Part shown: positions 1-64,000 of the stretch, piece after piece
Layout: each line of letters starts with the position of its first letter
Numbering within the stretch: the stretch's first letter is position 1
Assembly: GCF_020447315.1 (NCBI RefSeq)
Contig: NZ_JAJADQ010000015.1
Coordinates: forward strand, 62,001-126,000
Reading direction: 5' to 3'
Origin: Hymenobacter nitidus
Lineage (GTDB): Bacteria > Bacteroidota > Bacteroidia > Cytophagales > Hymenobacteraceae
Length of the DNA: 64,000 bases
Position numbers and translations under genes: made by a program
Notes under the pieces: model-generated
Told to the model about the DNA's origin: nothing
The model's database searches: none
The model's input: only the letters and a program-made list of their open reading frames with translations

Positions 1-1074
1 CACCTGGCCGCCAAGCTGGGCATCGTGACGGGCCGCGACCTGGCGCAGGCCTGCCGGGACCACTACTCCAAGCCGGTGGCCATGGTGCTCTGGGTGCTCT
101 GCGAAATCGCCATCGCGGCCTGCGACCTGGCCGAGGTAATTGGCTCCGCCATCGCCCTGAACCTGCTCTTTGGTCTGCCCCTCACGTGGGGCGTGGTGCT
201 CACGGTGCTCGACGTGCTGGTGGTGCTCTACTTCCAGAACAAGGGCTTTCGGGTGATAGAAAGCATCGTGGCCGGCCTCATCGTCATCATTTTCGGCTGC
301 TTCGTGTACGAAATCATCGTCTCGAACCCCGACTATATGGCCATGCTCGGTGGGCTGGTGCCCCGGCCCGAAGTGGTGACCAACCCGCAGATGCTCTACA
401 TCGCCATCGGCATCCTGGGCGCCACCGTGATGCCCCACAACCTGTACCTGCACTCCAGCATCGTGCAAACCCGGCAGATTGAGCAGACCGAGCCCGGCAA
501 GCGCATGGCCATCAAGTTTGCCACCATCGACTCGACGGTGGCCTTGTTTCTGGCTTTCTTCGTCAATGCCGCTATTCTGGTAACGGCCGCTGCTACCTTC
601 CACAAGACGGGCATGTACAACGTGGCCGACATCAACGACGCCCACAAGCTGCTCACGCCGGTGCTCGGCGCCGGGGCCGCCAGCATGCTCTTCGCCGTGG
701 CCCTGCTGGCCGCCGGCCAGAACTCCACGCTCACCGGCACACTGGCCGGGCAGATTGTGATGGAGGGCTTCCTCAACCTCCGGCTCAAGCCCTGGATGCG
801 GCGCCTGCTCACCCGCGGCATTGCCGTGGTGCCGGCTCTGATTGTGACGCTTATCTACGGGGAGAAGGGCACCGGCCAGCTGCTGGTGCTCAGCCAAGTC
901 ATCCTCTCGCTGCAGCTCAGCTTCGCCGTGGTGCCGCTGGTGCTCTTCACGAGCAGCCGGCTTAAAATGGGCGTGTTCGCCAACGGGCCGCTGGTCAAAG
1001 CCACGGCGTGGACGGTGTCGGGCATCATCATCGCCCTGAACGTGTACCTGCTCGTGCAGACTTTCTTCGGCTAA
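1..1074 (+). CDS. mntH: Nramp-family divalent metal (Mn2+/Fe2+) transporter, 5' truncated
   Basis: This is an inner-membrane proton-coupled importer of Mn2+, Fe2+ and related divalent ions. The frame is open from base 1, so the gene begins before the window; 357 C-terminal residues are visible. The signature of Nramp helix 6, MPHNLYLHSS, is near visible residue 144 and holds the Met and His that help bind the metal. The helix 1 DPGN motif lies outside the window. At least eight hydrophobic helices follow one another up to the C-terminus. It heads a block of metal transport genes, all on the same strand. The family call is firm; Mn versus Fe preference cannot be read. Confidence 0.93.
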   Translation, partial: HLAAKLGIVTGRDLAQACRDHYSKPVAMVLWVLCEIAIAACDLAEVIGSAIALNLLFGLPLTWGVVLTVLDVLVVLYFQNKGFRVIESIVAGLIVIIFGCFVYEIIVSNPDYMAMLGGLVPRPEVVTNPQMLYIAIGILGATVMPHNLYLHSSIVQTRQIEQTEPGKRMAIKFATIDSTVALFLAFFVNAAILVTAAATFHKTGMYNVADINDAHKLLTPVLGAGAASMLFAVALLAAGQNSTLTGTLAGQIVMEGFLNLRLKPWMRRLLTRGIAVVPALIVTLIYGEKGTGQLLVLSQVILSLQLSFAVVPLVLFTSSRLKMGVFANGPLVKATAWTVSGIIIALNVYLLVQTFFG

Positions 1075-1155
1075 GCTAATTGCCTGCTGCTGTTTGATTT
1101 CTCTGGGGCACCCGTCCCCGGCTGCCCCCTCTTTGCCTTCTTTTTCCGGTGTTCT

Positions 1156-2043
1156 ATGCGTGCATTTCGACTTCTCTGCCTAGGCCTGCTTCTGACCAGC
1201 GGCCTGCCCGCGCTGGCGCAAGCCCCCACCGGGCTGCCCGCCCCCGACCCCGCCGGCGTGGACACGCTGCGAGCCCGCAAGCGGGTCTACACCCTGTTCA
1301 AGCCCGTGCCACGGGCGCTAATGCGGCCGCTGAGCACCGACCGGCCCGACGCCACGGAAAGCGCTTACTCGGTTGACGCCGGCCACTTCCAGGTGGAAAC
1401 CGACGTGCTGCGCCTGGGTCGTTCCCGCTTCGTGGAGCAGCAGTCGGCTCAGCAGGAACTGGGCTTCAACCACGCCAACCTGAAAATGGGGCTCAGCCAC
1501 AACGTGGACCTGCAGGTGGTGGTCGAATCCTATACCGTGCAGACCGAGGGCGAGGGTGACGCCGGCACCCGGCGGGCGGGCTTTGGCGACGTGACCGTGA
1601 GGCTCAAGCGCAACCTGTGGGGCAACGACGGCGGTCCCATGGCTTTCGCCCTGATGCCCTTCGTGAAGGTGCCCACGGGCCGCAAGTGCGGCAACGGGGC
1701 CTGGGAGGGCGGCATCGTTACCCCGTTCTCGGTGCAGCTGCCCCACTATTTTACCCTGGGCACGCAGTTTCAGGCCACCCTCAACCGCGACGGCGAGGCC
1801 CGGGAGCACTTCCTGGAGCTGGCCCCCACGCTGACCGTGGGCCACGATTTGTACAAGACCCTGGGCGGCTTCGTGGAGATTGCCACGGCCTGGGACACCC
1901 GGGGCCGCGGCTGGAGCGCCACGCTCAACGGCGGGCCCGTGCTGCGCCTGGGCGAGAACCTGCAGCTCGACACGGGCATCAACCTGGCCCTAACCAAGGA
2001 CACGCCCACTACCTATTTCCTGGGCTTCAGCTTCCGCCGCTAA
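1156..2043 (+). CDS. Outer-membrane beta-barrel 'transporter' protein (phenol MetA-degradation family-like)
   Basis: The 295-residue product has a clear signal peptide (residues 1-21, cleaved after ALA-Q) and then alternating amphipathic strands rich in Gly and aromatic residues. It ends in FSFRR, with an aromatic residue close to the terminus as in outer-membrane barrels. The start of the mature part, with RPLSTDRPDATES, matches what I recall of the family annotated as transporter or MetA-pathway phenol degradation-like (PF13557). Several copies occur in Bacteroidota metal islands. It lies 80 bases after mntH. Its substrate is unknown; a role in outer-membrane passage of metals or organics is only inferred. 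Confidence 0.7.
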   Translation: MRAFRLLCLGLLLTSGLPALAQAPTGLPAPDPAGVDTLRARKRVYTLFKPVPRALMRPLSTDRPDATESAYSVDAGHFQVETDVLRLGRSRFVEQQSAQQELGFNHANLKMGLSHNVDLQVVVESYTVQTEGEGDAGTRRAGFGDVTVRLKRNLWGNDGGPMAFALMPFVKVPTGRKCGNGAWEGGIVTPFSVQLPHYFTLGTQFQATLNRDGEAREHFLELAPTLTVGHDLYKTLGGFVEIATAWDTRGRGWSATLNGGPVLRLGENLQLDTGINLALTKDTPTTYFLGFSFRR

Positions 2044-2070
2044 TCTTGCACCGCCTTTCAAGGCCCAGCC

Positions 2071-2580
2071 ATGGAAATCTATCATCCCCGCGTCACCGAA
2101 GCCCAGCGCATTCTGGAAGCCCTGGAGCTGCCCACGCCGCTGCGCAGCAGGCTGGCGGGGCTGACCCTGCTAGCCTTGGCCGGGATAGGTCCGGACACCC
2201 CCTGGGCCAGTGCCCGCGACGAACGCAAGGGCATGGCCCGCGGCATCCGCGACTTCATGCGCACGGTGTACGGCTGGCGCGAGGCGGCCAACGAATCCGT
2301 GTTTCAACTCATGCGCGGGCAGGTGCTGCTGCCGCTGGTGGCCACGGGCTTGGTCTTGCGCAACCCCGACAACCCCGCCCTGGCCTGCACCAGCCCCCGG
2401 CTGCACTTCGCCCTGGCCCCGGCCCTGGTGCCGCTGCTGCGGGCCTACGGAACCCCGGGCTGGGAAGAGGCTTTGGCCGCATTCCAGCAAACGAAAAGCA
2501 CCGGCCGGGAGCTGCACCCGGCGGCCGCCGGGCCGGACGAGGTCCTTGGCGTCAGGCCCCTCACTGGTAGCCAGAAATAA
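2071..2580 (+). CDS. Orphan N-terminal (HTH) domain of BsuBI/PstI-type restriction endonuclease
   Basis: The 169-residue product lacks a signal peptide. Residues about 27-145 resemble the N-terminal DNA-contacting domain of BsuBI/PstI restriction enzymes: LLALAGIGPDTPWASA, then GIRDFMRTVYGW, then LVATGLVLRNPDNPA, SPRLHFAL and LRAYGTPGWEEALAAF, in family order. The catalytic C-terminal domain is missing, and the tail (TGRELHPAAAGPD and on) is unrelated sequence. No partner methyltransferase lies nearby. It starts 27 bases after the beta-barrel gene and may be cotranscribed. It is either a remnant of an R-M system or the same fold recruited as a regulator. The recognition is from memory and needs a profile search. 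Confidence 0.6.
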   Translation: MEIYHPRVTEAQRILEALELPTPLRSRLAGLTLLALAGIGPDTPWASARDERKGMARGIRDFMRTVYGWREAANESVFQLMRGQVLLPLVATGLVLRNPDNPALACTSPRLHFALAPALVPLLRAYGTPGWEEALAAFQQTKSTGRELHPAAAGPDEVLGVRPLTGSQK

Positions 2581-2633
2581 AAAAGGTCAGGGCTGCTGCT
2601 TCATTACCGTCGTCGCCTGATGCGCCAGGCCGG

Positions 2634-3584
2634 TCAATACTCCCCGCCGGGAGAGTCCGAGCTGTAGGTCTCGTGTTCAAGCTGCACCGTGCTCCGGCTG
2701 ATGTTGAACTCCTTCTGCAGGGCTTCCTGCAGGTATTCGACAAAGGCGTTGTCGTCGCCGCGGGGCCGGACCAGGTGCACGCTCAAGGCGGTGTCAACCG
2801 GGTTGAGGGACCAGATGCGCAGCTTGTTCACTTTCCGCACCCCGGGCTGCCCCAGCAAAAAGGCGCGCACCTCCTCGGCATTCACATCCAAGGCACTGCC
2901 GCGCAGCAGCCGGGTCGGGCTGAGCAGGCCCCAGGCGCCGTAGGCAATGACGCCCAGCAGCCCCACGGCCAGGAAGGCGTCCACCCGCTGCCAGCCGGTG
3001 AAATAAAGCAGGGCTCCGCCCAGCGTTACCCCCAACGAGACCAGGGCATCGGTGAACAGGTACTGGTAGCCGCGGCGCCCGTTCCCCCGGTGCTGCCCCC
3101 GTACCAGCAGCCAGGCAGTTGCGGTGTGGAGGAGCACGCCTGCGCCGGCCAGCAGCCCGACCAGCAGGCCGCTCACCGGCCGGGGGTGGCGCAGGTGGTC
3201 AATGGTTTCGGGAAGCAGCACGCCCAGCAGGGCACATAGCCCCAACGCCGTGTAGAGTGAGACTTGGAAAGGGAGGCGGTTATAGCCATACGGATAGCGT
3301 TCCCGGCCCGGGTGCTGGGCCGGGCGCCCGCACCACCAGGCTAAGCCCAGCCCGACCCCGCTGCTGAGGTTGCGGCCGGCGTCGGCAAGCAGCGCAGCCG
3401 AATTTCCCCAGGAGCCAGCGACCACCTCGGCAATGACCAAGATGAGGAGGAGGAGGACGCCCACGCTAAGGATGAAATCCTGGCGACTGTCCGCCCCCAA
3501 ACCAGGCTGTGAAGTAAGGAGCCGGTTGTCAGGTCTGCGGTGCCCGGGACTAGAAGCGTTGTCATTAGAAGGGAAGTGAGCCAT
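2634..3584 (-). CDS. Cation diffusion facilitator (CDF) family protein with degenerate metal site
   Basis: The fold is that of CzcD/ZnT antiporters: six hydrophobic helices, then a cytosolic ferredoxin-like domain (about residues 235-316). The helix 2 metal motif, normally HxxxD, reads R71-N-L-S-S75, and the helix 5 motif, normally HxxxD, reads Y175-L-F-T-D179, so three of four transport-site ligands are replaced. The His-rich loop of zinc transporters is absent. The start at 3584 (MAHFPS) is preferred over 3656 because a TTACTTTG box lies just upstream (3594-3601, minus). It is the only minus-strand gene in this block and ends facing the BsuBI/PstI-like gene. It may be inactive, regulatory, or use another ion. 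Confidence 0.85.
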   Translation of the reverse strand: MAHFPSNDNASSPGHRRPDNRLLTSQPGLGADSRQDFILSVGVLLLLILVIAEVVAGSWGNSAALLADAGRNLSSGVGLGLAWWCGRPAQHPGRERYPYGYNRLPFQVSLYTALGLCALLGVLLPETIDHLRHPRPVSGLLVGLLAGAGVLLHTATAWLLVRGQHRGNGRRGYQYLFTDALVSLGVTLGGALLYFTGWQRVDAFLAVGLLGVIAYGAWGLLSPTRLLRGSALDVNAEEVRAFLLGQPGVRKVNKLRIWSLNPVDTALSVHLVRPRGDDNAFVEYLQEALQKEFNISRSTVQLEHETYSSDSPGGEY

Positions 3585-3593
3585 AGAGCTGAC

Positions 3594-3601
3594 CAAAGTA
3601 A
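3594..3601 (-). promoter_or_regulatory. Candidate -7 box for the CDF gene
   Basis: TTACTTTG on the minus strand is one mismatch from the Bacteroidota TAnnTTTG element and lies 10 bases before the preferred ATG at 3584. This would give a very short leader. The match is short, so chance cannot be excluded. Confidence 0.3.
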
Positions 3602-3928
3602 ACAAAGTGGCGAACGGGGGGCTCGTCCAGTAAATATCTCGCAAATAATTGGTCACTTGGCGGCTGGACAGGTTGGCACGGGTAATGACAGTGACCTAGG
3701 CTTGGCTGTCCTGCGCCCGATTCCGCAGAGCCTAACTTTGGCTGACTCCCTGTGACCTGGCGGAATGCGGTTGGACTAGTCCTTGTGGTTTCCGGAATTT
3801 AGCTGGGGCAACATCTCGTTTTCCTGTGCCGGTCGTGGCTAGAACCACTCCGGTGAAGGTGCACCTGCCGGTTCGCGAAAACCTTATCGGGCTACGCCCG
3901 TGCTTATCGTTACCATCCGTCTTGATTC

Positions 3929-4419
3929 ATGCCTTTTCCTACTCCCTTTCTGCTGGTTCTAGCGCTGGCCTTGCCGGCGCTAGCGGCGCCCCTGCTGCTG
4001 GCACCCCGGTCGCGCAAGAACCAAGCCGGCTATGCTCGGTGGAAGCCGACGTGCAACAAACCCTTCTCGCATACCGCCAGGCCCGGCAGGACGGCGACTC
4101 CGTGGCCGCCCTCACAGCATTCACGCCCTCGGCCTGGACCGTAGACCAAGCCGAAAAGCCCGTGCACTCGCGCTTTGTGCGGCTGACCGGCTGCCGGGGC
4201 TGGTGCCGTCCCGGCCCGCTGCTGCAGGACTATCAAGTCAGCGTGTTGAGCGATTCGACCCGTGCGCTCGCGGTGGAAACTTATTGTCTGTCCGCGCCCG
4301 TTTCTAGGACAGCACGGCGCCGCCCTCGGCGCTGCTACACGGCGGTTTCGATGCTTACCTGCCGACAGGGTCAGTGGCTGATTGCTTCGCAGACCTTGTC
4401 CGGGCAAATGCCTAATTAG
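3929..4419 (+). pseudogene. NTF2/SnoaL-like secreted protein, signal peptide and body in different frames
   Basis: The frame starting at ATG 3929 gives a good signal peptide (MPFPTPFLLVLALALPALAA) and then turns into implausible sequence. The frame that is open from 3826 to 4419 has no export signal, but from about 4045 it encodes a convincing NTF2-like domain (VQQTLLAYRQARQDGD ... ALAVETYCLSA ... GQWLIASQTLSGQ). The domain resembles the intact protein at 38287-38796. A single lost base between about 3990 and 4035 would join the two parts, so this is either a frameshifted gene or a sequencing error. The function of the family member is unknown; the setting suggests the periplasm. The 3585-3928 stretch before it holds no other convincing gene. 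Confidence 0.45.
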
Positions 4420-4480
4420 CCGCCGGCCGTATCCTTATTGGTGCACATTCCGTAGGTTTGCACCATCCCCTCTGGCTAGC

Positions 4481-4804
4481 ATGCGTTTGTTCACCGTGTT
4501 TTTTGCGTTTTACCTGGCCGTTCTGGCTTGCCTGCCCTGCGCAGACACGGAACCGGTGCGGGCTAGCGTCACGGAAACGTACGTAACGGCCTCGGAGCAC
4601 GATTCAGCAGCACACTCGCGCCTGGACTGGTGTTCCCCCTTGTGCCAGTGTAACTGCTGCTCAGGCACCTCGCTGCCCTCAGCCACGGTAATGGTGCTGA
4701 CAGCGACTTCCCCCACCATTATTCCGCCGGGCCGGTTTGCCCGGCTGGCGCCTCCTGCCGCCCGGGAGCGCGCGGGGAGCATCTGGCAGCCTCCTCAAGC
4801 CTAG
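4481..4804 (+). CDS. DUF6660-like small secreted Cys-rich protein
   Basis: This 107-residue product begins with a hydrophobic export segment (MRLFTVFFAFYLAVLACLPCAD). In the middle it carries the Cys cluster CSPLCQCNCC, and it ends in a Pro-rich tail. The arrangement of LPCAD after the membrane segment and the Cys cluster fits DUF6660, which is often placed before CusA/CzcA genes in Bacteroidota. A frame running from 4382 is open, but ATG 4481 is chosen because it begins the signal segment and follows a TAGGTTTG box at 4453-4460. The Cys cluster could bind Cu or Zn; the function is not established. Confidence 0.65.
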   Translation: MRLFTVFFAFYLAVLACLPCADTEPVRASVTETYVTASEHDSAAHSRLDWCSPLCQCNCCSGTSLPSATVMVLTATSPTIIPPGRFARLAPPAARERAGSIWQPPQA

Positions 4805-4830
4805 TATCCGATTGATTCCGGTTCCCTCGC

Positions 4831-4860
4831 GGGACCGGGCACGCTGCTGTGCCCGGTCCC
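4831..4860 (+). other. Perfect 12-bp GC-rich hairpin before the RND pump gene
   Basis: The arms 4831-4842 and 4849-4860 are exact reverse complements with a six-base loop. No T tract follows, so it is not a typical intrinsic terminator. It sits between the DUF6660-like gene and the pump and could end transcription, stabilise the upstream message or act on translation. Confidence 0.5.
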
Positions 4861-4967
4861 CTTGGCGCTTGCGCACCTTTTTGTGCCCCACCGGACCCTG
4901 CCGTCGTTGAGCCCCTTGGGCTCCGGCCGCCTTTTTTCTGGATTTCTAGCCTTACCCCTCAGCCAGT

Positions 4968-7900
4968 ATGTTTGACCGGCTCATTCATTTTTCCATTCAC
5001 AACAAGCTCATCATCGGGATTCTGACCCTGGCCCTGGTGGCCTGGGGCGGCTATTCCCTGAGCCGGCTGCCAATTGACGCGGTGCCGGATATTACCACCA
5101 ACCAGGTCGTCGTCTACACGGTGGCCCCCTCGCTGGCCGCCGGCGACATTGAGCGGCTCGTCTCCTTTCCCGTCGAGCAGAGCCTGGCCACCATCCCCAA
5201 CCGTGAGGAAGTGCGCTCGTTTTCCCGCTTTGGCCTCTCCGTGGTTACCATCGTCTTCGAGGACGGCGTGGATATTTACTGGGCCCGCCAGCAGGTGGCC
5301 GAGCGCCTGCGGGAGGCCGAAAGCCAGATACCCGAAGGCGTGGGACAGCCCGAGCTAGCTCCCGTGAGCACCGGCCTGGGCGAGATTTACCAGTACCTGG
5401 TGCGCGCCAAGCCCGGCTTCGAGAAGAAGTATGACGCCCGGGAACTGCGCACCATTCAGGACTGGATAGTACGCCGGCAGCTGCTGGGCACGCCCGGCGT
5501 GGCCGACGTGGCCAGCTTCGGCGGCCTGCTCAAGCAGTACGAAATTGCCCTGGACCCGGCCCGGCTCCGTTCGCTTAATGTAACCGTGGACCAGGTGTAC
5601 CGCGCCGTGGCCGCCAACAACCAGAACGCCGGCGGCGCCTACCTCGACCAGAAGCCCACGGCCTACTTCATCCGCACCGAGGGCCTGGCCGAGAATGCCG
5701 CCGACCTGGGCAACATTGTCGTGCGCAACACGGAAGGTGGTCTACCAGTGCTGGTGCGTGACGTGGCCGATATCCGCCTGGGTTCGGCCGTGCGCTACGG
5801 GGCCATGACCCGCAACGACGAGGGCGAGGTGACCGGCGGCATCGTGCTCATGCTCAAGGGCGCCAACGCCAACGACGTTATCCAGGACGTGAAAACGCGC
5901 ATGGAAACCGTGCGCAAGTCCCTGCCCGAGGGCGTCACCATTGATGTGTACCTGGACCGCTCCGAGCTGGTGGGACGGGCCATTGGCACGGTGAAAACCA
6001 ACCTGATTGAAGGCGCCCTGATTGTGCTCTTCGTGCTGGTGCTCTTTCTGGGCAACTGGCGGGCGGGCCTCGTGGTGGCTTCAGTCATTCCGCTGGCCAT
6101 GCTCTTTGCTATTGCCATGATGCGTTTGTTCGGCGTGTCGGGCAACCTGCTCTCGCTCGGGGCCATTGACTTCGGCCTGGTCGTGGATGGAGCCGTCATT
6201 ATTGTCGAAGCCATCGTGCACCGCCTGCACAACCACGTCGGCCTGGCTTCGCACTCGGAAGGGGCGGACGGCAAGCTGACCCGGGACCAGATGAACGAGG
6301 CTACGTACGAAGCGGCCTCGAAAATACGCTCCTCGGCCGCCTTTGGCGAAATCATCATTCTGATTGTCTACCTGCCGCTGCTGGCCCTGGCCGGAATCGA
6401 AGGGAAGATGTTCGGCCCCATGGCCCAGACCGTGGCCTTTGCCATTGTCGGCGCCTTTATTCTATCGCTCACCTATGTGCCCATGATGTCGGCGCTGGCC
6501 CTGAGCCGCAACACCGCGCACAAGCCCAACTTCTCGGACCGGATGATGCGCTGGCTCGAGAAGGGCTACCGCCCGCTATTGGAGTGGGCCCTGCGCCGCA
6601 AAGCCGTGGTACTGGCGGCGGCCGTTGGTTTGTTTGTCGGTTCCCTGCTCTTGTTTCGCACCCTGGGCGGCGAGTTCATTCCCCAGCTTTCGGAGGGAGA
6701 CTTTGCCATTGAGATGCGCACGCTCACCGGCTCATCGCTGAGCTACACTATCGACAAAAGCCAGCAGGCGGGCGGCATTCTCAAAAAGCAGTTCCCGGAA
6801 GTGCAGGAAGTAGTGGCCAAAATCGGCGCGGCCGAAATCCCCACCGACCCCATGCCAGTCGAAGCGGCTGACGTGATGGTCATCCTGGAAAAAGACAAAG
6901 GCAAGTGGACCTCCGCCAAAACGCAGGAAGAGCTGGCCGAGAAGATGGCCGAAGCGCTGAGCGTGATTCCGGGTGTTACCTTCGGCTTCCAGCAGCCCAT
7001 CCAGATGCGCTTCAACGAACTGATTTCCGGCGCAAAGCAGGACGTCGTGCTCAAGATTTACGGCGAAGACTTGCAGCAGCTGGCTTCCTACGCCGAGCGG
7101 GCCGCCCGCCTGGTGCGGCAAGTGGAGGGCGCCGAGGACGTGTACGTAGAGCAGGTGACGGGCCTGCCGCAAATCGTGGTCAAGCTGGACCGCAACCGCC
7201 TGGCCCGCTTTGGCCTGAACGCGGACGACGTGAACCGCACCGTGCAAACTGCCTTCGCCGGCCAGACCGCCGGCCAGCTTTTCGAGCAGGAGCGCCGCTT
7301 CGACGTGGTGCTGCGCCTGGCCCCCGAGCTGCGCCAGAACATCAACCAAGTGCGCCAGCTGCTCATTGCCACGCCCGCCGGCGAACAGATACCCCTGGAG
7401 CAGGTCGCCTCGGTAGACCTGCAGGAAGGCCCTAACCAGATTCAGCGCGACGACGCCAAGCGCCGCATCACGGTGGCCTTCAACGTGCGGGGCCGCGACG
7501 TGGAAAGCGTGGTGACCGAGCTGCAAGGCAAGGTGGACCAGCAGCTGAAGTTCGCCCCCGGCTACTACACCACCTACGGCGGTCAGTTCGAGAACCTGCG
7601 TCAGGCCTCGGAGCGGCTGAGCATTGCCGTGCCGGTGGCCCTGCTGCTGATTTTTGTGCTCTTGTTCTTCACCTTCGGTTCCTTGAAGCAGTCGGTGCTG
7701 ATTTTCACGGCCATTCCACTCTCGGCCATCGGCGGGGTGCTGGCCTTGTGGCTGCGCGGCATGCCCTTCAGCATCTCGGCCGGCGTGGGCTTTATTGCGC
7801 TGTTTGGGGTGGCCGTGCTCAATGGCATCGTGCTCATCGGCTACTTCAACCAGCTAAAAGCGGAAGGCCAAACGGACCTGTATCAACGGATACTGGAGGG

Positions 7901-9392
7901 CACCCAGGTGCGCCTGCGCCCGGTGCTGATGACGGCCACCGTGGCCTCGCTGGGCTTCCTGCCCATGGCCCTGTCGCAGTCGGCCGGCGCCGAAGTGCAG
8001 CGGCCCCTGGCCACCGTCGTCATCGGCGGGCTGGTCACGGCCACGCTGCTCACGCTGCTGGTGCTGCCGGTGCTCTACGCCCTGTCGGAGCGAAAATCGG
8101 AACCAAAGGGAGAAGAAAAGCCGCGACCATCCACCGCCGTGCCGGTTTCGGTGGTGTTACTGCTGGTGCTGGCGGGACTAGTGCTGGGCAGCACGCCGGT
8201 AAGAGCCCAAGGTCCGCTTACCTCCACCCAAGCCGTGGGCCAGGCGCTGCAGGCCAATGGTACGGTGCAGGTGGCCCAACGTTCCCTGGAAGCCCAGCAG
8301 GCCTTGCGCCGCACGGCCTTTGACGTGGGCCGCACCACCATCCTGAGCACCTACGGGCAGGTCAACTCGCCCCTATCGGATAACGTGCTGAGCATCGGCC
8401 AGACACTGGCCCTGCCCGGCTACTACCGGGCCCAGGCCGGTCTGAGCCAAGCCCAGATTGGGGGCCGCGAGCAGCAGCTCTTCCAGGTACAGGCCGAGCT
8501 GCGCCGGCAGGTGCGCCTGAGCTACGAGCGGGCCGTGCACGCCCGCCACCGCCTGCGCACCCTGCGCGGGCAGGACAGCATCTACACCGAGTTTCTGCGT
8601 GCCGCCCAGTTGCGCTTCAAAACCGGCGAAGTGGCCCGCCTGGAGCCAGCCAACGCCTTGATTCAGCAGGGCGAAACCCAGAACCTGCTCACCCAGGCCC
8701 GGGCCGACTACGCCATTGCCCAGCGCCAGCTGCAGGCCTTGCTGCAAACCAACGGGCCCGTGGCCATTGCCGACAGCGTCCTGCGCCTGCTGCCCGCCCC
8801 CGGGGGAACGGCCGACACGGCGGTACTGGCCGCCACGCCCCAGGCCCGGGTATTGCAGCAGCAGATTGCCGAGCGCCGTGCCGAAACCCGCCTGGAACAG
8901 GCCCAAGGCCTGCCCCAGGTGACGGTGGGCTACACCAACCAGTCCTTGCGCGGCACCTACGAGATGGACGGGCAAGCTACGACCTACGGAGCCGGGGACC
9001 GGTTCCAGAGCGTGCAGGCCGGCCTAGCCATCCCGCTGCTGCGCGGCCCTCAGAAAGCCCGGGTGCAGGCCGCCAAGCTGCAGGAGCAGGTGGCTACGGC
9101 AAGCTACCAGCGCTATCAGGCCGAAGCCGCCGCCCAGCTCGATGAGCTGCGCCTGCGCCTGGCCGAGCAGCAGCGCCGGGTGCAGTTCTACGAGCAGACC
9201 GGCCTGCCCCAGGCCGACGTCATTGTGCGTTTGAGCCAGCGGGCCTACAAGGCCGGCGAAACCACTTACTCTGAGCTGCTGCTCAACCTGGAGCGCGCCC
9301 TGAGCGTGCGTACGGCCTATCTCGACGCCGTGCTCCAGCACAACCAAACCGCCATCGACCTGGACTACCTGCTCGGCACCGCTGCCCAGTAA
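4968..9392 (+). CDS. CusA/CzcA heavy-metal RND pump fused to a TolC-like outer-membrane channel
   Basis: The 1474-residue protein joins two parts of a tripartite efflux system. Residues 1 to about 1040 are a heavy-metal RND pump with 12 predicted helices; the proton-relay segment DFGLVVDGAVIIVEA is near residue 400. After a charged linker there is a hydrophobic segment (VPVSVVLLLVLAGLVLG) ending in VRAQ, like a signal peptide with an AxA cleavage site. Residues about 1085-1474 form a TolC/CzcC-like factor with paired coiled coils. Such fusions are known in Bacteroidota. Signal peptidase might release the channel. The adaptor gene follows 29 bases downstream. The relay motif suggests Zn/Co/Cd-type substrates, but this is inferred. 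Confidence 0.92.
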   Translation: MFDRLIHFSIHNKLIIGILTLALVAWGGYSLSRLPIDAVPDITTNQVVVYTVAPSLAAGDIERLVSFPVEQSLATIPNREEVRSFSRFGLSVVTIVFEDGVDIYWARQQVAERLREAESQIPEGVGQPELAPVSTGLGEIYQYLVRAKPGFEKKYDARELRTIQDWIVRRQLLGTPGVADVASFGGLLKQYEIALDPARLRSLNVTVDQVYRAVAANNQNAGGAYLDQKPTAYFIRTEGLAENAADLGNIVVRNTEGGLPVLVRDVADIRLGSAVRYGAMTRNDEGEVTGGIVLMLKGANANDVIQDVKTRMETVRKSLPEGVTIDVYLDRSELVGRAIGTVKTNLIEGALIVLFVLVLFLGNWRAGLVVASVIPLAMLFAIAMMRLFGVSGNLLSLGAIDFGLVVDGAVIIVEAIVHRLHNHVGLASHSEGADGKLTRDQMNEATYEAASKIRSSAAFGEIIILIVYLPLLALAGIEGKMFGPMAQTVAFAIVGAFILSLTYVPMMSALALSRNTAHKPNFSDRMMRWLEKGYRPLLEWALRRKAVVLAAAVGLFVGSLLLFRTLGGEFIPQLSEGDFAIEMRTLTGSSLSYTIDKSQQAGGILKKQFPEVQEVVAKIGAAEIPTDPMPVEAADVMVILEKDKGKWTSAKTQEELAEKMAEALSVIPGVTFGFQQPIQMRFNELISGAKQDVVLKIYGEDLQQLASYAERAARLVRQVEGAEDVYVEQVTGLPQIVVKLDRNRLARFGLNADDVNRTVQTAFAGQTAGQLFEQERRFDVVLRLAPELRQNINQVRQLLIATPAGEQIPLEQVASVDLQEGPNQIQRDDAKRRITVAFNVRGRDVESVVTELQGKVDQQLKFAPGYYTTYGGQFENLRQASERLSIAVPVALLLIFVLLFFTFGSLKQSVLIFTAIPLSAIGGVLALWLRGMPFSISAGVGFIALFGVAVLNGIVLIGYFNQLKAEGQTDLYQRILEGTQVRLRPVLMTATVASLGFLPMALSQSAGAEVQRPLATVVIGGLVTATLLTLLVLPVLYALSERKSEPKGEEKPRPSTAVPVSVVLLLVLAGLVLGSTPVRAQGPLTSTQAVGQALQANGTVQVAQRSLEAQQALRRTAFDVGRTTILSTYGQVNSPLSDNVLSIGQTLALPGYYRAQAGLSQAQIGGREQQLFQVQAELRRQVRLSYERAVHARHRLRTLRGQDSIYTEFLRAAQLRFKTGEVARLEPANALIQQGETQNLLTQARADYAIAQRQLQALLQTNGPVAIADSVLRLLPAPGGTADTAVLAATPQARVLQQQIAERRAETRLEQAQGLPQVTVGYTNQSLRGTYEMDGQATTYGAGDRFQSVQAGLAIPLLRGPQKARVQAAKLQEQVATASYQRYQAEAAAQLDELRLRLAEQQRRVQFYEQTGLPQADVIVRLSQRAYKAGETTYSELLLNLERALSVRTAYLDAVLQHNQTAIDLDYLLGTAAQ

Positions 9393-9421
9393 GGCATTCT
9401 TCATCTCCCTGATTTCAACCC

Positions 9422-10618
9422 ATGAATAAGATTGCATCCCTGGTGCTGCTGCTCAGCCTGACCCTGGCAGGCTGCGGTGCCGATAAGAAAGAAGGCGTAG
9501 ACGCCGCACCCAACTCCGAAGCTAAAGAAGCCGGTGGCGAAGCTAAAGAAGCGGGCGAAGAGGAAGGCGAAGAAGCCTCCGATGTAGTGGCACTTTCCGC
9601 CGCCGAGCAACAGGCCGCCGGCCTGAAAACGGCCCGCCTGGCTGACCGACCCTTGGGGGCGGGCCTGGCCGTGACGGGCACGCTGGACGTGCCGCCGGAA
9701 AGCGCCGTCAACATCACGGCCCCACTCGGCGGCTTTGTGGAGAATACCGAGTTGCTACAGGGCGCCCGCGTGCGCAAGGGCGAAGTGCTGGCTACCATCC
9801 GCAACCCCGAGTTTGTGACGCTGCAGCAGGACTACCTGGAAACGCGCAGCCGCCTGGAATACGCCCGCACCGAGCTGGCTCGCCAGAAGGAGCTGTACGA
9901 GCAGGAAGTAGCGCCGCAAAAAAACTACCAGCGGGCCCAGGCCGACTACCGGGCCCTGCAAGTGCAAACCCAAGCCCAAGCCGCCCGGCTTCGGCTGGCC
10001 GGCTTGCCGGTAGGTGGGAAGATAGTGACGACGGCCGTCCTGCGCGCGCCCCGCGCCGGCTTCGTGCGCACCGTCAACGTAACGGTGGGCCAAGCCGTGA
10101 CGGCCACCGACGCCTTGTTTGAAATCGTGGACCCCGAGCACCTGCACGTGGAGCTGACCGTGTTTGAGCGCGACGTGGCCCGGGTGCAGAAAGGGCAGTT
10201 GATTCGCTTCACGCTGGCCAGCGACTCCACCGGCACCCGCCGCGAGCGCACGGCCCGGGTATACCTGGTGGGCAAAGCCATTGGGGAGGACCGCACCGTG
10301 CGCGTGCACGGCCACCTGGACCAAGAAAAAGACCCGGCGCTGCTGCCTGGCCTCTACGTGCGGGCAACGATTGAAACGGGCCGCACCCAAGCGACTACCC
10401 TGCCCGACGCGGCGCTGGTGCGCTTCGAGGGAAAAAACTACGCCTTTGCCGTAGAAGCCTCTGGGCGCTACCGGATGGTGCCCGTTACGCTGGGCCGCAG
10501 CGAAGACGGCTACACCGAAATCAAGCTGCCCGATACGGTGCCGGCCACGACGCTTTTCGTCACCGACGGCGCGTACTCGCTGCTGGCGAAGATGAAAAAC
10601 GCGGAAGAGGAGGAATAG
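9422..10618 (+). CDS. RND efflux periplasmic adaptor (CzcB/CusB family)
   Basis: This is the membrane-fusion protein that couples the upstream pump to its channel. The 398-residue product has a lipoprotein signal ending at LAGC (residues about 15-18), then a Lys/Glu-rich spacer. A lipoyl-like half (PLGGFVENTELLQGARVRKG) is followed by a coiled-coil hairpin (about residues 130-190), the second lipoyl half (LRAPRAGFVRTVNVTVGQAV), a beta-barrel and a membrane-proximal domain. It has no His-rich N-terminus, unlike the adaptor at 37107. It is 29 bases after the pump-channel fusion and clearly cotranscribed. Confidence 0.93.
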   Translation: MNKIASLVLLLSLTLAGCGADKKEGVDAAPNSEAKEAGGEAKEAGEEEGEEASDVVALSAAEQQAAGLKTARLADRPLGAGLAVTGTLDVPPESAVNITAPLGGFVENTELLQGARVRKGEVLATIRNPEFVTLQQDYLETRSRLEYARTELARQKELYEQEVAPQKNYQRAQADYRALQVQTQAQAARLRLAGLPVGGKIVTTAVLRAPRAGFVRTVNVTVGQAVTATDALFEIVDPEHLHVELTVFERDVARVQKGQLIRFTLASDSTGTRRERTARVYLVGKAIGEDRTVRVHGHLDQEKDPALLPGLYVRATIETGRTQATTLPDAALVRFEGKNYAFAVEASGRYRMVPVTLGRSEDGYTEIKLPDTVPATTLFVTDGAYSLLAKMKNAEEEE

Positions 10619-10665
10619 GCCAATACCGGCTCCTACTTCAACTCTGTTGCCTCACTTACTTGCTG

Positions 10666-10995
10666 ATGTCTTACCTGCAACCACTAACCGTCTTCGTACT
10701 GGCCGGCCTCTGCGAAATCGGGGGCGGCTACCTGCTGTGGCAGTGGCTGAAAGCCGACCGCCCCGGCTGGATGGGCCTGCTGGGCGCTCTGCTGCTGGTG
10801 GCTTACGGCTGGGTAGCAACCTGGCAGCCCACCTCATTTGGTAAAACCTATGCTGTCTACGGGGGCATTTTCGTCGTGATGTCCATCGCCTGGGCCTGGT
10901 ACTTCGACGGCTTCCGGCCCGACCGGTTCGATGTGCTGGGCGGGGCTATCACCTTGCTGGGCATTGCCATTACCTTATTCTGGCCCCGTTCCTAA
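10666..10995 (+). CDS. YnfA/UPF0060 family small membrane protein
   Basis: The 109-residue product has four hydrophobic helices and the family hallmarks GLCEIGGGYLLWQWL near the N-terminus, then AVYGGIFVVMSIAWAW and DRFDVLGGAITLLGI. YnfA proteins are SMR-like inner-membrane proteins implicated in small-molecule efflux. ATG 10666 is used; a TTG at 10660 is in frame but less likely. The gene lies inside the metal efflux block, 47 bases after the adaptor. Confidence 0.92.
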   Translation: MSYLQPLTVFVLAGLCEIGGGYLLWQWLKADRPGWMGLLGALLLVAYGWVATWQPTSFGKTYAVYGGIFVVMSIAWAWYFDGFRPDRFDVLGGAITLLGIAITLFWPRS

Positions 10996-11004
10996 ACGCT
11001 GCCC

Positions 11005-11622
11005 ATGCTCAACCTGCTCACCGGTGCTCTGCTACTCAGTCTGCTCCACGCCGCGATTCCCAACCACTGGGCGCCGGTGCTGGCCGTGGCGCGTGCCGAG
11101 CGTTGGCCGCTGCGGCGGGCAGTAGGTGTGACGATGGTAGCCGGGGCGGCCCACGTGCTGAGCACGGTGCTGCTGGGCCTGGGCCTGGGGCTGCTGGGCT
11201 GGCGCCTCTCGGCCCGGTTCTCGCAGTTTTCCGGGGTAGCGGCCCCGGCGCTGCTGGTGGTCATCGGCTTGGTCTACGCTTTTTCCGGGGCCGGCCACTC
11301 CCACCCCGACGTGGGAGCAGGACCTGTGCTCGTGCGCCCGCGGGGCCGGGTGGTGCTGGGGCTGGCCGCGACGATGTTTCTGGCGCCCTGTCTGGAAATT
11401 CAGACCTTTTTTCTGGCCGCCGGCACGCGCGGCCCGCTGGCCCTGGCGCTTCTGATGACTACCTACCTCGTCGTGTCGATAGGTGCCATGAGCGCGTTGG
11501 TAGCGGTTGCCTACACCGGCCTGCGCCGTTTCAACTTGACGAGCCTAGCCCGCTACGAGCGCCGCTTCACCGGCGCCGTGCTCGTACTGGTGGGCGTGGC
11601 CGGCTTTTTCGTGGACTGGTAG
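11005..11622 (+). CDS. Six-helix membrane protein of TauE/NicO-like type
   Basis: This 205-residue inner-membrane protein has about six helices. The first contains HAAIPNHWAPVLAVARAERW, and HSHPD lies in a loop after the third. The two-half layout and the N-terminal His/Pro pattern resemble UreH, NicO and DsbD-TM type permeases for Ni/Co or for reductant transfer. I cannot place it in one family with certainty. It starts nine bases after ynfA and 48 bases before the P-type ATPase, so metal export or delivery is a reasonable inference. Confidence 0.7.
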   Translation: MLNLLTGALLLSLLHAAIPNHWAPVLAVARAERWPLRRAVGVTMVAGAAHVLSTVLLGLGLGLLGWRLSARFSQFSGVAAPALLVVIGLVYAFSGAGHSHPDVGAGPVLVRPRGRVVLGLAATMFLAPCLEIQTFFLAAGTRGPLALALLMTTYLVVSIGAMSALVAVAYTGLRRFNLTSLARYERRFTGAVLVLVGVAGFFVDW

Positions 11623-11670
11623 CCTTGAGCTATCGGCCGCCTTATTTTTTCACCTGACGCTTGTTTTCAT

Positions 11671-13923
11671 ATGCCTGACCCAACCTCCCCCAACACCGAC
11701 GAAGAGCTCAACACCGCCAAGCAGGTAAAGCTCGAAAACGTGGGCGCGCTCAACCGCGACCAGCTTACGCCCGAAGCCGCCGCTGCCCCCGAAGGCCACG
11801 ACGTGCCGGGTCACGACCACGCCGGCCACGACCACCCCGCCGGCAAAAAGGTGGTGGACCTAGCCGGCAAGGCCGCCGATGACCACGCCGGCCACGACCA
11901 CGGCAGCGGGGACGACCACGACCACGGTCCCGCCGGAGCCAATCCCTACCTGTGGCCCGGCGTCAGCTTCGCGCTGCTGCTGGCTGGCATCGCGCTTGAC
12001 TACTACAAGGTGGGCTTTTTTACCGGCTACGTGCGCCTAGCCTGGTATAGCGTTTCCTACCTGCTGGTGGGCTGGAAGGTGATTCGCTCGGCCATTCAGA
12101 GCATCCCCTCGGGCAACATCTTCAACGAGTTCCTGCTCATGAGCCTGGCCACCATCGGGGCCTTTGCCATCGGCGAGTACCCGGAAGGAGTAGCCGTGAT
12201 GCTGTTTTACACCGTGGGCGAGCTGTTCCAGGATGCGGCCGTGAACCGGGCCAAGCGCAGCATCCGGGCCCTGCTAGAGATTCAGGCCACCGAAGTCACG
12301 GTCATCCGCAACGGGCAAACGGTGGTCCTCGACCCCAAGCAAGTAGTGGTCGGCGACACGATTGAGGTCAAGCCCGGCGAAAAAGTAGCCCTCGATGGCA
12401 CGCTGGTCAAAGGACCGGCCAGCTTCAACACCGCCGCCCTCACGGGGGAGTCCGTGCCGCAGACCAAGCAAATGGGCGAGGTGGTGCTGGCTGGCATGGT
12501 CAACCTGGAGTCGCTGATTCAGGTGGCCGTGACGGCCGGCTACCAGGACACCAAGCTGGCCAAAATCCTGGCCATGGTGCAGGACGCAGTGGGCCGCAAG
12601 GCCAAGACCCAGCAGTTCATCACCAAGTTCGCCAAAGTCTACACGCCCATCGTGGTGGTGCTGGCCGTGCTGCTCATCGTCGTACCCTACTTCGTGGTCG
12701 ACGACTACGTGTTCCGCACCTGGCTGTACCGGGCGCTGGTGTTCCTGGTGATTTCCTGCCCCTGCGCGCTGGTCATCAGCATCCCGCTGGGTTACTTCGG
12801 CGGCATTGGGGCGGCCTCCAAGGCGGGCATCCTCTTCAAGGGCTCCAACTTCCTGGACCTGATGCGGGAGCTTGACACGGTGGTGATGGACAAGACCGGC
12901 ACGCTCACCCAGGGCGTGTTTGCGGTGCAGCAGGTGCAGCCCGCTCCGGGCCTCGACGCCCCGCAGCTGCTGCGCCTGGTCGGCGCGCTCGAAACCAAGT
13001 CCACCCACCCCATTGCCAAGGCCGTGGTGCTACACTCGGGCGCCGCTACGGCGGGCGCCTCGGTAGAGAACGTAGAGGAAATCAGTGGGCACGGCATGCG
13101 CGGCCGCGTGGACGGGCGCGACGTGCTAGCCGGCAACACGAAGCTGCTCACCAAGTTCAGCGTAGCCTACCCGCCCGAAGTCGACCAAATCCTGGACAGC
13201 ATCGTGGTAGCGGCCGTGGATGGCAAATACGCCGGCTACCTGACCGTGGCCGACGCCCCCAAGGAAGATGCCGCCCGCACGGTGCAGGAGTTGCGGGCGG
13301 ACGGCATCACCAAAATCGTAATGCTGTCGGGTGACAAGGACAGCATTACCCAACGCGTGGCTAAGGAACTGGGCATTGACGAAGCCCACGGCGGGCTGCT
13401 GCCCGAAGACAAGGCCCGCTACGTGCAGGAGTATAAGGATGCAGGCCGCAAGCTGGCCTTCGTGGGCGACGGCGTGAACGACGCCCCCGTCGTAGCCCTG
13501 GCCGACGTGGGCATTGCCATGGGCGGCCTGGGCTCCGACGCCACCATTGAAACGGCCGACGTGGTCATTCAGACCGACCACCCCAGCAAGATTGCCACCG
13601 CCCGCCGCATTGCCCGCGCTACCCACACGGTGGTGTGGCAGAACATCTGGCTGGCCTTCATCGTGAAGGGTGTCGTGCTGGCCCTGGGTGCCGGTGGCTT
13701 GGCCACCATGTGGGAAGCCGTATTTGCCGACGTGGGCGTGGCGCTGCTCGCTATTCTCAACGCCGTGCGCATCCAGCGAATGGACTATTCCACACCGGGC
13801 ACGGGCGGCACACTACCCGCTGTTCCCGCTACCCCGGCAGCCAAAGAAAACCTGTCGGTAGTGGAGCCCATGCCCCGCGAGCTGCGCGAAGGCCCCCACC
13901 ACCATAACGGCGACCAAGCATGA
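11671..13923 (+). CDS. Zn/Cd/Co-type heavy-metal P1B-ATPase with His-rich N-terminus
   Basis: This 750-residue P-type ATPase pumps divalent metals from the cytoplasm. The N-terminus (about residues 45-95) is an HDH-rich metal-binding tail instead of a CxxC HMA domain. The visible motifs are LTGES, the intramembrane SCPCALVISIP (CPC near residue 363), DKTGT near 407 with the phosphorylated Asp, STHPIA near 446 and GDGVNDAP near 598. CPCALVISIP is the form seen in Zn/Cd/Pb ATPases (ZntA/CadA), not in Cu ATPases. The stop overlaps the start of the CDF gene by four bases (ATGA), showing translational coupling. Confidence 0.94.
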   Translation: MPDPTSPNTDEELNTAKQVKLENVGALNRDQLTPEAAAAPEGHDVPGHDHAGHDHPAGKKVVDLAGKAADDHAGHDHGSGDDHDHGPAGANPYLWPGVSFALLLAGIALDYYKVGFFTGYVRLAWYSVSYLLVGWKVIRSAIQSIPSGNIFNEFLLMSLATIGAFAIGEYPEGVAVMLFYTVGELFQDAAVNRAKRSIRALLEIQATEVTVIRNGQTVVLDPKQVVVGDTIEVKPGEKVALDGTLVKGPASFNTAALTGESVPQTKQMGEVVLAGMVNLESLIQVAVTAGYQDTKLAKILAMVQDAVGRKAKTQQFITKFAKVYTPIVVVLAVLLIVVPYFVVDDYVFRTWLYRALVFLVISCPCALVISIPLGYFGGIGAASKAGILFKGSNFLDLMRELDTVVMDKTGTLTQGVFAVQQVQPAPGLDAPQLLRLVGALETKSTHPIAKAVVLHSGAATAGASVENVEEISGHGMRGRVDGRDVLAGNTKLLTKFSVAYPPEVDQILDSIVVAAVDGKYAGYLTVADAPKEDAARTVQELRADGITKIVMLSGDKDSITQRVAKELGIDEAHGGLLPEDKARYVQEYKDAGRKLAFVGDGVNDAPVVALADVGIAMGGLGSDATIETADVVIQTDHPSKIATARRIARATHTVVWQNIWLAFIVKGVVLALGAGGLATMWEAVFADVGVALLAILNAVRIQRMDYSTPGTGGTLPAVPATPAAKENLSVVEPMPRELREGPHHHNGDQA

Positions 13924-14816
13924 GCGGGTCCCACGGCATGAGCGGCAGTGCCGCCTCGCGCAACAAGCGCGCCCTGACCATCGTCTTCTTCACGACCCTG
14001 GCTTACCTGATAGCCGAAGTTATCGGCGGCTGGTGGACTGGTAGCCTAGCCTTGCTGGCCGACGCGGGCCACATGCTCACCGACGTGGCCGGCGTGGGGC
14101 TGGCCCTGCTGGCCATTCGCTTCGGTGAGAAGCCCGCCACCCCGCAACGTACCTTTGGCTACTACCGCTTCGAGATTCTGGCCGCCCTCACCAACGCGGT
14201 GGTGCTGATTCTGATTTCCATCTACATCCTCTACGAGGCCTATTTCCGGTTTCTGAACCCGCCCAAGGTGGAGAGCGGCACCATGATGTGGGTGGCCGGC
14301 GTGGGCATGTTGGTCAACCTCTACGGGGTATACCTGCTGCGCAAAAGCTCGGGCGAGAGCCTGAACATGAAGGGTGCCTACTTCGAGGTGCTCAGCGACC
14401 TGCTTACGTCGGTGGGCGTGCTGATTGCGGGCGCTATCATGATAGCCACTAAGTGGTACTACGCCGACCCACTGCTCTCAGCTGGCATCGGCCTGTTTAT
14501 TCTGCCCCGCACCTGGGCCCTGCTCAAGGAGTCGGTAAACGTGCTGCTGGAAGGCACTCCTGCCGACGTGAACCTGGAAGCCATGCGGCAAGGGCTACTG
14601 CAGGTGCCCGGCGTGGCGGCTGTGCACGACCTGCACGCCTGGGTGCTCACCTCCGGTGTCAATGCCCTGAGTGCCCACGTGGTGCTTACCGACGAGGCTC
14701 TGCACGAGGACGTGCTCACCCGCACCCACGACTACCTCACCACCAAGCACCCCATTCAGCACGCCACCATTCAGGTGGAGCGCGGCGATTTCGCCAAGCA
14801 CGAAACCCACCTCTAA
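13920..14816 (+). CDS. czcD: CzcD-like cation diffusion facilitator
   Basis: The 298-residue zinc/cadmium:proton antiporter has six helices and a C-terminal cytosolic domain. The helix 2 site is canonical (ADAGHMLTDVAG). The helix 5 site reads EVLSD, so Glu replaces the usual first His. The C-terminal domain has the expected pattern VHDLHAWVLTSG. It overlaps the P-ATPase by four bases, so the two exporters are made together. It contrasts with the degenerate CDF at 2634-3584. Confidence 0.93.
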   Translation: MSGSHGMSGSAASRNKRALTIVFFTTLAYLIAEVIGGWWTGSLALLADAGHMLTDVAGVGLALLAIRFGEKPATPQRTFGYYRFEILAALTNAVVLILISIYILYEAYFRFLNPPKVESGTMMWVAGVGMLVNLYGVYLLRKSSGESLNMKGAYFEVLSDLLTSVGVLIAGAIMIATKWYYADPLLSAGIGLFILPRTWALLKESVNVLLEGTPADVNLEAMRQGLLQVPGVAAVHDLHAWVLTSGVNALSAHVVLTDEALHEDVLTRTHDYLTTKHPIQHATIQVERGDFAKHETHL

Positions 14817-14841
14817 TCGACCTGCCACCTCGTTCTTCGCC

Positions 14842-16257
14842 ATGACCACTTACGATGTTATCATTATCGGCTCCGGCCCGGGCGGCTACATTGCCGCCGT
14901 GCGCTGCGGGCAGCTGGGCCTGAAAACGGCCATCATTGAAAAGTACCCCACCCTGGGCGGCACCTGCCTCAACGTGGGCTGCATCCCGAGCAAGGCGGTG
15001 CTCGAGTCCACCGAGCTTTATCAAAAAGCCACCCACCAATTCGCCGAGCACGGCATCGACGCCGACAACCTACGCGCCGACCTGCCCCGCATGATGGAGC
15101 GCAAGGACCAGGTAGTGAAGAAGGTCTGCGACGGGGTGGTGTACCTGATGAAGAAAAACAAGGTGAACGTCATTCATGGCGTGGCCTCGTTCGTGGATGC
15201 GACCACCGTGCAGGTGATGCCCACGGCAGGGGGCGGGGGGGAAGCACAGCAACTCACGGCGAAGAACATCATCATCGCCACCGGCTCCAAGCCCAGCACG
15301 CTGCCATTCATCACAATCGACAAGGAGCGCGTCATCACCAGCACCGAGGCGCTGGCCCTGCGCGAGCTGCCGAAGCACCTGATTATCGTGGGCGGCGGGG
15401 TGATTGGCCTGGAGCTGGGCTCCGTCTACGCCCGCCTGGGCAGTAAGGTGTCGGTGGTCGAGTACACCGACGCCATCATTCCCACCATGGACCGGACCCT
15501 GGGCAAGGAGCTGCTGCGCTCGCTGAAAAAGCAGGGCCTGGAGTTTTATTTGTCGCACAAGGTCACGGCCGTGACGCGCGAGGGCGATGCGGTGAAGCTC
15601 ACGGCCAGCCCGGCAGCCGGCGGCGCCGACCTGCAGCTGGAAGGCGACTACTGCCTGGTCTCAGTAGGCCGCCGCCCTTATACTGACGGCCTGAACCTGG
15701 CCGCGGCCGGCGTGGAGCTGGACGAGAAGGGCCGCGTAAAAGTCAACGACGACCTGCAGACGACGGTGCCCGGCATCTGGGCCATCGGCGACGTGGTGCG
15801 CGGGGCCATGCTGGCCCACAAAGCCTCCGACGAGGGTGTGTACGTGGCCGAGCTCATTGCCGGCAAGCACCCGGAAGTGAATTACCTGCTCATCCCGGGG
15901 GTGGTCTACACCTGGCCGGAGGTGGCCAGCGTGGGCTACACCGAAGAGCAGCTCAAGGAGCAGGGCAAAGGGTACAAAGTGGGCTCTTTCCCGTACTCCG
16001 CCTCCGGCCGGGCCGTGGCCGGGTCCGATACCGAAGGGCTGGTGAAGGTGCTCACCGATGCGCAGACCGACGAGATTCTGGGCGTGCACATGATTGGCGC
16101 GCGCATTGCCGACATCATCGCCGAGGCCGTGGGCGTCATGCACTTCCGCGGCGCGGCCGAAGACGTGGGCCTGATGTCGCACGCCCACCCCACCTACGCC
16201 GAAGCCTTCAAGGAGGCCTGCCTGAACGCGGCCGGCATCGGGGCCCTTAACATGTAG
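14842..16257 (+). CDS. lpdA: Dihydrolipoyl dehydrogenase-like FAD/NAD disulfide oxidoreductase
   Basis: The 471-residue flavoprotein has the FAD Rossmann motif GSGPGGYIAA, the redox disulfide GGTCLNVGCIPSK (about residues 36-48), a second nucleotide site VGGGVIGLELGS, and HAHPTYAEAF near the C-terminus with the catalytic His. The start at 14842 is chosen because the sequence before it in this frame is the shadow of czcD. No pyruvate or 2-oxoglutarate dehydrogenase genes lie nearby. It sits between two metal transporters, so it may serve reductant supply under metal stress. It lacks the CC tail of mercuric reductase. Confidence 0.92.
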   Translation: MTTYDVIIIGSGPGGYIAAVRCGQLGLKTAIIEKYPTLGGTCLNVGCIPSKAVLESTELYQKATHQFAEHGIDADNLRADLPRMMERKDQVVKKVCDGVVYLMKKNKVNVIHGVASFVDATTVQVMPTAGGGGEAQQLTAKNIIIATGSKPSTLPFITIDKERVITSTEALALRELPKHLIIVGGGVIGLELGSVYARLGSKVSVVEYTDAIIPTMDRTLGKELLRSLKKQGLEFYLSHKVTAVTREGDAVKLTASPAAGGADLQLEGDYCLVSVGRRPYTDGLNLAAAGVELDEKGRVKVNDDLQTTVPGIWAIGDVVRGAMLAHKASDEGVYVAELIAGKHPEVNYLLIPGVVYTWPEVASVGYTEEQLKEQGKGYKVGSFPYSASGRAVAGSDTEGLVKVLTDAQTDEILGVHMIGARIADIIAEAVGVMHFRGAAEDVGLMSHAHPTYAEAFKEACLNAAGIGALNM

Positions 16258-16262
16258 TCGGC

Positions 16263-17093
16263 ATGTTAAGGGCCCTTCTGCTTGCCGTTACGCCGGACGT
16301 ATCCCCCTCCTGGACCCAGGTGCTTCTATATTCCCTGGTGCCCGCCGCCATCATGGTAGTCGGGGCCGTGGTGGCCGTGCTCCGCCCGCCCGGGGCCGCT
16401 GTACGCAGCGCTATCCTGCACTTTGCCGCCGGGGTGGTATTCTCCGTGGTGGCCGTGGAGCTGCTGCCCGACATTGTAGCCCGTCACCGGCCGCTGGAAG
16501 TGGGGCTGGGCTTTGCCGTCGGCGTGGGGGTTATGCTGGCCCTGCGCTCCTGGACCCGCAAAGTGGCCGACAAGCAGAAAGCCAATCCCATTCCCTACTT
16601 CACGCCGGACGTCATGTGGACCTCGGAAGAAGAGCGCGCCGCCGACCAGCGCCGAGCCCCGCTGCCCATGGGCCTACTCACGGGCGTGGCTATTGACATC
16701 CTTATCGATGGCCTGCTGCTGGGCATCGGCTTCGCGGCCGGGGCCGAGGAAGGCCTGCTGCTGGCCATCGCCCTCACCATTGAAGTGCTGTCGCTGGGGC
16801 TGGCCACGGCCGTGGAGCTACAGCAGGAAGGGCAGACTAAAATTCGGACAGTGAGTGTCGTGGCCGCCCTGTCGGGGCTACTGGTCGTCGGGGCCGGCGT
16901 CGGCATCACCGTACTGCAGGGTGCCTCCGACAACGTCATGGAGCTGGTGCTCTCCTTTGGCCTGGCCGCGCTGCTGTTCCTGGTGACCGAAGAGCTGCTG
17001 ACCGAAGCCCACGAGGAGCCGGAGTCGCCCTGGCTTACGTCCACTTTTTTCCTGGGCTTTCTAGTGTTTCTCATCCTGGGCATGCTCGTCTAG
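16263..17093 (+). CDS. ZIP-like metal transporter family protein
   Basis: The 276-residue inner-membrane protein has about eight helices and a cytosolic loop after the third. Its layout is that of ZIP permeases. The helix 4 motif, usually HNxPEG, reads DILIDGLLLG. The helix 5 motif, usually HExPHE, reads TIEVLSLGLA. The usual His ligands are thus replaced by acidic residues, as in divergent bacterial ZIP-like proteins. It starts five bases after lpdA and belongs to the same transcription unit. The direction of transport is uncertain. Confidence 0.78.
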   Translation: MLRALLLAVTPDVSPSWTQVLLYSLVPAAIMVVGAVVAVLRPPGAAVRSAILHFAAGVVFSVVAVELLPDIVARHRPLEVGLGFAVGVGVMLALRSWTRKVADKQKANPIPYFTPDVMWTSEEERAADQRRAPLPMGLLTGVAIDILIDGLLLGIGFAAGAEEGLLLAIALTIEVLSLGLATAVELQQEGQTKIRTVSVVAALSGLLVVGAGVGITVLQGASDNVMELVLSFGLAALLFLVTEELLTEAHEEPESPWLTSTFFLGFLVFLILGMLV

Positions 17094-17115
17094 CCGGCCT
17101 TTTTTCCTGCCTACT

Positions 17116-17385
17116 ATGGATTCGCATAAGCTTCTCATCGAACTCACCCTGGTGCCGGCTGGCCGGCACATCGCCTTTTCCAAGGAGATGCTGAAAAAGG
17201 TGCACGTGTATCGCCGGGTAGGGACGGAAGGGGACGCCTGGCAGCAGATGGCGACCAACGCGCGCTCGCCCTTTATCGATGCGGAAGCTTTTCCGGCCGG
17301 TACCACCCTGGAATATCACGTGCAGCACTTCAACCAGCAAGATGTGTACGAGGGGCACAGCAACATCGTGCGCACGACGCTGTAG
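17116..17385 (+). CDS. Small hypothetical protein, Fn3-like beta sheet pattern
   Basis: The 89-residue soluble product has no signal and no recognised motif. The strands LLIELTLVPA, HVYRRVG and TLEYHVQHFNQ alternate in a way that recalls small beta-sandwich domains. It lies 22 bases after the ZIP gene in the same direction. I do not recognise a function. Confidence 0.55.
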   Translation: MDSHKLLIELTLVPAGRHIAFSKEMLKKVHVYRRVGTEGDAWQQMATNARSPFIDAEAFPAGTTLEYHVQHFNQQDVYEGHSNIVRTTL

Positions 17386-17465
17386 CACCCAAGTCCCCGC
17401 TTTTTTCACGCTTCCGTCACTTCTTGGCTCGTGCCTTGGTTGTGATAAGCTAATTCGCTCGCTGC

Positions 17466-18134
17466 ATGATACGTCGTTTCGTTGTGAGTGTGCTCATGTT
17501 GTTGTTGCTGGGCGCGTGTCGGGAGGCGCCCCCGGATAAGCCGGAGCACACGGCCGACACGCACCAGCGCCAGCCGGACGCGGCTCAGCCAGCGTTGAAC
17601 TCCGCCCCGGCCGTAGCCGCCCGGGCACAGCAGCGGCTGCGTACGGTAGCCCGCTCGGGCAACATCGACCACGACGTGGCCTCGCTGCTGCTGGAGCACT
17701 ACCGCGGTGCCCAGCAGTTGGCGGCCGTGGAAATAGCCACGGGGCGGGACCCGGACTTGCGGGCGCTGGCCGATACGCTGCGCCGGGAGTGGCGGCAGGA
17801 AAGCCAGACGTTGGGCCGCCTGGCGGGGCGCACCCACTACAATGCCTCCGAAGACTACACTCTCCTCTACCAGGATTTTTCCCGCGGCATGCAGGCCGCC
17901 GGTGATTCAGCGACCCGGTACTACCGCCCACCGACGGGGAACCCGGACGCTGACTTTGCCGCTGCCCTCTCCGCCCATCTTCGCACCGGCCTGCTGCTGG
18001 TGCAGGTAGGCATCGCCTATGGCAGCGACCCGCCCCTGATTGCCTTGGTTCACCACTTCCACCACGACCAGCTTCGCCACCTGCGGCAGGTGCAAGCCTG
18101 GACTTTGGCCCATCCTATCTCCACCAAACGCTGA
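17466..18134 (+). CDS. Lipoprotein with two divergent DUF305-like ferritin-type helical repeats
   Basis: The 222-residue product has a lipoprotein signal with lipobox LLGAC (C18). Two helical repeats follow: DHDVASLLLEHYRGAQQLAAVEIATGRDP and DADFAAALSAHLRTGLLLVQVGIAYGSDPP, each ending in a His/Gln/Glu-rich helix. They match DUF305 in spacing, but the HH pair of the first helix is HY or HL and the Met residues are gone. It is thus a diverged relative of the proteins at 27597 and 33806. It is probably periplasmic, facing inner or outer membrane. Copper binding is doubtful. Confidence 0.65.
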   Translation: MIRRFVVSVLMLLLLGACREAPPDKPEHTADTHQRQPDAAQPALNSAPAVAARAQQRLRTVARSGNIDHDVASLLLEHYRGAQQLAAVEIATGRDPDLRALADTLRREWRQESQTLGRLAGRTHYNASEDYTLLYQDFSRGMQAAGDSATRYYRPPTGNPDADFAAALSAHLRTGLLLVQVGIAYGSDPPLIALVHHFHHDQLRHLRQVQAWTLAHPISTKR

Positions 18135-18138
18135 CGCC

Positions 18139-18867
18139 ATGCGCTTTGCCAACAAAATATGCCTCGTGACCGGGGGCGGCTCCGGCATCGGCCGGGCCGC
18201 CTGCCTGCAGCTAGCCGCGGAAGGCGGGACCGTTGTGGTCCTGGACCGCGACGAGGCAACGGCCCAGGGCACCGCGGCCCTCATTGCAAAAGGCGGTGGC
18301 CAGGCCCGGGCCATCCGGGTCGATTTAGGCCGGGCAGCCGAAATAGAAGCGGCCATGAGCACAGTAATAGCCGACTACGGCCGGGTGGACGTGCTGGTCA
18401 ACAACGCGGCCATGATGACTTTTAAGTCGATTACCGAGCTATCGGGAGACGAGTGGGACCTGGTCATGGCCGTGAACCTGCGGGCGGTGTTTCTGCTCAG
18501 TAAGCTATGCCTGCCCCACATGCGGGGCGGGGCAATCGTCAACATCAGCTCGGTGCACGGCCAGCAAACCACGGCCAACGTGATTCCCTATGCCGCCAGC
18601 AAGGGGGCCCTGGAAGCCTTTACCCGGGGCATGAGCCAGGAGTACCCTTCCAGCCACGTGCGCACCAACTGCGTGGCACCCGGCGCCGTGGACACGCCTA
18701 TGCTCTGGAACAATCCCAACGTGAAAAGCGGCAAGGAAAAAATTGAAGGGGAGGTGGGCCACCCCGAAGACATTGCCGGCGCCATCTGCTACCTGGCCTC
18801 GGCCGAGGCTCACTACATCAACGGCACCACCCTGGTGGTGGACGGCGGCCGGCTCAGCATTCTGTAA
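18139..18867 (+). CDS. SDR-family NAD(P)-dependent oxidoreductase
   Basis: The 242-residue short-chain dehydrogenase has TGGGSGIGRA (cofactor glycines, residues 11-20), NNAAMM, catalytic Ser in INISSVHG, YAASKG (YxxxK) and the C-terminal GTTLVVDGG. Start 18139 begins the Rossmann fold directly. The gene lies four bases after the DUF305-like gene. The substrate is unknown. Together with the next gene a role in sugar metabolism is possible. Confidence 0.92.
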   Translation: MRFANKICLVTGGGSGIGRAACLQLAAEGGTVVVLDRDEATAQGTAALIAKGGGQARAIRVDLGRAAEIEAAMSTVIADYGRVDVLVNNAAMMTFKSITELSGDEWDLVMAVNLRAVFLLSKLCLPHMRGGAIVNISSVHGQQTTANVIPYAASKGALEAFTRGMSQEYPSSHVRTNCVAPGAVDTPMLWNNPNVKSGKEKIEGEVGHPEDIAGAICYLASAEAHYINGTTLVVDGGRLSIL

Positions 18868-18929
18868 CCGTCCCTGACCGCCCCTTACTTCGCACCCTTC
18901 CTTTTCCAGTTAACCGTAATCCTAAACCC

Positions 18930-20129
18930 ATGAGCGCCTTCATGTTTGCCACCGGCATTGAGAACAGCTACCCCACCATCAAACTACCCGACGGCACGAT
19001 GCAGCGGGTGGATGAGCTGGAAAAAACCGGTCATTACGAGCGCTGGCGCGAGGATTTTGCCCTGGTTAAGGAAATGGGCATTGAGTTTCTGCGCTATGGC
19101 CCGCAGTACTACCGCGTGCACCTGGGGCCCGACCAGTACGACTGGGCCTTCACCGACGAGACGTTTGCCCATCTGAAAGAGTTGGGCATCACGCCTTTGG
19201 TCGACCTGCTGCACTTTGGCCTGCCCGACTGGCTAGGCAACTTCCAGAACCCGGCCTTCCCGGAGCACTTTGCCGCCTACGCCGGAGCCTTTGCCACCCG
19301 GTTCCCGGACCTGCAGTTCTACACGCCCATCAATGAAATCTTCGTCACCACCATGTTTTCGGCCCAGTACGGCTGGTGGAACGAGTGCCTGGCCAGCGAC
19401 CAGGCCTTCGTGACGGCGCTCAAGCACGTGTGTCGGGCCAACGTGCTGGCTATGCAGGCCATCCTGGCCGTGCAGCCCGGGGCTACCTTCATCCAGAGCG
19501 AGTCAGCCGAGTACTTCCACCCCGAAACGCCGGCCGCCCGGCCCCTGGCCAACTTCCTTAATCAGAAACGCTTCCTGAGCCTGGACTTAACCTATGGCTA
19601 CCCGGTGAGCGTGGTGATGCACGAGTTCCTGCTAAAAAACGGCATGACGGATGCCGAATACCACTGGTTTGACGAGCAGAACATTAAGGCCAAGTGCATC
19701 ATGGGCACGGACTATTACCGCACCAACGAGCGCATGGTGCGCGCAGACGGCCATACCTACCCCGCTGGGGACGTGTTCGGCTACTACGTAATTGCCAAGC
19801 AGTACTACGACCGCTACCGCATGCCGCTGATGCACACCGAGACCAACCTTTGGGAGCCTGACGCCGTGAACTGGCTCTGGCGGCAGTGGGCCAACGCCTA
19901 CCGCCTCAAACAGGACGGCATCCCGCTAGTGGGCTTCACGTGGTACTCGCTGCTCGACCAGGTGGACTGGGACACCGCCCTGCGCGAGAACAACGGCCGC
20001 GTGAACCCGCTGGGCCTCTATGACCTTGACCGCAAGCAGCGGCCTGTGGGCCGGGCCTACCAGCGCCTGATTGCTCAGTGGAAAGACGTTTTGGTGGACG
20101 AGAGCTACGGCGTGCACATCAACTACTAA
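18930..20129 (+). CDS. GH1-like glycoside hydrolase (beta-glucosidase family)
   Basis: The 399-residue protein has no signal peptide, so it is probably cytoplasmic. It is a TIM barrel in which YTPINEI (about residues 130-136) carries the likely acid/base Glu of GH1 (TxNEP). LMHTETNLW (about residues 294-302) carries the likely nucleophile (equivalent to ITENG). FTWYSLLDQVDWD near 336 matches the aglycone-site Trp-rich segment. The glycosidase family is clear; the sugar specificity is not. It lies 62 bases after the SDR gene. Confidence 0.87.
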   Translation: MSAFMFATGIENSYPTIKLPDGTMQRVDELEKTGHYERWREDFALVKEMGIEFLRYGPQYYRVHLGPDQYDWAFTDETFAHLKELGITPLVDLLHFGLPDWLGNFQNPAFPEHFAAYAGAFATRFPDLQFYTPINEIFVTTMFSAQYGWWNECLASDQAFVTALKHVCRANVLAMQAILAVQPGATFIQSESAEYFHPETPAARPLANFLNQKRFLSLDLTYGYPVSVVMHEFLLKNGMTDAEYHWFDEQNIKAKCIMGTDYYRTNERMVRADGHTYPAGDVFGYYVIAKQYYDRYRMPLMHTETNLWEPDAVNWLWRQWANAYRLKQDGIPLVGFTWYSLLDQVDWDTALRENNGRVNPLGLYDLDRKQRPVGRAYQRLIAQWKDVLVDESYGVHINY

Positions 20130-20174
20130 CCCTTTCTTTCATTGACCGGCACGTTGGCCGGCGGATTCTTCGTC

Positions 20175-20873
20175 ATGCCGTTTGCCCGGTTATTTGCCCA
20201 CCGTCACCTGCAGCACCATCTGCTCAACCTTACGGCTCCCCAACGCCTGCTGCTCGCGGCGGGGGCCGCGGGGTTGTGTTGGGCCCTGCTGCCTGGAACG
20301 CTGCTGCCGGCTACCCGGCTGGTGGCGGCCTGGAATTTGTTTTGTTTGGCGACGTTGGCCCTGCTGTGGGCCGGCACCCACCGGGCCGATGCCGCTCACA
20401 TCCGGCGCATGGCCACCCGCCAGGACCCGGGCCGGACTTGGACCTTCGTAGCGGTGCTGGTCGGCAGTGCTGCCTCCCTGCTGGCCGTGGTCTTCCTGCT
20501 GACGAACTTACCCACCATGCAAGGGCGCGAAGTGGCCGTGCACGTGGCCCTTTCGGCCGGGGCGGTCGTAGGGGCCTGGCTGCTGGTGCATTCGGTGTTC
20601 GCCCTGCGTTACGCGCACATCTACTTCAGCGAGAACCAAGCCACGGACCCGCCCGACACCCTGGGCGGGCTGGAGTTTGCGGGGGCGCCCCCGGCCTCCT
20701 ACTGGGACTTTGCCTACTTCGCTTTCGTGGTGGGCATGACGGCGCAGACCGCCGACGTGACCGTTTCCTCTACGCGGATGCGCCGCCTGGTCATGCTGCA
20801 CGGGCTGCTGGCTTTCGCCTTCAATACCAGCATCGTAGCCCTGACCATCAACCTGCTGGCGGGCATCCTATAG
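20175..20873 (+). CDS. DUF1345 family membrane protein
   Basis: The 232-residue protein has about five helices, the central ones with WLLVHSVFALRYAHIYF, and the conserved segment YWDFAYFAFVVGMTAQTADV, which is typical of DUF1345. ATG 20175 is preferred to an in-frame TTG at 20142. The function of this family is unknown. It stands between the GH1-like gene and bestrophin, all in one direction. Confidence 0.88.
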   Translation: MPFARLFAHRHLQHHLLNLTAPQRLLLAAGAAGLCWALLPGTLLPATRLVAAWNLFCLATLALLWAGTHRADAAHIRRMATRQDPGRTWTFVAVLVGSAASLLAVVFLLTNLPTMQGREVAVHVALSAGAVVGAWLLVHSVFALRYAHIYFSENQATDPPDTLGGLEFAGAPPASYWDFAYFAFVVGMTAQTADVTVSSTRMRRLVMLHGLLAFAFNTSIVALTINLLAGIL

Positions 20874-20933
20874 TTGGGCTCGCTGCCGGCGCCATGCCCC
20901 AGCCACTGCCTTATTCATTCAATTTCTGCTTGC

Positions 20934-21869
20934 ATGTACGTTCAAAAACACATTCACTGGCGTGTTATCTGGGACTACTCTTGGAAGGACCTGCTGATTT
21001 TCTTTGTCTATGATTTAGGTTTGGCCGTTCTGCATGGGCCCCTCAAGATGACCTGGCTGGACGTCCCCTGGCAGCTGGTGAGTATTTTGGGCGTGGCCGT
21101 CTCGTTCTACGTGGGCTTTAAAAACAGCAGTTCCTACAACCGCTTCAACGAGGCCCGGCAGCTGTGGGGCGGCATCGTCAACCGCAGCCGCAGCTGGGCC
21201 ATGCTGGTGCTGGCCAACACGCAGCCCTCGCGCAGTACGCTCACGCAGGAGCAGGTAAACACCCAGCGCCAGCTGGTAAGACGGCAGATAGCCTGGGTGA
21301 ACGCCCTGCGCCTGCACCTGCGCCGCCAGCCCCAGCGCTGGGACGAGGACGTAGCGCCCTTCCTGGACCCGACCGAATCCGACTACCTGCGTGCTACCGC
21401 CAACCCACCGGCCCAGCTGCTGCTGCTCCAAACCCAGGCCCTGCGCGCCGCTGAGGGGCTGTTCGACCCGCTGCAGCACCGCACGTTGGTGGAAGACCTC
21501 CGGGAGCTCACCAACCTGCAGGGCGGCTGCGAGCGAATAAAGAACACGCCCTTCCCGCGCCAGTATGCCTTTTCCAGCATCGTCTTCGTCTGGCTGTTTG
21601 TCGCCCTGTTACCGCTGGGCGTGCAGGGCGAGTTCGAGAAGCTCGGCCACGGCCATTATTGGCTCACGGTACCCTTCTCCATGCTCGTGTCCTGGGTGTT
21701 CGTCACCATCGAGCTCGTGGGCCACATCAGCGAAAACCCGTTTGAAAATAAGATGAACGACGTGCCCATGACGGCGCTGTGCCGCACCATCGAAATCGAC
21801 CTGCGCCAGATGCTGGGCGACACGAACCTGCCGGCGCCCCTGCAGCCCCATAACGGGGTACTATACTAA
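20934..21869 (+). CDS. Bestrophin-like anion channel (UPF0187)
   Basis: The 311-residue product matches bacterial bestrophins: an N-terminal HIHWRVIWDYSW, then LLIFFVYDLGLAVL, VSFYVGFKNSSSYNRFNEARQLWGG with the conserved FRxNxSYxRFxEAR-like segment, and NPFENKMNDVPM near residues 265-276. Family members form pentameric ion channels in the inner membrane. The start at 20934 (MYVQKHIHW) is used because the upstream part of the frame is not hydrophobic or conserved. The gene is 60 bases after the DUF1345 gene. Confidence 0.9.
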   Translation: MYVQKHIHWRVIWDYSWKDLLIFFVYDLGLAVLHGPLKMTWLDVPWQLVSILGVAVSFYVGFKNSSSYNRFNEARQLWGGIVNRSRSWAMLVLANTQPSRSTLTQEQVNTQRQLVRRQIAWVNALRLHLRRQPQRWDEDVAPFLDPTESDYLRATANPPAQLLLLQTQALRAAEGLFDPLQHRTLVEDLRELTNLQGGCERIKNTPFPRQYAFSSIVFVWLFVALLPLGVQGEFEKLGHGHYWLTVPFSMLVSWVFVTIELVGHISENPFENKMNDVPMTALCRTIEIDLRQMLGDTNLPAPLQPHNGVLY

Positions 21870-22038
21870 GTCTGGGGCGCCGGCGGGGGTAAAAACGAGT
21901 TGGCCTAACGGTTGACCTCAACCCTTTTTTAAAGCCGAGCCATTCTCTCCCCTTGGGTGCATATTCACGCCTAACTCAACGCTACTTCCGCAACCGCGTA
22001 AGCGCATTTGCATATTCCTCCACTTAGTCCTTACCCCC

Positions 22039-22302
22039 ATGGCTGACCATCCCGAAGAACACCAGAAAATCATTGCCGCCCATGAAAAGGCCGCCCATTA
22101 CTTTGAGCACGCCCTGCAAAATCACCGCGCCGCCGCTGAGCACCTCAAAAAAGGCGACCACGAAAAAGCCGCCCACCACGGCTACACCGCCTACGGATTT
22201 GCCTCCCACGCGCAGAAGCACGCCGAAGAGGCTGCCTTGCATCACTCGCACGAGCACGGCCACAACGAGCCGCTGCACGCCCACGAGCAGGGTGGGCAGT
22301 AG
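22039..22302 (+). CDS. Small His-rich helical protein
   Basis: The 87-residue product lacks a signal peptide and is almost wholly helical. It contains about 20 His residues, densest in the last 25 (HHSHEHGHNEPLHAHE). The pattern AHEKAAHYFEHALQNHRAAAEHLKKGDHEKAAHH suggests two helical hairpins. It could buffer Zn, Ni or Cu in the cytoplasm, but that is inferred from composition. The direct repeat TGCATATTC occurs at 21958-21966 and 22009-22017 upstream. A terminator follows directly. Confidence 0.7.
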   Translation: MADHPEEHQKIIAAHEKAAHYFEHALQNHRAAAEHLKKGDHEKAAHHGYTAYGFASHAQKHAEEAALHHSHEHGHNEPLHAHEQGGQ

Positions 22303-22320
22303 AAAATAGCCTACTACAGG

Positions 22321-22351
22321 AGCCCGCCTCGTTCAAGAGGTGGGCTTTTTT
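22321..22351 (+). terminator. Intrinsic terminator after the His-rich gene
   Basis: A 10-bp stem (22321-22330 with 22337-22346, one G-T pair) and a six-base loop are followed by six T. It ends the unit of the His-rich gene and shows that the next reading frame must start later, at 22394. Confidence 0.85.
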
Positions 22352-22393
22352 AGGTTATGGCTGCTTCTACCAAAGTTTCAACCAGTATCGTTT

Positions 22394-23110
22394 ATGATGC
22401 GCCTACGTTCCATACTGCCTGCTTTCCTTCTGCTGTTGACCTCGCTGGCGTTAAGCGAATGTGAGCAAAAGCCGACGCCGAAAACGACTAAGCCGGCTGC
22501 GCTTCCTGCTCCACAACATGGGGATGCCCGCGAACTGGTGACTCACTCCGACCCGCCCGGAGAGCCCGTGACGGCCCGCAGTATCGTAGTGGCCCTGCGA
22601 GAAGAGATGCTCAACAATAGCGCGGTCGAGAACCCCGACCACATTTTCACACACTTGCTGCAAGTGTATCACCACAGCGGCTTAGATCTGGCCCAGGCCC
22701 AGCTGCGCCAAGGCAAAGATGCGGGGCTACGCCTGGCAGCTGACACCTTGCGGCACCGCAGTCAGCGTAACCTCAAGCAGCTTGAAGCGCTGGATTTAAG
22801 CCAGCATAGACCAGGAGCGGACTTCCGCGCAACTTCGGCCTCCCAGACACGGGCGCTGCAAAAAGCCATACAACGAGTACGGCGCACGCTGGCAACGTCC
22901 GTAGAAGCAGGTACTGCAGATGAGGAATTTGCAGCCTTTACCTCCTTGTTCTACAAAAGTGGTTCGCTACTGGCCCAAGCCGAGTTGCAGTACGGTCGGG
23001 AAGCCAGGCAAAAAACCCTGGCCAGACAATGGTTGGCAGCTCAGAAACGCGAACAGCAGGCACTTGATACTTGGCAAAAAGCAACTAGGGCCACGCCCAA
23101 GCAGCCTTGA
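22394..23110 (+). CDS. Secreted, strongly diverged DUF305-like helical protein
   Basis: The 238-residue product has an N-terminal export segment (MMRLRSILPAFLLLLTSLALSEC). The Cys is preceded by Glu, so a lipid anchor is doubtful. Two helical repeats follow: DHIFTHLLQVYHHSGLDLAQAQLRQGKDA and DEEFAAFTSLFYKSGSLLAQAELQYGREA. Spacing fits DUF305, with one HH pair kept and the other lost. It parallels 17466-18134. ATG 22394 lies after the terminator and starts the signal segment. The role is unknown. Confidence 0.6.
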   Translation: MMRLRSILPAFLLLLTSLALSECEQKPTPKTTKPAALPAPQHGDARELVTHSDPPGEPVTARSIVVALREEMLNNSAVENPDHIFTHLLQVYHHSGLDLAQAQLRQGKDAGLRLAADTLRHRSQRNLKQLEALDLSQHRPGADFRATSASQTRALQKAIQRVRRTLATSVEAGTADEEFAAFTSLFYKSGSLLAQAELQYGREARQKTLARQWLAAQKREQQALDTWQKATRATPKQP

Positions 23111-23213
23111 CAGGGCAGTACATTTTTCCCACTTACCAGCACTTGGGGAAGTATTTTCCCATTCTGATGCACGGAAGATGAAACGCTAGCCCAGTATTTC
23201 ATGTTCAGCCCGC

Positions 23214-23312
23214 ATGTGTGAACACCATAAGCCCGCTCACAAACTGCAACGCATGGGCATCTACCTAGTGGTAGGCGTGCTAGTTCTTTTAGGTCAGTTG
23301 TACAGTCAATAG
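23214..23312 (+). CDS. Possible 32-residue single-helix membrane peptide
   Basis: The frame encodes a polar N-terminus with Cys and His (MCEHHKPAHKLQRM), then a hydrophobic helix (GIYLVVGVLVLLGQLYS). Its plan recalls the 43-residue membrane peptide at 32596 in the copper block. It lies in an otherwise gene-free stretch (23111-23449). It is too short for coding statistics, so the call is tentative. Confidence 0.3.
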   Translation: MCEHHKPAHKLQRMGIYLVVGVLVLLGQLYSQ

Positions 23313-23449
23313 GTTGGCATCAACCCAGGCCAGCGACGTATCTTTTGATACCCCTCCCGTGACCGTATGCCCAACTGTTCTTTGTTGCGGGTGCTGGTCA
23401 AGGGCCTGAACGCCGTGGTCATGCTGCGCAGTAAATGCCCTGACGGAGG

Positions 23450-23896
23450 CTAGCTCCGCGTCAAGACGATGAATTTCTGGCCTGGCAGCAGTCCCATAAA
23501 TCGGGCCGTTACTGCTGGCCGCAAGGCGTCGCCCCGGCTCATGTCCAGTTTTGGCCACAGGCCGAACCAGCTGTTTTTCCAGACGGCCCCGGCTGGGGGC
23601 ATCAACGGCAGCGCTTGAGCATGCGCCTTTATCTGGTCATAGGCTGGGGGCGTGAGCCGGGCTGTGATTTGGTAGAGGCTGAACGAAGGCTTCTCGAACG
23701 TGGCGGTCAACGTGAAATAGGGTCCCTTGCATATAAAGTAGGTGCGGCCCAGCCGTTCCGGCTCCCGGCGCGTTCCTTGCACGAAAGGCTTGAGGCGACT
23801 GGCCACCAGCACCTCCGGCATGTCCGTGGTTAGCAATAGCTCCACGAGCAAGTCAAAAAGCTGAACGGGTGTTTTGTCCGGACTGGGCGTTGGCAT
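23450..23896 (-). CDS. Hypothetical soluble protein
   Basis: The 148-residue product has no signal and no motif I recognise. It opens with a helix (VQLFDLLVELLLTTDMPEVLVASRLKPFV), then strands (RTYFICKGPYFTLTATFEKPSFSLYQITARL). The hydrophobic pattern is that of a folded domain, and the frame is not the shadow of another gene. It is isolated and faces away from the L,D-transpeptidase gene, which starts about 150 bases beyond on the other strand. Confidence 0.5.
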   Translation of the reverse strand: MPTPSPDKTPVQLFDLLVELLLTTDMPEVLVASRLKPFVQGTRREPERLGRTYFICKGPYFTLTATFEKPSFSLYQITARLTPPAYDQIKAHAQALPLMPPAGAVWKNSWFGLWPKLDMSRGDALRPAVTARFMGLLPGQKFIVLTRS

Positions 23897-24042
23897 AAGG
23901 CGGGGCAGTAAGGCACAGGAGGCCGCAAGCTACGCACTTGCCTGGATTGCGAAACCCAAGGCCGTTCGCACCGTGACAAAGCCTATAAGATTGGTGCGCT
24001 TTTTGGATACTGGCTGTCCTGCCTGCTTTCATTTCCACTCGT

Positions 24043-24888
24043 ATGAAAATCAATCTCAATTGCCGGCAGCAATGGTTTAGCTGGATCGGGCTGACCCTGC
24101 CGGCTTTAACCGTACTGCTGCTGACTACGTCTTGCTCGGCCCCCATCACTCCTTCGGTGGTGGGAGCCGGCCAGGCGCCGGCTCCGCTGCGGGTGAGTGC
24201 GCCCGTTGCTGCTCCCGTGGCAGCTACGGGCGCATCCCCGGGTCATGTGGCGGCATACGACACGCTCGTTCGCCGGCGCTACGCGGCCCTGGGCGCGCAG
24301 CAGCAGGGCCTGCGGTTTTCCGTGTTCGAGCAGGCCCTCACCGGCTACCTGAACCTGCGCCGGCAGGGTCAGGCGCCGGCCGCACCGCAGCGCCTGGCCG
24401 TGATTGACTTCGATTTGCCTTCTACCGAAAAGCGGCTATGGGTGCTGGATTTGGCGGCCAACAAGGTGCTGTTTCGCACGCTCGTGGCCCACGGCAACCA
24501 AACCGGGCAGCGCGAAGCCACGCGGTTTTCCAACACCCCGGACAGCCACATGAGCAGCCTGGGCTTTTACGTCACGGGCAGCACCTACGTGGGCAAGCAC
24601 GGCCGCTCGCTGCGCCTCCTGGGCTTGGACGAGGGGTTCAACTCGAACGCCGCCGCCCGCGCCATCGTGGTGCACGGGGCCAGCTACGTCAGCGAGGCCG
24701 TCATCAAGCAAACCGGGCGGCTGGGCCGCAGCCAGGGATGCCCGGCCCTGCCCCTGGACCAGTACCTGTCCATCATCGACAGCCTGCAAGGGGGCGCGGC
24801 CCTGTTCATCAACAAGTCGGATGCCGGCTATTCCTCCCCCTACCTGGATGAGCAGGCGGCCAGCGCGGCACTGGGCGGGCTGTCGTAA
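24043..24888 (+). CDS. Murein L,D-transpeptidase catalytic domain family protein
   Basis: The 281-residue product carries an export signal with a likely lipobox (LLTTSC, Cys near residue 31). The body matches the YkuD_2 group: FDLPSTEKRLWVLDLAANKVLF, then SSLGFYVTG, AIVVHGASYVSE with the conserved His, and LGRSQGCPALP with the catalytic Cys near residue 232. Such enzymes act on peptidoglycan cross-links in the periplasm. It stands alone on the plus strand; LpxR lies convergent 52 bases downstream. Confidence 0.9.
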   Translation: MKINLNCRQQWFSWIGLTLPALTVLLLTTSCSAPITPSVVGAGQAPAPLRVSAPVAAPVAATGASPGHVAAYDTLVRRRYAALGAQQQGLRFSVFEQALTGYLNLRRQGQAPAAPQRLAVIDFDLPSTEKRLWVLDLAANKVLFRTLVAHGNQTGQREATRFSNTPDSHMSSLGFYVTGSTYVGKHGRSLRLLGLDEGFNSNAAARAIVVHGASYVSEAVIKQTGRLGRSQGCPALPLDQYLSIIDSLQGGAALFINKSDAGYSSPYLDEQAASAALGGLS

Positions 24889-24940
24889 AGCAGCAGTACT
24901 TATCAAGCTGCGCCGGCCAAGGCCGCGGTAGGAGTGTCTT

Positions 24941-25924
24941 TTAAAAGGCAACCCGGATGCTGATGGTGTTCCAGCGGTGGGTGCGGGCGCCCGTGAACTC
25001 GGGCGAAACCCAGGTCAGGGCCGTTTCCACGCGGACGCCCGCGTAGCCCAGCCCCAGGGTGCCGGTGCCCTGCGCCACGGCCCGGCGCACGGCCGAGGCG
25101 GGCAGCACGTAGGGGTTGCGGCGATTAAAGAGCCCGCCCTGCAGCGTGGCGTTGTAGCCCACCAGCCGGCCCTCGGCCTGCGCCTGCGCGTAGGCCTGCA
25201 CCCGTCCGCGCCCGCCCCGGGCTGCCCGGCCGGCGACGCCCAGCCCCTCAAAAGTAGGCTGGCGCCAGCCCACCCGCAGCGTGGTGCCCGCGGCCGCGTA
25301 GGTGTGCAGGGTGCCCAGCGAGGCACTGGCCGCGCCGTTAAGCTCGGCCACCCGCCCCAGGGCCAGCAGCTGCTTTTCGAGCCGGGCCTCGTAGCCCAGC
25401 ACCACGTCGGTTTGCACCTGGTAGTCCCAGCCGCGCGGCGTGGGGGCGCCCAGCAGCTCGTGAAACTTGGTTTGGAAGCCTTTGGCGCCCGCCCCCGGCC
25501 CCAGCAGGCCCACGTTCAGGGCCGTGGTCAGCCGCAGGCGCCGGCCGGGGTGGGTGGCCACGCGCAGCAGGTCGGCGTAAATGTAGGAGGCGTAGGGCCG
25601 GTCGCCGACCCGGATAAACGGGTCTTGGATGCGCAAGGGCGTAAAGCCGTCGTAGTGCAGACGAATGCCGTGGTGCAGGGTGCTGCCGGCCGGCACTGGC
25701 CCCAGAATCCGGTTCACGGGAGAGTATTGCAGGGCCGGGCTTACCAGCAGCAGCGTCATGCCCTGGGTGTAGTAGTAATCCGTGCGCAGAAACGCGTCGT
25801 TGGCAAACGAGTATTCGAGCAGCCGGTCCGCGCTGACCCGGGTGCTGTCCCTGAGTAGCTGGGCCTGGGCACGCATTGACCCGAGCCCCAGCACGAATAC
25901 TACCCCGCAAATACAACGCATCAT
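24941..25924 (-). CDS. Lipid A deacylase LpxR family protein
   Basis: The 327-residue product has a signal peptide (MMRCICGVVFVLGLGSMRAQAQ) and is a 12-strand-type outer-membrane barrel. Family features appear in order: FANDAFLRTDYYYTQG (with the active-site Asn-Asp and Thr), GDRPYASYIYADL (family DRPYAG), LLGPGAGAKGFQTKFHELLG (with the catalytic His) and GWDYQVQTD. It ends in SIRVAF, a C-terminal Phe as in barrels. LpxR removes the 3'-acyloxyacyl chains of lipid A. The start at 25924 begins the signal peptide; the longer frame to 26116 is not convincing. Confidence 0.88.
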   Translation of the reverse strand: MMRCICGVVFVLGLGSMRAQAQLLRDSTRVSADRLLEYSFANDAFLRTDYYYTQGMTLLLVSPALQYSPVNRILGPVPAGSTLHHGIRLHYDGFTPLRIQDPFIRVGDRPYASYIYADLLRVATHPGRRLRLTTALNVGLLGPGAGAKGFQTKFHELLGAPTPRGWDYQVQTDVVLGYEARLEKQLLALGRVAELNGAASASLGTLHTYAAAGTTLRVGWRQPTFEGLGVAGRAARGGRGRVQAYAQAQAEGRLVGYNATLQGGLFNRRNPYVLPASAVRRAVAQGTGTLGLGYAGVRVETALTWVSPEFTGARTHRWNTISIRVAF

Positions 25925-26671
25925 GATGAAGATATTAGAACGGCAACGATACCTACGCCGCAGCCCCTGGCTTTGGGTTGCGGGCGCACGTCGATGTCGA
26001 GGAAGCCCTGCCCGCCACGGGGCGGGCCCGGTCCGCGGAAAGACTAGGCAGTTCCCGCGCTGGCTCCTTACATGTGCGGTTATTTTGGTTACGAAACCCG
26101 TACTTTCAGCAACCATGCAAACCCTGATGCTGCCTTCCTCGCTGCGGCCGTATTTTCACCAGGAGCCGCAGGCAGGCCTAAAAGCCTGCACCCGGCAGGT
26201 TTAACGTTGACAGACGCGGCGCCTTCGTGCAACACCTTTACATTGTAGCTCATCCTAAGTGTGGCTTAAATGCGGTCCAGTTAGTTCTGGTTTCGGCAAA
26301 CCGGTGAACTCACCATTCCATCTAGTCGCGCTGCCTTTGCCATTGAATGTTATAGCAACCAATTCAAGAAAATTAAGTGCTTCGGAAGCTTGCGGAAGCA
26401 CTTATCAATGCCCATTTTTGACAAGTGGACGAGCCCCCAGCTATTGTAGAATTTCTGGCCGAGGGCGCGCTGCACGCCAGTACCATGTCACTCCCCAGCA
26501 GGCAGTGCTGCGTTCTGACATGCTTGTGTTGCGCCTCGGCTTGGGTTTACACCCGCTAGCGGTGCTTGTGGGCCCACGAATGGACCCTACGGTGCTAAGC
26601 GACTTCCGCCGTTAAGCAAAAAGAGGATGTCAGTTGAGGTTGTTTTCGATTCAACATCTTCTCGTCCCAGT
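25925..26671. other. Gene-poor stretch between LpxR and DUF6122 genes
   Basis: No reading frame here has a convincing start, signal or family. A frame at 26259-26615 (118 codons) is low in protein-like pattern. A short hairpin with a GCAGGC stem lies near 26170-26190. At about 26618-26665 an imperfect inverted repeat, with T-rich sequence on the minus strand, could end transcription of the DUF6122 gene. Confidence 0.4.
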
Positions 26672-27451
26672 TCACTCAGCCACCTTACGGCCCAGTAGCT
26701 TCTTCACCCGGTTGCGCAAAGCGTAAATACGGGAGCTGAGGTAGCACTCGTGGCAGTGGCTGAAGTTCCACAGGCAATCCACCGTATCGGTGAACAGGTG
26801 GAAAAGCAGGCCCACGGCGACCGGCTGCAGGGCCGGCAGCAGGAGCAGCAGCGCATACACCGGGACGGCATAGAAAGAGTGCAGCGGATGATACCCCACG
26901 CTGCAGCGCAGCGGGTCAAAGATGGGTTTGGCCAGCAGGTGGTCCAGGTCCATGAGCATGGTGGCCAGCATCAGCAGGTAGGCGGCCTGCCACAGCGCGG
27001 GGAAAAATACCAGCGCCAGCACGGCCGGGAAAAGAAAGTGCAGGCTGTAATGCACCAGCGTCTGGGCGCTGAACAGCTTGGTGGGGAATTGCCGGCGCAG
27101 CCCGCGCGGGGGCATCGGCTGGGTGGCGCGGCGTGCGGTGTCCCCGGCCGGGGCGTGGGCGAACCGCCGGCTTGGTTGGCCCACCGGCTCCTTGCTCGCT
27201 CTGGGCGCCTGGTCCGACGGGGCCGCGACCGGAGGACGCCCTTCCGGTGCTACCCGCCGCGGCGGGGCGGGGGGACGCGCCGGGGTCGTGACGACCGTCG
27301 CCGTGTCCACGCGCTGGGCCGGTAGCGGGTGGCGGTACCCGGGGGCCGCGGCAAACCGAGGGGCTACAGCGGATGAGCGGCACCCGGTTAGCACCAAGCT
27401 GGCCGCGAGGCACAGGGATAGTAGAAGGTGAAAGACAACCGGTGGGAGCAT
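26672..27451 (-). CDS. DUF6122-like membrane protein with lipoprotein and Pro-rich N-terminal extension
   Basis: The 259-residue product is in two parts. The N-terminus is a lipoprotein-type signal (lipobox LVLTGC near residue 26) and about 90 residues rich in Pro, Ala and Arg. The C-terminus (about residues 130-250) is a DUF6122 domain with VHYSLHFLFPAVLALVFFP, MLMDLDHLLAKPIFDP, GYHPLHSFYAVPVYA and LLFHLFTDTVDCLW. The HD, DLDH, HPLHS and H..TD residues could bind a metal as in YdjM-like proteins. The short relative at 42117 has only the domain. Starting at 27451 places the signal at the N-terminus. Confidence 0.75.
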   Translation of the reverse strand: MLPPVVFHLLLSLCLAASLVLTGCRSSAVAPRFAAAPGYRHPLPAQRVDTATVVTTPARPPAPPRRVAPEGRPPVAAPSDQAPRASKEPVGQPSRRFAHAPAGDTARRATQPMPPRGLRRQFPTKLFSAQTLVHYSLHFLFPAVLALVFFPALWQAAYLLMLATMLMDLDHLLAKPIFDPLRCSVGYHPLHSFYAVPVYALLLLLPALQPVAVGLLFHLFTDTVDCLWNFSHCHECYLSSRIYALRNRVKKLLGRKVAE

Positions 27452-27551
27452 AAGGGATGTTGTTGCCACGGGGCCGACCACCGAGCGCATTTCCTGGGCA
27501 TGGACCGCCGGGTGATACGCTCGGCCATCCATCCTCACCTAAAAGCAAAAA

Positions 27552-27578
27552 GGCAGCCCCGCAAGAGCTGCCCTTTTT
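27552..27578 (-). terminator. Terminator after the DUF305 gene
   Basis: A six-bp GC stem (27552-27557 with 27567-27572) lies between an A run on one side and a T run on the other, so it can act in both directions. It lies 20-45 bases beyond the stop of the minus-strand DUF305 gene. Confidence 0.75.
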
Positions 27579-27596
27579 TCGTCGCTAAGCCGAGGC

Positions 27597-28217
27597 CTAG
27601 CGGTTCCGGGTCAGCCAGTTTTGCAGGGTGGCAATCTCCTGGCGCTGGTCGGTGATGATGGCCTGGGCCAACTGGCGCATCGTGGCGTTGCGGCCGTGCT
27701 GGAGCAGCGCCTCCGAGTTGTCGATGGCCGCCTGGTGGTGGTCTATCATCATCTCGGCGTAGTCCACGTCCGTGCGCATGGTCATGGTGCGCGCGTCGGT
27801 GGCGGCCATCATGCGGTCCATGTTGGTTTTCTGAATTTGGTTGAACTGCGGCACCAGCGGCTGCATGGGCTGGTGGCTGCTCAGGAACGCGTTGAACTGC
27901 GTGATTTCGGCGCGTTGCTTGGTGATGACGTCCTGGGCGATGGTTTTCATCTCCTGGTTGCTGCCCGCGCGGAGCTCTTCCTCGCTCATCTTGATGGCCG
28001 CGTCGTGGTGCAGCACCATCTGGGCGGCAAAGTCGTGGTCGGGGTCCTGGGTCTTGGCCTGCGCGTCCATCTGCGTCATCATGTCCATCATGATTTTCAT
28101 CAGCGGACTGTCGTGCTTCATGTCGTCCATGTCGTGGTCCATTTTGCAGGCCGAAAACAGGGAAACCAGCACAAGCAGGGAGTAAATGGGCAAACGGAAT
28201 AAGCGGTTCATGCGCAC
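27597..28217 (-). CDS. DUF305 lipoprotein, ferritin-like, putative copper-binding
   Basis: The 206-residue lipoprotein has lipobox LFSAC (Cys near 24) and a Met/His/Asp-rich linker (KMDHDMDDMKHD). Two canonical DUF305 repeats follow: DHDFAAQMVLHHDAAIKMSEEEL and DVDYAEMMIDHHQAAIDNSEALL, both with the HH pair and Met residues. DUF305 proteins are periplasmic or surface proteins common in copper and silver resistance loci. Its promoter region carries a full copy of the shared bipartite motif, so it is probably part of the copper regulon. An alternative start at 28211 is equally possible. Confidence 0.92.
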   Translation of the reverse strand: MRMNRLFRLPIYSLLVLVSLFSACKMDHDMDDMKHDSPLMKIMMDMMTQMDAQAKTQDPDHDFAAQMVLHHDAAIKMSEEELRAGSNQEMKTIAQDVITKQRAEITQFNAFLSSHQPMQPLVPQFNQIQKTNMDRMMAATDARTMTMRTDVDYAEMMIDHHQAAIDNSEALLQHGRNATMRQLAQAIITDQRQEIATLQNWLTRNR

Positions 28218-28240
28218 GGTCGGTGGGGTCTGATGGTGAG

Positions 28241-28304
28241 CATTATAAACGCCCGGCCTACCCGTCCGGTTTTTACACCGCTGGCCTTTTTCCTTGCATA
28301 ATTT
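28241..28304 (-). promoter_or_regulatory. Copper-regulon operator and promoter of the DUF305 gene
   Basis: Read on the minus strand, AAATTATGCAAG starts at 28304 and TGTA starts at its position 28 (28277-28274). A TTTATAAT-like -7 region lies at positions 56-63. The spacing matches the other six sites. The start codon follows at 28217. Confidence 0.6.
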
Positions 28305-28310
28305 CGCAGG

Positions 28311-28943
28311 CTACAGCAGCGCGTCCAGGCTGCGCCGGGCGTGGCTGGCAGGTCCGAGCCGCTGAAACTCAGTAGGGGTAAGCCCCGTCACCTGCCCGAA
28401 CTGCCGTGAGAGATGGGCCGGGGAGCTGTAGCCCAACTGCCCGGCCACCTGGGCAATGCTCAGCTCTCCGTAGCCGATGAGCTCCTTGGCCCGCTCCACC
28501 TTCTGGCGGATGATAAACTTCTCAATGGTCAGGCCTTCCTCGGACGAAAACAGGTGCGACAGGTAGTGGTAGTCCCGCCCCAGGTGCTGGACCAGGTAAT
28601 CCGAGTAGGTGAGCAGGCGCGGCCCCGGCTCGGGGTAATGAATGAGCGTCACCAGCAGGGTCTTAATCTGCTCCACCAGCTGGGCCCGCGGGTCTTCGAG
28701 CAAGGCAAAGCCCGCGGCCAGCAGGGTAGTGCGCACGGGCTCCAGGTCCGGCTCCCGGCCGTCGGCGGTGCTCACGTCGGCCTCGCCCAGCACCACGCGG
28801 TGCACCTGCAGGCCCAGGGCCGTCAGGTCTTCTCTCACCACCCGGATGCACTGGGGGCAGACCATGTTCTTAATCAGCAGCCGATGGGTGCCGGGGGCTG
28901 GCAGGGAGAAGCCGGAGCGGAGTTGGGAGTTCATGAGCGGCAT
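28311..28943 (-). CDS. HMA-AraC fusion transcription regulator, metal site intact
   Basis: The 210-residue protein has an N-terminal HMA-like ferredoxin fold (about residues 20-80) with NMVCPQCIRVV (C29xxC32), followed by an AraC-type double HTH (about residues 105-200; SIAQVAGQLGYSSPAHLSRQFGQVTGLTPTEFQ). The HMA part would sense Cu(I) or a similar thiophilic ion and the HTH would bind DNA. The first base of the start codon directly follows the cupredoxin stop, so it is the third gene of the copA operon and probably autoregulated. A paralogue at 42441-43070 has lost the second Cys. It is the best candidate reader of the seven bipartite sites. Confidence 0.85.
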   Translation of the reverse strand: MPLMNSQLRSGFSLPAPGTHRLLIKNMVCPQCIRVVREDLTALGLQVHRVVLGEADVSTADGREPDLEPVRTTLLAAGFALLEDPRAQLVEQIKTLLVTLIHYPEPGPRLLTYSDYLVQHLGRDYHYLSHLFSSEEGLTIEKFIIRQKVERAKELIGYGELSIAQVAGQLGYSSPAHLSRQFGQVTGLTPTEFQRLGPASHARRSLDALL

Positions 28944-29321
28944 CTATTTTACGACCAGGCTACCGCGCAGCATGCCCATGCCGCAGGTGAACGTAAAGGT
29001 ACCGGCCTGCTGGGGCAGCAGCTCCACAAAAGTCGTCTTGAAAGCCGGCAGGTCGCGGCGAATGCTGAAGTCGGGCATGAGCAGTTCTTCGGAGCAGGAG
29101 TTTTCCTCATCCCGGTAGAAGCTCAGTTGCACGGGCTTGCCGCGCTCGACTTCAATCACGTCCGGGGAGTAGCCACCCTTGACGGTGATGTCCACTTCCT
29201 GCACCCCGCTGGAGGTGGAAACGGCGCTGGCCGTCTGGCGGGCGGAAAAGAAGAAGTACCAGATGACGAAGGCTGACAGGGCCAGGCCCGTCAGCGTCAC
29301 GATGATTTCGGCGGTATCCAT
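28944..29321 (-). CDS. Membrane-anchored cupredoxin-domain protein
   Basis: The 125-residue product has one N-terminal helix (EIIVTLTGLALSAFVIWYFFF) and an outward-facing cupredoxin fold. Likely metal ligands are Cys in ENSCSEELLMPDF and the FTCGMGM segment near the C-terminus. This is the plan of small proteins linked to CopA in Bacteroidota. It lies four bases after copA. It may accept copper from CopA or carry it in the periplasm. Confidence 0.9.
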   Translation of the reverse strand: MDTAEIIVTLTGLALSAFVIWYFFFSARQTASAVSTSSGVQEVDITVKGGYSPDVIEVERGKPVQLSFYRDEENSCSEELLMPDFSIRRDLPAFKTTFVELLPQQAGTFTFTCGMGMLRGSLVVK

Positions 29322-29325
29322 AACC

Positions 29326-31599
29326 TTAGTTTTTAGCGGGGGAGAAGCTGCGCAGACGCAGCGAGTTGGTGAGCACCGACACCGAGCTCAGGGCCATGGC
29401 CCCGGCTGCCAGCATGGGCGAGAGCAGCAGCCCGAAGAAGGGGTAGAGCAGCCCAGCGGCGATGGGGATGCCCAGGGTGTTGTAGATGAAGGCGAAAAAC
29501 AGGTTTTGCTTGATGGTGCGGATGGTCTGGCGCGAGAGCTCGATGGCCGTGACCACGCCCTGTAAATCCGAGCGCATAAGGGTGATGCCGGCCGCTTCCA
29601 TGGCCACGTCGGTGCCGCCGCCCATGGCCAGGCCGATGTCGGCTTGGGCCAGGGCCGGCGCGTCGTTGATGCCGTCGCCCACCATGGCCACGATGCGGCC
29701 CTCGGCCTGCAGTTCCTTGACTTTACCGGCCTTGCCACTGGGCAGCACCTCGGCGAAGTAGCGCTTGATGCCCACCTGCGCGGCTACCTGGGCCGCCGTC
29801 TGGGGGTTGTCGCCCGTCATCATCACCACCTCGATGCCCATGGCCTGCAGGCGCTTGATGGCGGCGGCCGACGTGTCGCGCACGGTGTCGGCCACACCGA
29901 TGAGGCCCACGGCCTGCTGGTTCACGGCGACGTAGAGCACGGTCTTGGCTTGGCCCAGCAGCTTGTCGGCCTGCCGGCGCACGGCGGGGGAGAGCGAAAT
30001 ACCGGCCTCATTGAGCAGGCGAAAGTTGCCGATGAGCACGGCCTGCCCGTTGACGGACGCCTGCGCGCCTTTGCCCTCAATGGCCTGGAAACCCGTGGCC
30101 GGAATGGCCGGAGCCTGCTGGGCGTCGGCGTAGCGCACGACGGCCTCGGCCAGTGGGTGCTCGCTCTGCCGCTCCACGGCGGCCACTACCTGTAGCAACT
30201 GGGCAGCGTCCTGTCCTTCGGCGGGCACGAAGTCGGTGACGGCCGGCTCGCCGCGGGTGATGGTGCCGGTTTTGTCGAGCAGCACGGTGTTGACCTGGTG
30301 GGCTTTTTCCAGGGCTTCAGCGTTACGAATCAGCACGCCGTGCTCGGCGCCCTTGCCGGTGCTGACCATGATGGCTGTGGGCGTGGCCAGGCCCAGCGCG
30401 CAGGGGCAGGCGATGATGAGCACGGCCACGAAGTTGACCAGGGCCAGCGGCAAGCGCGCTTCCACCGGAGCCAGGTCAAACCAGAGCACGAAGGTGAGGA
30501 TGGCAATGACCACTACCGTGGGCACGAAGATGGCACTAACCTTATCGGCCAGCCGCTGGATAGGCGCGCGGCTGCCCTGGGCGTCTTCCACCAGCTTCAC
30601 AATCTGGGCGAGCATGGTGTCGGCGCCCACTTTCGTTACCCGAAAGCGGAAGGAGCCGGTCTTGTTCAGGGTGGCGCCGAAAACGGGGTCGCCGGTCTTT
30701 TTTTCCACGGGCAGGCTCTCGCCCGTGAGCATGGCCTCGTCCACGGCCGAGTGGCCTTCTTCAATAACGCCGTCGGTGGCCACCTTCTCGCCGGGCCGCA
30801 CCACGACGAGGTCGTTCAACTGCACCTGTTCAATCGGCACATCCACTTCCTGCCCATCGGGGCGTACCACGCGGGCGGTTTTGGCCTGCAGGCCCATCAG
30901 GGCCTTGATGGCCGCCGAGGTCTGGGTTTTGGCCCGCAGCTCCAGCACCTTGCCCAGCAGAATCAGGGCAATGATGGTGGCCGTCGTGTCGTAGTACACC
31001 TCGGGCATAATGCCCCGGCGCATAAACCAGCCCGGCACCACGGTGGCCGCGAGGCTATACAGAAACGCGGCGCCGGTACCCACGGCAATCAAAGTATCCA
31101 TGTTGGCGGCCCGGTGCTTGAAGCCATTCCAAGCCGAGGTGAAGAACTCCCGGCCACTGTACAGCAGCACGGGTAGCGTCAGCACCAGCAGCCCGTAGTT
31201 CAGCCCCTGCATGTTCACCCGGGCCATCATCGCCGGCCAGAGCATCAGCATGCTCAGCGGCATTATAATAATGGCCAGCACCGTGGCGACCCAGAAGCGG
31301 CGCTTGAGCTTGACGTAAGCCAGGGCTTTCTGCTGGTCAATTTCCGCCTGCCGGTCGGCGGCGCTGGTATCGGGCGCGCGCTCGGTCACGCCGTAGCCGG
31401 CGTTGACAACTGCCTCTTTTAGGGTGGCAGGAGTGGCCTGGGCGGGCAGGTATTCAATCGTCGCTTTTTCGGTAGCGAAGTTGACCACGGCCCGCTGCAC
31501 CCCGGGCGTGCGGGTCAGAGACTTCTCAACGAAGGACGCGCACGAGGCGCAGGTCATGCCTTCAATGTCGAGGGTTTCGGTCTTGGTGGTTGGTTCCAT
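29326..31599 (-). CDS. copA: Cu(I)-exporting P1B-ATPase CopA
   Basis: The 757-residue copper pump has one N-terminal HMA domain (GMTCASC, residues 14-20), eight helices, LTGESLP, the intramembrane [13 protein letters not shown] (CPC near 398), DKTGT near 441 with the phosphorylated Asp, SEHPLA and GDGINDAP. The [10 protein letters not shown] form is that of Cu/Ag ATPases. The following genes are the cupredoxin and the HMA-AraC regulator in one unit. Two tandem copies of the bipartite motif lie 70-190 bases upstream of its start. Confidence 0.96.
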
Positions 31600-31668
31600 A
31601 GAAATAAGCAGCTATGATGCTGCATTGGGCCGGGAAACACAATGTTCCCCGGGCTAGAAAGCACCTTA

Positions 31669-31730
31669 CAAAGGAACGGCGCTCCCGTGGCGGGGTTAGT
31701 ACGGAATCTCATCCGAAACTTGCATAATTT
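31669..31730 (-). promoter_or_regulatory. copA promoter-proximal copper-regulon site
   Basis: On the minus strand AAATTATGCAAG starts at 31730, CGTA (one change from TGTA) at its position 28, and TTCCTTTG, a -7-like box, at position 55 (31676-31669). The layout equals that of the plus-strand sites near 43-45 kb. The copA start is 70 bases beyond. Confidence 0.65.
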
Positions 31731-31755
31731 GCACGTAGCGGGCCGGTAATGGATT

Positions 31756-31786
31756 TACATAATCCGGCCGCAGGCTTGCATAATTT
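31756..31786 (-). promoter_or_regulatory. Second, distal copper-regulon site upstream of copA
   Basis: AAATTATGCAAG starts at 31786 on the minus strand, with TGTA exactly at position 28 (31759-31756). It is 56 bases from the proximal site. No good -7 box follows, so it may be an auxiliary binding site. Confidence 0.55.
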
Positions 31787-31923
31787 TGCGGTCAGCAACC
31801 AGGGGCTTTTCGCTTAACCGCCGCTTAAAACGCCCCGGGGGCCCTTTGCGGTCCTTTTTTTCAGATTGAGCGGCCACCCGCGGGGACAGGCCGGAAACTC
31901 TTTATTTAGAAATGGGGTAAATA

Positions 31924-31959
31924 GGCGGTACCGCCTTTTCGTGGAGAAGTCTACTTTTG
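31924..31959 (+). promoter_or_regulatory. Palindrome GGCGGTACCGCC plus -7 box TACTTTTG
   Basis: A perfect palindrome (31924-31935, extendable by one A-T pair) lies 16 bases before TACTTTTG (31952-31959), and so covers the expected -33 region. It is 20 bases before the start of the gene at 31979. It is not a copy of the bipartite motif, so another regulator may act here. Confidence 0.5.
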
Positions 31960-31978
31960 CGGTTGCTTAACGCCTCTC

Positions 31979-32461
31979 ATGTTCCGTAGCCTGTTCCCTT
32001 TCCGCCGTTTGCTGGCGACGAGCTTCCTGCTCGTCTTCGTCAACGTGTTCGTGGGCCAGTGCTACTGCGCCACGCTTAACCCAGTGCAAGCGGCCCCGGT
32101 GGCCAAGGTCACCCCGCCGCAGAAGCCTTCACACCCTGGCTGCCACGGTCACGACAATGCCACGGCAAAGCAGCAACCCACCAAGACCAAGCAGGACAAT
32201 GCCCAGCACAACTCCAAGCCCGCGGGCAAGGATGACTGCTGCCAGGACAACTCGGCTGCTATCCTTAAGTCGCTCACCACGCCGGCTGAAAAGCAGCTGA
32301 TGACGTCTGCGCCGGCTTTGCTGCCGGCCAGCAGCGACTTCTTTTTCCGGCCCGCTGCCGGACAGTGGGACCGCACCCACTCGGTCGTTCTGGTGCTCCG
32401 CGAGCACCTGCCCCCCAAAATACCCGACATCCGCATCTTTATTCAGTCCCTGACGGTCTGA
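31979..32461 (+). CDS. Secreted His/Cys-containing hypothetical protein of the copper block
   Basis: The 160-residue product has a signal-like helix (LLATSFLLVFVNVFVGQCYC), then a Lys/Gln/His-rich linker with CHGHDN and DDCCQDN, and a C-terminal region ending in KIPDIRIFIQSLTV. I do not recognise a family. The cluster of Cys and His and the position between copA and a string of metal-binding lipoproteins suggest periplasmic copper handling. A promoter box and a palindrome precede it and a hairpin follows. Confidence 0.65.
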   Translation: MFRSLFPFRRLLATSFLLVFVNVFVGQCYCATLNPVQAAPVAKVTPPQKPSHPGCHGHDNATAKQQPTKTKQDNAQHNSKPAGKDDCCQDNSAAILKSLTTPAEKQLMTSAPALLPASSDFFFRPAAGQWDRTHSVVLVLREHLPPKIPDIRIFIQSLTV

Positions 32462-32479
32462 TTGATTTGACGCGCCCAA

Positions 32480-32523
32480 GGCTCGCCCTGGCATAGCTCT
32501 GCTATGTCCGGGGCGGGCCTTTG
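32480..32523 (+). terminator. Long GC-rich hairpin, probable terminator
   Basis: The stem includes CATAGC/GCTATG around a three-base loop and an outer imperfect GGC-GCCC pairing to GGGCGGGCC. It is followed by only three T, so the termination strength is uncertain. Confidence 0.5.
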
Positions 32524-32595
32524 CATTGTCGTGTCCGCCCGGCGCTTAGCTGCCCCCTCCCTCCTTCATCTTCCTGGTTTTACCCTCGCCTGACA

Positions 32596-32727
32596 ATGAA
32601 AAGTTGTTGCGAAGAAGCCGGCGCACCCGCCCCCCAAGGCCCGGTTCGCCGCCTGCTGTCCTACCTGCTCTACGCCGCGGTAGCTGCCGGGCTGGGCTTC
32701 GTGCTCTGGCAGCAGTGGCAGGCCTAG
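32596..32727 (+). CDS. Small single-helix membrane protein with N-terminal CC motif
   Basis: The 43-residue product reads MKSCCEEAGAPAPQGP, then a helix (LLSYLLYAAVAAGLGFVLWQQW). The Cys pair lies on the side before the helix. It is 69 bases before a metal-binding lipoprotein gene in the same direction. Small proteins of this kind often go unannotated. The function is unknown; binding of Cu(I) by the Cys pair is possible. Confidence 0.55.
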   Translation: MKSCCEEAGAPAPQGPVRRLLSYLLYAAVAAGLGFVLWQQWQA

Positions 32728-32795
32728 CCGCCCGGCAGCAGCGCCCCGGACTACTGGATATAGTCTCCCCATCTGTTCAACCCCATTCCCCTTTT

Positions 32796-33743
32796 ATGCA
32801 CCGCATACCGCTTTCCCTGCTGGCCCTGGCTGGCCTGCTCACCGCCAGCAGCTGCTCGTCCGAAACCGAGTCCAGCAAAACCACCGACACCGTGACCACG
32901 CCCACCAACGGCCCGGCCGAAGGCACCGCCGAGCATGGCGGGGGCCACACCTACGCCTGCCCCATGCACCCCGAGGTGACCAGCACCAAAGAGGGCGACA
33001 AGTGCCCCAAGTGCGGCATGAACCTGGAGCACAACGACAAGGTGGCCAACGGCAAAACCTACGAAATGAAGCTGGTGCCCACGCCCACGCAGGTGACGGC
33101 CGGGCAGCCCACCACGCTGGCTTTCACGCCCGTGGAAACGGGCAAAGGCTCGGCTCCCGTGCCCCTGGATGTGGTCCATGAGAAGAAGATTCACCTCATC
33201 ATCGTCAGCAAGGACCTGGGCCAGTTCTACCACGAGCACCCCGAGTACACGGCTGAGGGCGACTACAAAGTGAAGTACACCTTCCCCAAGGGCGGCGACT
33301 ACGTGCTGTTTCAGGACTATACGCCCACGGGCTCAGGCCACCAGCTCGGCCGCCAGCCCTTCACGGTGAAGGGCACGGCGTATGCGCCGGTCAAGTTCAA
33401 GAACGACGATATGCAGTGGGAGAAGGACGGCTACCAGGCCACCCTTGCCTTCGACAAAGACCTGAAAGTGGGCCAGCTGCTGGGCATGAAAATCAACATC
33501 AGCAAGGACGGCCAGCCAGTAACTGACCTCGCCAACTACCTCGGCGCGCTGGGCCACGTGGTGGTCATCAGCGAGGACACCGAGCAGTACCTGCACGTGC
33601 ACCCCAACGACCAGGCCGACAAGGGCCCCAACATCGGCTTCAACACCAACTTCGAAAAGCCCGGCCTCTACCGCGTGTTCCTGCAGTTTAACCACGCCGG
33701 TAAGATTCACACCGGTGACTTCACCATCAACGTGAAGGCCTAG
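32796..33743 (+). CDS. Lipoprotein with heavy-metal-binding (YACPMHP) domain and repeated FixH/YtkA-like beta domain
   Basis: The 315-residue lipoprotein (lipobox ASSC near residue 20) has the metal-binding segment YACPMHPEV ... KCPKCGMNLEH (about residues 54-85), whose Cys, Met and His bind copper or zinc in this family. The remainder has two beta-rich halves with HEKKIHLIIVSKDL/FYHEHPEY and LGHVVVISED/YLHVHPND, each with His pairs. That plan is seen in periplasmic copper-handling proteins of Bacteroidota. It is followed by DUF305 and another YTCPM protein, all in one direction. Confidence 0.85.
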   Translation: MHRIPLSLLALAGLLTASSCSSETESSKTTDTVTTPTNGPAEGTAEHGGGHTYACPMHPEVTSTKEGDKCPKCGMNLEHNDKVANGKTYEMKLVPTPTQVTAGQPTTLAFTPVETGKGSAPVPLDVVHEKKIHLIIVSKDLGQFYHEHPEYTAEGDYKVKYTFPKGGDYVLFQDYTPTGSGHQLGRQPFTVKGTAYAPVKFKNDDMQWEKDGYQATLAFDKDLKVGQLLGMKINISKDGQPVTDLANYLGALGHVVVISEDTEQYLHVHPNDQADKGPNIGFNTNFEKPGLYRVFLQFNHAGKIHTGDFTINVKA

Positions 33744-33805
33744 CGTGTGGGCTGGGCCCCTTCCAGCTTGCCTCTCTCTTTCTTCCACTTTCCCCAACCA
33801 CACCC

Positions 33806-34531
33806 ATGAAAAAGTCAGCTTTTTTCCTCGCAGCCCTCTGCTCGGGCTCCCTGCTGGTTGCCAGCTGCAACAGCGACAAGGCCGCCGATTCGACGGCTAC
33901 TACCACCGAAACGACCACCGCTGAGGGCACCGCCTCCGGTGACATGGCCGGCATGGACCACTCGGCCATGGGCCACGACGGGGCCACTGCGGCCGGCGAC
34001 TCGCCGCAGCTGGTGGCCATGAACGAGATGATGCAGAAGATGCACGCCAGCAAGCCCAAGGGCAACACCGACCACGACTTCGCCCACCACATGCTGGAGC
34101 ACCACAAGGGCGCGGTTGTCATGGCTGACATTCAGCTGCGCGACGGCAAAGACGCCACCATGCGCCAGATGGCCGAGAAAATCAAAGCCGACCAGCAAAA
34201 GGAAATCGCCGAGCTGGAAGCCGCGGCCACCCGCCTCGATAACGCCCCGACCAACTACAAGCCCAACGACCCCACGGACCCCTTCACCAGCAAGATGAAG
34301 GCCTCGATGGACGCCATGATGCCGATGCCAAAAAGCGTGGCAGACCCGGACATGAACTTCAACATGCTCATGACCATGCACCACCAGAGCGCCGTGGATA
34401 TGGCCAAGGCGGAGTTGGCCCACGGCAAAGACACCAAGCTCAAGCAGATGGCCCAGCAGATAATAGATGCCCAGGAGAAGGAAATAGCGGCCTTCAAGGA
34501 CTGGCACAATAAGAACGCCGACAAAATGTAG
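33806..34531 (+). CDS. DUF305 lipoprotein, canonical
   Basis: The 241-residue lipoprotein has lipobox LVASC (Cys near 19), then a Thr/Ala-rich linker and an MAGMDHSAMGHD segment. It has two DUF305 repeats: DHDFAHHMLEHHKGAVVMADIQL and DMNFNMLMTMHHQSAVDMAKAEL, with HH pairs and Met residues. It is the closest relative of 27597-28217. It lies 62 bases after the YACPMHP lipoprotein. It is likely a periplasmic copper or silver buffer. Confidence 0.92.
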   Translation: MKKSAFFLAALCSGSLLVASCNSDKAADSTATTTETTTAEGTASGDMAGMDHSAMGHDGATAAGDSPQLVAMNEMMQKMHASKPKGNTDHDFAHHMLEHHKGAVVMADIQLRDGKDATMRQMAEKIKADQQKEIAELEAAATRLDNAPTNYKPNDPTDPFTSKMKASMDAMMPMPKSVADPDMNFNMLMTMHHQSAVDMAKAELAHGKDTKLKQMAQQIIDAQEKEIAAFKDWHNKNADKM

Positions 34532-34573
34532 CCCAAAGGCTACTCCAACCCACTTTACTCATAACCCCCTCTC

Positions 34574-35125
34574 ATGAAGATTTCGCAAATTCTCGCCGCC
34601 ACCCTGTTGCTCGCCGCCCCGCTCACCGTTGCCGCTCAGCACAGCCACAAGCCCGGCACCGCTGCCCACGGCCACAAAGCCGCCGGCGAAACCCACGCCC
34701 ACAAATCCCCCCACGGCGGAACGGTCCGCACGGCCGGCAAATACCACCTCGAACTGGTGCAGCAAGCCGGGGAGGTGCACGTGTACCTGCTCGACGCCAA
34801 CGAGAAAACCATGCCGCTGGACCGTTCCACCGGCACGGCCATGCTGCTAAGCACGGCGGGCAAAACCACCAGCGTGAAGCTGACCCCTACCGGCGACCAT
34901 TTCGTGGCCGCCGTGCCCGCCGGCACCACCCTGCGCACGGCCATCGTGAGCCTGAAAGCCAACGGCAGCTCGCTCAGCGCCCGCTTTGAAAAGCTCGACG
35001 CGGCGGCCAAAGCCAGCAAGGCCACGGCCGCCGCCTACACCTGCCCCATGAACTGCGAAGGCTCGGCCAGCGACAAGCCCGGCAGCTGCCCGAAGTGCGG
35101 CATGGCCCTGGTGAAAAAGTCATAG
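34574..35125 (+). CDS. Secreted protein with His-rich start and C-terminal YTCPM metal-binding domain
   Basis: The 183-residue product has a signal peptide cleaved at VAA-Q near residue 21. A His-rich linker (HSHKPG ... HGHKAAGETHAHKSPHGG) is followed by a beta-rich middle domain with YHLELVQQAGEVHVYLLD. The C-terminal heavy-metal-binding segment is YTCPMNCEG ... SCPKCGMAL. In the usual motif PMHP the His is replaced, here PMNC. It follows the DUF305 gene by 42 bases and likely belongs to the same unit. Confidence 0.85.
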   Translation: MKISQILAATLLLAAPLTVAAQHSHKPGTAAHGHKAAGETHAHKSPHGGTVRTAGKYHLELVQQAGEVHVYLLDANEKTMPLDRSTGTAMLLSTAGKTTSVKLTPTGDHFVAAVPAGTTLRTAIVSLKANGSSLSARFEKLDAAAKASKATAAAYTCPMNCEGSASDKPGSCPKCGMALVKKS

Positions 35126-35140
35126 ACGTCGCCTGCTTTT

Positions 35141-35176
35141 CGGACGCCGGGCGTCCGGACCCGCTTCGTCCGGGTC
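35141..35176 (+). other. Two adjacent GC-rich hairpins
   Basis: CGGACGC and GCGTCCG flank three bases (35141-35157), and GACCCG pairs with CGGGTC (35158-35176). No T tract follows. They separate the metal-binding lipoprotein unit from the second efflux operon and may end transcription or process the RNA. Confidence 0.45.
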
Positions 35177-35227
35177 GTCTGCCGCTGCAACGGTAGGCGG
35201 CCCGCTGGCTCGCTCTAACCTGATTAT

Positions 35228-36472
35228 ATGAAGTATCTGAAATTGAGAAGTGGCGTGCGTTTCCTGCTGGTTCTGGCCCTTTTGCTGGGATTCGGTTTCG
35301 AAGCTGCGCGCGCCCAAACCATCATCAGCCTGGACAGCGCCGAAGCCCAGACCCTGCGCCAGCACCCCCGGCTGCGGCAGTCAACCCAGGAAATTGAGGA
35401 GCAGCGCGCCCTCAAGCGGGGCTCGTTTGCGCCCGCCAACCCGGACTTTCTATTCTCGGCCCCTACCGGCGAGATGTGGGCCCCGGGCGTGGTGCAAACC
35501 ATCGACCTGCCCAACGTCTACCGCCAGCAGCGGCGCGTGGCGCAGGCCGGCATTACCCTGGCCGAGCGCAACCGCGACGTGAGCCGGGCCAGCGTGCTGC
35601 GCGACACCCGCCTAGCGTACCTGACCCTGCAGTTTGCCGAGGCCCAGGTGCGGCAGCTCACCTACCAGGACAGCTTGTTTCGCGTGCTGCGCCTGGCCAC
35701 CGAGCGTTTGTTTACGGCCGGCGAAGTCACCTCGCTGCAGCGCATCAGCACCGACGCCGAAGCCCGGCAGGTGACCGTGCTGCTGCAGCAAGCCACCGCC
35801 GACCGGCAGGCCGCCCAGCGCCGCCTGGCGTTGCTGCTGGGCCGCCCCAGCGAAGCCCTGACCACCAGCACCGACCTGGGCCGCAGCGGCGCGGAGCTGG
35901 CCCAAACGGGCACGGCGCTGCTCGCGGGCCTGCCCACCGAGGACAGCACGGCCCTGGTGCGCAGCCCCACGCTGGCCGCCGCTGCCCAAAACGTAGCCCT
36001 GAGCCAGTCAGGCATCAGCCTGGTGCGGGCCCGGCGCACCCCGGCCCTCACGGTGGGCTACCAGAACCAGGCATTCGAGAATTCAGCCTTGAAATACCGC
36101 TTTCAATTCGGCCTGTCGGTGCCCATCTGGTTCTGGACCTACCGCTCCCAGCTGCAAGCGGCCACGGCCCGCTCCCAGGCCGCCGGCTACCAGCTGCAGG
36201 CCCAGCGCCTGGAGTTGAGTAGTCAGTACCAGCAGGCCCTGGCCGACACGCGCAAGTTCTCGGCCTCGCTGGGCTACTACGAGCAAACCGGCCTGCCGCA
36301 GTCGCGGGCCATCATCAGCCAGTCGCAGCGCCTGTTCCGGGCCGGCGAAGTAAGCTACCTGCAGCTCATCCTGAGCCTGAACCAGGCCTTTGCCATCCAG
36401 AATACCTACCTGACGACCATTCGGGACTACCGCCAGGCCCTCATCGAACTTAACTACCTGCGGGGTGAATAA
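35228..36472 (+). CDS. TolC-family outer-membrane efflux protein (CzcC-like)
   Basis: The 414-residue product has a signal peptide (cut near ARAQ, residue 30), then two long repeats of coiled-coil helices and short strands typical of outer-membrane factors (ASVLRDTRLAYLTLQFAEAQVRQL in repeat 1; ELSSQYQQALADTRKF in repeat 2). It is the outer-membrane channel of the CzcCBA-type operon that runs to 42113. In the first system this part is fused to the pump. Confidence 0.92.
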   Translation: MKYLKLRSGVRFLLVLALLLGFGFEAARAQTIISLDSAEAQTLRQHPRLRQSTQEIEEQRALKRGSFAPANPDFLFSAPTGEMWAPGVVQTIDLPNVYRQQRRVAQAGITLAERNRDVSRASVLRDTRLAYLTLQFAEAQVRQLTYQDSLFRVLRLATERLFTAGEVTSLQRISTDAEARQVTVLLQQATADRQAAQRRLALLLGRPSEALTTSTDLGRSGAELAQTGTALLAGLPTEDSTALVRSPTLAAAAQNVALSQSGISLVRARRTPALTVGYQNQAFENSALKYRFQFGLSVPIWFWTYRSQLQAATARSQAAGYQLQAQRLELSSQYQQALADTRKFSASLGYYEQTGLPQSRAIISQSQRLFRAGEVSYLQLILSLNQAFAIQNTYLTTIRDYRQALIELNYLRGE

Positions 36473-36473
36473 C

Positions 36474-37094
36474 ATGAAACAACTCCTGATTTTGCTCCTG
36501 GGCCTGCTTGTGCTGAGCGGCACGGCCTACGCCCACGGGGGCGAGGACCACGGCGACGGGCCCAAGGCCGGCACGGCGGCGGGCGCCACGTCCTTCTCCG
36601 TGGCCGCGCTCTCGGAACAGTTCGAGGCCTTGCTGCGCTACGAGCCCCTGGAAGGGGGTAAGCCCGCCGATTTGCGCCTGTTCCTCTCCGATTACGCTAC
36701 CAACGCCCCGATTAAGGGCTCCAAGCTCACGCTCACCAACCCGGAAGATGCCAACCTGAAATGGGCCGTGAAAGAGCAGGAGCCGGGCGTGTACCTCGTC
36801 GAAGGCCAGTTTCCGGCCAACAAGGCTTACAGCTTCGCCCTCAACATCGTGGCGGGTGAGAAAGCCGATTTGCTCTTGCTCGAAGGCATCAAAGTAGGAG
36901 AGAAGCTGCCCGTCGCCGCGGCTCCCCACGCGGAGGCAACCGGGCTTTTTTCCTCCTGGAAAACCATCCTGGCCTTGGCCGGGGCCTTTGTGCTCGGCAT
37001 CGTACTCACGGCCCTGCTCATGCGCCGCCGCCGTCCCGAGCCCCAGACTTCCGAGCAGGCGTTGACCGCCAGCCGCCGCACCCCCTTCCCTTAA
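36474..37094 (+). CDS. Periplasmic protein with HGGEDHG start and C-terminal membrane anchor
   Basis: The 206-residue product has a signal peptide ending at AYA, followed at once by HGGEDHGDG, the same His tag seen at the start of the adaptor 37107. A beta-rich periplasmic domain is followed by a helix (ILALAGAFVLGIVLTALLM) and a basic cytoplasmic tail. Such proteins stand between CzcC and CzcB in Bacteroidota. It starts two bases after tolC. A metal-presenting role for the adaptor is inferred. Confidence 0.8.
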   Translation: MKQLLILLLGLLVLSGTAYAHGGEDHGDGPKAGTAAGATSFSVAALSEQFEALLRYEPLEGGKPADLRLFLSDYATNAPIKGSKLTLTNPEDANLKWAVKEQEPGVYLVEGQFPANKAYSFALNIVAGEKADLLLLEGIKVGEKLPVAAAPHAEATGLFSSWKTILALAGAFVLGIVLTALLMRRRRPEPQTSEQALTASRRTPFP

Positions 37095-37106
37095 TGCTAC
37101 CCCGAT

Positions 37107-38252
37107 ATGAAAACCAAGCATAAAATCCTGGCCGCTACGGCCGCCGCGGGACTGGTCCTGACGGTGCTGCTCCCTCCACCGGGTTTGGTGCAGGCGCACG
37201 GTGGCGAAGACCACGGCGGCACGGCTAAAGCCAGCACCGGCGTGGCCCTTTCCGACGAGGTACTGCTGCCCAAGGAAAGCCAGTTCCTGTTTCAGGTGCG
37301 CACCAACCTGGCTGCTTTCTCCACCACCTACAGCCGGGCCACGCTCTACGGCACGGTGTCGGCCGCGGCCGGGGGCGAGGGCCGCATCGTGGTTCCCCAG
37401 ACCGGGCGCATCGTGAGCCTCGCGGCCCAGGTAGGCAAAACGGTGCGGGCCGGGCAGACCCTGGCCGTCATCGAACAAACGCTGGACGCCACCCAGCAAA
37501 TCGGGCTCAGCACCGAGCGGGCCAACGCCCAGGCCGAGCTGCGCGCCGCCCAGCAGGACTACGCCCGCCTGCAGAGCATCGCCGACATCGCCGCCCGCAA
37601 GGACGTGGTGGCCGCCGAGCTGCGCCTGCGCCAGGCCCGCCAGAACGCCAGCATCTACAACGGCCAGGCCCAGCAGCGCCGCGTGAGCATCACCTCGCCC
37701 GTGAGCGGCACCGTGGACGTGTTTAATCTCGCTGTCGGTCAACAAGTCAACCAGGGCGACGAGCTGTTTCGCGTCATCAACCCCGGTAAGCTGCGCGTGG
37801 AGGCCCAGGTGTTTGCCCAGGACCTGGACAAAGTCACGCCCGGGGCCGTGTTCCGGGTGGAGGGCCTGCAGGGCCAGGCCGGCGTGCCCGCCCGCCTGGT
37901 GGTGTTCAGCAACGTGGTGAACCCGGTGAACCAGGCCCGCCAGCTGGTGCTGGAGCTCGACGCCCAGCAGGGCAGCGCCTACCGCGCCGGCCAGGCCGTG
38001 AACGTGCAGGTCGTGGGCCAGACCGGCGGGGGCAAGCCCCAGCTGGTGGTGCCCACCTCGGCCATCACCGACCTCAACGGCAAGCCCGTGGTGTTTGTGC
38101 ACACCGAGCCCGAGCGGTTCAAGATTCGCTACGTGCAGCCCGGCGCCGTGAACGGCCAGCAGACCGTGCTGGTGCAGGGCGAAATCAACGAAAACGACCG
38201 GGTGGTCACCGCCGGCACCTACCAGCTCAAATCCATTTACCTCAACCAATAA
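37107..38252 (+). CDS. RND efflux periplasmic adaptor with His-rich N-terminus
   Basis: The 381-residue membrane-fusion protein has a signal, a His-rich HGGEDHGG segment near residue 32, lipoyl halves (VVPQTGRIVSLAAQVGKTVRAG and VSITSPVSGTVDVFNLAVGQQV), a coiled-coil hairpin (about residues 130-185) and a beta-barrel domain. It couples the TolC-like channel with the pump at 38892. It lies 12 bases after the HGGEDHG protein. Confidence 0.93.
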   Translation: MKTKHKILAATAAAGLVLTVLLPPPGLVQAHGGEDHGGTAKASTGVALSDEVLLPKESQFLFQVRTNLAAFSTTYSRATLYGTVSAAAGGEGRIVVPQTGRIVSLAAQVGKTVRAGQTLAVIEQTLDATQQIGLSTERANAQAELRAAQQDYARLQSIADIAARKDVVAAELRLRQARQNASIYNGQAQQRRVSITSPVSGTVDVFNLAVGQQVNQGDELFRVINPGKLRVEAQVFAQDLDKVTPGAVFRVEGLQGQAGVPARLVVFSNVVNPVNQARQLVLELDAQQGSAYRAGQAVNVQVVGQTGGGKPQLVVPTSAITDLNGKPVVFVHTEPERFKIRYVQPGAVNGQQTVLVQGEINENDRVVTAGTYQLKSIYLNQ

Positions 38253-38286
38253 GTCCCGCTCCGCGGTGGCTTCTTTCTCCCTCCCC

Positions 38287-38796
38287 ATGAAAAATCTTTT
38301 TGCTCTCGCGGTGCTGTCTGCCACGCTTCCCTTTGCTGCCACCACGGCGCAAGCCCAGACAACTGCCGCGGCTGGTTCCGCCGATGAGGTGGCCGTGCGG
38401 GCGGTGCTAAGCAAGTACCAGCAGGCCGTGCAAAAGCTCGATACCACGGGCACGCACCGCCTGTTCACGGCCAACTCCCAGGTGTTCGAGTCGGGTGGAG
38501 TGGAAGGCTCCTACCGGCACTACGCCGAGCACCACCTGGCCCCGGAGCTCAAGGAGTTCAGCGCCTTCACCTTCAGCGACTACAAGGCCGCCGTGCAGGT
38601 AGACGGTCCTTATGCTTTCGCAACGGAAACCTACACCTATACCATTAACCTCAAGAAGGACCCCAAGGAGAAAGAGGCCAAAGCGCCCATCGTGCGCCGC
38701 GGGGTGGCCACGTCGGTACTGCGCAAAAACGCCGCCGGCCAGTGGCAAATCATGAGCACCCACACCTCGGCCCGCACGCCCCGGGTTAAGAAATAA
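38287..38796 (+). CDS. Secreted NTF2-like protein
   Basis: The 169-residue product has a clear signal peptide (MKNLFALAVLSATLPFAATTAQAQ) and an NTF2/SnoaL-like domain (VRAVLSKYQQAVQKLDTTGTHRLFT ... YAFATETYTYTIN ... GQWQIMSTHTSART). An intact relative of the broken gene at 3929-4419, it also stands next to an RND pump. ATG 38287 starts the signal peptide. Its ligand is unknown. Confidence 0.85.
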   Translation: MKNLFALAVLSATLPFAATTAQAQTTAAAGSADEVAVRAVLSKYQQAVQKLDTTGTHRLFTANSQVFESGGVEGSYRHYAEHHLAPELKEFSAFTFSDYKAAVQVDGPYAFATETYTYTINLKKDPKEKEAKAPIVRRGVATSVLRKNAAGQWQIMSTHTSARTPRVKK

Positions 38797-38891
38797 GACG
38801 AACAGGGCGTGCCCTGTCCGCCCCACTGGCCCACCGGCCGGACTACACCGAAGTCGCCCTTGAGGCTCCTTCCACTTTGCGCTAATACCCC

Positions 38892-41800
38892 ATGCTTGAT
38901 AAGATAATTCGCTTTGCCCTGCAGAACCGGCTGCTGATGCTGGCCTTCGCCGTGGGCCTCATCATTGCCGGTTCCTACACCGCCAGCCAGCTGCCGGTGG
39001 ACGTGCTGCCCGACCTCGACCGCCCGCGCGTGACCGTGTTTCTGGAAGCGCCCGGCATGGCGCCCGAGGAGGTGGAGGCCCTGGTGACGCTGCCCGTGGA
39101 AACGGCCCTGAACGGGGCCACCGGCGTGTCGGCCGTGCGGTCCAACTCGGCCATTGGCCTGGGCATGGTGTTCGTGGAGTTCGACTACGGCACCGACATC
39201 TTCACGGCCCGCCAGATTGTGAGCGAGAAGCTGCAGACCACGGGCGAGCAGCTGCCCCAGGGCATTACGCCGGTGCTGGGGCCCATTTCCTCGGTCATGG
39301 GCCAGATTATGCTGGTGGGCTTGTCGGGCGGCAAACAGACCAACGCCGCCGATTTGCGCACGCTGGCCAACTACACCGTGCGCCAGCGCCTGCTCAGCAT
39401 TCCCGGCGTGGCCCAGGTGATTCCCATCGGCGGCGACAATTTGCAGTACCAAGTCCTGCTCGATATGCCCCGGCTCAATGCCACGGGCCTGACGGTAAAC
39501 CAGGTGGAGGAAGCCCTGCGCCAGTCCAACCTGAACACGACGGGCAACTTCTTTGACCGCAACGGCTCGGAGGTGCTCATCCGCAACCTGGGCCGGCTGC
39601 GCTCGGTGGCCGACATCGAAAACATCATTGTCGGCTACCGCGAGCAGTCTCCCATCCGGGTGGCCGACGTGGCCAAGGTGGAGTTCGGGGCCCGCTTCAA
39701 GCGGGGCGACGGCAGCGTGAACGGCCGGCCCGCCGTGATTCTGAGCATCGAGAAGCAGCCCGGCGCGGCCACGGTGGGCCTGACAGCAGCCGTGGAAAAA
39801 GCCCTGGTGGAGCTGAAGCCTTCTTTGCCCAAGGACGTGCAGGTGAACACGCGCTTGTTCAAGCAGTCGGAGTTTATCGAGTCATCTATCAGCAACGTCG
39901 AGGAAGCCTTGCGCGACGGCGCCATATTGGTGGTCATCATCCTGTTTGCCTTTCTACTGAACGTGCGCACCACGTTTATTTCCCTGGTGGCCATCCCGCT
40001 CTCGTTGCTGGTCACGGCGCTGGTGTTTCGCTTTGCCGGCATCAGCATCAACACCATGACCCTCGGCGGCCTGGCCATTGCCATCGGCGAACTGGTCGAC
40101 GACGCCATCGTGGACGTGGAAAACGTGTACCGACGCCTGCGGGAAAACAAGCAGCTGCCACACCCGCAGCCGGTGCTTAAGGTTATTTATAAGGCCAGCT
40201 CCGAAGTACGCAACTCCATTGTGTACGCCACCATCATCGTGGTGCTCGTGTTCCTGCCGCTGTTTGCCCTGGAAGGCATGGAAGGCCGCATTTTTGCGCC
40301 GCTGGGCATTGCCTACATCACCAGCATCGTGGCCTCGCTGTTCGTGTCGCTCACCGTCACGCCGGTGCTCTGCTACTACCTGCTGCCCAAAATGAAGCAG
40401 ATGGACCACCCCGAAACCGACGGGGGCCTGGTGCGCTGGCTTAAGAAAAAAGACACTCGCCTGTTGGGTTGGGGCCTGCAGCATCCCAAGGCCATCCTTG
40501 GGGTAACCGGGGCGCTGTTCGTGGCGGCCATGGCGCTGATTCCGTTCTTCGGCACCGAGTTTCTGCCGCCCTTCAACGAAGGCTCGCTCACGGTCAACTT
40601 CTCGGCGCCCGCCGGCACCTCGCTGGCCGAGTCGAACCGCCTGGGCACGCTGGGCGAGCAGCAGATGCTTAAGATTCCGGAAGTGGCCTATACCGCCCGC
40701 CGCACCGGCCGCGCCGAATTGGACGAGCACGCCGAGTCGGTGAACAACTCGGAAATCGAAGTGGCCTTCAAAACGGAAGAGGAGTTGGAGAAGGAAGGCA
40801 AAACCATGCGCAGCCGCGACGAGATTCTGGCCGACATGAGGGAAAAGCTAAGCCTGATAACCGGCGTGAACGTGAACATCGGCCAGCCCATCTCCCACCG
40901 GCTCGACCACCTGTTGAGCGGCGTGCGGGCTCAGGTCGCCATCAAGGTATTTGGCAACGATTTGCTGGAGCTGCGCCGCTACGCCAACGAAGTGCGTGCC
41001 GTGGCCGGCACCGTGCCGGGCGTGGTCGACTTACAAGTGGAAAAGCAGGTCCAGATTCCCCAGCTGCTCATCCGGCCCAAGGACGAGGCCCTGCGCGCCT
41101 ACGGCATGGCCCGCGGCGAAGTGGTGCGCGACCTCGAAACCCTGTTCCAGGGCGCCGTGGTCTCGCAGATGCTCGACGGCCAGAAGCGCTTCGACCTGGT
41201 GGTGAAACTGCCCGAAGCCCAGCGCAACGACATCGCCGCCATCAACCAGACGCGCATCGAAACGCCCACCGGCGCCATGATTCCGATCAGCCAGGTGGCG
41301 GAGGTCATCTACGAGCCGGGCCCCAACACCGTCAACCACGAAAACACCCAGCGCCGGATTACCATCTCCCTGAACGTGGCCGAGCGCGATTTGGGCTCGA
41401 CGGTCAAGGAGATTCAAGCCAAGGTGAATTCGCAGGTGAAGCTGCCCCCCGGCTATTACCTCACCTACGGCGGGCAGTTTGAGAGCCAGCAGTCGGCCTC
41501 CCAGAAAATCCTGTGGCTGAGTCTGTTTTCGCTGGCCGGTATCTTCCTGGTGCTGTTCTCGCACTTCAAGTCCACCTACATGGTGGGCCAGATTATGCTG
41601 AACATCCCGCTGGCGCTCATCGGCTCCGTGGTGGCGGTGCTGCTCACGGGCGGCACGTTCAGCATTGCCTCGCTGGTGGGCTTTATCACCCTTACCGGCA
41701 TTGCCTCACGCAACGGCATCATGATGATTTCGCACTACATCCACCTCGTGGAGCACGAGGGCGAGAAGTTCGGCATCCCCATGATTATCCGCGGCTCGCT

Positions 41801-42113
41801 CGAACGCTTGGTGCCGGTGCTGATGACGGCCCTGGTGGCCGCCCTGGCCTTGGTGCCGCTCACGCTGGCCAAGGACGCGCCGGGCAAGGAAATTTTGTAC
41901 CCGGTAGCCACCGTCATCCTCGGCGGCTTGCTCTCGTCCACGTTCCTCGACATCATCGTGACGCCGGTGGTATTCTGGCTCGTGGGCGAAAAAGCGCTGG
42001 CCCAGTACTTCGCCTCCCACCAGGAAACGGGTTTGGACGACCACCCGCAGGAACTCGACGCGCAGCCGCTCACCCCGCCTTCGGATATGAATCCGGTGCT
42101 GCCCACCCGCTAG
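38892..42113 (+). CDS. CusA/CzcA-family heavy-metal RND pump
   Basis: The 1073-residue inner-membrane pump has 12 helices and two large periplasmic loops. The helix 4 relay segment is AIAIGELVDDAIVDVENVYRRL (about residues 394-415), with paired Asp and a Glu. Unlike the first pump it ends after helix 12 and has a short polar tail, with a separate TolC gene. Substrate cannot be set: the relay differs from the DFGxxVDGA form of the first pump, so the two pumps likely export different ions. Neighbours make Cu/Ag plausible. Confidence 0.93.
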   Translation: MLDKIIRFALQNRLLMLAFAVGLIIAGSYTASQLPVDVLPDLDRPRVTVFLEAPGMAPEEVEALVTLPVETALNGATGVSAVRSNSAIGLGMVFVEFDYGTDIFTARQIVSEKLQTTGEQLPQGITPVLGPISSVMGQIMLVGLSGGKQTNAADLRTLANYTVRQRLLSIPGVAQVIPIGGDNLQYQVLLDMPRLNATGLTVNQVEEALRQSNLNTTGNFFDRNGSEVLIRNLGRLRSVADIENIIVGYREQSPIRVADVAKVEFGARFKRGDGSVNGRPAVILSIEKQPGAATVGLTAAVEKALVELKPSLPKDVQVNTRLFKQSEFIESSISNVEEALRDGAILVVIILFAFLLNVRTTFISLVAIPLSLLVTALVFRFAGISINTMTLGGLAIAIGELVDDAIVDVENVYRRLRENKQLPHPQPVLKVIYKASSEVRNSIVYATIIVVLVFLPLFALEGMEGRIFAPLGIAYITSIVASLFVSLTVTPVLCYYLLPKMKQMDHPETDGGLVRWLKKKDTRLLGWGLQHPKAILGVTGALFVAAMALIPFFGTEFLPPFNEGSLTVNFSAPAGTSLAESNRLGTLGEQQMLKIPEVAYTARRTGRAELDEHAESVNNSEIEVAFKTEEELEKEGKTMRSRDEILADMREKLSLITGVNVNIGQPISHRLDHLLSGVRAQVAIKVFGNDLLELRRYANEVRAVAGTVPGVVDLQVEKQVQIPQLLIRPKDEALRAYGMARGEVVRDLETLFQGAVVSQMLDGQKRFDLVVKLPEAQRNDIAAINQTRIETPTGAMIPISQVAEVIYEPGPNTVNHENTQRRITISLNVAERDLGSTVKEIQAKVNSQVKLPPGYYLTYGGQFESQQSASQKILWLSLFSLAGIFLVLFSHFKSTYMVGQIMLNIPLALIGSVVAVLLTGGTFSIASLVGFITLTGIASRNGIMMISHYIHLVEHEGEKFGIPMIIRGSLERLVPVLMTALVAALALVPLTLAKDAPGKEILYPVATVILGGLLSSTFLDIIVTPVVFWLVGEKALAQYFASHQETGLDDHPQELDAQPLTPPSDMNPVLPTR

Positions 42114-42116
42114 GCG

Positions 42117-42428
42117 ATGCTGCACGCCTTTCTGCATATCACGGTGCCAGGGCTCTACGCCCTGGCCTTTCACCGCCCCCACTGGCGGCGGGTGTGGCTG
42201 GTGCTGGCCAGTGCCCTGCTGCTCGACCTGGACCACCTCTGGGCCACCCCCTTCTACGACCCGGGCCGCTGCAGCATCAACTTCCACACCTTTCACACCT
42301 ACTGGGCCATCGGCGGCTACGTGCTACTGCTGCTACCCGCCCGCACGCGCATCTGGGCCGTGGGCTTCCTGCTGCACATGGTGCTGGACTACACCGAATG
42401 CTGGCAGCGCGGCATTTACCTGCCTTAA
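42117..42428 (+). CDS. DUF6122 family small membrane protein
   Basis: The 103-residue product holds only the DUF6122 domain: HAFLHITVPGLYALAF, LLDLDHLWATPFYDP, NFHTFHTYWAIGGY and LLHMVLDYTECW. The His and Asp residues match those of the domain at 26672-27451 one for one. It starts three bases after the pump stop and is cotranscribed. The function is unknown; the conserved DLDH and H..D motifs suggest a membrane metal site. Confidence 0.82.
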   Translation: MLHAFLHITVPGLYALAFHRPHWRRVWLVLASALLLDLDHLWATPFYDPGRCSINFHTFHTYWAIGGYVLLLLPARTRIWAVGFLLHMVLDYTECWQRGIYLP

Positions 42429-42440
42429 CCTCGCTTGCTG

Positions 42441-43070
42441 ATGCCTAATCGCTCCGCTTCTGCTTCGCCCACCACTGTGCTTTACATCAAGCACATGGTG
42501 TGCGCGCGCGGTATCCGGGTGGTTCGGCAGGAGCTGGAAGGGCTGGGCTTGCAGGTGCTCGACGTGCGCCTGGGGGCCGCCACGGTCGCCGGAGAGCCGG
42601 AAGACCTGGACTGGCCCCGCCTGCGGGCCACGCTGGAAGCAGCCCGGTTTGCGCTGCTCGAAACCTTTCACCAGACCTTGGTGGAACGGGTCAGCGTGGC
42701 CGTGAACCGCCTGTTGCGCGAGCCCGGCGAAAGCCTGCGGCACCGGGCATTCGGGGCGGCGGTGGCCCGTGAGCTGGACCTGACGTACGGGCAGCTGAGC
42801 GCGGCCTTTGCCCGCTTGGTGGGCGATAAGACGCTGGCGGCCTACATCCTGAGTCAGCGCCTGGCTTATGCGCAGGAGCTGCTGCTTTCTTCCTCCCTGA
42901 GCGTGGGCCTAATTGCCCGGCACCTGGGCTACACCAGCCTGGCGCACTTCTCCGGCCAATTCCGGCGCTTGGCCCGCTGTTCGCCTTCCGCATATCGTCG
43001 GCTGCTGCGGGCCGAAAGGGCTCCGGTGGTAGGGGAGGAGGCCCCAAATCATGCAAGGGAAGAAGACTAA
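42441..43070 (+). CDS. HMA-AraC fusion regulator paralogue with broken CxxC
   Basis: The 209-residue protein has the same plan as 28311-28943. The N-terminal HMA-like part reads HMVCARGIRVVRQEL (C21, with G24 in place of the second Cys). The C-terminal AraC HTH reads SVGLIARHLGYTSLAHFSGQFRRLARCSPSAYRRL. Loss of one Cys would prevent two-Cys Cu(I) binding, so it may bind DNA without the metal, sense another ligand, or act as a dimer partner. Its last 25 bases contain one copy of the shared operator, which serves the next gene. It starts 12 bases after the DUF6122 gene. Confidence 0.82.
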   Translation: MPNRSASASPTTVLYIKHMVCARGIRVVRQELEGLGLQVLDVRLGAATVAGEPEDLDWPRLRATLEAARFALLETFHQTLVERVSVAVNRLLREPGESLRHRAFGAAVARELDLTYGQLSAAFARLVGDKTLAAYILSQRLAYAQELLLSSSLSVGLIARHLGYTSLAHFSGQFRRLARCSPSAYRRLLRAERAPVVGEEAPNHAREED

Positions 43071-43108
43071 TATGTAAAACCTTGGGCCACAGAGAAGGTA
43101 TACTTAGG
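43046..43108 (+). promoter_or_regulatory. Copper-regulon site and promoter for the four-helix protein
   Basis: AAATCATGCAAG (43046-43057), TGTA at position 28 (43073-43076) and a weak -7 box TACTTAGG (43101-43108) lie before the gene at 43157. The first half lies inside the regulator's coding end. Confidence 0.65.
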
Positions 43109-43156
43109 CAGCGACCCGGTTGGGTTGCCTTGTTCGTTCACCTACACCCCTTTCCC

Positions 43157-43492
43157 ATGCATACACAAAACCAAAGCCTGCTCGACGCCCTGAATGCCTG
43201 TATCGCCGCCTGTGAGCATTGTGCTACGGCCTGCCTGCAGGAAGACAACGTGAAGATGATGGCCCGCTGCGTGCTGTTGGACCGCGACTGTGCCGACATC
43301 TGCGCCCTCACCGCCCGCTTCACTGCCCGCGGCTCGGAGCACGCCGCCCATCTGCTACGCGAGTGCGCTGAAATCTGCAAGGCCTGCGCCGACGAGTGCG
43401 AGAAGCACGGCGCTCACTCCGAGCACTGCCGCCAGTGCGCCGAGGCCTGCCGCCGCTGCGAGCAGGCCTGCCGCCAGGGCATTGCTGCTTAA
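43157..43492 (+). CDS. Four-helix-bundle copper-storage protein (Csp/DUF326-like)
   Basis: The 111-residue product has no signal and about 15 Cys residues, spaced along four helices (CIAACEHCATAC, CVLLDRDCADIC, CAEICKACADEC, CRQCAEACRRCEQAC). This is the pattern of Csp proteins, which hold many Cu(I) ions inside a four-helix bundle. Lack of a signal implies a cytosolic (Csp3-like) store. It has its own operator-type site and a terminator, and so is a single-gene unit. Confidence 0.9.
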   Translation: MHTQNQSLLDALNACIAACEHCATACLQEDNVKMMARCVLLDRDCADICALTARFTARGSEHAAHLLRECAEICKACADECEKHGAHSEHCRQCAEACRRCEQACRQGIAA

Positions 43493-43512
43493 ATATCCTC
43501 GATACCATGGGA

Positions 43513-43543
43513 AGCCAGCTCGTCGCGTACGGGCTGGCTTTTT
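43513..43543 (+). terminator. Intrinsic terminator after the four-helix gene
   Basis: A seven-bp stem (43513-43519 with 43533-43539) with a 13-base loop is followed by a run of T. Confidence 0.85.
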
Positions 43544-43560
43544 CGTGGGCCCCGGTGTGT

Positions 43561-43621
43561 TAATTATGCTGGTTCGCGGCCTAATTCTGTACGCCGGGCC
43601 TGGGCGACACCCCTACTTTTG
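43561..43621 (+). promoter_or_regulatory. Copper-regulon site and promoter before the broken membrane gene
   Basis: TAATTATGCTGG (43561-43572) matches the first half at 8 of 12 positions. GCCTAATTCTGTAC, with TGTA at position 28, is nearly the same as at 44366-44378. A perfect -7 box TACTTTTG is at 43614-43621, exactly 53 bases from the start as in the 44348 site. Confidence 0.65.
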
Positions 43622-43654
43622 CGGGGTCCTTCACCCGCCCCAACTGCCTCGCTG

Positions 43655-44299
43655 ATGACAATGGCTCCCGCCCTGCGCAAGTTCATGCTCACCGCCCACA
43701 TCACGTTCTCGGTGGGCTGGCTCGGCGCCGTGGCCGTGTTCCTGGCCCTGGCCATCACCGGCCTGACCAGTTCTGATGCGTTGCTGGTGCGCACGGCCTA
43801 CCTGGCCATGGGGCTGAGCGGCTAGTTTGTTATTGTGCCCTCCAGCCTGGCCGCGCTGGCCACCGGCGTGGTGCAGGCGCTGGGCACGCCCTGGGGCTTG
43901 TTCAAGCATTACTGGGTGCTGGTCAAGCTGGTGCTCACGGTAGGGGCCACGCTGCTGTTGCTGCTACACATGCAGCCCGTCGCCTACCTGGCCGAGGTAG
44001 CCGCCAAAGCCGACCTCTCGGCAACTGACCTGCGCGGGCTGCGCCTGCAGCTGCTGGCCGATGCCGCGGCCGCGCTGGTCGTGCTGCTGGCAGCCACCGC
44101 CATTTCGGTGTACAAGCCCTGGGGCCGTATTGGTAAATGGCGGCTGCAAAAGCAGGCGCATGCCCAAGCGGTGGCCGCGGGCCACGCAACTGCTCTGCCA
44201 ACTCCCTGGGGACGCTATTTGCTCATCGCCGGGCTGGTGCTGCTCCTACTCTTTGTCATCGGCAAACACTTGCTAAGCGGGGGCATGGGCCACCATTAA
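43655..44299 (+). pseudogene. Four-helix membrane protein interrupted by an in-frame TAG
   Basis: One frame runs from ATG 43655 to 44299, with a single stop, TAG at 43823-43825, between MGLSG and FVIVPSSLAAL. Both sides are one protein: helices KFMLTAHITFSVGWLGAVAVFLALA, then FVIVPSSLAALATGVVQALGTPWGLFKHYWVLVKLVLTVGATLLLLLH, and two more helices to HHLS-like His-rich end (GGMGHH). In relatives I recall a Trp at the stop position, so a TGG to TAG change is likely. The second part could restart at GTG 43835. The promoter is intact and copper-type. Either a recent pseudogene or a read error. Confidence 0.75.
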
Positions 44300-44347
44300 A
44301 GCAAGCGTGCGACGCGGCAGGCAGGCAAAGGGTGGATTAGCGGCTAC

Positions 44348-44408
44348 AAATCATGCAAGCCTGAAGCCTAATTGTGTACCCCTTCCCGGGCACGTGCCGC
44401 TACTTTTG
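44348..44408 (+). promoter_or_regulatory. Copper-regulon site and promoter for the HMA chaperone
   Basis: AAATCATGCAAG (44348-44359), TGTA at position 28 (44375-44378) and a perfect -7 box TACTTTTG (44401-44408, offset 53) lie before the gene at 44459. This is the clearest copy of the full layout. Confidence 0.7.
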
Positions 44409-44458
44409 GGTGTTTTAATCCCGAACCCGCCCACCACGGGCGCCACGCATTTACTCCC

Positions 44459-44665
44459 ATGAAAACGCTCCAATTCAACACCAACATCAACTGCGGCGGC
44501 TGCATCAAAGCCGTAACGCCCACCCTCAACGGCGAGAAGGCGATTGCCTCCTGGCAGGTCGACACGGCCAACCCCAACAAGGTGCTCACCGTGACCGGCG
44601 ACGTGACCGAGGAGCAGGTGCTGGCGCTCGTAGAAGATGCCGGCTTCAAGGCTGAAAAGGCCTAG
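44459..44665 (+). CDS. HMA-domain copper chaperone (CopZ-like)
   Basis: The 68-residue product is a single heavy-metal-associated domain with NINCGGCIKAV (C12xxC15) and the usual beta-alpha-beta pattern (KVLTVTGDVTEEQVLALVEDAGF). It would carry Cu(I) in the cytosol to CopA. The Met usual before the first Cys is replaced by Asn. It has its own operator-type promoter. Confidence 0.9.
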   Translation: MKTLQFNTNINCGGCIKAVTPTLNGEKAIASWQVDTANPNKVLTVTGDVTEEQVLALVEDAGFKAEKA

Positions 44666-44760
44666 ACATTTTAGTGAGTGCCACCCACGGAGTACGGACC
44701 GTGGCTGTTTGAACTACCCCGCGGCCGTACCCGGCGGGCCCATCTTAACCACCAGAACCG

Positions 44761-44958
44761 ATGAAACGCAAGATGATGATGTTCGGCGCCGCGGCGCTGC
44801 TCTCCGGCGGCGCCTTGTTTGGCTTCACCAGCCCAACCCCGACCGCGGCGGATTGTCCACTGAAGGGCACCCCCGATTGCCCGCTGGTGCAAAACTGCGC
44901 CCAGGCCGGCACTCCGGCCTGCACGGCGGGAGCTCCTAGCTGCTGCGCGGCCAAGTAA
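44761..44958 (+). CDS. Small secreted Cys-rich protein
   Basis: The 65-residue product has a signal-like helix (MMMFGAAALLSGGALFGFT) and a short tail with seven Cys (DCPL ... DCPL ... NCAQ ... ACTAG ... SCC). It may bind Cu(I) in the periplasm. It lies 95 bases after the chaperone gene and before a terminator, so both are probably on one transcript. I know no named family. Confidence 0.6.
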   Translation: MKRKMMMFGAAALLSGGALFGFTSPTPTAADCPLKGTPDCPLVQNCAQAGTPACTAGAPSCCAAK

Positions 44959-44977
44959 GCTGCCCACGCTCGTGTAA

Positions 44978-45008
44978 AACGCCCGGCCCCAGTAGGTCGG
45001 GCGTTTTT
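44978..45008 (+). terminator. Intrinsic terminator after the Cys-rich gene
   Basis: An eight-bp stem AACGCCCG/CGGGCGTT (44978-44985 with 44998-45005) with a 12-base loop ends in a T run. Confidence 0.88.
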
Positions 45009-45056
45009 CGTTTTAGCGTTTCCTGGGACGGCCTGTAGTCAGGACCAGGTTGCTTG

Positions 45057-45115
45057 AAATTATGCAACCGTGCGGCCGTTTGCGTGTAAACATTGTCGCG
45101 GTTTGACTACGTATG
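45057..45115 (+). promoter_or_regulatory. Copper-regulon site and promoter of the DUF2231/multicopper oxidase pair
   Basis: AAATTATGCAAC (45057-45068) and TGTA at position 29 (45085-45088) are followed by a weak -7 box TACGTATG (45108-45115). Spacing differs by one or two bases from the other sites. An ATG at 45113 lies inside the -7 box, so it cannot be the start codon of this transcript. Confidence 0.55.
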
Positions 45116-45193
45116 GTACCCAACAGGGAAAGCAACGACCGCCTGGCTAGGACCAGTAGTCAGCGCGGCCTCTCCATTACCCATTGGGATTTG

Positions 45194-45229
45194 CCCCGGC
45201 ACTGCTGCTTGCGGTCAGCCGGGGTTTTT
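45194..45229 (+). promoter_or_regulatory. Terminator-like hairpin in the leader of the DUF2231 gene
   Basis: CCCCGGC (45194-45200) pairs with GCCGGGG (45218-45224) across a 17-base loop and is followed by five T. It lies between the presumed promoter and the start at 45260, in the right place for an attenuator. No riboswitch class is recognised. Confidence 0.45.
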
Positions 45230-45259
45230 CCGTGTACCGGCCTTGGCTCATTCGGCTCT

Positions 45260-46405
45260 ATGTTTTCAGATTTTCCCAATCTGCACCCCCTGGTGGTGCA
45301 CTTGCCCATTGTCCTGATACTGCTGGCTGCGGCATTGCAGGCCCTGCTGGTATTCAAGGACTGGCCCCAGGTGCGCTGGATTGCCTTGGCCGTGATGGCT
45401 GGGGGCTTTGCCGGGGCGGTGGCGGCCAGCACCGTGTTTCATGCGGCGGCAATTGGCCTGTCGCCCCGGGCAGCGGCCGTGTACGCGGCCCACGAGCAGT
45501 TCGCCGGCTACACCACCTGGCTCTCGGGCATCACGCTGCTATTGGCCGGCATCGGGTTTTATTTTAAGGTTCAGCGCCGGGCTTACGAAGTGCTGGTGCT
45601 GGTGGCAGCCGTGGCGGCGGCCGGCGCGCTTTCCGTGGCCGGGCACCGAGGTGCGCAGCTGGTGTACGTGGAGGGCGTGGGTCCCAAGGGCAACCTGCTC
45701 GACAAAAGCCACGGCCACGGCGGTGAGGATGCAATGCCCGGCATGGACATGCCGGCTTCCGAAGCGGACGCCCACAACGAGGAGCTTGGCCCAAGCGACG
45801 GGACTCGCCCACCATCAGTGGCTACGCCAGGTACCTCCCCGGCCAGCATGGAAGGCATGAACATGGGCCCCGGCCCGCAGGCCGCCCAGCCAGGCCAGCG
45901 CCGTCAACCCATGGAACAAATGGAAGGCATGAACATGCCCACCCAACGGCGCGGCGGCCAACCGCAGCCGGCAGGACGGGCCGCCCAGCCGGGAGCCATG
46001 GCCGATATGCCGGGGATGAACATGCCCGGGATGCGTACGCAACGCCCCTCCGGCCAAGGCAGCCCGCGCAAAGCGCCGCCCGCCCCGATGAACATGGGCA
46101 ACATGCCCGGCATGGACATGGGTCCTGCCCGCTCGAAAAACACCTCCCCAAGCAAACCCGCCATGGGTACTATGAAAGGCATGGGAAACATGCCCGGCAT
46201 GCAGCCCCCCGGCGGCCAAAAGCCCGCGACAACGCGCCAGCAGATGAACGATATGCCCGGCATGGGCGACATGAAGGGAATGGAGAAGCCCGGAACGGGC
46301 GCCATGCCGGGCATGCCGGGAATGGCCATGCCCAGCAGCCCCATGGATAAGTACCGGTTCGAGGACAACAACCCGGCCCGCAGCACCCCCAAACGCGACA
46401 AGTAA
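45260..46405 (+). CDS. DUF2231 membrane protein with long Met-rich tail
   Basis: The 381-residue product has a DUF2231 membrane domain at residues 1 to about 150 with four helices (FPNLHPLVVHLPIVLILLAAAL at the start, then HAAAIGLSP and AAHEQFAGY). The rest is a polar tail of about 220 residues with some twenty GM(N/D)M-type motifs, a form that binds Cu(I) via Met. DUF2231 start FxxLHPxxVHFP is conserved and marks ATG 45260. It is followed six bases later by the multicopper oxidase, so it may pass copper or electrons to it. Confidence 0.8.
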   Translation: MFSDFPNLHPLVVHLPIVLILLAAALQALLVFKDWPQVRWIALAVMAGGFAGAVAASTVFHAAAIGLSPRAAAVYAAHEQFAGYTTWLSGITLLLAGIGFYFKVQRRAYEVLVLVAAVAAAGALSVAGHRGAQLVYVEGVGPKGNLLDKSHGHGGEDAMPGMDMPASEADAHNEELGPSDGTRPPSVATPGTSPASMEGMNMGPGPQAAQPGQRRQPMEQMEGMNMPTQRRGGQPQPAGRAAQPGAMADMPGMNMPGMRTQRPSGQGSPRKAPPAPMNMGNMPGMDMGPARSKNTSPSKPAMGTMKGMGNMPGMQPPGGQKPATTRQQMNDMPGMGDMKGMEKPGTGAMPGMPGMAMPSSPMDKYRFEDNNPARSTPKRDK

Positions 46406-46411
46406 CGACCG

Positions 46412-48817
46412 ATGCGAATACTCTTTCTACTGGCTGCCCTGCTGGCCGCCATGCCCGCCTGGGCGCAGCACACGCCGGGCATGCGCATGGGCAAAAGCGC
46501 CGAGCCTCACCTGACCCAGTCTGCGCCCCCGGCTGCTCAGCTGCAGGGCAAGGTCGTGACGCCTCGCACGAGCTACGTGGGCAAGCGGGTGGAGTACGAC
46601 CTGTACGTGGACGAGCGCCTGGTCAACTTCACGGGCCGCACCCGCCGGGCCATCGGCATCAACGGCCAGATTCCGGCCCCCACGCTCACCTTCAACGAGG
46701 GGGACACCGCCGTGATTCGGGTGCACAACCAGATGCACATGGAAACCAGCATCCACTGGCACGGCCTGCTGCTGCCCAACGAGCAGGACGGCGTGCCCTA
46801 CCTCAACACGGCCCCGGTCGAGCCCGGTGGCACCCACACGTTTACGTTTCCCCTGATTCAAAGCGGCACCTACTGGTACCACTCCCACACCATGCTGCAG
46901 GAGCAGGACGGCGTGTACGGCTCCATCGTCATTCACCCCAAGCGCATTCCGTATGAGATGAAGGAGTACGTGCTGGTGCTCTCCGACTGGACCGACCACA
47001 AGTCCAAGGAAGTGCTGCGCTACCTCAAGCGCACCGGCGAGTGGTTCGCCGTGCAGAAAGGGGCCACCCAAAGCTACGGGGAGGCCCTGGCCGCCGGCTA
47101 CTTCAAGGACAAGCTCAAGCAGGAGTGGGGGCGCATGCCGGCCATGGACCTGACCGACATCTACTACAACAAATTCCTCACCAACGGGCAGGAAAAGGGT
47201 TATTTCAAGGACGCCAAGCCCGGGGAAGTGGTGCGCCTGCGCATCATCAACGGCAGCGCCTCCTCCTACTTTTTCCTGCAGTACGCCGGCGGGCCCATGC
47301 AGGTCATCGCCGCCGACGGCATCAACGTGGAGCCCTTCCCCGTCAACAAGCTCGAAATAGCCACGGCCGAAACCTACGACCTGCTGGTGACGGTGCCCGC
47401 TGTGGGCGCGGCCGAGTTTCGGGCCACGGCCAACGACATCACCGGCTACACCTCCACCTTCATCGGGCAGGGCGAGCCGATGAAAGCCCCGGACCTGCCC
47501 CGCATCAACTACTTCCAGATGATGCGGGAGATGAACAGCATGGAAGGCATGAGCGGCATGGACATGGGCGGCGCCGGCATGACCAAAGAGCAGGGCAGTG
47601 GGGAGACGAAAGGCATGGACATGGCGGGCCACCAGGGCCCGAAGCCAGCCAGTCCGGCTGCTGGTTCGTCGATGCCGGGCATGGACATGCAGCACAGTGC
47701 CGTGCCCGCTGCCACGGCCCCCTCACCGCAGAGCCGGCCCGAAAATGCCCAGGAAAAAGCCGGCAAAAGCCTGGGCAGCATGCAGGATATGGGCGGTATG
47801 GCGGGCATGGCCGGGATGAGCGGCATGGGCGGCAGCGCCGGCGACTTCAACTACAACATGTTGCGGGCCCTTAACCCCACTACGCTGGATTCGACCAAGC
47901 AGTGGCGCGAAATCAACCTGACCCTGACCGGCAACATGCTGCGCTACGTGTGGTCGTTTGACAACAAGACCCTCTCGCAGGCCGACAAGATTCCCATCCG
48001 CAAGGGCGAGAACGTGCGCATGACCTTTACCAACACCACCATGATGCGCCACCCGCTGCACCTGCACGGGCACTTTTTCCGGCTCGTGAATGCCCAGGGT
48101 GCTTATTCGCCGATGAAGCACACCTTCGACATTCAGTCCATGGGCAAGGTCACCATCGAATTCGACGCCAACGAGGAGCAGGACTGGTTTTTCCACTGCC
48201 ACATCCTCTACCACATGATGGCCGGCATGGCCCGCATCGTGAGCTACGAGGGCACTCCGCAGAACCAGTACGCCCGCACCGACTACAAAGAGCTGAAAAA
48301 AGAAGACAACCAGCCTTACCTCTGGGCCGACCTGATGGCGCACTCGCAGGGCGCTTTTCTGGAAAGCACCCTGTCCAACAACCGCAACGCGCTCGAATTC
48401 GAGGGCCGCGTGAACTACCAGGGCAACTTCGAAACCGAAACCCACCTGCTGCGCTACCTCGACAACCGGCAGTTTCTGGCCGCTTTCGTCGGCTTTGACT
48501 ACCGTAACAACCGCACGCTGCTGGCGGAGGGCGAGCGCAACACCAAAAACAACCGGCGGGTGTTCGACGTGGGCGTGTATTACCTGCTGCCCCTGCTCGT
48601 GCGCTCGGAGCTGCGCCTGGACAGCAACGGCAAGGTGCGCCTGCAGCTGGAGCGCACGGACCTGCCGCTGAGCAATAACTTCTTCGCCGACCTGCTGGTG
48701 AACACGGACCGGGAATACAATGTCGCCTTCCGCTACATGGTCAGCAAGTACGTGTCCTTGAGCACTAACTACGACAGTGACTACCAGTGGGGCGCCGGCC
48801 TGACGCTCCACTATTAA
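46412..48817 (+). CDS. Multicopper oxidase (CopA-type) fused to a CopB-like C-terminal domain
   Basis: The 801-residue exported protein (signal ending AWA-Q, residue 18) has all four copper motifs: HWHGLLLP (115-118), WYHSHT near 153, HPLHLHGHFF near 548 and DWFFHCHILYHMMAGM near 593-608, with the type 1 Cys. A Met-rich linker (GMSGMDMGG ... MGGMAGMAGMSGMGG) fills about residues 365-475. After about residue 650 the sequence changes to strands FEGRVNYQGNFETETHLLRY ... YNVAFRYMVSKYVSLSTNYDSDYQWGAGLTLHY, like the CopB outer-membrane barrel. It would oxidise Cu(I) to Cu(II) in the periplasm. Confidence 0.9.
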   Translation: MRILFLLAALLAAMPAWAQHTPGMRMGKSAEPHLTQSAPPAAQLQGKVVTPRTSYVGKRVEYDLYVDERLVNFTGRTRRAIGINGQIPAPTLTFNEGDTAVIRVHNQMHMETSIHWHGLLLPNEQDGVPYLNTAPVEPGGTHTFTFPLIQSGTYWYHSHTMLQEQDGVYGSIVIHPKRIPYEMKEYVLVLSDWTDHKSKEVLRYLKRTGEWFAVQKGATQSYGEALAAGYFKDKLKQEWGRMPAMDLTDIYYNKFLTNGQEKGYFKDAKPGEVVRLRIINGSASSYFFLQYAGGPMQVIAADGINVEPFPVNKLEIATAETYDLLVTVPAVGAAEFRATANDITGYTSTFIGQGEPMKAPDLPRINYFQMMREMNSMEGMSGMDMGGAGMTKEQGSGETKGMDMAGHQGPKPASPAAGSSMPGMDMQHSAVPAATAPSPQSRPENAQEKAGKSLGSMQDMGGMAGMAGMSGMGGSAGDFNYNMLRALNPTTLDSTKQWREINLTLTGNMLRYVWSFDNKTLSQADKIPIRKGENVRMTFTNTTMMRHPLHLHGHFFRLVNAQGAYSPMKHTFDIQSMGKVTIEFDANEEQDWFFHCHILYHMMAGMARIVSYEGTPQNQYARTDYKELKKEDNQPYLWADLMAHSQGAFLESTLSNNRNALEFEGRVNYQGNFETETHLLRYLDNRQFLAAFVGFDYRNNRTLLAEGERNTKNNRRVFDVGVYYLLPLLVRSELRLDSNGKVRLQLERTDLPLSNNFFADLLVNTDREYNVAFRYMVSKYVSLSTNYDSDYQWGAGLTLHY

Positions 48818-48835
48818 TCGCCCAGAGGTTTAGCG

Positions 48836-49756
48836 TTAATTGCAGGCCTTCACCAGGGCGGTCACGCTGAGCGTGGCCGTGGCGTCGGTGGTGTAGTTGT
48901 CGTTGTTGACGCATACGAAGAAGCGGCGTGTCCCGGGGGGCAGCGACATTGGCCGGGTTTCCTGAGGCGTGTTGGTTTCCATGCGCAAGCACGAGTTGGG
49001 AATGGTTATTGAGCCTTTCGTAGCCAGGAATTGCTCCATGGCCGCCGGACTGGTGGTGATGTACCAGTGGCACTTGGTGGACGTCGTGGGCGGCTTGGTG
49101 TCCTGCTTCGACAAAGTGGAAGCGGCCATGGACAACAGGGCCACCGTACCGGTGGCCGGATTGCTCAGGGCCGCGGCCATGCTCAAGGCCGTGGACCAGG
49201 AAGCGGGCTGATGGCCGTCGCGGATGTCGAGCTTGTACACGATACCCACCGTGCCCTCGGGCACGTCGACTTCAAACACCTTTCGGCTTAGGTGCATGCA
49301 GTTACTGCAGTGAATCTCCGCGCTGCTGAGCGGCAGGGCATCTTCCACTGCATACGTGCACTTGATTTCGCGCCCGTCCTCGTGCCAGCTGCGAAAATCA
49401 GCCTGCTGGGCGCCGTTGACGTAGGTACCCCGAAAGCTCAGCTTTCCGTTCTCGTGCCAGCCCGTGCACAGCCCTGAAGGCACGTCGGGGTGCTCTTTAA
49501 CCATCTTGCCTTCCCACTGCTTTTGCCAGGAAGGGTAGAAATAGTCGCGCACCGTGCCCACTGTTTTGCCTGCGGCGTCGTGGCGGGCAATGCGCGCGTA
49601 GGCCACTTCCTCCAAAGTTTCGGTGCGCTCCCAGTCCCGGTCGAAGTAGACGGTATCGGCTGGAGGAAGCGATACCGCGGCCGGCTTGGGACGCTGGGCT
49701 AGCGCGGTAACAGTACTAATAAGGAGTAGGAACTGCAGAAAGTAGAGTTTTACCAT
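48836..49756 (-). CDS. Secreted MORN-repeat-like hypothetical protein
   Basis: The 306-residue product has a signal peptide (MVKLYFLQFLLLISTVTALAQ). Residues about 60-150 have MORN/YwqK-like elements (GLCTGWHENGKLSFRGTYVNGAQQADFRSWHEDGREI). The second half has Cys pairs (HCSNCMH) and beta-rich sequence. MORN-like proteins of this kind are widespread in Bacteroidota and usually of unknown role. It is convergent with the multicopper oxidase and is the last gene of high-GC type before the defence region. Confidence 0.65.
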   Translation of the reverse strand: MVKLYFLQFLLLISTVTALAQRPKPAAVSLPPADTVYFDRDWERTETLEEVAYARIARHDAAGKTVGTVRDYFYPSWQKQWEGKMVKEHPDVPSGLCTGWHENGKLSFRGTYVNGAQQADFRSWHEDGREIKCTYAVEDALPLSSAEIHCSNCMHLSRKVFEVDVPEGTVGIVYKLDIRDGHQPASWSTALSMAAALSNPATGTVALLSMAASTLSKQDTKPPTTSTKCHWYITTSPAAMEQFLATKGSITIPNSCLRMETNTPQETRPMSLPPGTRRFFVCVNNDNYTTDATATLSVTALVKACN

Positions 49757-49930
49757 ACAGAGTAAGCCAGCGGAAAAGACAGAGTAGCGGTTGGTAAATG
49801 TACTGACAAGTCGCTTTCTGTCTAATCCTCACATGGGGCTACATGAATGGGTAGGCAGCAAGTTGAGACATCATAGTTGTTACTTAAGATGCCAAAATTA
49901 TCACGCAACACCGAGCCAACTCTTTTTTCG

Positions 49931-49977
49931 ATAAGGTATGATAAGTCTGAGTTATCATACCTTATTCACTACTTTTG
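49931..49977 (+). promoter_or_regulatory. Perfect 14-bp inverted repeat at a promoter before the integrase
   Basis: ATAAGGTATGATAA (49931-49944) and its exact reverse complement (49952-49965) flank seven bases. TACTTTTG (49970-49977) follows at once, so the repeat covers the -33 region of the presumed integrase promoter. It looks like a dimeric repressor operator; a recombination site is another possibility. Confidence 0.7.
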
Positions 49978-50023
49978 GGAAACGCTCCGTTTTCGTGTTT
50001 TCACTCCTTATATATAGGCTGCC

Positions 50024-50983
50024 GTGAGCTCCGTCCCCGTCATTCCCTCATCGCCCGCTTCCGCCGGTCTGGCGCACCTGACCGAACACACGACTCGGTA
50101 TGTCGAAGCCGGCCTGCAAGGAGCACCAAACACGGCCCGGGCTTATGCTGGTGACTGGCGCCGCTTCACCGAGTGGTGCACCACGCACGGTCAGGTGGCG
50201 CTGCCGGCGTCGGTGGATACGCTCGCGGGTTTTGTGACCCACCTGGCCGAAGCGGGCAAGAAGGTGTCGACCATTCAGCGCAGCTGCGCGGCCATCAGCA
50301 AGGCCCACGCGCTCCGGGACCTGGCCTCGCCTACGGATGACAAGAAATTCAAGGTGCTCATGGACGGCATCAGCCGGGTGAAAGGCGTCCGGCAAAAGCA
50401 GGCCCCGGCGTTCTCGCTGGCCAGCTTCAAGCGCACCATTAAGCACATCGATGCGGCGACGCCGGCGGGCTTGCGCGATCGGGTTATCCTGCTACTGGGT
50501 TTTACCGGGGCATTCCGCCGGTCCGAACTCTCGGCACTGGACCTGGACGACTTGACGTTTTCCGAGGATGGGCTTACCATCAACCTCAAACGCAGCAAGA
50601 CTAATCAGCTGGGGGAAGCGGAGGAAAAGGCCATTTTCTATTCGCCGGACCCCGCCCTGTGCCCCATTCGAACGCTGCAGGCTTGGTTAAGACTGTTGGA
50701 GCGCCCGTCGGGGCCCATTCTGGTTTCGTTTCGCAAGGGTGGCCGACTCACCGACCGCCGGCTGACCGATGTGCACCTCAACAAAATCGTGCAGCGACAC
50801 CTGGGCCCGAAGTTTACGGCTCATTCGCTGCGAGCCTCGTTTGTGACGGTGGCCAAGCTCAACGGAGCCGATGACAGCGAAGTGATGAACCAGACGAAGC
50901 ACAAGACGAGCGAAATGATTCGACGCTATACTCGCCTTGACAACGTGCGGCAACACAATGCGGCGCAAAAACTGGGCTTATAA
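50024..50983 (+). CDS. Tyrosine recombinase/site-specific integrase
   Basis: The 319-residue product starts at GTG. It has an N-terminal SAM-like DNA-binding domain (about residues 20-110) and a catalytic domain with the box I Arg in FRRSEL (about 165), H267-S-L-R270, a conserved His in TKHKTS near 295 and the nucleophile Y302 in MIRRYTRLDN. This is a full set of active-site residues. It stands at the border between the metal island and the defence genes, and could have brought in either. No tRNA or att duplication is visible. AT-rich sequence follows (50984-51087). Confidence 0.93.
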   Translation: MSSVPVIPSSPASAGLAHLTEHTTRYVEAGLQGAPNTARAYAGDWRRFTEWCTTHGQVALPASVDTLAGFVTHLAEAGKKVSTIQRSCAAISKAHALRDLASPTDDKKFKVLMDGISRVKGVRQKQAPAFSLASFKRTIKHIDAATPAGLRDRVILLLGFTGAFRRSELSALDLDDLTFSEDGLTINLKRSKTNQLGEAEEKAIFYSPDPALCPIRTLQAWLRLLERPSGPILVSFRKGGRLTDRRLTDVHLNKIVQRHLGPKFTAHSLRASFVTVAKLNGADDSEVMNQTKHKTSEMIRRYTRLDNVRQHNAAQKLGL

Positions 50984-51087
50984 CGCCTTCATTTTCTAAA
51001 AACTATTATTTATAGCACAATGCTTTGCTAAATTCAATAGCACGCCGTAACGATTCCTGAAAAGAATGGGCTTAACTTTCGTCTGAA

Positions 51088-52275
51088 ATGACAACAATGA
51101 CTGCTCCAACCCGACGTCAAAAAGAGGCTGTTACAGCCTCTCCACTATATATACAAGGTGACATTGGCCTGAACCAACCCAAGGTGAGTGACGGCAAGCC
51201 AGCAGTGATGCTTGTGCCCGTTGAGGCATCGGTAGACATGCCTCCTCCTGCTTCTTCCCAACCGGCCTTTGTTCAACGGATTCTCGGAGATGCCACTCGC
51301 GTTTCATCAGTTATTCCTGCTAAGTCGGTTGACCTTATTGTGACCTCTCCACCGTATTGGCAGAAGAGGGATTATGGGCACGCTGATCAATTGGGCCAAG
51401 AAGCGACGCCTGCAGAATACGTGCAGGCGCTTATCGGTGCGATGAGGGATTGGAAAAAAGTGCTTAAGAATACGGGATCCATCTTCTTGAATGTTGGTGA
51501 TACTTATCACAAGCGAAGCTTGGTGGGTATCCCAGGACGGATTGAGGCCGCGGCTGTGGATGATGGCTGGATTGTTAGAAACCGTATCATCTGGGCTAAA
51601 ACCAGTGGAATGCCGGAGCCTGCTAAAAACCGTCTGGCATCACGGCATGAGTACATTATTCACCTCGTACTCAAACCCAATTACTACTACGACCTGCACG
51701 GTTACTCCCAGAAGTACGGGAATGGATCCAATCCGGGGGACATCTGGTACGTGGGTTTAGAGAGGGACACTGGTGGCCATTTGGCCCCTTTTCCTAGTGA
51801 GATAGTGGAACGCGCTATAACGCTGGCGTGCCCTTATTCTGTCTGCTCGCATTGTGGAACCCCGCTTGAACGGGAATGGAAACGTACGGCAGAACTGGAC
51901 GAATCACGTCCTCAAGCCCGTCGCGCCATGCAACTCGCTCTAGAGCATGGGTTAGGACCTGAGCATATTGCAGCTATCCAAGCCACTGGTATTACGGATG
52001 CTGGTAAAGCCAAGTCTTACCAGAATGGTACCGGTCGTAACTCCGAAGAAGTGCAGCGTTTAGCGAAGCACGCCAAAAAAGTGCTTGGGGGCTACTTCCG
52101 AGAGTTCACCTTCGCCAAGCGTGTTACAACGGGATGGAAAGTTTGTACTTGTGGGCAAGGTGAGATGGTCCCCAGCGTAGTATTGGATCCTTTCGTTGGC
52201 ACCGGTACCACGTTGGATGTAGCTGCACGCTTGGGCCACTCAGCCTACGGCATCGACCTGAATCCTGCAGAGTAG
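51088..52275 (+). CDS. Site-specific DNA methyltransferase (beta-class, N4-C or N6-A)
   Basis: The 395-residue enzyme has the catalytic motif IV T86-S-P-P-Y90 before motif I FVGTGTT (about residues 369-375), an order seen in beta-class amino-methyltransferases. Between them are a segment GDTYHKRSLVGIPGRI, a zinc-ribbon-like CSHCGT ... CTCGQG and a target-recognition region. Base composition is lower in GC than upstream genes. It opens a cassette with a 218-residue protein, McrB and McrC. A modification partner of the McrBC nuclease is likely, as in LlaJI. Confidence 0.92.
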   Translation: MTTMTAPTRRQKEAVTASPLYIQGDIGLNQPKVSDGKPAVMLVPVEASVDMPPPASSQPAFVQRILGDATRVSSVIPAKSVDLIVTSPPYWQKRDYGHADQLGQEATPAEYVQALIGAMRDWKKVLKNTGSIFLNVGDTYHKRSLVGIPGRIEAAAVDDGWIVRNRIIWAKTSGMPEPAKNRLASRHEYIIHLVLKPNYYYDLHGYSQKYGNGSNPGDIWYVGLERDTGGHLAPFPSEIVERAITLACPYSVCSHCGTPLEREWKRTAELDESRPQARRAMQLALEHGLGPEHIAAIQATGITDAGKAKSYQNGTGRNSEEVQRLAKHAKKVLGGYFREFTFAKRVTTGWKVCTCGQGEMVPSVVLDPFVGTGTTLDVAARLGHSAYGIDLNPAE

Positions 52276-52298
52276 TCTCTAGTCCTTTACTTGCGTCC

Positions 52299-52955
52299 AT
52301 GAACACCCCAAGCCTTCCTCAAGCCGTGCAGCCACTTTTCGTGTTGAACCCCAGCAAGGTTAAAGACAGCTTGCAGGTGCTCCGCAACATCAAAGCACAC
52401 TCTACTTTACCTGGGTACCTATGTTTGCAGCGCACCGCTGCGCAACTTGGAAAGCTTACGGGGCTGCCTTTTCATTACAATGAGTTTTTCAAGGAATTCT
52501 TGGCCCTGGGCGATGCTCCGGAGAATAGGCCGTACATCAATCCCTTTGTTTCAGGCGATACCAAACTGTGGATAAACAGCAACTTAGCTGGCTCCTATGC
52601 CCCCAGCTCATTGCGCGGGGTTAGCCCTTTGTTGCAGGTACTGACCATTTCCGATGGCCTTTACAACCTGAACCCGCAACATTGGATTGCAGCCCGACAA
52701 TACTTAGCAGCAGGCCGGCAAATACCCGTTTTACCCTTGGCTGTCTTTTTATACCGGGACCGTGGCATCACGAGTGCTACACCAACGGTTGGCAGTTTAA
52801 TTCGTGCTTTCCAGCAGGAATTCGGCTACCTAGAGAATGACGGTTCGCCTACCGAGGCATACAAAGTCCTCTACGCTGATTATACTCCAGAAGAGGGTTC
52901 TGATTCGCTTGATTGGTTCACCGCTTTTACTACACCCCAACCCATTGAGCAATAG
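52299..52955 (+). CDS. Unrecognised protein between methyltransferase and McrB
   Basis: The 218-residue soluble product shows no motif I know. It has a mixed helix/strand pattern with FVLNPSKVKDSLQVLRNI, TAAQLGKLTGLPFHYNEFFKEFLAL and a Trp/Phe-ended acidic C-terminus (EEGSDSLDWFTAFT). It starts 23 bases after the methyltransferase and ends 16 bases before the McrB-like gene. Since the McrB here lacks a large N-terminal DNA-binding domain, this protein may supply DNA recognition; that is inference. Confidence 0.7.
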   Translation: MNTPSLPQAVQPLFVLNPSKVKDSLQVLRNIKAHSTLPGYLCLQRTAAQLGKLTGLPFHYNEFFKEFLALGDAPENRPYINPFVSGDTKLWINSNLAGSYAPSSLRGVSPLLQVLTISDGLYNLNPQHWIAARQYLAAGRQIPVLPLAVFLYRDRGITSATPTVGSLIRAFQQEFGYLENDGSPTEAYKVLYADYTPEEGSDSLDWFTAFTTPQPIEQ

Positions 52956-52971
52956 TACGCCGGCAACTTCT

Positions 52972-54024
52972 ATGGATGACTTTTTAACAGCTGGCCCGGT
53001 ACGAGCATTAACTGCGACAGAAGTAGGGCTGCCTTTACCTAGTGTTCCAGGAACCCCGCCACCTCCTCTACCAACATCGGACCCACTTGCTGAAGAGTAC
53101 GAGGGTCCTCGACTTGGCAGCTTGCAACAACTCGCTGACGTAGCGACGGATCCGGACCTTAAGTTAGCAGCCCAACTCCTAGATGATGGGTTCGCTGGCA
53201 TTATCTATGCGGGTCTACCTGGTACGGGCAAAAGCCGCACCGCCCGCCGTGTCGCTATCTGGCTGGCACAGTCAGACCCCTCCCGCTACAAGATGATTCA
53301 GTTTCATCCCTCGTACCAATACGAGGACTTCATGCAGGGATTCGTTCCGAAAGCAGACGGGGAAGGCTTTCATTTGCAAGACAAGCACTTTGTGGAGATG
53401 TGTAATCAAGCCGAGATGGCTTATCCCAAAATCCATGTGCTGGTGGTAGATGAATTGAGCCGCGTAGACCCCAGCCGGGTTTTCGGTGAAGCATTGGGTT
53501 TTATCGAGCAGGATAAAAAAGGTCAAAAATTCAAGTTGTCTTCTGGCCAGGAGCTGGTCGTACCAGACAACCTGGTGATTTTGGCCACCATGAATGACCG
53601 TGATCGTGGGGTTGATGAAGTGGACATTGCATTTGAGCGGCGCTTTGCCCGCGTAGAAGTTGCTCCTTCTCCCGAAGCGTTAGAAAACATGTTGACGGAG
53701 AACGGAGTCGAGGTCGATCTCCGGAGAAGGGTCGGTGATTTTTTTCGCTTCTTGTTGCGGCATGCCAACCCAGACGTACACCTAGGGCATGGCTATTTTG
53801 CGCGTGTGCGTGATTTAGCTAGCCTGGAGCGGCTCTGGAATTACCAACTGTTGCATCTGATGCGGCGGGCATTTCGTGCTATACCCAACGAGTCTGAGCT
53901 TGCGGCAATCAAACAGCAATGGCAGCGCGTAATCACTACACCAGCTGCTGCTCCACCTGCCGCAAGTGCTGAGCCCGAACCCGATGCTCCAGCAGGAGAA
54001 AGCGGCGCAACTGCCTTGTCCTAA
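52972..54024 (+). CDS. mcrB: McrB-like AAA+ GTPase
   Basis: The 350-residue motor has Walker A GLPGTGKS (about residues 81-88), Walker B VLVVDELSR (about 156-164) and the McrB signature MNDRDR (about 207-212; family MNxxDR). Before the AAA+ domain there are only about 65 residues, too few for the 5-methylcytosine-binding domain of E. coli McrB. ATG 52972 begins the first acidic segment; the longer frame from 52837 overlaps the previous gene. It precedes McrC by three bases. Confidence 0.9.
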   Translation: MDDFLTAGPVRALTATEVGLPLPSVPGTPPPPLPTSDPLAEEYEGPRLGSLQQLADVATDPDLKLAAQLLDDGFAGIIYAGLPGTGKSRTARRVAIWLAQSDPSRYKMIQFHPSYQYEDFMQGFVPKADGEGFHLQDKHFVEMCNQAEMAYPKIHVLVVDELSRVDPSRVFGEALGFIEQDKKGQKFKLSSGQELVVPDNLVILATMNDRDRGVDEVDIAFERRFARVEVAPSPEALENMLTENGVEVDLRRRVGDFFRFLLRHANPDVHLGHGYFARVRDLASLERLWNYQLLHLMRRAFRAIPNESELAAIKQQWQRVITTPAAAPPAASAEPEPDAPAGESGATALS

Positions 54025-54027
54025 CGA

Positions 54028-55368
54028 ATGGAATCAAGGGAGATAGTTAGTACTTCAGTCTTGCCTGAAGTACCTCGACTGGTTCAAGTTTCCGAGCACT
54101 CACGGGTGCCCTTGAATCGCGGTGAACTTCTGGACTTACAGACTGGAAGTTTATTGCTTTCTCCGCATGTCATCGGAAGCGGATACATCCGCGTCCAAGC
54201 AGACAAAGACCAAATAGTCATTCACGCGGGCCCTTATATCGGCCTGATACCCCTTAATGATTACGTCACTTTAGAAATTGTACCCAGGGTACCCATTACG
54301 AATCTGGTCAGGATACTAGCCGCATCTGGGCGAGCACCCCAACGCCTCCCTGAATCCCTACACACCTATGCCACCCAAGCTGTTCCCGTTGGGCAAATAC
54401 GAGATGAGCTAGCCAACGCATTGATCAGGCAGGTGCAGCTTATCGGGGCATCGGGTCTCCATTACATCTATGAAACCCGAAAAGAGGACACCTCCTTCCC
54501 GAGGGGCCGTATTTTGCTTAACGAGACGATCACGCGCTTACTTGCAAAGGGCAAACGATACCTTATAAGTACCGCACGCTTTGAGCGCAACATCGATACA
54601 AGCCCGAACCAGTTACTTAAGCTCGCCTTGCTCGTGCTTGCTGGGACCTATCAAACTGGCAATAAAAATGGTCTTGTAAACAAGCAGCTGGGAGCTATTC
54701 GAGATTCCCTTGCTGTGTTCTCCGGTGTAACCACTCTGGCTACTCATAATTTGCGTCTGAGCACGGTGTTCAGAAAGTTGCCGCCCACCCGAGAGTATTA
54801 TCAACCTGCTCTAGAACTCGCGCAACTTATTCTGGGAACCCGAGGGCTGGATTTTGATAGCACAGAGGGAAGTGTACCCCTGCCCTCGATGCTATGGAAG
54901 ATGGACGACATTTTCGAAGATTACGTCCGTTGGGGGTTGCGCCAACACTTACTTGAAGCGCTAACTAAGTATGAAGTTGCTGATGGTAACGTTGACCAAC
55001 AGCAAGGCGGTGGTGGGAAGAGGCTGTTCGTAAACGGCCCCGATTCACGAATGGCAAACCCTGACATCGTAATCATGGAAGTTGACAGGCATGCCCTCCG
55101 GAGACCCGTCGCGGTGTTTGATGTCAAATACAAACCCAAGAAACCAGAGCGTGACGACCTTAATCAAATCCTAGCTTACGCACTGAGTTACCAGGTACCT
55201 GTGGTAGGCATTATTTCCTTAGCTGAAACTGGCAAGCCCAGCAAACTAACATTCATGGGAGAGACAGGTATGGCTAAGGTTTACCATTATGCCCTACAGT
55301 TAGGAAACAGTGATTTGGCAAGTGAAGAGGCAGCCTTAACAGAAGCTGTCTTCTCCCTACTAGCTTAA
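54028..55368 (+). CDS. mcrC: McrC-like PD-(D/E)xK nuclease subunit
   Basis: The 446-residue protein has an N-terminal region that contacts McrB and a C-terminal nuclease with NPDIVIMEVD (about residue 344) and AVFDVKYK (about residues 360-367), giving D ... DxK. RYLISTARFERNIDTSPNQLLKLAL is typical of McrC. Together with McrB it would cleave DNA chosen by methylation state or sequence. It is the fourth gene of the cassette. Confidence 0.9.
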   Translation: MESREIVSTSVLPEVPRLVQVSEHSRVPLNRGELLDLQTGSLLLSPHVIGSGYIRVQADKDQIVIHAGPYIGLIPLNDYVTLEIVPRVPITNLVRILAASGRAPQRLPESLHTYATQAVPVGQIRDELANALIRQVQLIGASGLHYIYETRKEDTSFPRGRILLNETITRLLAKGKRYLISTARFERNIDTSPNQLLKLALLVLAGTYQTGNKNGLVNKQLGAIRDSLAVFSGVTTLATHNLRLSTVFRKLPPTREYYQPALELAQLILGTRGLDFDSTEGSVPLPSMLWKMDDIFEDYVRWGLRQHLLEALTKYEVADGNVDQQQGGGGKRLFVNGPDSRMANPDIVIMEVDRHALRRPVAVFDVKYKPKKPERDDLNQILAYALSYQVPVVGIISLAETGKPSKLTFMGETGMAKVYHYALQLGNSDLASEEAALTEAVFSLLA

Positions 55369-55400
55369 CAGCCATGCCTATGTCATAAAATTATAGACCT

Positions 55401-56420
55401 ATGCATAATCACACCACATTGCAGCACGATTGGTTTGCTGTTGACCCAACGTGGTCCGCTTTGGGCTACGCTACTTTAGAAAGCTATCTGCAAACATGGG
55501 TGCCACAGCCAACTTTTCATGCCCTCGTGCCTGAAGATGTCCATAAAGCGTATCGTACAACCTGCTATTTGTTTGCCAATGCCTGGCATCATTATCCCAT
55601 GTACGACCAAGGCTTGCAGCACTTGCTCGGCACCATGGAAATGTCCGTGAAAATACGGGCCGAACAGTTAGCCATCACGCTCAGCTCCACGGCAAAGCAA
55701 GGCAAGTCTGGGTTCCCGACTTTGAATAACCTCATTGAACAAGTCTGCCAGTATCACCAAGCAAGGAATTTAAAGCAAAAGCTGCACTGGGCTCGCAAAA
55801 TCCGTAACTACCACGCCCATCCTGAGCGCTACAGCTATGCCCCAGTGATGATGCAGCAGGCGGTGGTTCCGCTACTCAACCTGCTCAATGAACTCTTCAT
55901 TGAGCCGTCGCTGGCCACGCAGACAGAACAGTATCTTACTACGCTGAACCAGCAGTTGCATGGAGTACAGAACACCTTGTTGATTCTAGAACACCAAGGG
56001 CTTCGCTACCTCGTCCACCAGGCCCAGCCGTTACGTGCCTTCTTCACCAATGGGCAGTGGCGGACCATTTGGGTATTTCACCCGGTACTCCCTAAGGCCC
56101 AAGAGGCGCTCACGCAACATCGCTATTTGCGACCCCTTGTACTTTGCCTATCAGCTGTTGAGATTAAAGACGGCGGGCTGGTAGCTCAAGAGGTCGGTTC
56201 TGGGCAGCTAGTACGGGTTTTGGTCAATGAGGACCCACGCAACCAACCAGTATGGGATGCCCACCAACAAGCCTGGCAACAAGCTAATAGAACTGACCAA
56301 TGGTTATTCTCCTCCTCGCAGCAAAGTGACATGCTCACTGCTCAGAATAAGCTGGAACATCAATTTGGGTGGGGCTACACATCAACTGATGTCACTGAGC
56401 CCTCGCTTACCAATGCGTAA
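55401..56420 (+). CDS. Hypothetical protein with HEPN-like RNYHAH motif
   Basis: The 339-residue product has a helical N-terminal half with ARKIRNYHAHPERYSYAP (R132, R135, H138, H140), giving Rx4H and Rx5H as in HEPN RNases. A helix ending in LLNELFIEPSLA follows, then a beta-rich second half (GLRYLVHQAQPLRAFFTNGQWRTIWVFHP). It starts 33 bases after mcrC and has the same low-GC composition, so it belongs to the cassette or to the island. An HEPN toxin-like role is inferred. The region 56421-56580 after it shows only a weak hairpin. Confidence 0.6.
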   Translation: MHNHTTLQHDWFAVDPTWSALGYATLESYLQTWVPQPTFHALVPEDVHKAYRTTCYLFANAWHHYPMYDQGLQHLLGTMEMSVKIRAEQLAITLSSTAKQGKSGFPTLNNLIEQVCQYHQARNLKQKLHWARKIRNYHAHPERYSYAPVMMQQAVVPLLNLLNELFIEPSLATQTEQYLTTLNQQLHGVQNTLLILEHQGLRYLVHQAQPLRAFFTNGQWRTIWVFHPVLPKAQEALTQHRYLRPLVLCLSAVEIKDGGLVAQEVGSGQLVRVLVNEDPRNQPVWDAHQQAWQQANRTDQWLFSSSQQSDMLTAQNKLEHQFGWGYTSTDVTEPSLTNA

Positions 56421-56580
56421 CGCCCGGCCTGCATGTTCAATTTAACAGCGGGTGAGCACGCTATTGCTACGATCTTAAGCACGACAATAAAGTCTTCTTG
56501 TATCAGTGGAGGATAAAATTACTCTAAGCTACAACCAAGACCAACATCGATAAAAAGCAGGGCTGTAACCCGACCTCTGT

Positions 56581-58389
56581 TTAGGTTAGCAGGATAGGCA
56601 GCGCTCCATTTACGGCTAGTGCCTCCTCGAATACTCCTTCGAAAAATATCTTGATTTCCTCGTGGTCACGCGAACGAAAAGCATTTAGCAGGGCCTTGAT
56701 ATTAATAGTTGTTGAGTCTGTAATACGCAGCATCCTTTCATTTTCGGTGACAAGACCGATGGACAAATCTGTGGTGGGGTCCAATTTATTCAGCAACATC
56801 AGTTCCCGGCGACCCTCTATTTGGAGGCGGCAACCCGCCAATTCAATCGTAGGCGGAGTACTTAGCGCTTTTAATGCAATTTTCAAATCCGTAGAACGGC
56901 TCACCTGAACGCGCCGCCAGTACCAGTTCAGGTAGCGGCGCACTCGTCGTATCTGCGGGCGATTAAACTCCCCACCCGCATCAAAAGCCCACATCGAGCG
57001 GATCATTAGGTCGATTGTGTTGACCAAAAAGTGTTTGATTTTATCATCACTGGCAACATTGTTACGGTCGTATATGCTGGCAAAATCCAGTTCGTGAAAC
57101 AATGCATATAGGTCGGCTGCATAATCGATGCGCTCCAGGCAGTTTGGGAAACGCCCCACATCGGTTGCGTTGTATTTTGTCAGGGAGTGGTAATCATGCA
57201 CGTACTCGTGGTAGAGAAACAACCGAATTAGTTTCTGTAACTCGGCATCTTTACCACGCGTGGCATTGGATAGCCCGACCAGCAGCCCATCATTCAGCCG
57301 CCAGGTATTCGAGCTTTTATCGTGTCCAAATTCCCCGTGGTAAGGCTCCGGGTCCACGGTATCATGTTCATTGGCTACAGCCCACAATGGTGGCAAGTTG
57401 GGAAAAGGGTGTACAGCGCTAAACAGTTCTTTTTTAGCAAAGGCACGATACCAGATGCCCGAATTGTCATTGGAGCGTTCCCTATTGGAAGCTGCGTAAT
57501 CCAGTACGTTACGCAGCGCGGTTGGCCAAACCTCTTGCCGAATGTGCTGGTTACGCCGCAGTTGTTCTTCCGTGAGTTCTTCCATTGCCGCCGTGGCATC
57601 GCTTTCAGTAAGTAACAAGGCCTCTTGATACCTTGGCTCGGCCTGTTTGCGGAAGCGGTATGTTTGAAATGGCGGGTTGTTGCGCAGGCGCAACTCCTGG
57701 CCTATCAGGAAGCACACTGGTGCGGGCGCAGCAACAAACAAGTGGATGGTTTCCGTACCTGGTCGGAATTCCGCCACGGCAGCCAAGGCCTCCCGCATAA
57801 GTTGCCGTACCTGCTGCGCATCAGCGGCTGAGCCGATAGTCTTAACCATTGGCGTTTGCTCGTCATGCAAGCGGATCCGAATATCTGCCAGCAAGTCTGA
57901 TCCCAAGACAGCTAATATGTCAGCATCCTGAATGGAAGAAGATATCTCCACCCGAATGGCTACCCGACCGTTACTGGCCACCCGCTCAGCGGGCACCCCC
58001 TCCGTACGCAATTGAAGTCGTTGTTCTACCGAGGGCCATGCCCACTTGTTTTGGTCACGGTCAAAGTCAAACGCCTGCACATGGCGCTCATCGCCAACGA
58101 GTGCACCCAATGCTAGCGTATGCGGAATTTCTGCCAGCCCATAGTACTTTATTTCGGTATCACCCTGCTCATCGGCCAACTGCCGAATGTGACTGGCCTG
58201 CTCAATCAGGTATTGCTCCGAAGATTGCCAGTTACCTGCGTCAATATCGGTGCTGAAATCCGTCGTATCCACATGGTGTACTTGGCGTGGCACGCGCAGT
58301 TCAGTATCAGACAGTTCGTCCAGCACTTCCTTCTCGGATACTTCCCGCAAGCCGGAATGGCGCAACAACAACAGATTGGCAATGGACAT
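56581..58389 (-). CDS. SAVED-domain protein fused to an HExxH zincin-like peptidase (candidate CBASS effector)
   Basis: The 602-residue protein has two parts. Residues about 80-260 match a SAVED cyclic-oligonucleotide sensor: YYGLAEIPHTLALGALVGD ... NKWAW (compare IFGLAAIPVLIYCGSLISD ... WDW of the HNH-SAVED protein) and IHLFVAAPAPVCFLIGQEL (compare IHLFPAVPVSIAIEIGRAL). Residues about 290-500 hold YHEYVHDYHSLT (H394-E-x-x-H398) and a downstream NCLERIDYAADLYALFHE with third-ligand candidates E419, D422 and D426, as in zincin metallopeptidases. It is the last gene of the CBASS operon, 54 bases after the 88-residue gene. A ligand-activated protease is inferred; no substrate is evident. Confidence 0.75.
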   Translation of the reverse strand: MSIANLLLLRHSGLREVSEKEVLDELSDTELRVPRQVHHVDTTDFSTDIDAGNWQSSEQYLIEQASHIRQLADEQGDTEIKYYGLAEIPHTLALGALVGDERHVQAFDFDRDQNKWAWPSVEQRLQLRTEGVPAERVASNGRVAIRVEISSSIQDADILAVLGSDLLADIRIRLHDEQTPMVKTIGSAADAQQVRQLMREALAAVAEFRPGTETIHLFVAAPAPVCFLIGQELRLRNNPPFQTYRFRKQAEPRYQEALLLTESDATAAMEELTEEQLRRNQHIRQEVWPTALRNVLDYAASNRERSNDNSGIWYRAFAKKELFSAVHPFPNLPPLWAVANEHDTVDPEPYHGEFGHDKSSNTWRLNDGLLVGLSNATRGKDAELQKLIRLFLYHEYVHDYHSLTKYNATDVGRFPNCLERIDYAADLYALFHELDFASIYDRNNVASDDKIKHFLVNTIDLMIRSMWAFDAGGEFNRPQIRRVRRYLNWYWRRVQVSRSTDLKIALKALSTPPTIELAGCRLQIEGRRELMLLNKLDPTTDLSIGLVTENERMLRITDSTTINIKALLNAFRSRDHEEIKIFFEGVFEEALAVNGALPILLT

Positions 58390-58443
58390 ACAACAGGAAG
58401 TAGGAATTTATGAAAGGGTGTTTTGCGGCCGACCAAAGAGCGG

Positions 58444-58710
58444 TCAACTTTCTTGAAATACAACTTGCGTTTGCTCAGCAGGATGTGGGTCGATGTGAAT
58501 GGCTTTGAATGCTTCCCATGAGCCGTAAATCACCAAGCTGCTATAACCAGGCTTTTCCGTATTTAAATCTGAGCGCCAGCATACCACCACCTGGCCCGTA
58601 TGAAATATCACGCCATCGAGAACCCGCCCGGTGCCGCTGATGCCGGTTTCGTCGGCATTACGAATGAGGGTAAACAGTTGGGGGTTCGTGGAGGGTTGAG
58701 GGGCAATCAT
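58444..58710 (-). CDS. Conserved small protein of unknown function in the CBASS operon
   Basis: The 88-residue product reads FTLIRNADETGISGTGRVLDGVIFHTGQVVVCWR and then SSLVIYGSWEAFKAIHIDPH. The TG-SGTG-V-GV-F-G-RW series is the pattern I recall from a very common family of small bacterial proteins without assigned role. It is all beta, lacks a signal, and stands 11 bases after the HNH-SAVED gene and before the SAVED-zincin gene. An inhibitor, ligand carrier or effector cofactor are possible roles. Confidence 0.65.
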   Translation of the reverse strand: MIAPQPSTNPQLFTLIRNADETGISGTGRVLDGVIFHTGQVVVCWRSDLNTEKPGYSSLVIYGSWEAFKAIHIDPHPAEQTQVVFQES

Positions 58711-58721
58711 AGAGGAGATAT

Positions 58722-59864
58722 TTAGGCGATAGTTAACACCGGATGAAAGGTAGCAGAAGCGCGGTCTAGATTGTACACGTGAATCGTTGGGTCTACTTTA
58801 GGCAGTAATGCGCGGCCAATTTCGATGGCGATGGATACTGGCACGGCCGGAAATAAGTGAATCTCGCACTCCTCGCCATGGTGCTGCCGAATCTGGCTGA
58901 GCAGCCGTCGCCACGCCTTGGTGAACAATTCAAGTTGCTCCTTAGCCTTTAGAAAATGTACAGTTGGTTCCGCGATGGTAATGCCATAGGTTGGCACGGC
59001 GTGGCCCATGGCGCGGTCTATCTCGTGCTGATGAATAGGACCGCTCAAGGACAAATTGATAGCCACTATGCACGAACTGTTAGCAGCCTCAGGCGTTGTC
59101 ACCAAGTAATCAAACCCATCGCCAGCCAACGGTTGCCAATCCCACGTGGTCGGAACCCTATGCCGCTGGTACACGTCCGCTGTAATCAGGTCACTAATAA
59201 GGCTGCCACAGTATATAAGCACGGGGATGGCTGCCAGACCAAAAATCGACAAGTGGTTGATGGGACGACCTGTGATGTCGATTCCAGCAATGACAGGTGC
59301 CAGGCAGCGCTCAGCGTGGGTACGAGCTACTTGCCAAAAAGTCGGATCCTGCTCGGTCAATTCCAATTCGCTTAGGTTGACACGAATGGCCCGGTCAGTG
59401 GCGGGGTAACGGGCTGGTAGCACTGCCGTGCGGGCCTCGTCCTCGTTCACTGCTCCGTCGCCCCGACGGTTACCGACACGAGTACCAATAAGCACAAGGT
59501 GAGTGCGCATCGCTGGCTGCAAGCCGGTTTGGCGCTCAATCCGGTCTTCGTGCTCCTGCTTCTGTTCACGCAGCCATTCAGTGGGGTACTCCTGCCAATG
59601 CTCTCCGTCAATCAGCCGGTGGTGGTCGCCGCACAGCAACATGATGTTGGACAGTGAATCTTTAAGTAATTCAGACTCTTCCTTGCTGCCACGTGGCCCC
59701 TTAGCGCTGTCGGCTACAATGTGGGCCAGGTACGAACGGTTCATCTGCTGCAGTGTCAGAGAATCCTTCCATAATGGCTCGTTGCAGCCAGGAAATTGAC
59801 AGCGGCCGCCAGCTCGTACCCATACTTGTAGCCGTACCGCCGTGGGAATAGTTGTATAAGACAT
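58722..59864 (-). CDS. cap5: HNH-SAVED nuclease effector (Cap5)
   Basis: The 380-residue protein has an N-terminal HNH nuclease (CQFPGC; AH48IVADSAKGPRG; LSNIMLLCGDHHRLID with N73 and H81/H82) and a C-terminal SAVED domain (about residues 155-380; LSIFGLAAIPVLIYCGSLISD, WDWQP, EIHLFPAVPVSIAIEIGRALLP). Cap5 proteins bind the cyclic nucleotide made by the CD-NTase, oligomerise and degrade DNA. The domain order is the usual one. It is 22 bases after cap3. Confidence 0.93.
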   Translation of the reverse strand: MSYTTIPTAVRLQVWVRAGGRCQFPGCNEPLWKDSLTLQQMNRSYLAHIVADSAKGPRGSKEESELLKDSLSNIMLLCGDHHRLIDGEHWQEYPTEWLREQKQEHEDRIERQTGLQPAMRTHLVLIGTRVGNRRGDGAVNEDEARTAVLPARYPATDRAIRVNLSELELTEQDPTFWQVARTHAERCLAPVIAGIDITGRPINHLSIFGLAAIPVLIYCGSLISDLITADVYQRHRVPTTWDWQPLAGDGFDYLVTTPEAANSSCIVAINLSLSGPIHQHEIDRAMGHAVPTYGITIAEPTVHFLKAKEQLELFTKAWRRLLSQIRQHHGEECEIHLFPAVPVSIAIEIGRALLPKVDPTIHVYNLDRASATFHPVLTIA

Positions 59865-59886
59865 AGAATGCGCGGTAGAGTGTTTT

Positions 59887-60381
59887 TCACTTCTTAATTT
59901 TTAGTGGTTCCCACGTCGTGGTTGCTGATTTGGCAGCCCACATGCGAGGCTCATGCGTACCGATAATGAGAAAAAACAACTCCTCGTCGAACTGGTCTTG
60001 GCATAGCCGACGGTTCCAGCCTTTGATATCAATCTCGGAAGGAGTAGGCCGTTCTTCGGGGTGCGTGTGCCATTCACCCAGGTAAGTGCAGGTATGACCA
60101 CTGGCCTCCCAAGCTGCATCCATAGCTGCTTGGTGCCGCCTCTTGTCCCGGTAAAATGAATAACGGGTGCGCCGGTCTCCGGGCATCGGCTCGGTCACTA
60201 CATCTATTACCACGTCGTTGCTAGAAGCTATGTAGCGGCCCATCATGACCCCTCCCGCCTCAGTTGCGACGGGGTCGTGCTGGGCGTAGGACTGCATGAC
60301 TGACAGCACCGCAGCTGGCACCTTCACGCGGCCTCCGCCACTACGATAAAACACGAGATCCTGCTGCTCCGGCTCATTCAT
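59887..60381 (-). CDS. cap3: JAB/JAMM deubiquitinase-like isopeptidase (Cap3)
   Basis: The 164-residue enzyme has a full JAMM site: E41, H105-x-H107 in GEWHTHPEERPTPSEID, S115 and D118. Cap3 cuts the bond that Cap2 makes between the CD-NTase C-terminus and its targets. The start at 60381 overlaps the end of cap2 by eight bases, so the two are coupled. A longer frame to 60456 is only the shadow of cap2. Confidence 0.93.
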   Translation of the reverse strand: MNEPEQQDLVFYRSGGGRVKVPAAVLSVMQSYAQHDPVATEAGGVMMGRYIASSNDVVIDVVTEPMPGDRRTRYSFYRDKRRHQAAMDAAWEASGHTCTYLGEWHTHPEERPTPSEIDIKGWNRRLCQDQFDEELFFLIIGTHEPRMWAAKSATTTWEPLKIKK

Positions 60382-62122
60382 GATTGGTGGCAGCGTTGGT
60401 GTTTGAATCAAAGGCGCATACCGGACAATTCGGAGCAATGTAGCGCATCGCATCACGGCGCAAGGTCTCCTCCGTCAGTTTATACCTCGGTCCCACTTTG
60501 AATCCTGCCGCTTTAAGCTCCCGGTCACTTCCCTTCCACGACCATAACGGGCTTTCCGGCTGACTACTGGTCAGCGCCTCTACTGCCAGCCGTGCCGCGA
60601 GTGTAGCCGTCTGTGAGGCATCCAATGAGGCGTAAGGCGTATGCAGAGAGCCACATCCTGACAAAGCTAAACTGAATTGCTGGTCGGGTGCCGCGAACAG
60701 GGCACGATTAGATAAGGGAGCGTCAGGATTAGGCGAAGTATACAAGCACTCCAGACACCCGGCTTGGTGTGGCCTCGTCAGTAGCGCGTGGCCTCCGATG
60801 CCATATGGTTCGAGCCACGAATATATAACCGGGGGGGCACCTGCTATAGCCCGCAGTCGTTCATTCAGGTAGCGTTCGAGCGTAGCCTCGCCCGTTGCGG
60901 CTATCACCAAGTCGAATGATTCAGGCTGGATTTCTCCCGCGTCTAGGGCTTGCTCAATTGGTTTTGCAATGGCAGTTACTTCGGCGTACAAGTACTTGCG
61001 CTGCAATTCGTCACGTAGCGCAATGGCTTTATATTCACCAACACCAGCCATGCCCAGGGCGTGTCGGTGCATATTCTCAATTGACAGCCTGTCGCCATCA
61101 ACCAGGGTTAGGTACAGGATACCGGTCTGTGACAGCTCGTGCGCCAAATGACCACCGATAGCGCCGCAGCCTATAACAAGCACTTTTTTGGGAGTTAAGC
61201 TCATTTTTCCGCCTCCTCGTGGCAACAAGTAAGACCGTTCCCACCGCAGGAGTTGAACCGGCTTTAAATCGAATGCACTTCCTCGCTCACCTAGCGGGTG
61301 CACTCCTTTCAGACTCGTGTAGGCAATGCCCAGCAGCGTAACGTGCGACTTGTGGCCCACCAGAGGTACAGCTAGTACCAACAGGCCATTCCAATCCCGA
61401 CCCGACTTAAAGAGTTGTCGGCGGCGTTTGGAGGGTATGGCCATTAGTGTAGGCTTCACCAACTCGCGCAGTTGGTCAATCGTCCAGAAAGGCTCGTTTG
61501 GGGCGGGAGGAATGAAGGCTGTACCCGGTAGCAGCGGCAGATAAGTTGCCTTCTCCTTTATAGTCGTAAGCAGCTTATTTCCTGCCCGGTGCCGTGGTGG
61601 CATTTCCTGCTCGGCGCCAGCAAGCCACCGCAAGTTATCCTTGGCAGAATAGCTGGTTAAGGTACGCGCTTCCGACGATGGGTTATAAAAATTAACTACT
61701 TCCGGACCGCCTAGTTGCCGCCAGTACACCTCCAGTTCGCGCATAAACTCTGCCACCTGGCTGGTACCTAGCCCCTCTTCCAAGGTTCGGATGGTTTCCT
61801 TGACGGCCCACGTAAGCACTGTTTCCGGCTGCTGGCGGTTCAGGAGCAATCCTTCGGATGTACTGTAGCACACCACTCCGGCATTCCGAAAAACGTGCGG
61901 TAGGCGCCCCAGCAACTGGCTATCCTGCACGAGCACAAGAGGCGCATCCTTTGGAAAGTCATGTGCTAATACTATCAGGATGCCAACCGACAAACCCGCC
62001 ACGGCCAAGGTGGTGGTTATGCGAAAGCCACCGTCATTGTCAGGCTGCATCTCTCCAGGGGGCAGAACCAGACCAGTAGCCGTGGCTACCGATAGCCAAG
62101 CCTCTAATGCCTCAGTGGTCAT
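60374..62122 (-). CDS. cap2: E2-E1 ubiquitin-transfer-like protein (Cap2)
   Basis: The 582-residue protein has an N-terminal E2-like domain with the candidate Cys C85 in NAGVVCYSTSEG, a linker, and a C-terminal E1-like adenylation domain with VIGCGAIGGHLAHEL (about residues 316-330), VDGDRLSIEN and candidate E1 catalytic or zinc Cys in AGCLECLYT (C456, C459). The C-terminus has NCPVC. Cap2 links the CD-NTase C-terminus to target proteins and primes it. Start 62122 lies one base beyond the CD-NTase stop, so the genes are tightly coupled. Confidence 0.93.
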   Translation of the reverse strand: MTTEALEAWLSVATATGLVLPPGEMQPDNDGGFRITTTLAVAGLSVGILIVLAHDFPKDAPLVLVQDSQLLGRLPHVFRNAGVVCYSTSEGLLLNRQQPETVLTWAVKETIRTLEEGLGTSQVAEFMRELEVYWRQLGGPEVVNFYNPSSEARTLTSYSAKDNLRWLAGAEQEMPPRHRAGNKLLTTIKEKATYLPLLPGTAFIPPAPNEPFWTIDQLRELVKPTLMAIPSKRRRQLFKSGRDWNGLLVLAVPLVGHKSHVTLLGIAYTSLKGVHPLGERGSAFDLKPVQLLRWERSYLLPRGGGKMSLTPKKVLVIGCGAIGGHLAHELSQTGILYLTLVDGDRLSIENMHRHALGMAGVGEYKAIALRDELQRKYLYAEVTAIAKPIEQALDAGEIQPESFDLVIAATGEATLERYLNERLRAIAGAPPVIYSWLEPYGIGGHALLTRPHQAGCLECLYTSPNPDAPLSNRALFAAPDQQFSLALSGCGSLHTPYASLDASQTATLAARLAVEALTSSQPESPLWSWKGSDRELKAAGFKVGPRYKLTEETLRRDAMRYIAPNCPVCAFDSNTNAATNHE

Positions 62123-62123
62123 G

Positions 62124-63212
62124 TTAGCCCGAAAGGCCTGAACTAGCGGCCCCTGCTGCCGCCTTACGGGCGGTGTCGGATTTGGCGGGAACGGGGAAGT
62201 CGGAGCCAAACACCTTTTGCAGGCCTTTGCATGCTTCGTGCGGATCCGACTCTTCATGAGCAGCATCCAGGGCCGCTTTCAGATCCTTCAGCTTTGTTTC
62301 AAACGAAGTCATCTGCACGAGCGTCATATTTTCATACACGTCGCTCACTGGTTCCACTGGTAGCTTGGCGATGAGGCAACGCCCCCATTCTTGACGCTTT
62401 TCCCGGTACTGGTGGCTGAACCGGCTCAACATATCATCCACCAGTTTGCGCAACGCCCCCAGGTCGTCCCGTGTCCGATTCAGCCAATCTGAATACGTCG
62501 GAGTAAAGCCGTAATGAGCATTGAGCGTCAGTCCAATTCCCCGCGGGGCACCGTTGCCGGCACTGGAGAAGTTTACGTCCTTCCACCGCTTCATAAAGCG
62601 CATAATGCGCCGGAACTGCTGCCGCCCGTGGGTATCGTCTTCAAAGCGACGGAATAACTCGTGTTGCAGGCCTGCTGGGTCTGATACCTTCCACTCCTGC
62701 TCGCTCAGCGAATCGCCAACGCGGCCCACGGCCAGGTAGTCTTTGCCATCAGAATTGCTACCCCGCGCCGAGTAGATGGCCAAATCAACGTGGTAGGCCT
62801 CCTCAACACCGTTCTCTTTGTAGAATACCGTTACGCAGGGACGGCGGATACGGATGGTATCGGTCAGGCCATTCAAAGCCTCCTCTACTCGCTTCTTCAA
62901 CGTAAGAGGGGAATAAGCACCCTCTCCGTCCTTTGGGGTTTCAAAGTACACACCTTGGTCGATATCGTACCCACTACCACCCGCCAACGGTTTGATGCCG
63001 GTGTTCATCTTGTAACTACCCTGGTCTTTGAATTTCGGAACCAGGTTCGGCTCACCGTACTTCGCAAAAACCCCGGGCAAATTGGCTTTCAACCGGCGGC
63101 GGATTACATTGCGCTTGTCACGCAGTTGTTTCTCCTTTTTGAAGCGGCCCAGTCGGATACCGGTTTTTTTGTCAGAGTGAAAAGTGTCAAATTGAGTCTG
63201 CACGTTCGCCAT
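62124..63212 (-). CDS. CBASS cGAS/DncV-like nucleotidyltransferase (CD-NTase)
   Basis: The 362-residue enzyme has the nucleotidyltransferase signature G65-S66 in KDQGSYKMNTG, D83-I-D85 in GSGYDIDQGVYF and the third acidic residue D143 in YHVDLAIY. It senses infection and makes a cyclic di- or trinucleotide. The C-terminus ends AASSGLSG, a flexible tail ending in Gly, as needed for joining by Cap2. Clade and product cannot be set by eye; partner SAVED proteins usually bind cyclic trinucleotides. First gene of the operon. Confidence 0.92.
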   Translation of the reverse strand: MANVQTQFDTFHSDKKTGIRLGRFKKEKQLRDKRNVIRRRLKANLPGVFAKYGEPNLVPKFKDQGSYKMNTGIKPLAGGSGYDIDQGVYFETPKDGEGAYSPLTLKKRVEEALNGLTDTIRIRRPCVTVFYKENGVEEAYHVDLAIYSARGSNSDGKDYLAVGRVGDSLSEQEWKVSDPAGLQHELFRRFEDDTHGRQQFRRIMRFMKRWKDVNFSSAGNGAPRGIGLTLNAHYGFTPTYSDWLNRTRDDLGALRKLVDDMLSRFSHQYREKRQEWGRCLIAKLPVEPVSDVYENMTLVQMTSFETKLKDLKAALDAAHEESDPHEACKGLQKVFGSDFPVPAKSDTARKAAAGAASSGLSG

Positions 63213-63428
63213 ATGCGTGGGGTTTGGAGTTATGTGTTTTTCACTTGAAGAACCTCCACGCCGTACAAACCTGTCAACAACCCGACAAGCAAAGCAGCTT
63301 AGGAAGAGCTAATGTCATTAGCAATACTAAAACTAAGCCATTAGTTCCCGCCATGCCATTATGGCTCCTTTCTTTTCTATGTTTCAGCTTAATGTAGGTA
63401 TCATTTATTGATTATTTAAGCTCTAAGG
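63213..63428. other. Divergent intergenic region of CBASS operon and 2H gene
   Basis: This 216-base AT-rich stretch separates the CBASS genes (minus) from the 2H phosphoesterase (plus). TTGACA occurs on the minus strand near 63270. The short palindrome GCCATGCCATTATGGC is near 63351-63366. No reading frame or known RNA was seen. Confidence 0.45.
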
Positions 63429-63968
63429 ATGCGCTACTTTATAGGAATTCGGCCCCCAAGCGCCCTAATAGAGGCAGTGGTGCATTTCCGGCGTATGCTT
63501 GGCTGGCGGGGGTTAGAACCTCACATTACCCTGAAAGCACCCTGCGGCCTTGGCAGAGAAGTGGAGTGGTTGTCCGCAGTTCAGCAAATTTGTCAGGCTA
63601 CTTCCGCCTTTCCTATTGAAGTTAGCCGGCCAGCTGCCTTCGGGGATAATGTCCTGTATTTGCGGGTTACTTCTCCTGATTTGATTACTTTACACACCAG
63701 ATTGCTGAATGAGTTGGGCATTTCCCGTCTGGACCAAGAAATGTGTTTTGAGGGCCCTCGCTACTTACCGCATTTGACGTTACTACAACGAGAACCGCAG
63801 GGTCACTTCCCTATGGAGGAGCAATTGGCCATGGCTGGCAGCTATTTCCTACAGGACGTGTCTTTTCAAGCCAAAGAGTTATTGGTTTATTGTAAACGGG
63901 AAGATGACGCGTATGTAGTCATCAAGGCTATCCCTCTTGGCAACAACTTGGTTACGCCTCCCCTATAA
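63429..63968 (+). CDS. 2H phosphoesterase (2'-5' RNA ligase/ThpR-like)
   Basis: The 179-residue protein has the two HxT motifs of the 2H fold, PHITLK (H32, T34) and PHLTLL (H115, T117), at the usual spacing and in a repeated alpha/beta layout. Members hydrolyse 2',3'-cyclic phosphate or 2'-5' bonds; phage anti-CBASS Acb1 has the same fold. It stands divergent to the CBASS operon. It may be an ordinary RNA enzyme or may limit the cyclic signal. The stop overlaps the next ATG (TAATG). Confidence 0.88.
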   Translation: MRYFIGIRPPSALIEAVVHFRRMLGWRGLEPHITLKAPCGLGREVEWLSAVQQICQATSAFPIEVSRPAAFGDNVLYLRVTSPDLITLHTRLLNELGISRLDQEMCFEGPRYLPHLTLLQREPQGHFPMEEQLAMAGSYFLQDVSFQAKELLVYCKREDDAYVVIKAIPLGNNLVTPPL

Positions 63969-64000
63969 TGCCCAATTTCACCTTTAAACCTTCAGACCCT
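63968..64000 (+). CDS. Start of a further gene, cut by the window end
   Basis: ATG 63968 overlaps the 2H stop as TAATG, and the frame reads MPNFTFKPSDP up to the last base. The overlap implies a cotranscribed partner of the 2H phosphoesterase. Too little is visible to name it. Confidence 0.45.
   Translation, partial: MPNFTFKPSDP

Follow-up and report, generated by a model that had tools for sequence, protein, structure and literature searches.

A direct-repeat operator of a putative copper regulon in Hymenobacter nitidus, probably read by an HMA-AraC regulator

Seven sites in the window (the whole stretch of 64,000 nucleotides of Hymenobacter nitidus DNA that was analysed) are most likely operators of a single copper-responsive regulon, which would be read by the HMA-AraC protein encoded at 28311 (P0001) and activated by copper. 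They would represent an activator–operator pair that occurs throughout the phylum Bacteroidota, and from the comparison of sequences we put the probability of this reading at roughly 0.7. The sites share a repeat with a distinct period that stands at a near-fixed distance from the -7 box, precedes copper genes in Hymenobacter and is linked to the regulator phylum-wide.

The searched pattern, AAATYATGCAAG-N15-YGTA, occurs exactly at five sites in the window (28304, 31730 and 31786 on the minus strand, 43046 and 44348 on the plus strand), while 100 dinucleotide shuffles of the window gave a mean of 0.00. The site at 45057 departs from this pattern by one mismatch in the first box and by a 16-bp gap, and the one at 43561 (TAATTATGCTGG) by three mismatches. 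All seven sites of the original prediction are present at their positions, and a profile built on sequence alone from 30 sites of other genomes gave precisely these seven the top ranks in the window (E 1.3e-12 to 0.058; rank 8, E 0.99). The training set includes sites from close relatives (e.g., locus L026), which favours the site at 31730, and contains no Csp, CopD-like or DUF2231 promoter.

The sites lie before copper-detoxification genes. The operator at 28273..28304 (minus strand, exact pattern, profile E 8.4e-05) begins 7 bp behind the HMA-AraC regulator gene (28311..28943, minus strand), precedes the gene for a DUF305 protein of the CopM metallochaperone family (27597..28217, minus strand, NCBIfam above cut-off) and is kept in relatives. 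The copper P-type ATPase gene copA (29326..31599, minus strand, TIGR01511 above cut-off) has a proximal operator with a 21-bp direct repeat at 31699..31730 (minus strand, exact, E 1.3e-12). The exact copy at 31755..31786 on the same strand (E 4.8e-09), 56 bp upstream, can be taken as a further, distal copA operator; several relatives have such a copy too. On the plus strand, the operator at 43046..43077 (exact, E 7.6e-06) overlaps the 3' end of a second HMA-AraC paralog (42435..43070, plus strand), in which CxxC is reduced to CARG, and precedes the gene for a Csp-like four-helix copper storage protein (43157..43492, plus strand, TIGR04401 below cut-off, DUF326 in Pfam). A degenerate operator (43561..43592, plus strand, E 0.058) lies before an interrupted CopD-like membrane gene, and an exact one (44348..44379, plus strand, E 2.7e-10) before the gene for a CopZ-like HMA chaperone (44459..44665, plus strand, Pfam HMA above cut-off). 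The operator with a 22-bp period (45057..45089, plus strand, E 0.012 for the first half only) precedes genes for a DUF2231 membrane protein and a CopA-type multicopper oxidase (45260..48817, plus strand, TIGR01480 below cut-off) and is kept in loci L121 and L132 of relatives. The profile scan of the window found no site at either of its two RND operons, as had been claimed, but six relatives carry a copy with a 22-bp period before an RND gene.

Outside the window the signal is rare. The exact pattern has six copies in the 5.54-Mb genome and the reversed control pattern none; the one copy beyond the window, C27:362256, stands some 130 bp upstream of the start codon of a second copA gene. A genome-wide scan with the other-genome profile bore this out: the six matches with E<0.01 were five of the window sites and the one before the second copA, and the next match had an E of 0.55.

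Each site is a direct repeat of one element with a period of 21 bp (22 bp at 45057). The boxes AAAT and TGTA had been taken for two half-sites of one double-HTH protein. Two unlike half-sites were rejected here, since the same element appears twice in 49 thinned sites and also in the strongest copies; with an element repeated at 21 bp, the simplest reader of each copy is one protomer. The geometry would suit a class II activator promoter occupied by a pair of AraC-type protomers and not a single protein with two HTH motifs.

The repeat is usually followed by a Bacteroidota -7 box, 32 bp after the start of its proximal copy. For copA it is TTCCTTTG (31669..31676, minus strand), starting at position 54 of the 31730 operator, and for the sites at 43561 and 44348 it is TACTTTTG (43614-43621 and 44401-44408, plus strand), in both cases at position 53. 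The 45057 site has a weak box, TACGTATG, at position 51, and the pattern search for a -7 box found none at 28304, 31786 and 43046. A box in most sites, as initially reported, was thus an overstatement for the window, with three of seven clear. In the non-redundant Hymenobacter set, 26 sites have such a box and it stands at position 54 in 22 of them, and in sites with a 22-bp period the distance from the proximal repeat to the box is unchanged. Across the phylum an exact box was found at the expected place for 8 of 45 repeats, and most are without one. None of the 26 sites has a -33 TTG. This element was likewise not found in Flavobacterium johnsoniae (PMC7366714), and its absence therefore does not decide between activation and repression.

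With the promoter numbering of PMC9723704, the two repeats would lie at about -65 to -56 (distal) and -44 to -35 (proximal), upstream of a -7 box at -12 to -5. The 21-bp repeat thus adjoins the core promoter and ends at about -35, as in AraC/XylS systems, which is where a class II activator would be placed. A period of 21 bp corresponds to two helical turns, so that two AraC-type protomers would lie next to each other on the same face of the helix. The same operator and regulator could also work in repression, with the copper-free protein blocking polymerase from the repeat until copper releases it. The adjacency of the proximal repeat to the promoter would suit such a block, but the repeat ends near -35 and leaves the -7 box uncovered, the distance from proximal repeat to box is kept even at a 22-bp period, and AraC-family members so placed are typically activators. 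Repression therefore seems unlikely.

The regulator itself combines two domains in the predicted model. The C-terminal part of P0001 contains the two-HTH DNA-binding domain of the AraC/XylS family (Pfam HTH_18, E 2e-17; HTH_AraC, E 6.9e-13), with structure matches to the domains of MarA, SoxS and AraC at Z 11.6-14.0. The N-terminus, with the motif CPQC, is HMA-like: the AlphaFold2 model of residues 19-82 predicts a ferredoxin-like fold with the CxxC (Cys29 and Cys32) before the first helix, and it matches CopZ (6ff2) with a Z of 8.9 and 2.1 A over 64 residues. Foldseek alone gave weak matches for this domain (CsoZ, E 0.1; Atx1, E 0.13). The Pfam HMA profile does not match P0001 at E<=0.05 and matches 3 of 24 of its relatives, with a best E of 0.0013. 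Among 94 aligned regulators Cys32 is present in all and Cys29 in 88, and the cysteine motif is NMVCxRC/NMVCPQC. P0001 is thus predicted to be an AraC DNA-binding domain behind a CopZ/Atx1-like HMA domain with CxxC.

Among Hymenobacter loci selected for their regulator, 36 of 38 copA upstream regions contain the site, whereas five neighbouring control genes gave 0/32, 0/28, 0/15, 0/37 and 0/37. At the remaining targets the site is kept less regularly than at copA (DUF305 14/22, copZ 8/14, Csp 2/8). When loci were chosen by the motif instead, all 29 that were fetched had it at copA or copZ. By both comparisons the operator is confined to copper genes in this genus. The on-register pattern is present in 65 of 120 Hymenobacter genomes (the reversed control gave one match), and the strict motif occurs in 44 of 49 genomes with a close P0001 ortholog versus 21 of 71 without.

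Twelve Hymenobacter genomes that have neither a close nor a second-group relative of P0001 nevertheless keep the strict motif, at copA or copZ in 10 of the 10 that were fetched, and all 12 carry a second-tier HMA-AraC. Since the copper cluster also sits on named plasmids in relatives, this could imply that the main reader is a paralog (of the chromosomal C11 type) or several, and that a plasmid brought P0001 to a chromosomal circuit that already existed. The association of the strict motif with close P0001 orthologs and the operator 7 bp behind the P0001 gene argue against this, and we regard it as still less likely than repression. It is compatible with the preferred reading of P0001 as the activator and not exclusive of it, and paralogs of P0001 probably also read the operators.

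Across the phylum, 95 loci were compared, and the spacing of half-site pairs that follow the regulator gene peaks at 21 bp (23 loci versus a shuffle mean of 1.3), mostly before copA. A repeat without fixed orientation was rejected, as the reverse-complement strand of the same regions gave 5 loci at 21 bp against 23. A consensus-free repeat count gave a modest signal (14 loci at 21 bp and 11 at 15 bp; inside the gene, 17 at 24 bp). Scanning distant loci with the Hymenobacter half-sites exceeded all shuffles in some loci only; the scan also hinted at a phylum form of the repeat. The repeat lies behind 28 of 38 copA-linked CxxC regulators versus 5 of 48 other regulators, and SxxC regulators also carry it. 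Several phylum repeats precede genes that match none of the copper queries, and the restriction to copper genes is less clear here than in Hymenobacter. The regulator family was found in 140 of 296 sampled genomes, and a perfect repeat only where it is present (19/140 versus 0/156). An unrelated copper regulator of the two-component, MerR or CsoR type, with the HMA-AraC gene as a mere neighbour, would hardly explain a repeat that accompanies this gene across the phylum, occurs only in genomes possessing the family and has a 21-bp direct spacing that suits AraC-type proteins; we consider it highly improbable. As the same signal and spacing stand beside the same type of copper-chaperone-like DNA-binding protein in distant members, the pair is probably a switch with which these bacteria answer copper. 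Together with the Hymenobacter counts, this co-occurrence supports the original proposal of a copper regulon with one operator read by the 28311 protein.

Binding of the repeat by P0001, copper as its signal and activation as the outcome are our inferences. Most likely, the CxxC of the N-terminal HMA domain would bind Cu(I), and the loaded protein would activate the copA, copZ, DUF305, Csp-like and multicopper-oxidase promoters. E. coli AraC at araI1-I2 and other class II AraC/XylS activators use direct-repeat half-sites about 21 bp apart, of which the proximal one adjoins the -35 region; they share this arrangement and the type of DNA-binding domain with the system described here, but AraC senses through a sugar-binding cupin instead of an HMA-like domain, and the promoter here is a Bacteroidota-type one (TAnnTTTG). 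Metallochaperones and other domains of the HMA type (CopZ, Atx1, the PacS N-terminus, MerP) share the beta-alpha-beta-beta-alpha-beta fold of the model and a CxxC placed where the first helix begins, whereas the regulator domain is fused to a DNA-binding domain, has its own cysteine motif and is matched by the Pfam HMA model in 3 of 24 relatives and not in P0001. The copper regulators CueR, CsoR, CopY and CusRS, known from other phyla, where they govern copA, copZ or oxidase genes, differ in fold and have palindromic operators instead of a 21-bp direct repeat.

YbtA is an AraC-type activator in the response to copper-yersiniabactin that needs a CxxC for activity (PMC8725597). It resembles P0001 in these features, with the copper response of P0001 being putative, but it answers a copper-siderophore complex, drives siderophore genes and not copper export, and has a larger, cysteine-rich ligand domain (PMC8725597). 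A survey of one Bacteroidota member describes MerR- and CopY-type proteins without known copper sites (PMC11213822), and among the open PMC papers listed in literature searches none dealt with a copper regulator of the AraC type in Bacteroidota.

We lean slightly towards the broader view that Bacteroidota sense cytosolic copper with HMA-AraC proteins, which would act on direct repeats with a 21-bp period set at a fixed spacing from the -7 box and form a family separate from CueR, CsoR, CopY and CusRS in which SxxC branches may keep the operator grammar at other genes. The candidate sensor family, its defined operator, the promoter geometry and the target list make cytosolic copper sensing in Bacteroidota directly testable in tractable species, and with the operator motif copper regulons can be read across a large phylum whose members live in soil, water and the gut.

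The original prediction placed seven copies of a bipartite operator in the window, at 28304(-), 31730(-), 31786(-), 43046(+), 43561(+), 44348(+) and 45057(+), and this sequence was indeed found at all seven places. Five copies fit the exact pattern, which did not occur in dinucleotide shuffles of the window. The 5.54-Mb genome, whose closest named relatives are Hymenobacter, contains six exact copies, the sixth preceding a second copA gene on contig C27. Weaker copies were scored with a sequence-only profile trained on 30 sites, all from other genomes. Its top seven matches in the window were the seven claimed sites (E values 1.3e-12, 2.7e-10, 4.8e-09, 7.6e-06, 8.4e-05, 0.012 and 0.058), followed by an eighth-best match with E 0.99. 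Over the whole genome, six matches had E <0.01: one is the C27 copA site and the other five are in the window. The next match had E 0.55. The two lowest-scoring window sites (E 0.012 and 0.058) are absent among the genome-wide profile matches listed, and their position supports them as much as their score does.

The anatomy of the operator was derived from 119 Hymenobacter sites, thinned to 49 with <72% identity over 80 bp. In these, positions 1-11 read AATTATGCAAG and positions 23-30 read ATTnnGTA. Several operator copies read ATTATGCAA and then ATTATGTAA, which makes the operator a direct repeat of one element with a 21-bp period. Of the 26 Hymenobacter sites with a -7 box (T-A/T-n-n-TTTG), 22 have its start at position 54 and four at position 53. 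A flavobacterium transcription-start map locates the -7 box at -12 to -5 (PMC9723704); on this scale the proximal repeat would span roughly -44 to -35 and the distal repeat roughly -65 to -56. Six Hymenobacter relatives have a 22-bp period, in operators that precede RND efflux genes (L075, L076, L077, L079, L080 and L081). Since the TAnnTTTG box starts at 55 in the five of these that have one, the distance from proximal repeat to box stays 32 bp. This operator-to-box geometry would match the prediction for a class II activator.

Counts across species are not independent because the species are related, and with this in mind the on-register pattern occurs in 65 of 120 Hymenobacter genomes (reversed pattern: one match). 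At 1-2 bp off register it was found in eight of the 120 (reversed control: two matches), of which six are the 22-bp forms preceding RND genes. A site lies upstream of copA or copZ in 29 of 29 loci from other genomes that were fetched by the motif (L112-L140, one locus per genome and a subset of the on-register matches). In loci picked by regulator similarity (L025-L074), a relaxed site was scored in distinct upstream regions and was present upstream of copA in 36 of 38; in the two misses, L036 and L050, the first repeat is present and the second is altered. The relaxed site was absent upstream of five neighbouring control genes: a CopL-like gene (0/32), a second DUF305 gene (0/28) and three others (0/15, 0/37 and 0/37), the last two being weaker controls that follow copA in the same gene run. 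Other targets are less constant (DUF305 14/22, copZ 8/14, Csp 2/8, DUF2231 2/2) and RND genes had no site (0/6 and 0/6), in a set that includes motif-chosen loci and leaves out the six 22-bp-form loci. The CopD-like membrane gene of the window (43655-44299, + strand) is interrupted at codon 57 by a TAG in frame, and relatives L121 and L132 show no stop in the aligned frame.

The proposed reader of the operators is P0001, encoded at 28311-28943 on the minus strand. Residues 118-195 are an AraC-type domain according to Pfam. In the AlphaFold2 model (pLDDT 84.7, 24 sequences), residues 19-82 are modelled as beta-alpha-beta-beta-alpha-beta, with Cys29 and Cys32 opening the first helix. Structural comparison gave Z scores of 8.1-8.9 for this N-terminal part against CopZ, Atx1, PacS and MerP, and of 11.6-14.1 for the remainder against AraC, SoxS, MarA and similar domains; with Foldseek alone the chaperone matches were weak (E about 0.1). 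The Pfam HMA model has no match in P0001 and matches only three of 24 relatives, which leaves the modelled N-terminal domain HMA-like by structure and CxxC motif, not by profile. Cys32 is present in all 94 and Cys29 in 88 of the 94 regulators aligned phylum-wide (95 loci, minus two with an internal stop, plus the window protein), and Ser replaces Cys29 in the other six. For a subgroup with SxxC instead of CxxC (L165, L186, L195 and L222) no copA neighbour was found, and some members have the repeat upstream of their own regulator gene. SxxC regulators perhaps respond to another signal.

The genome encodes three full HMA-AraC genes: P0001, a paralog at 42435-43070 (+) with 37% identity, in which CARG replaces CxxC and the second Cys is lost, and a gene on contig C11 with 42% identity. 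At the motif of the 42435 paralog, relatives L133 and L136 retain CARC, L054 and L055 show CSRG, and the L114 match is split in two. The strict motif was found in 44 of 49 genomes with a close P0001 ortholog and in 21 of 71 without. Twelve genomes whose best P0001 relative is of the second tier keep the motif, and the ten fetched from among them all have it upstream of copA or copZ. The chromosomal paralog can thus probably read the operator, or another protein does. The window copper cluster (26000-50000) has relatives on named Hymenobacter plasmids, among them one of H. sublimis (97% of 24 kb covered, 94.9% identity). From this likeness, C6, the 126-kb contig that includes the window, is probably a plasmid, with operators common to C6 and the C27 copA.

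Beyond the copper genes, the window encodes a recombinase-like gene (our reading), a type II methyltransferase and an AAA-type ATPase at 50024-55368 (+). The ATPase has weak restriction-enzyme matches, and the gene beside it had no match in the library searched. A CBASS-like defence cluster at 56581-63212 (-) consists of a cyclase, E1-E2, JAB and a SAVED-HNH effector, which is adjoined by a second, SAVED-peptidase effector.

Among the papers listed in searches of the open PMC literature, none describes this operator or the HMA-AraC regulator. A genome survey of one Bacteroidete reports MerR- and CopY-type proteins that lack the known copper sites, and 'AraC' is absent from its main text (PMC11213822). 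Elsewhere an AraC-type protein responds to copper by a different route: the activator YbtA requires its CxxC and is stimulated by copper-yersiniabactin (PMC8725597).

Of 296 genomes sampled across Bacteroidota, 140 encode the regulator family (E<=1e-20), which is represented in 79 of the 139 genera, and 95 loci around its genes were taken for phylum-wide analysis. In the 300 bp that follow the regulator gene, half-site pairs are most frequent at a spacing of 21 bp, with 23 loci compared with 0-7 for each of the other spacings between 12 and 35. The half-site consensus, also used for the box counts in repeat regions and the genome-wide perfect repeat, was fixed after part of the same loci had been seen. 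Controls for the 21-bp pairs gave a mean of 1.3 in 20 shuffles (maximum 3), five on the other strand and one inside the gene; upstream of the regulator gene such pairs occur at 10 loci. A consensus-free count of direct repeats behind the gene also has its maximum at 21 bp (14 loci), and as it gives 11 loci at 15 bp and up to 17 at 24 bp inside the regulator gene, it is modest when taken alone. Where copA lies no more than 900 bp downstream of a CxxC regulator gene, the repeat is present behind that gene in 28 of 38 cases, versus 5 of 48 for the other CxxC regulators (Fisher 1.4e-9). The -7 box starts at 54 in eight of 45 repeat regions, and 33 have no exact box anywhere. The perfect repeat occurs in 19 of the 296 whole genomes (22 places; reversed control one match), and all 19 have the regulator family; the repeat is in 0 of the 156 family-less genomes (Fisher 3.3e-7). 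Genomes with and without the family also differ in lineage and size. Five of the 22 places precede copA, one an RND gene and two HMA-AraC-type genes; at the remaining places the downstream position matched none of the window-gene queries. With most places outside the queried window genes, the targets of this regulator family have probably diversified.
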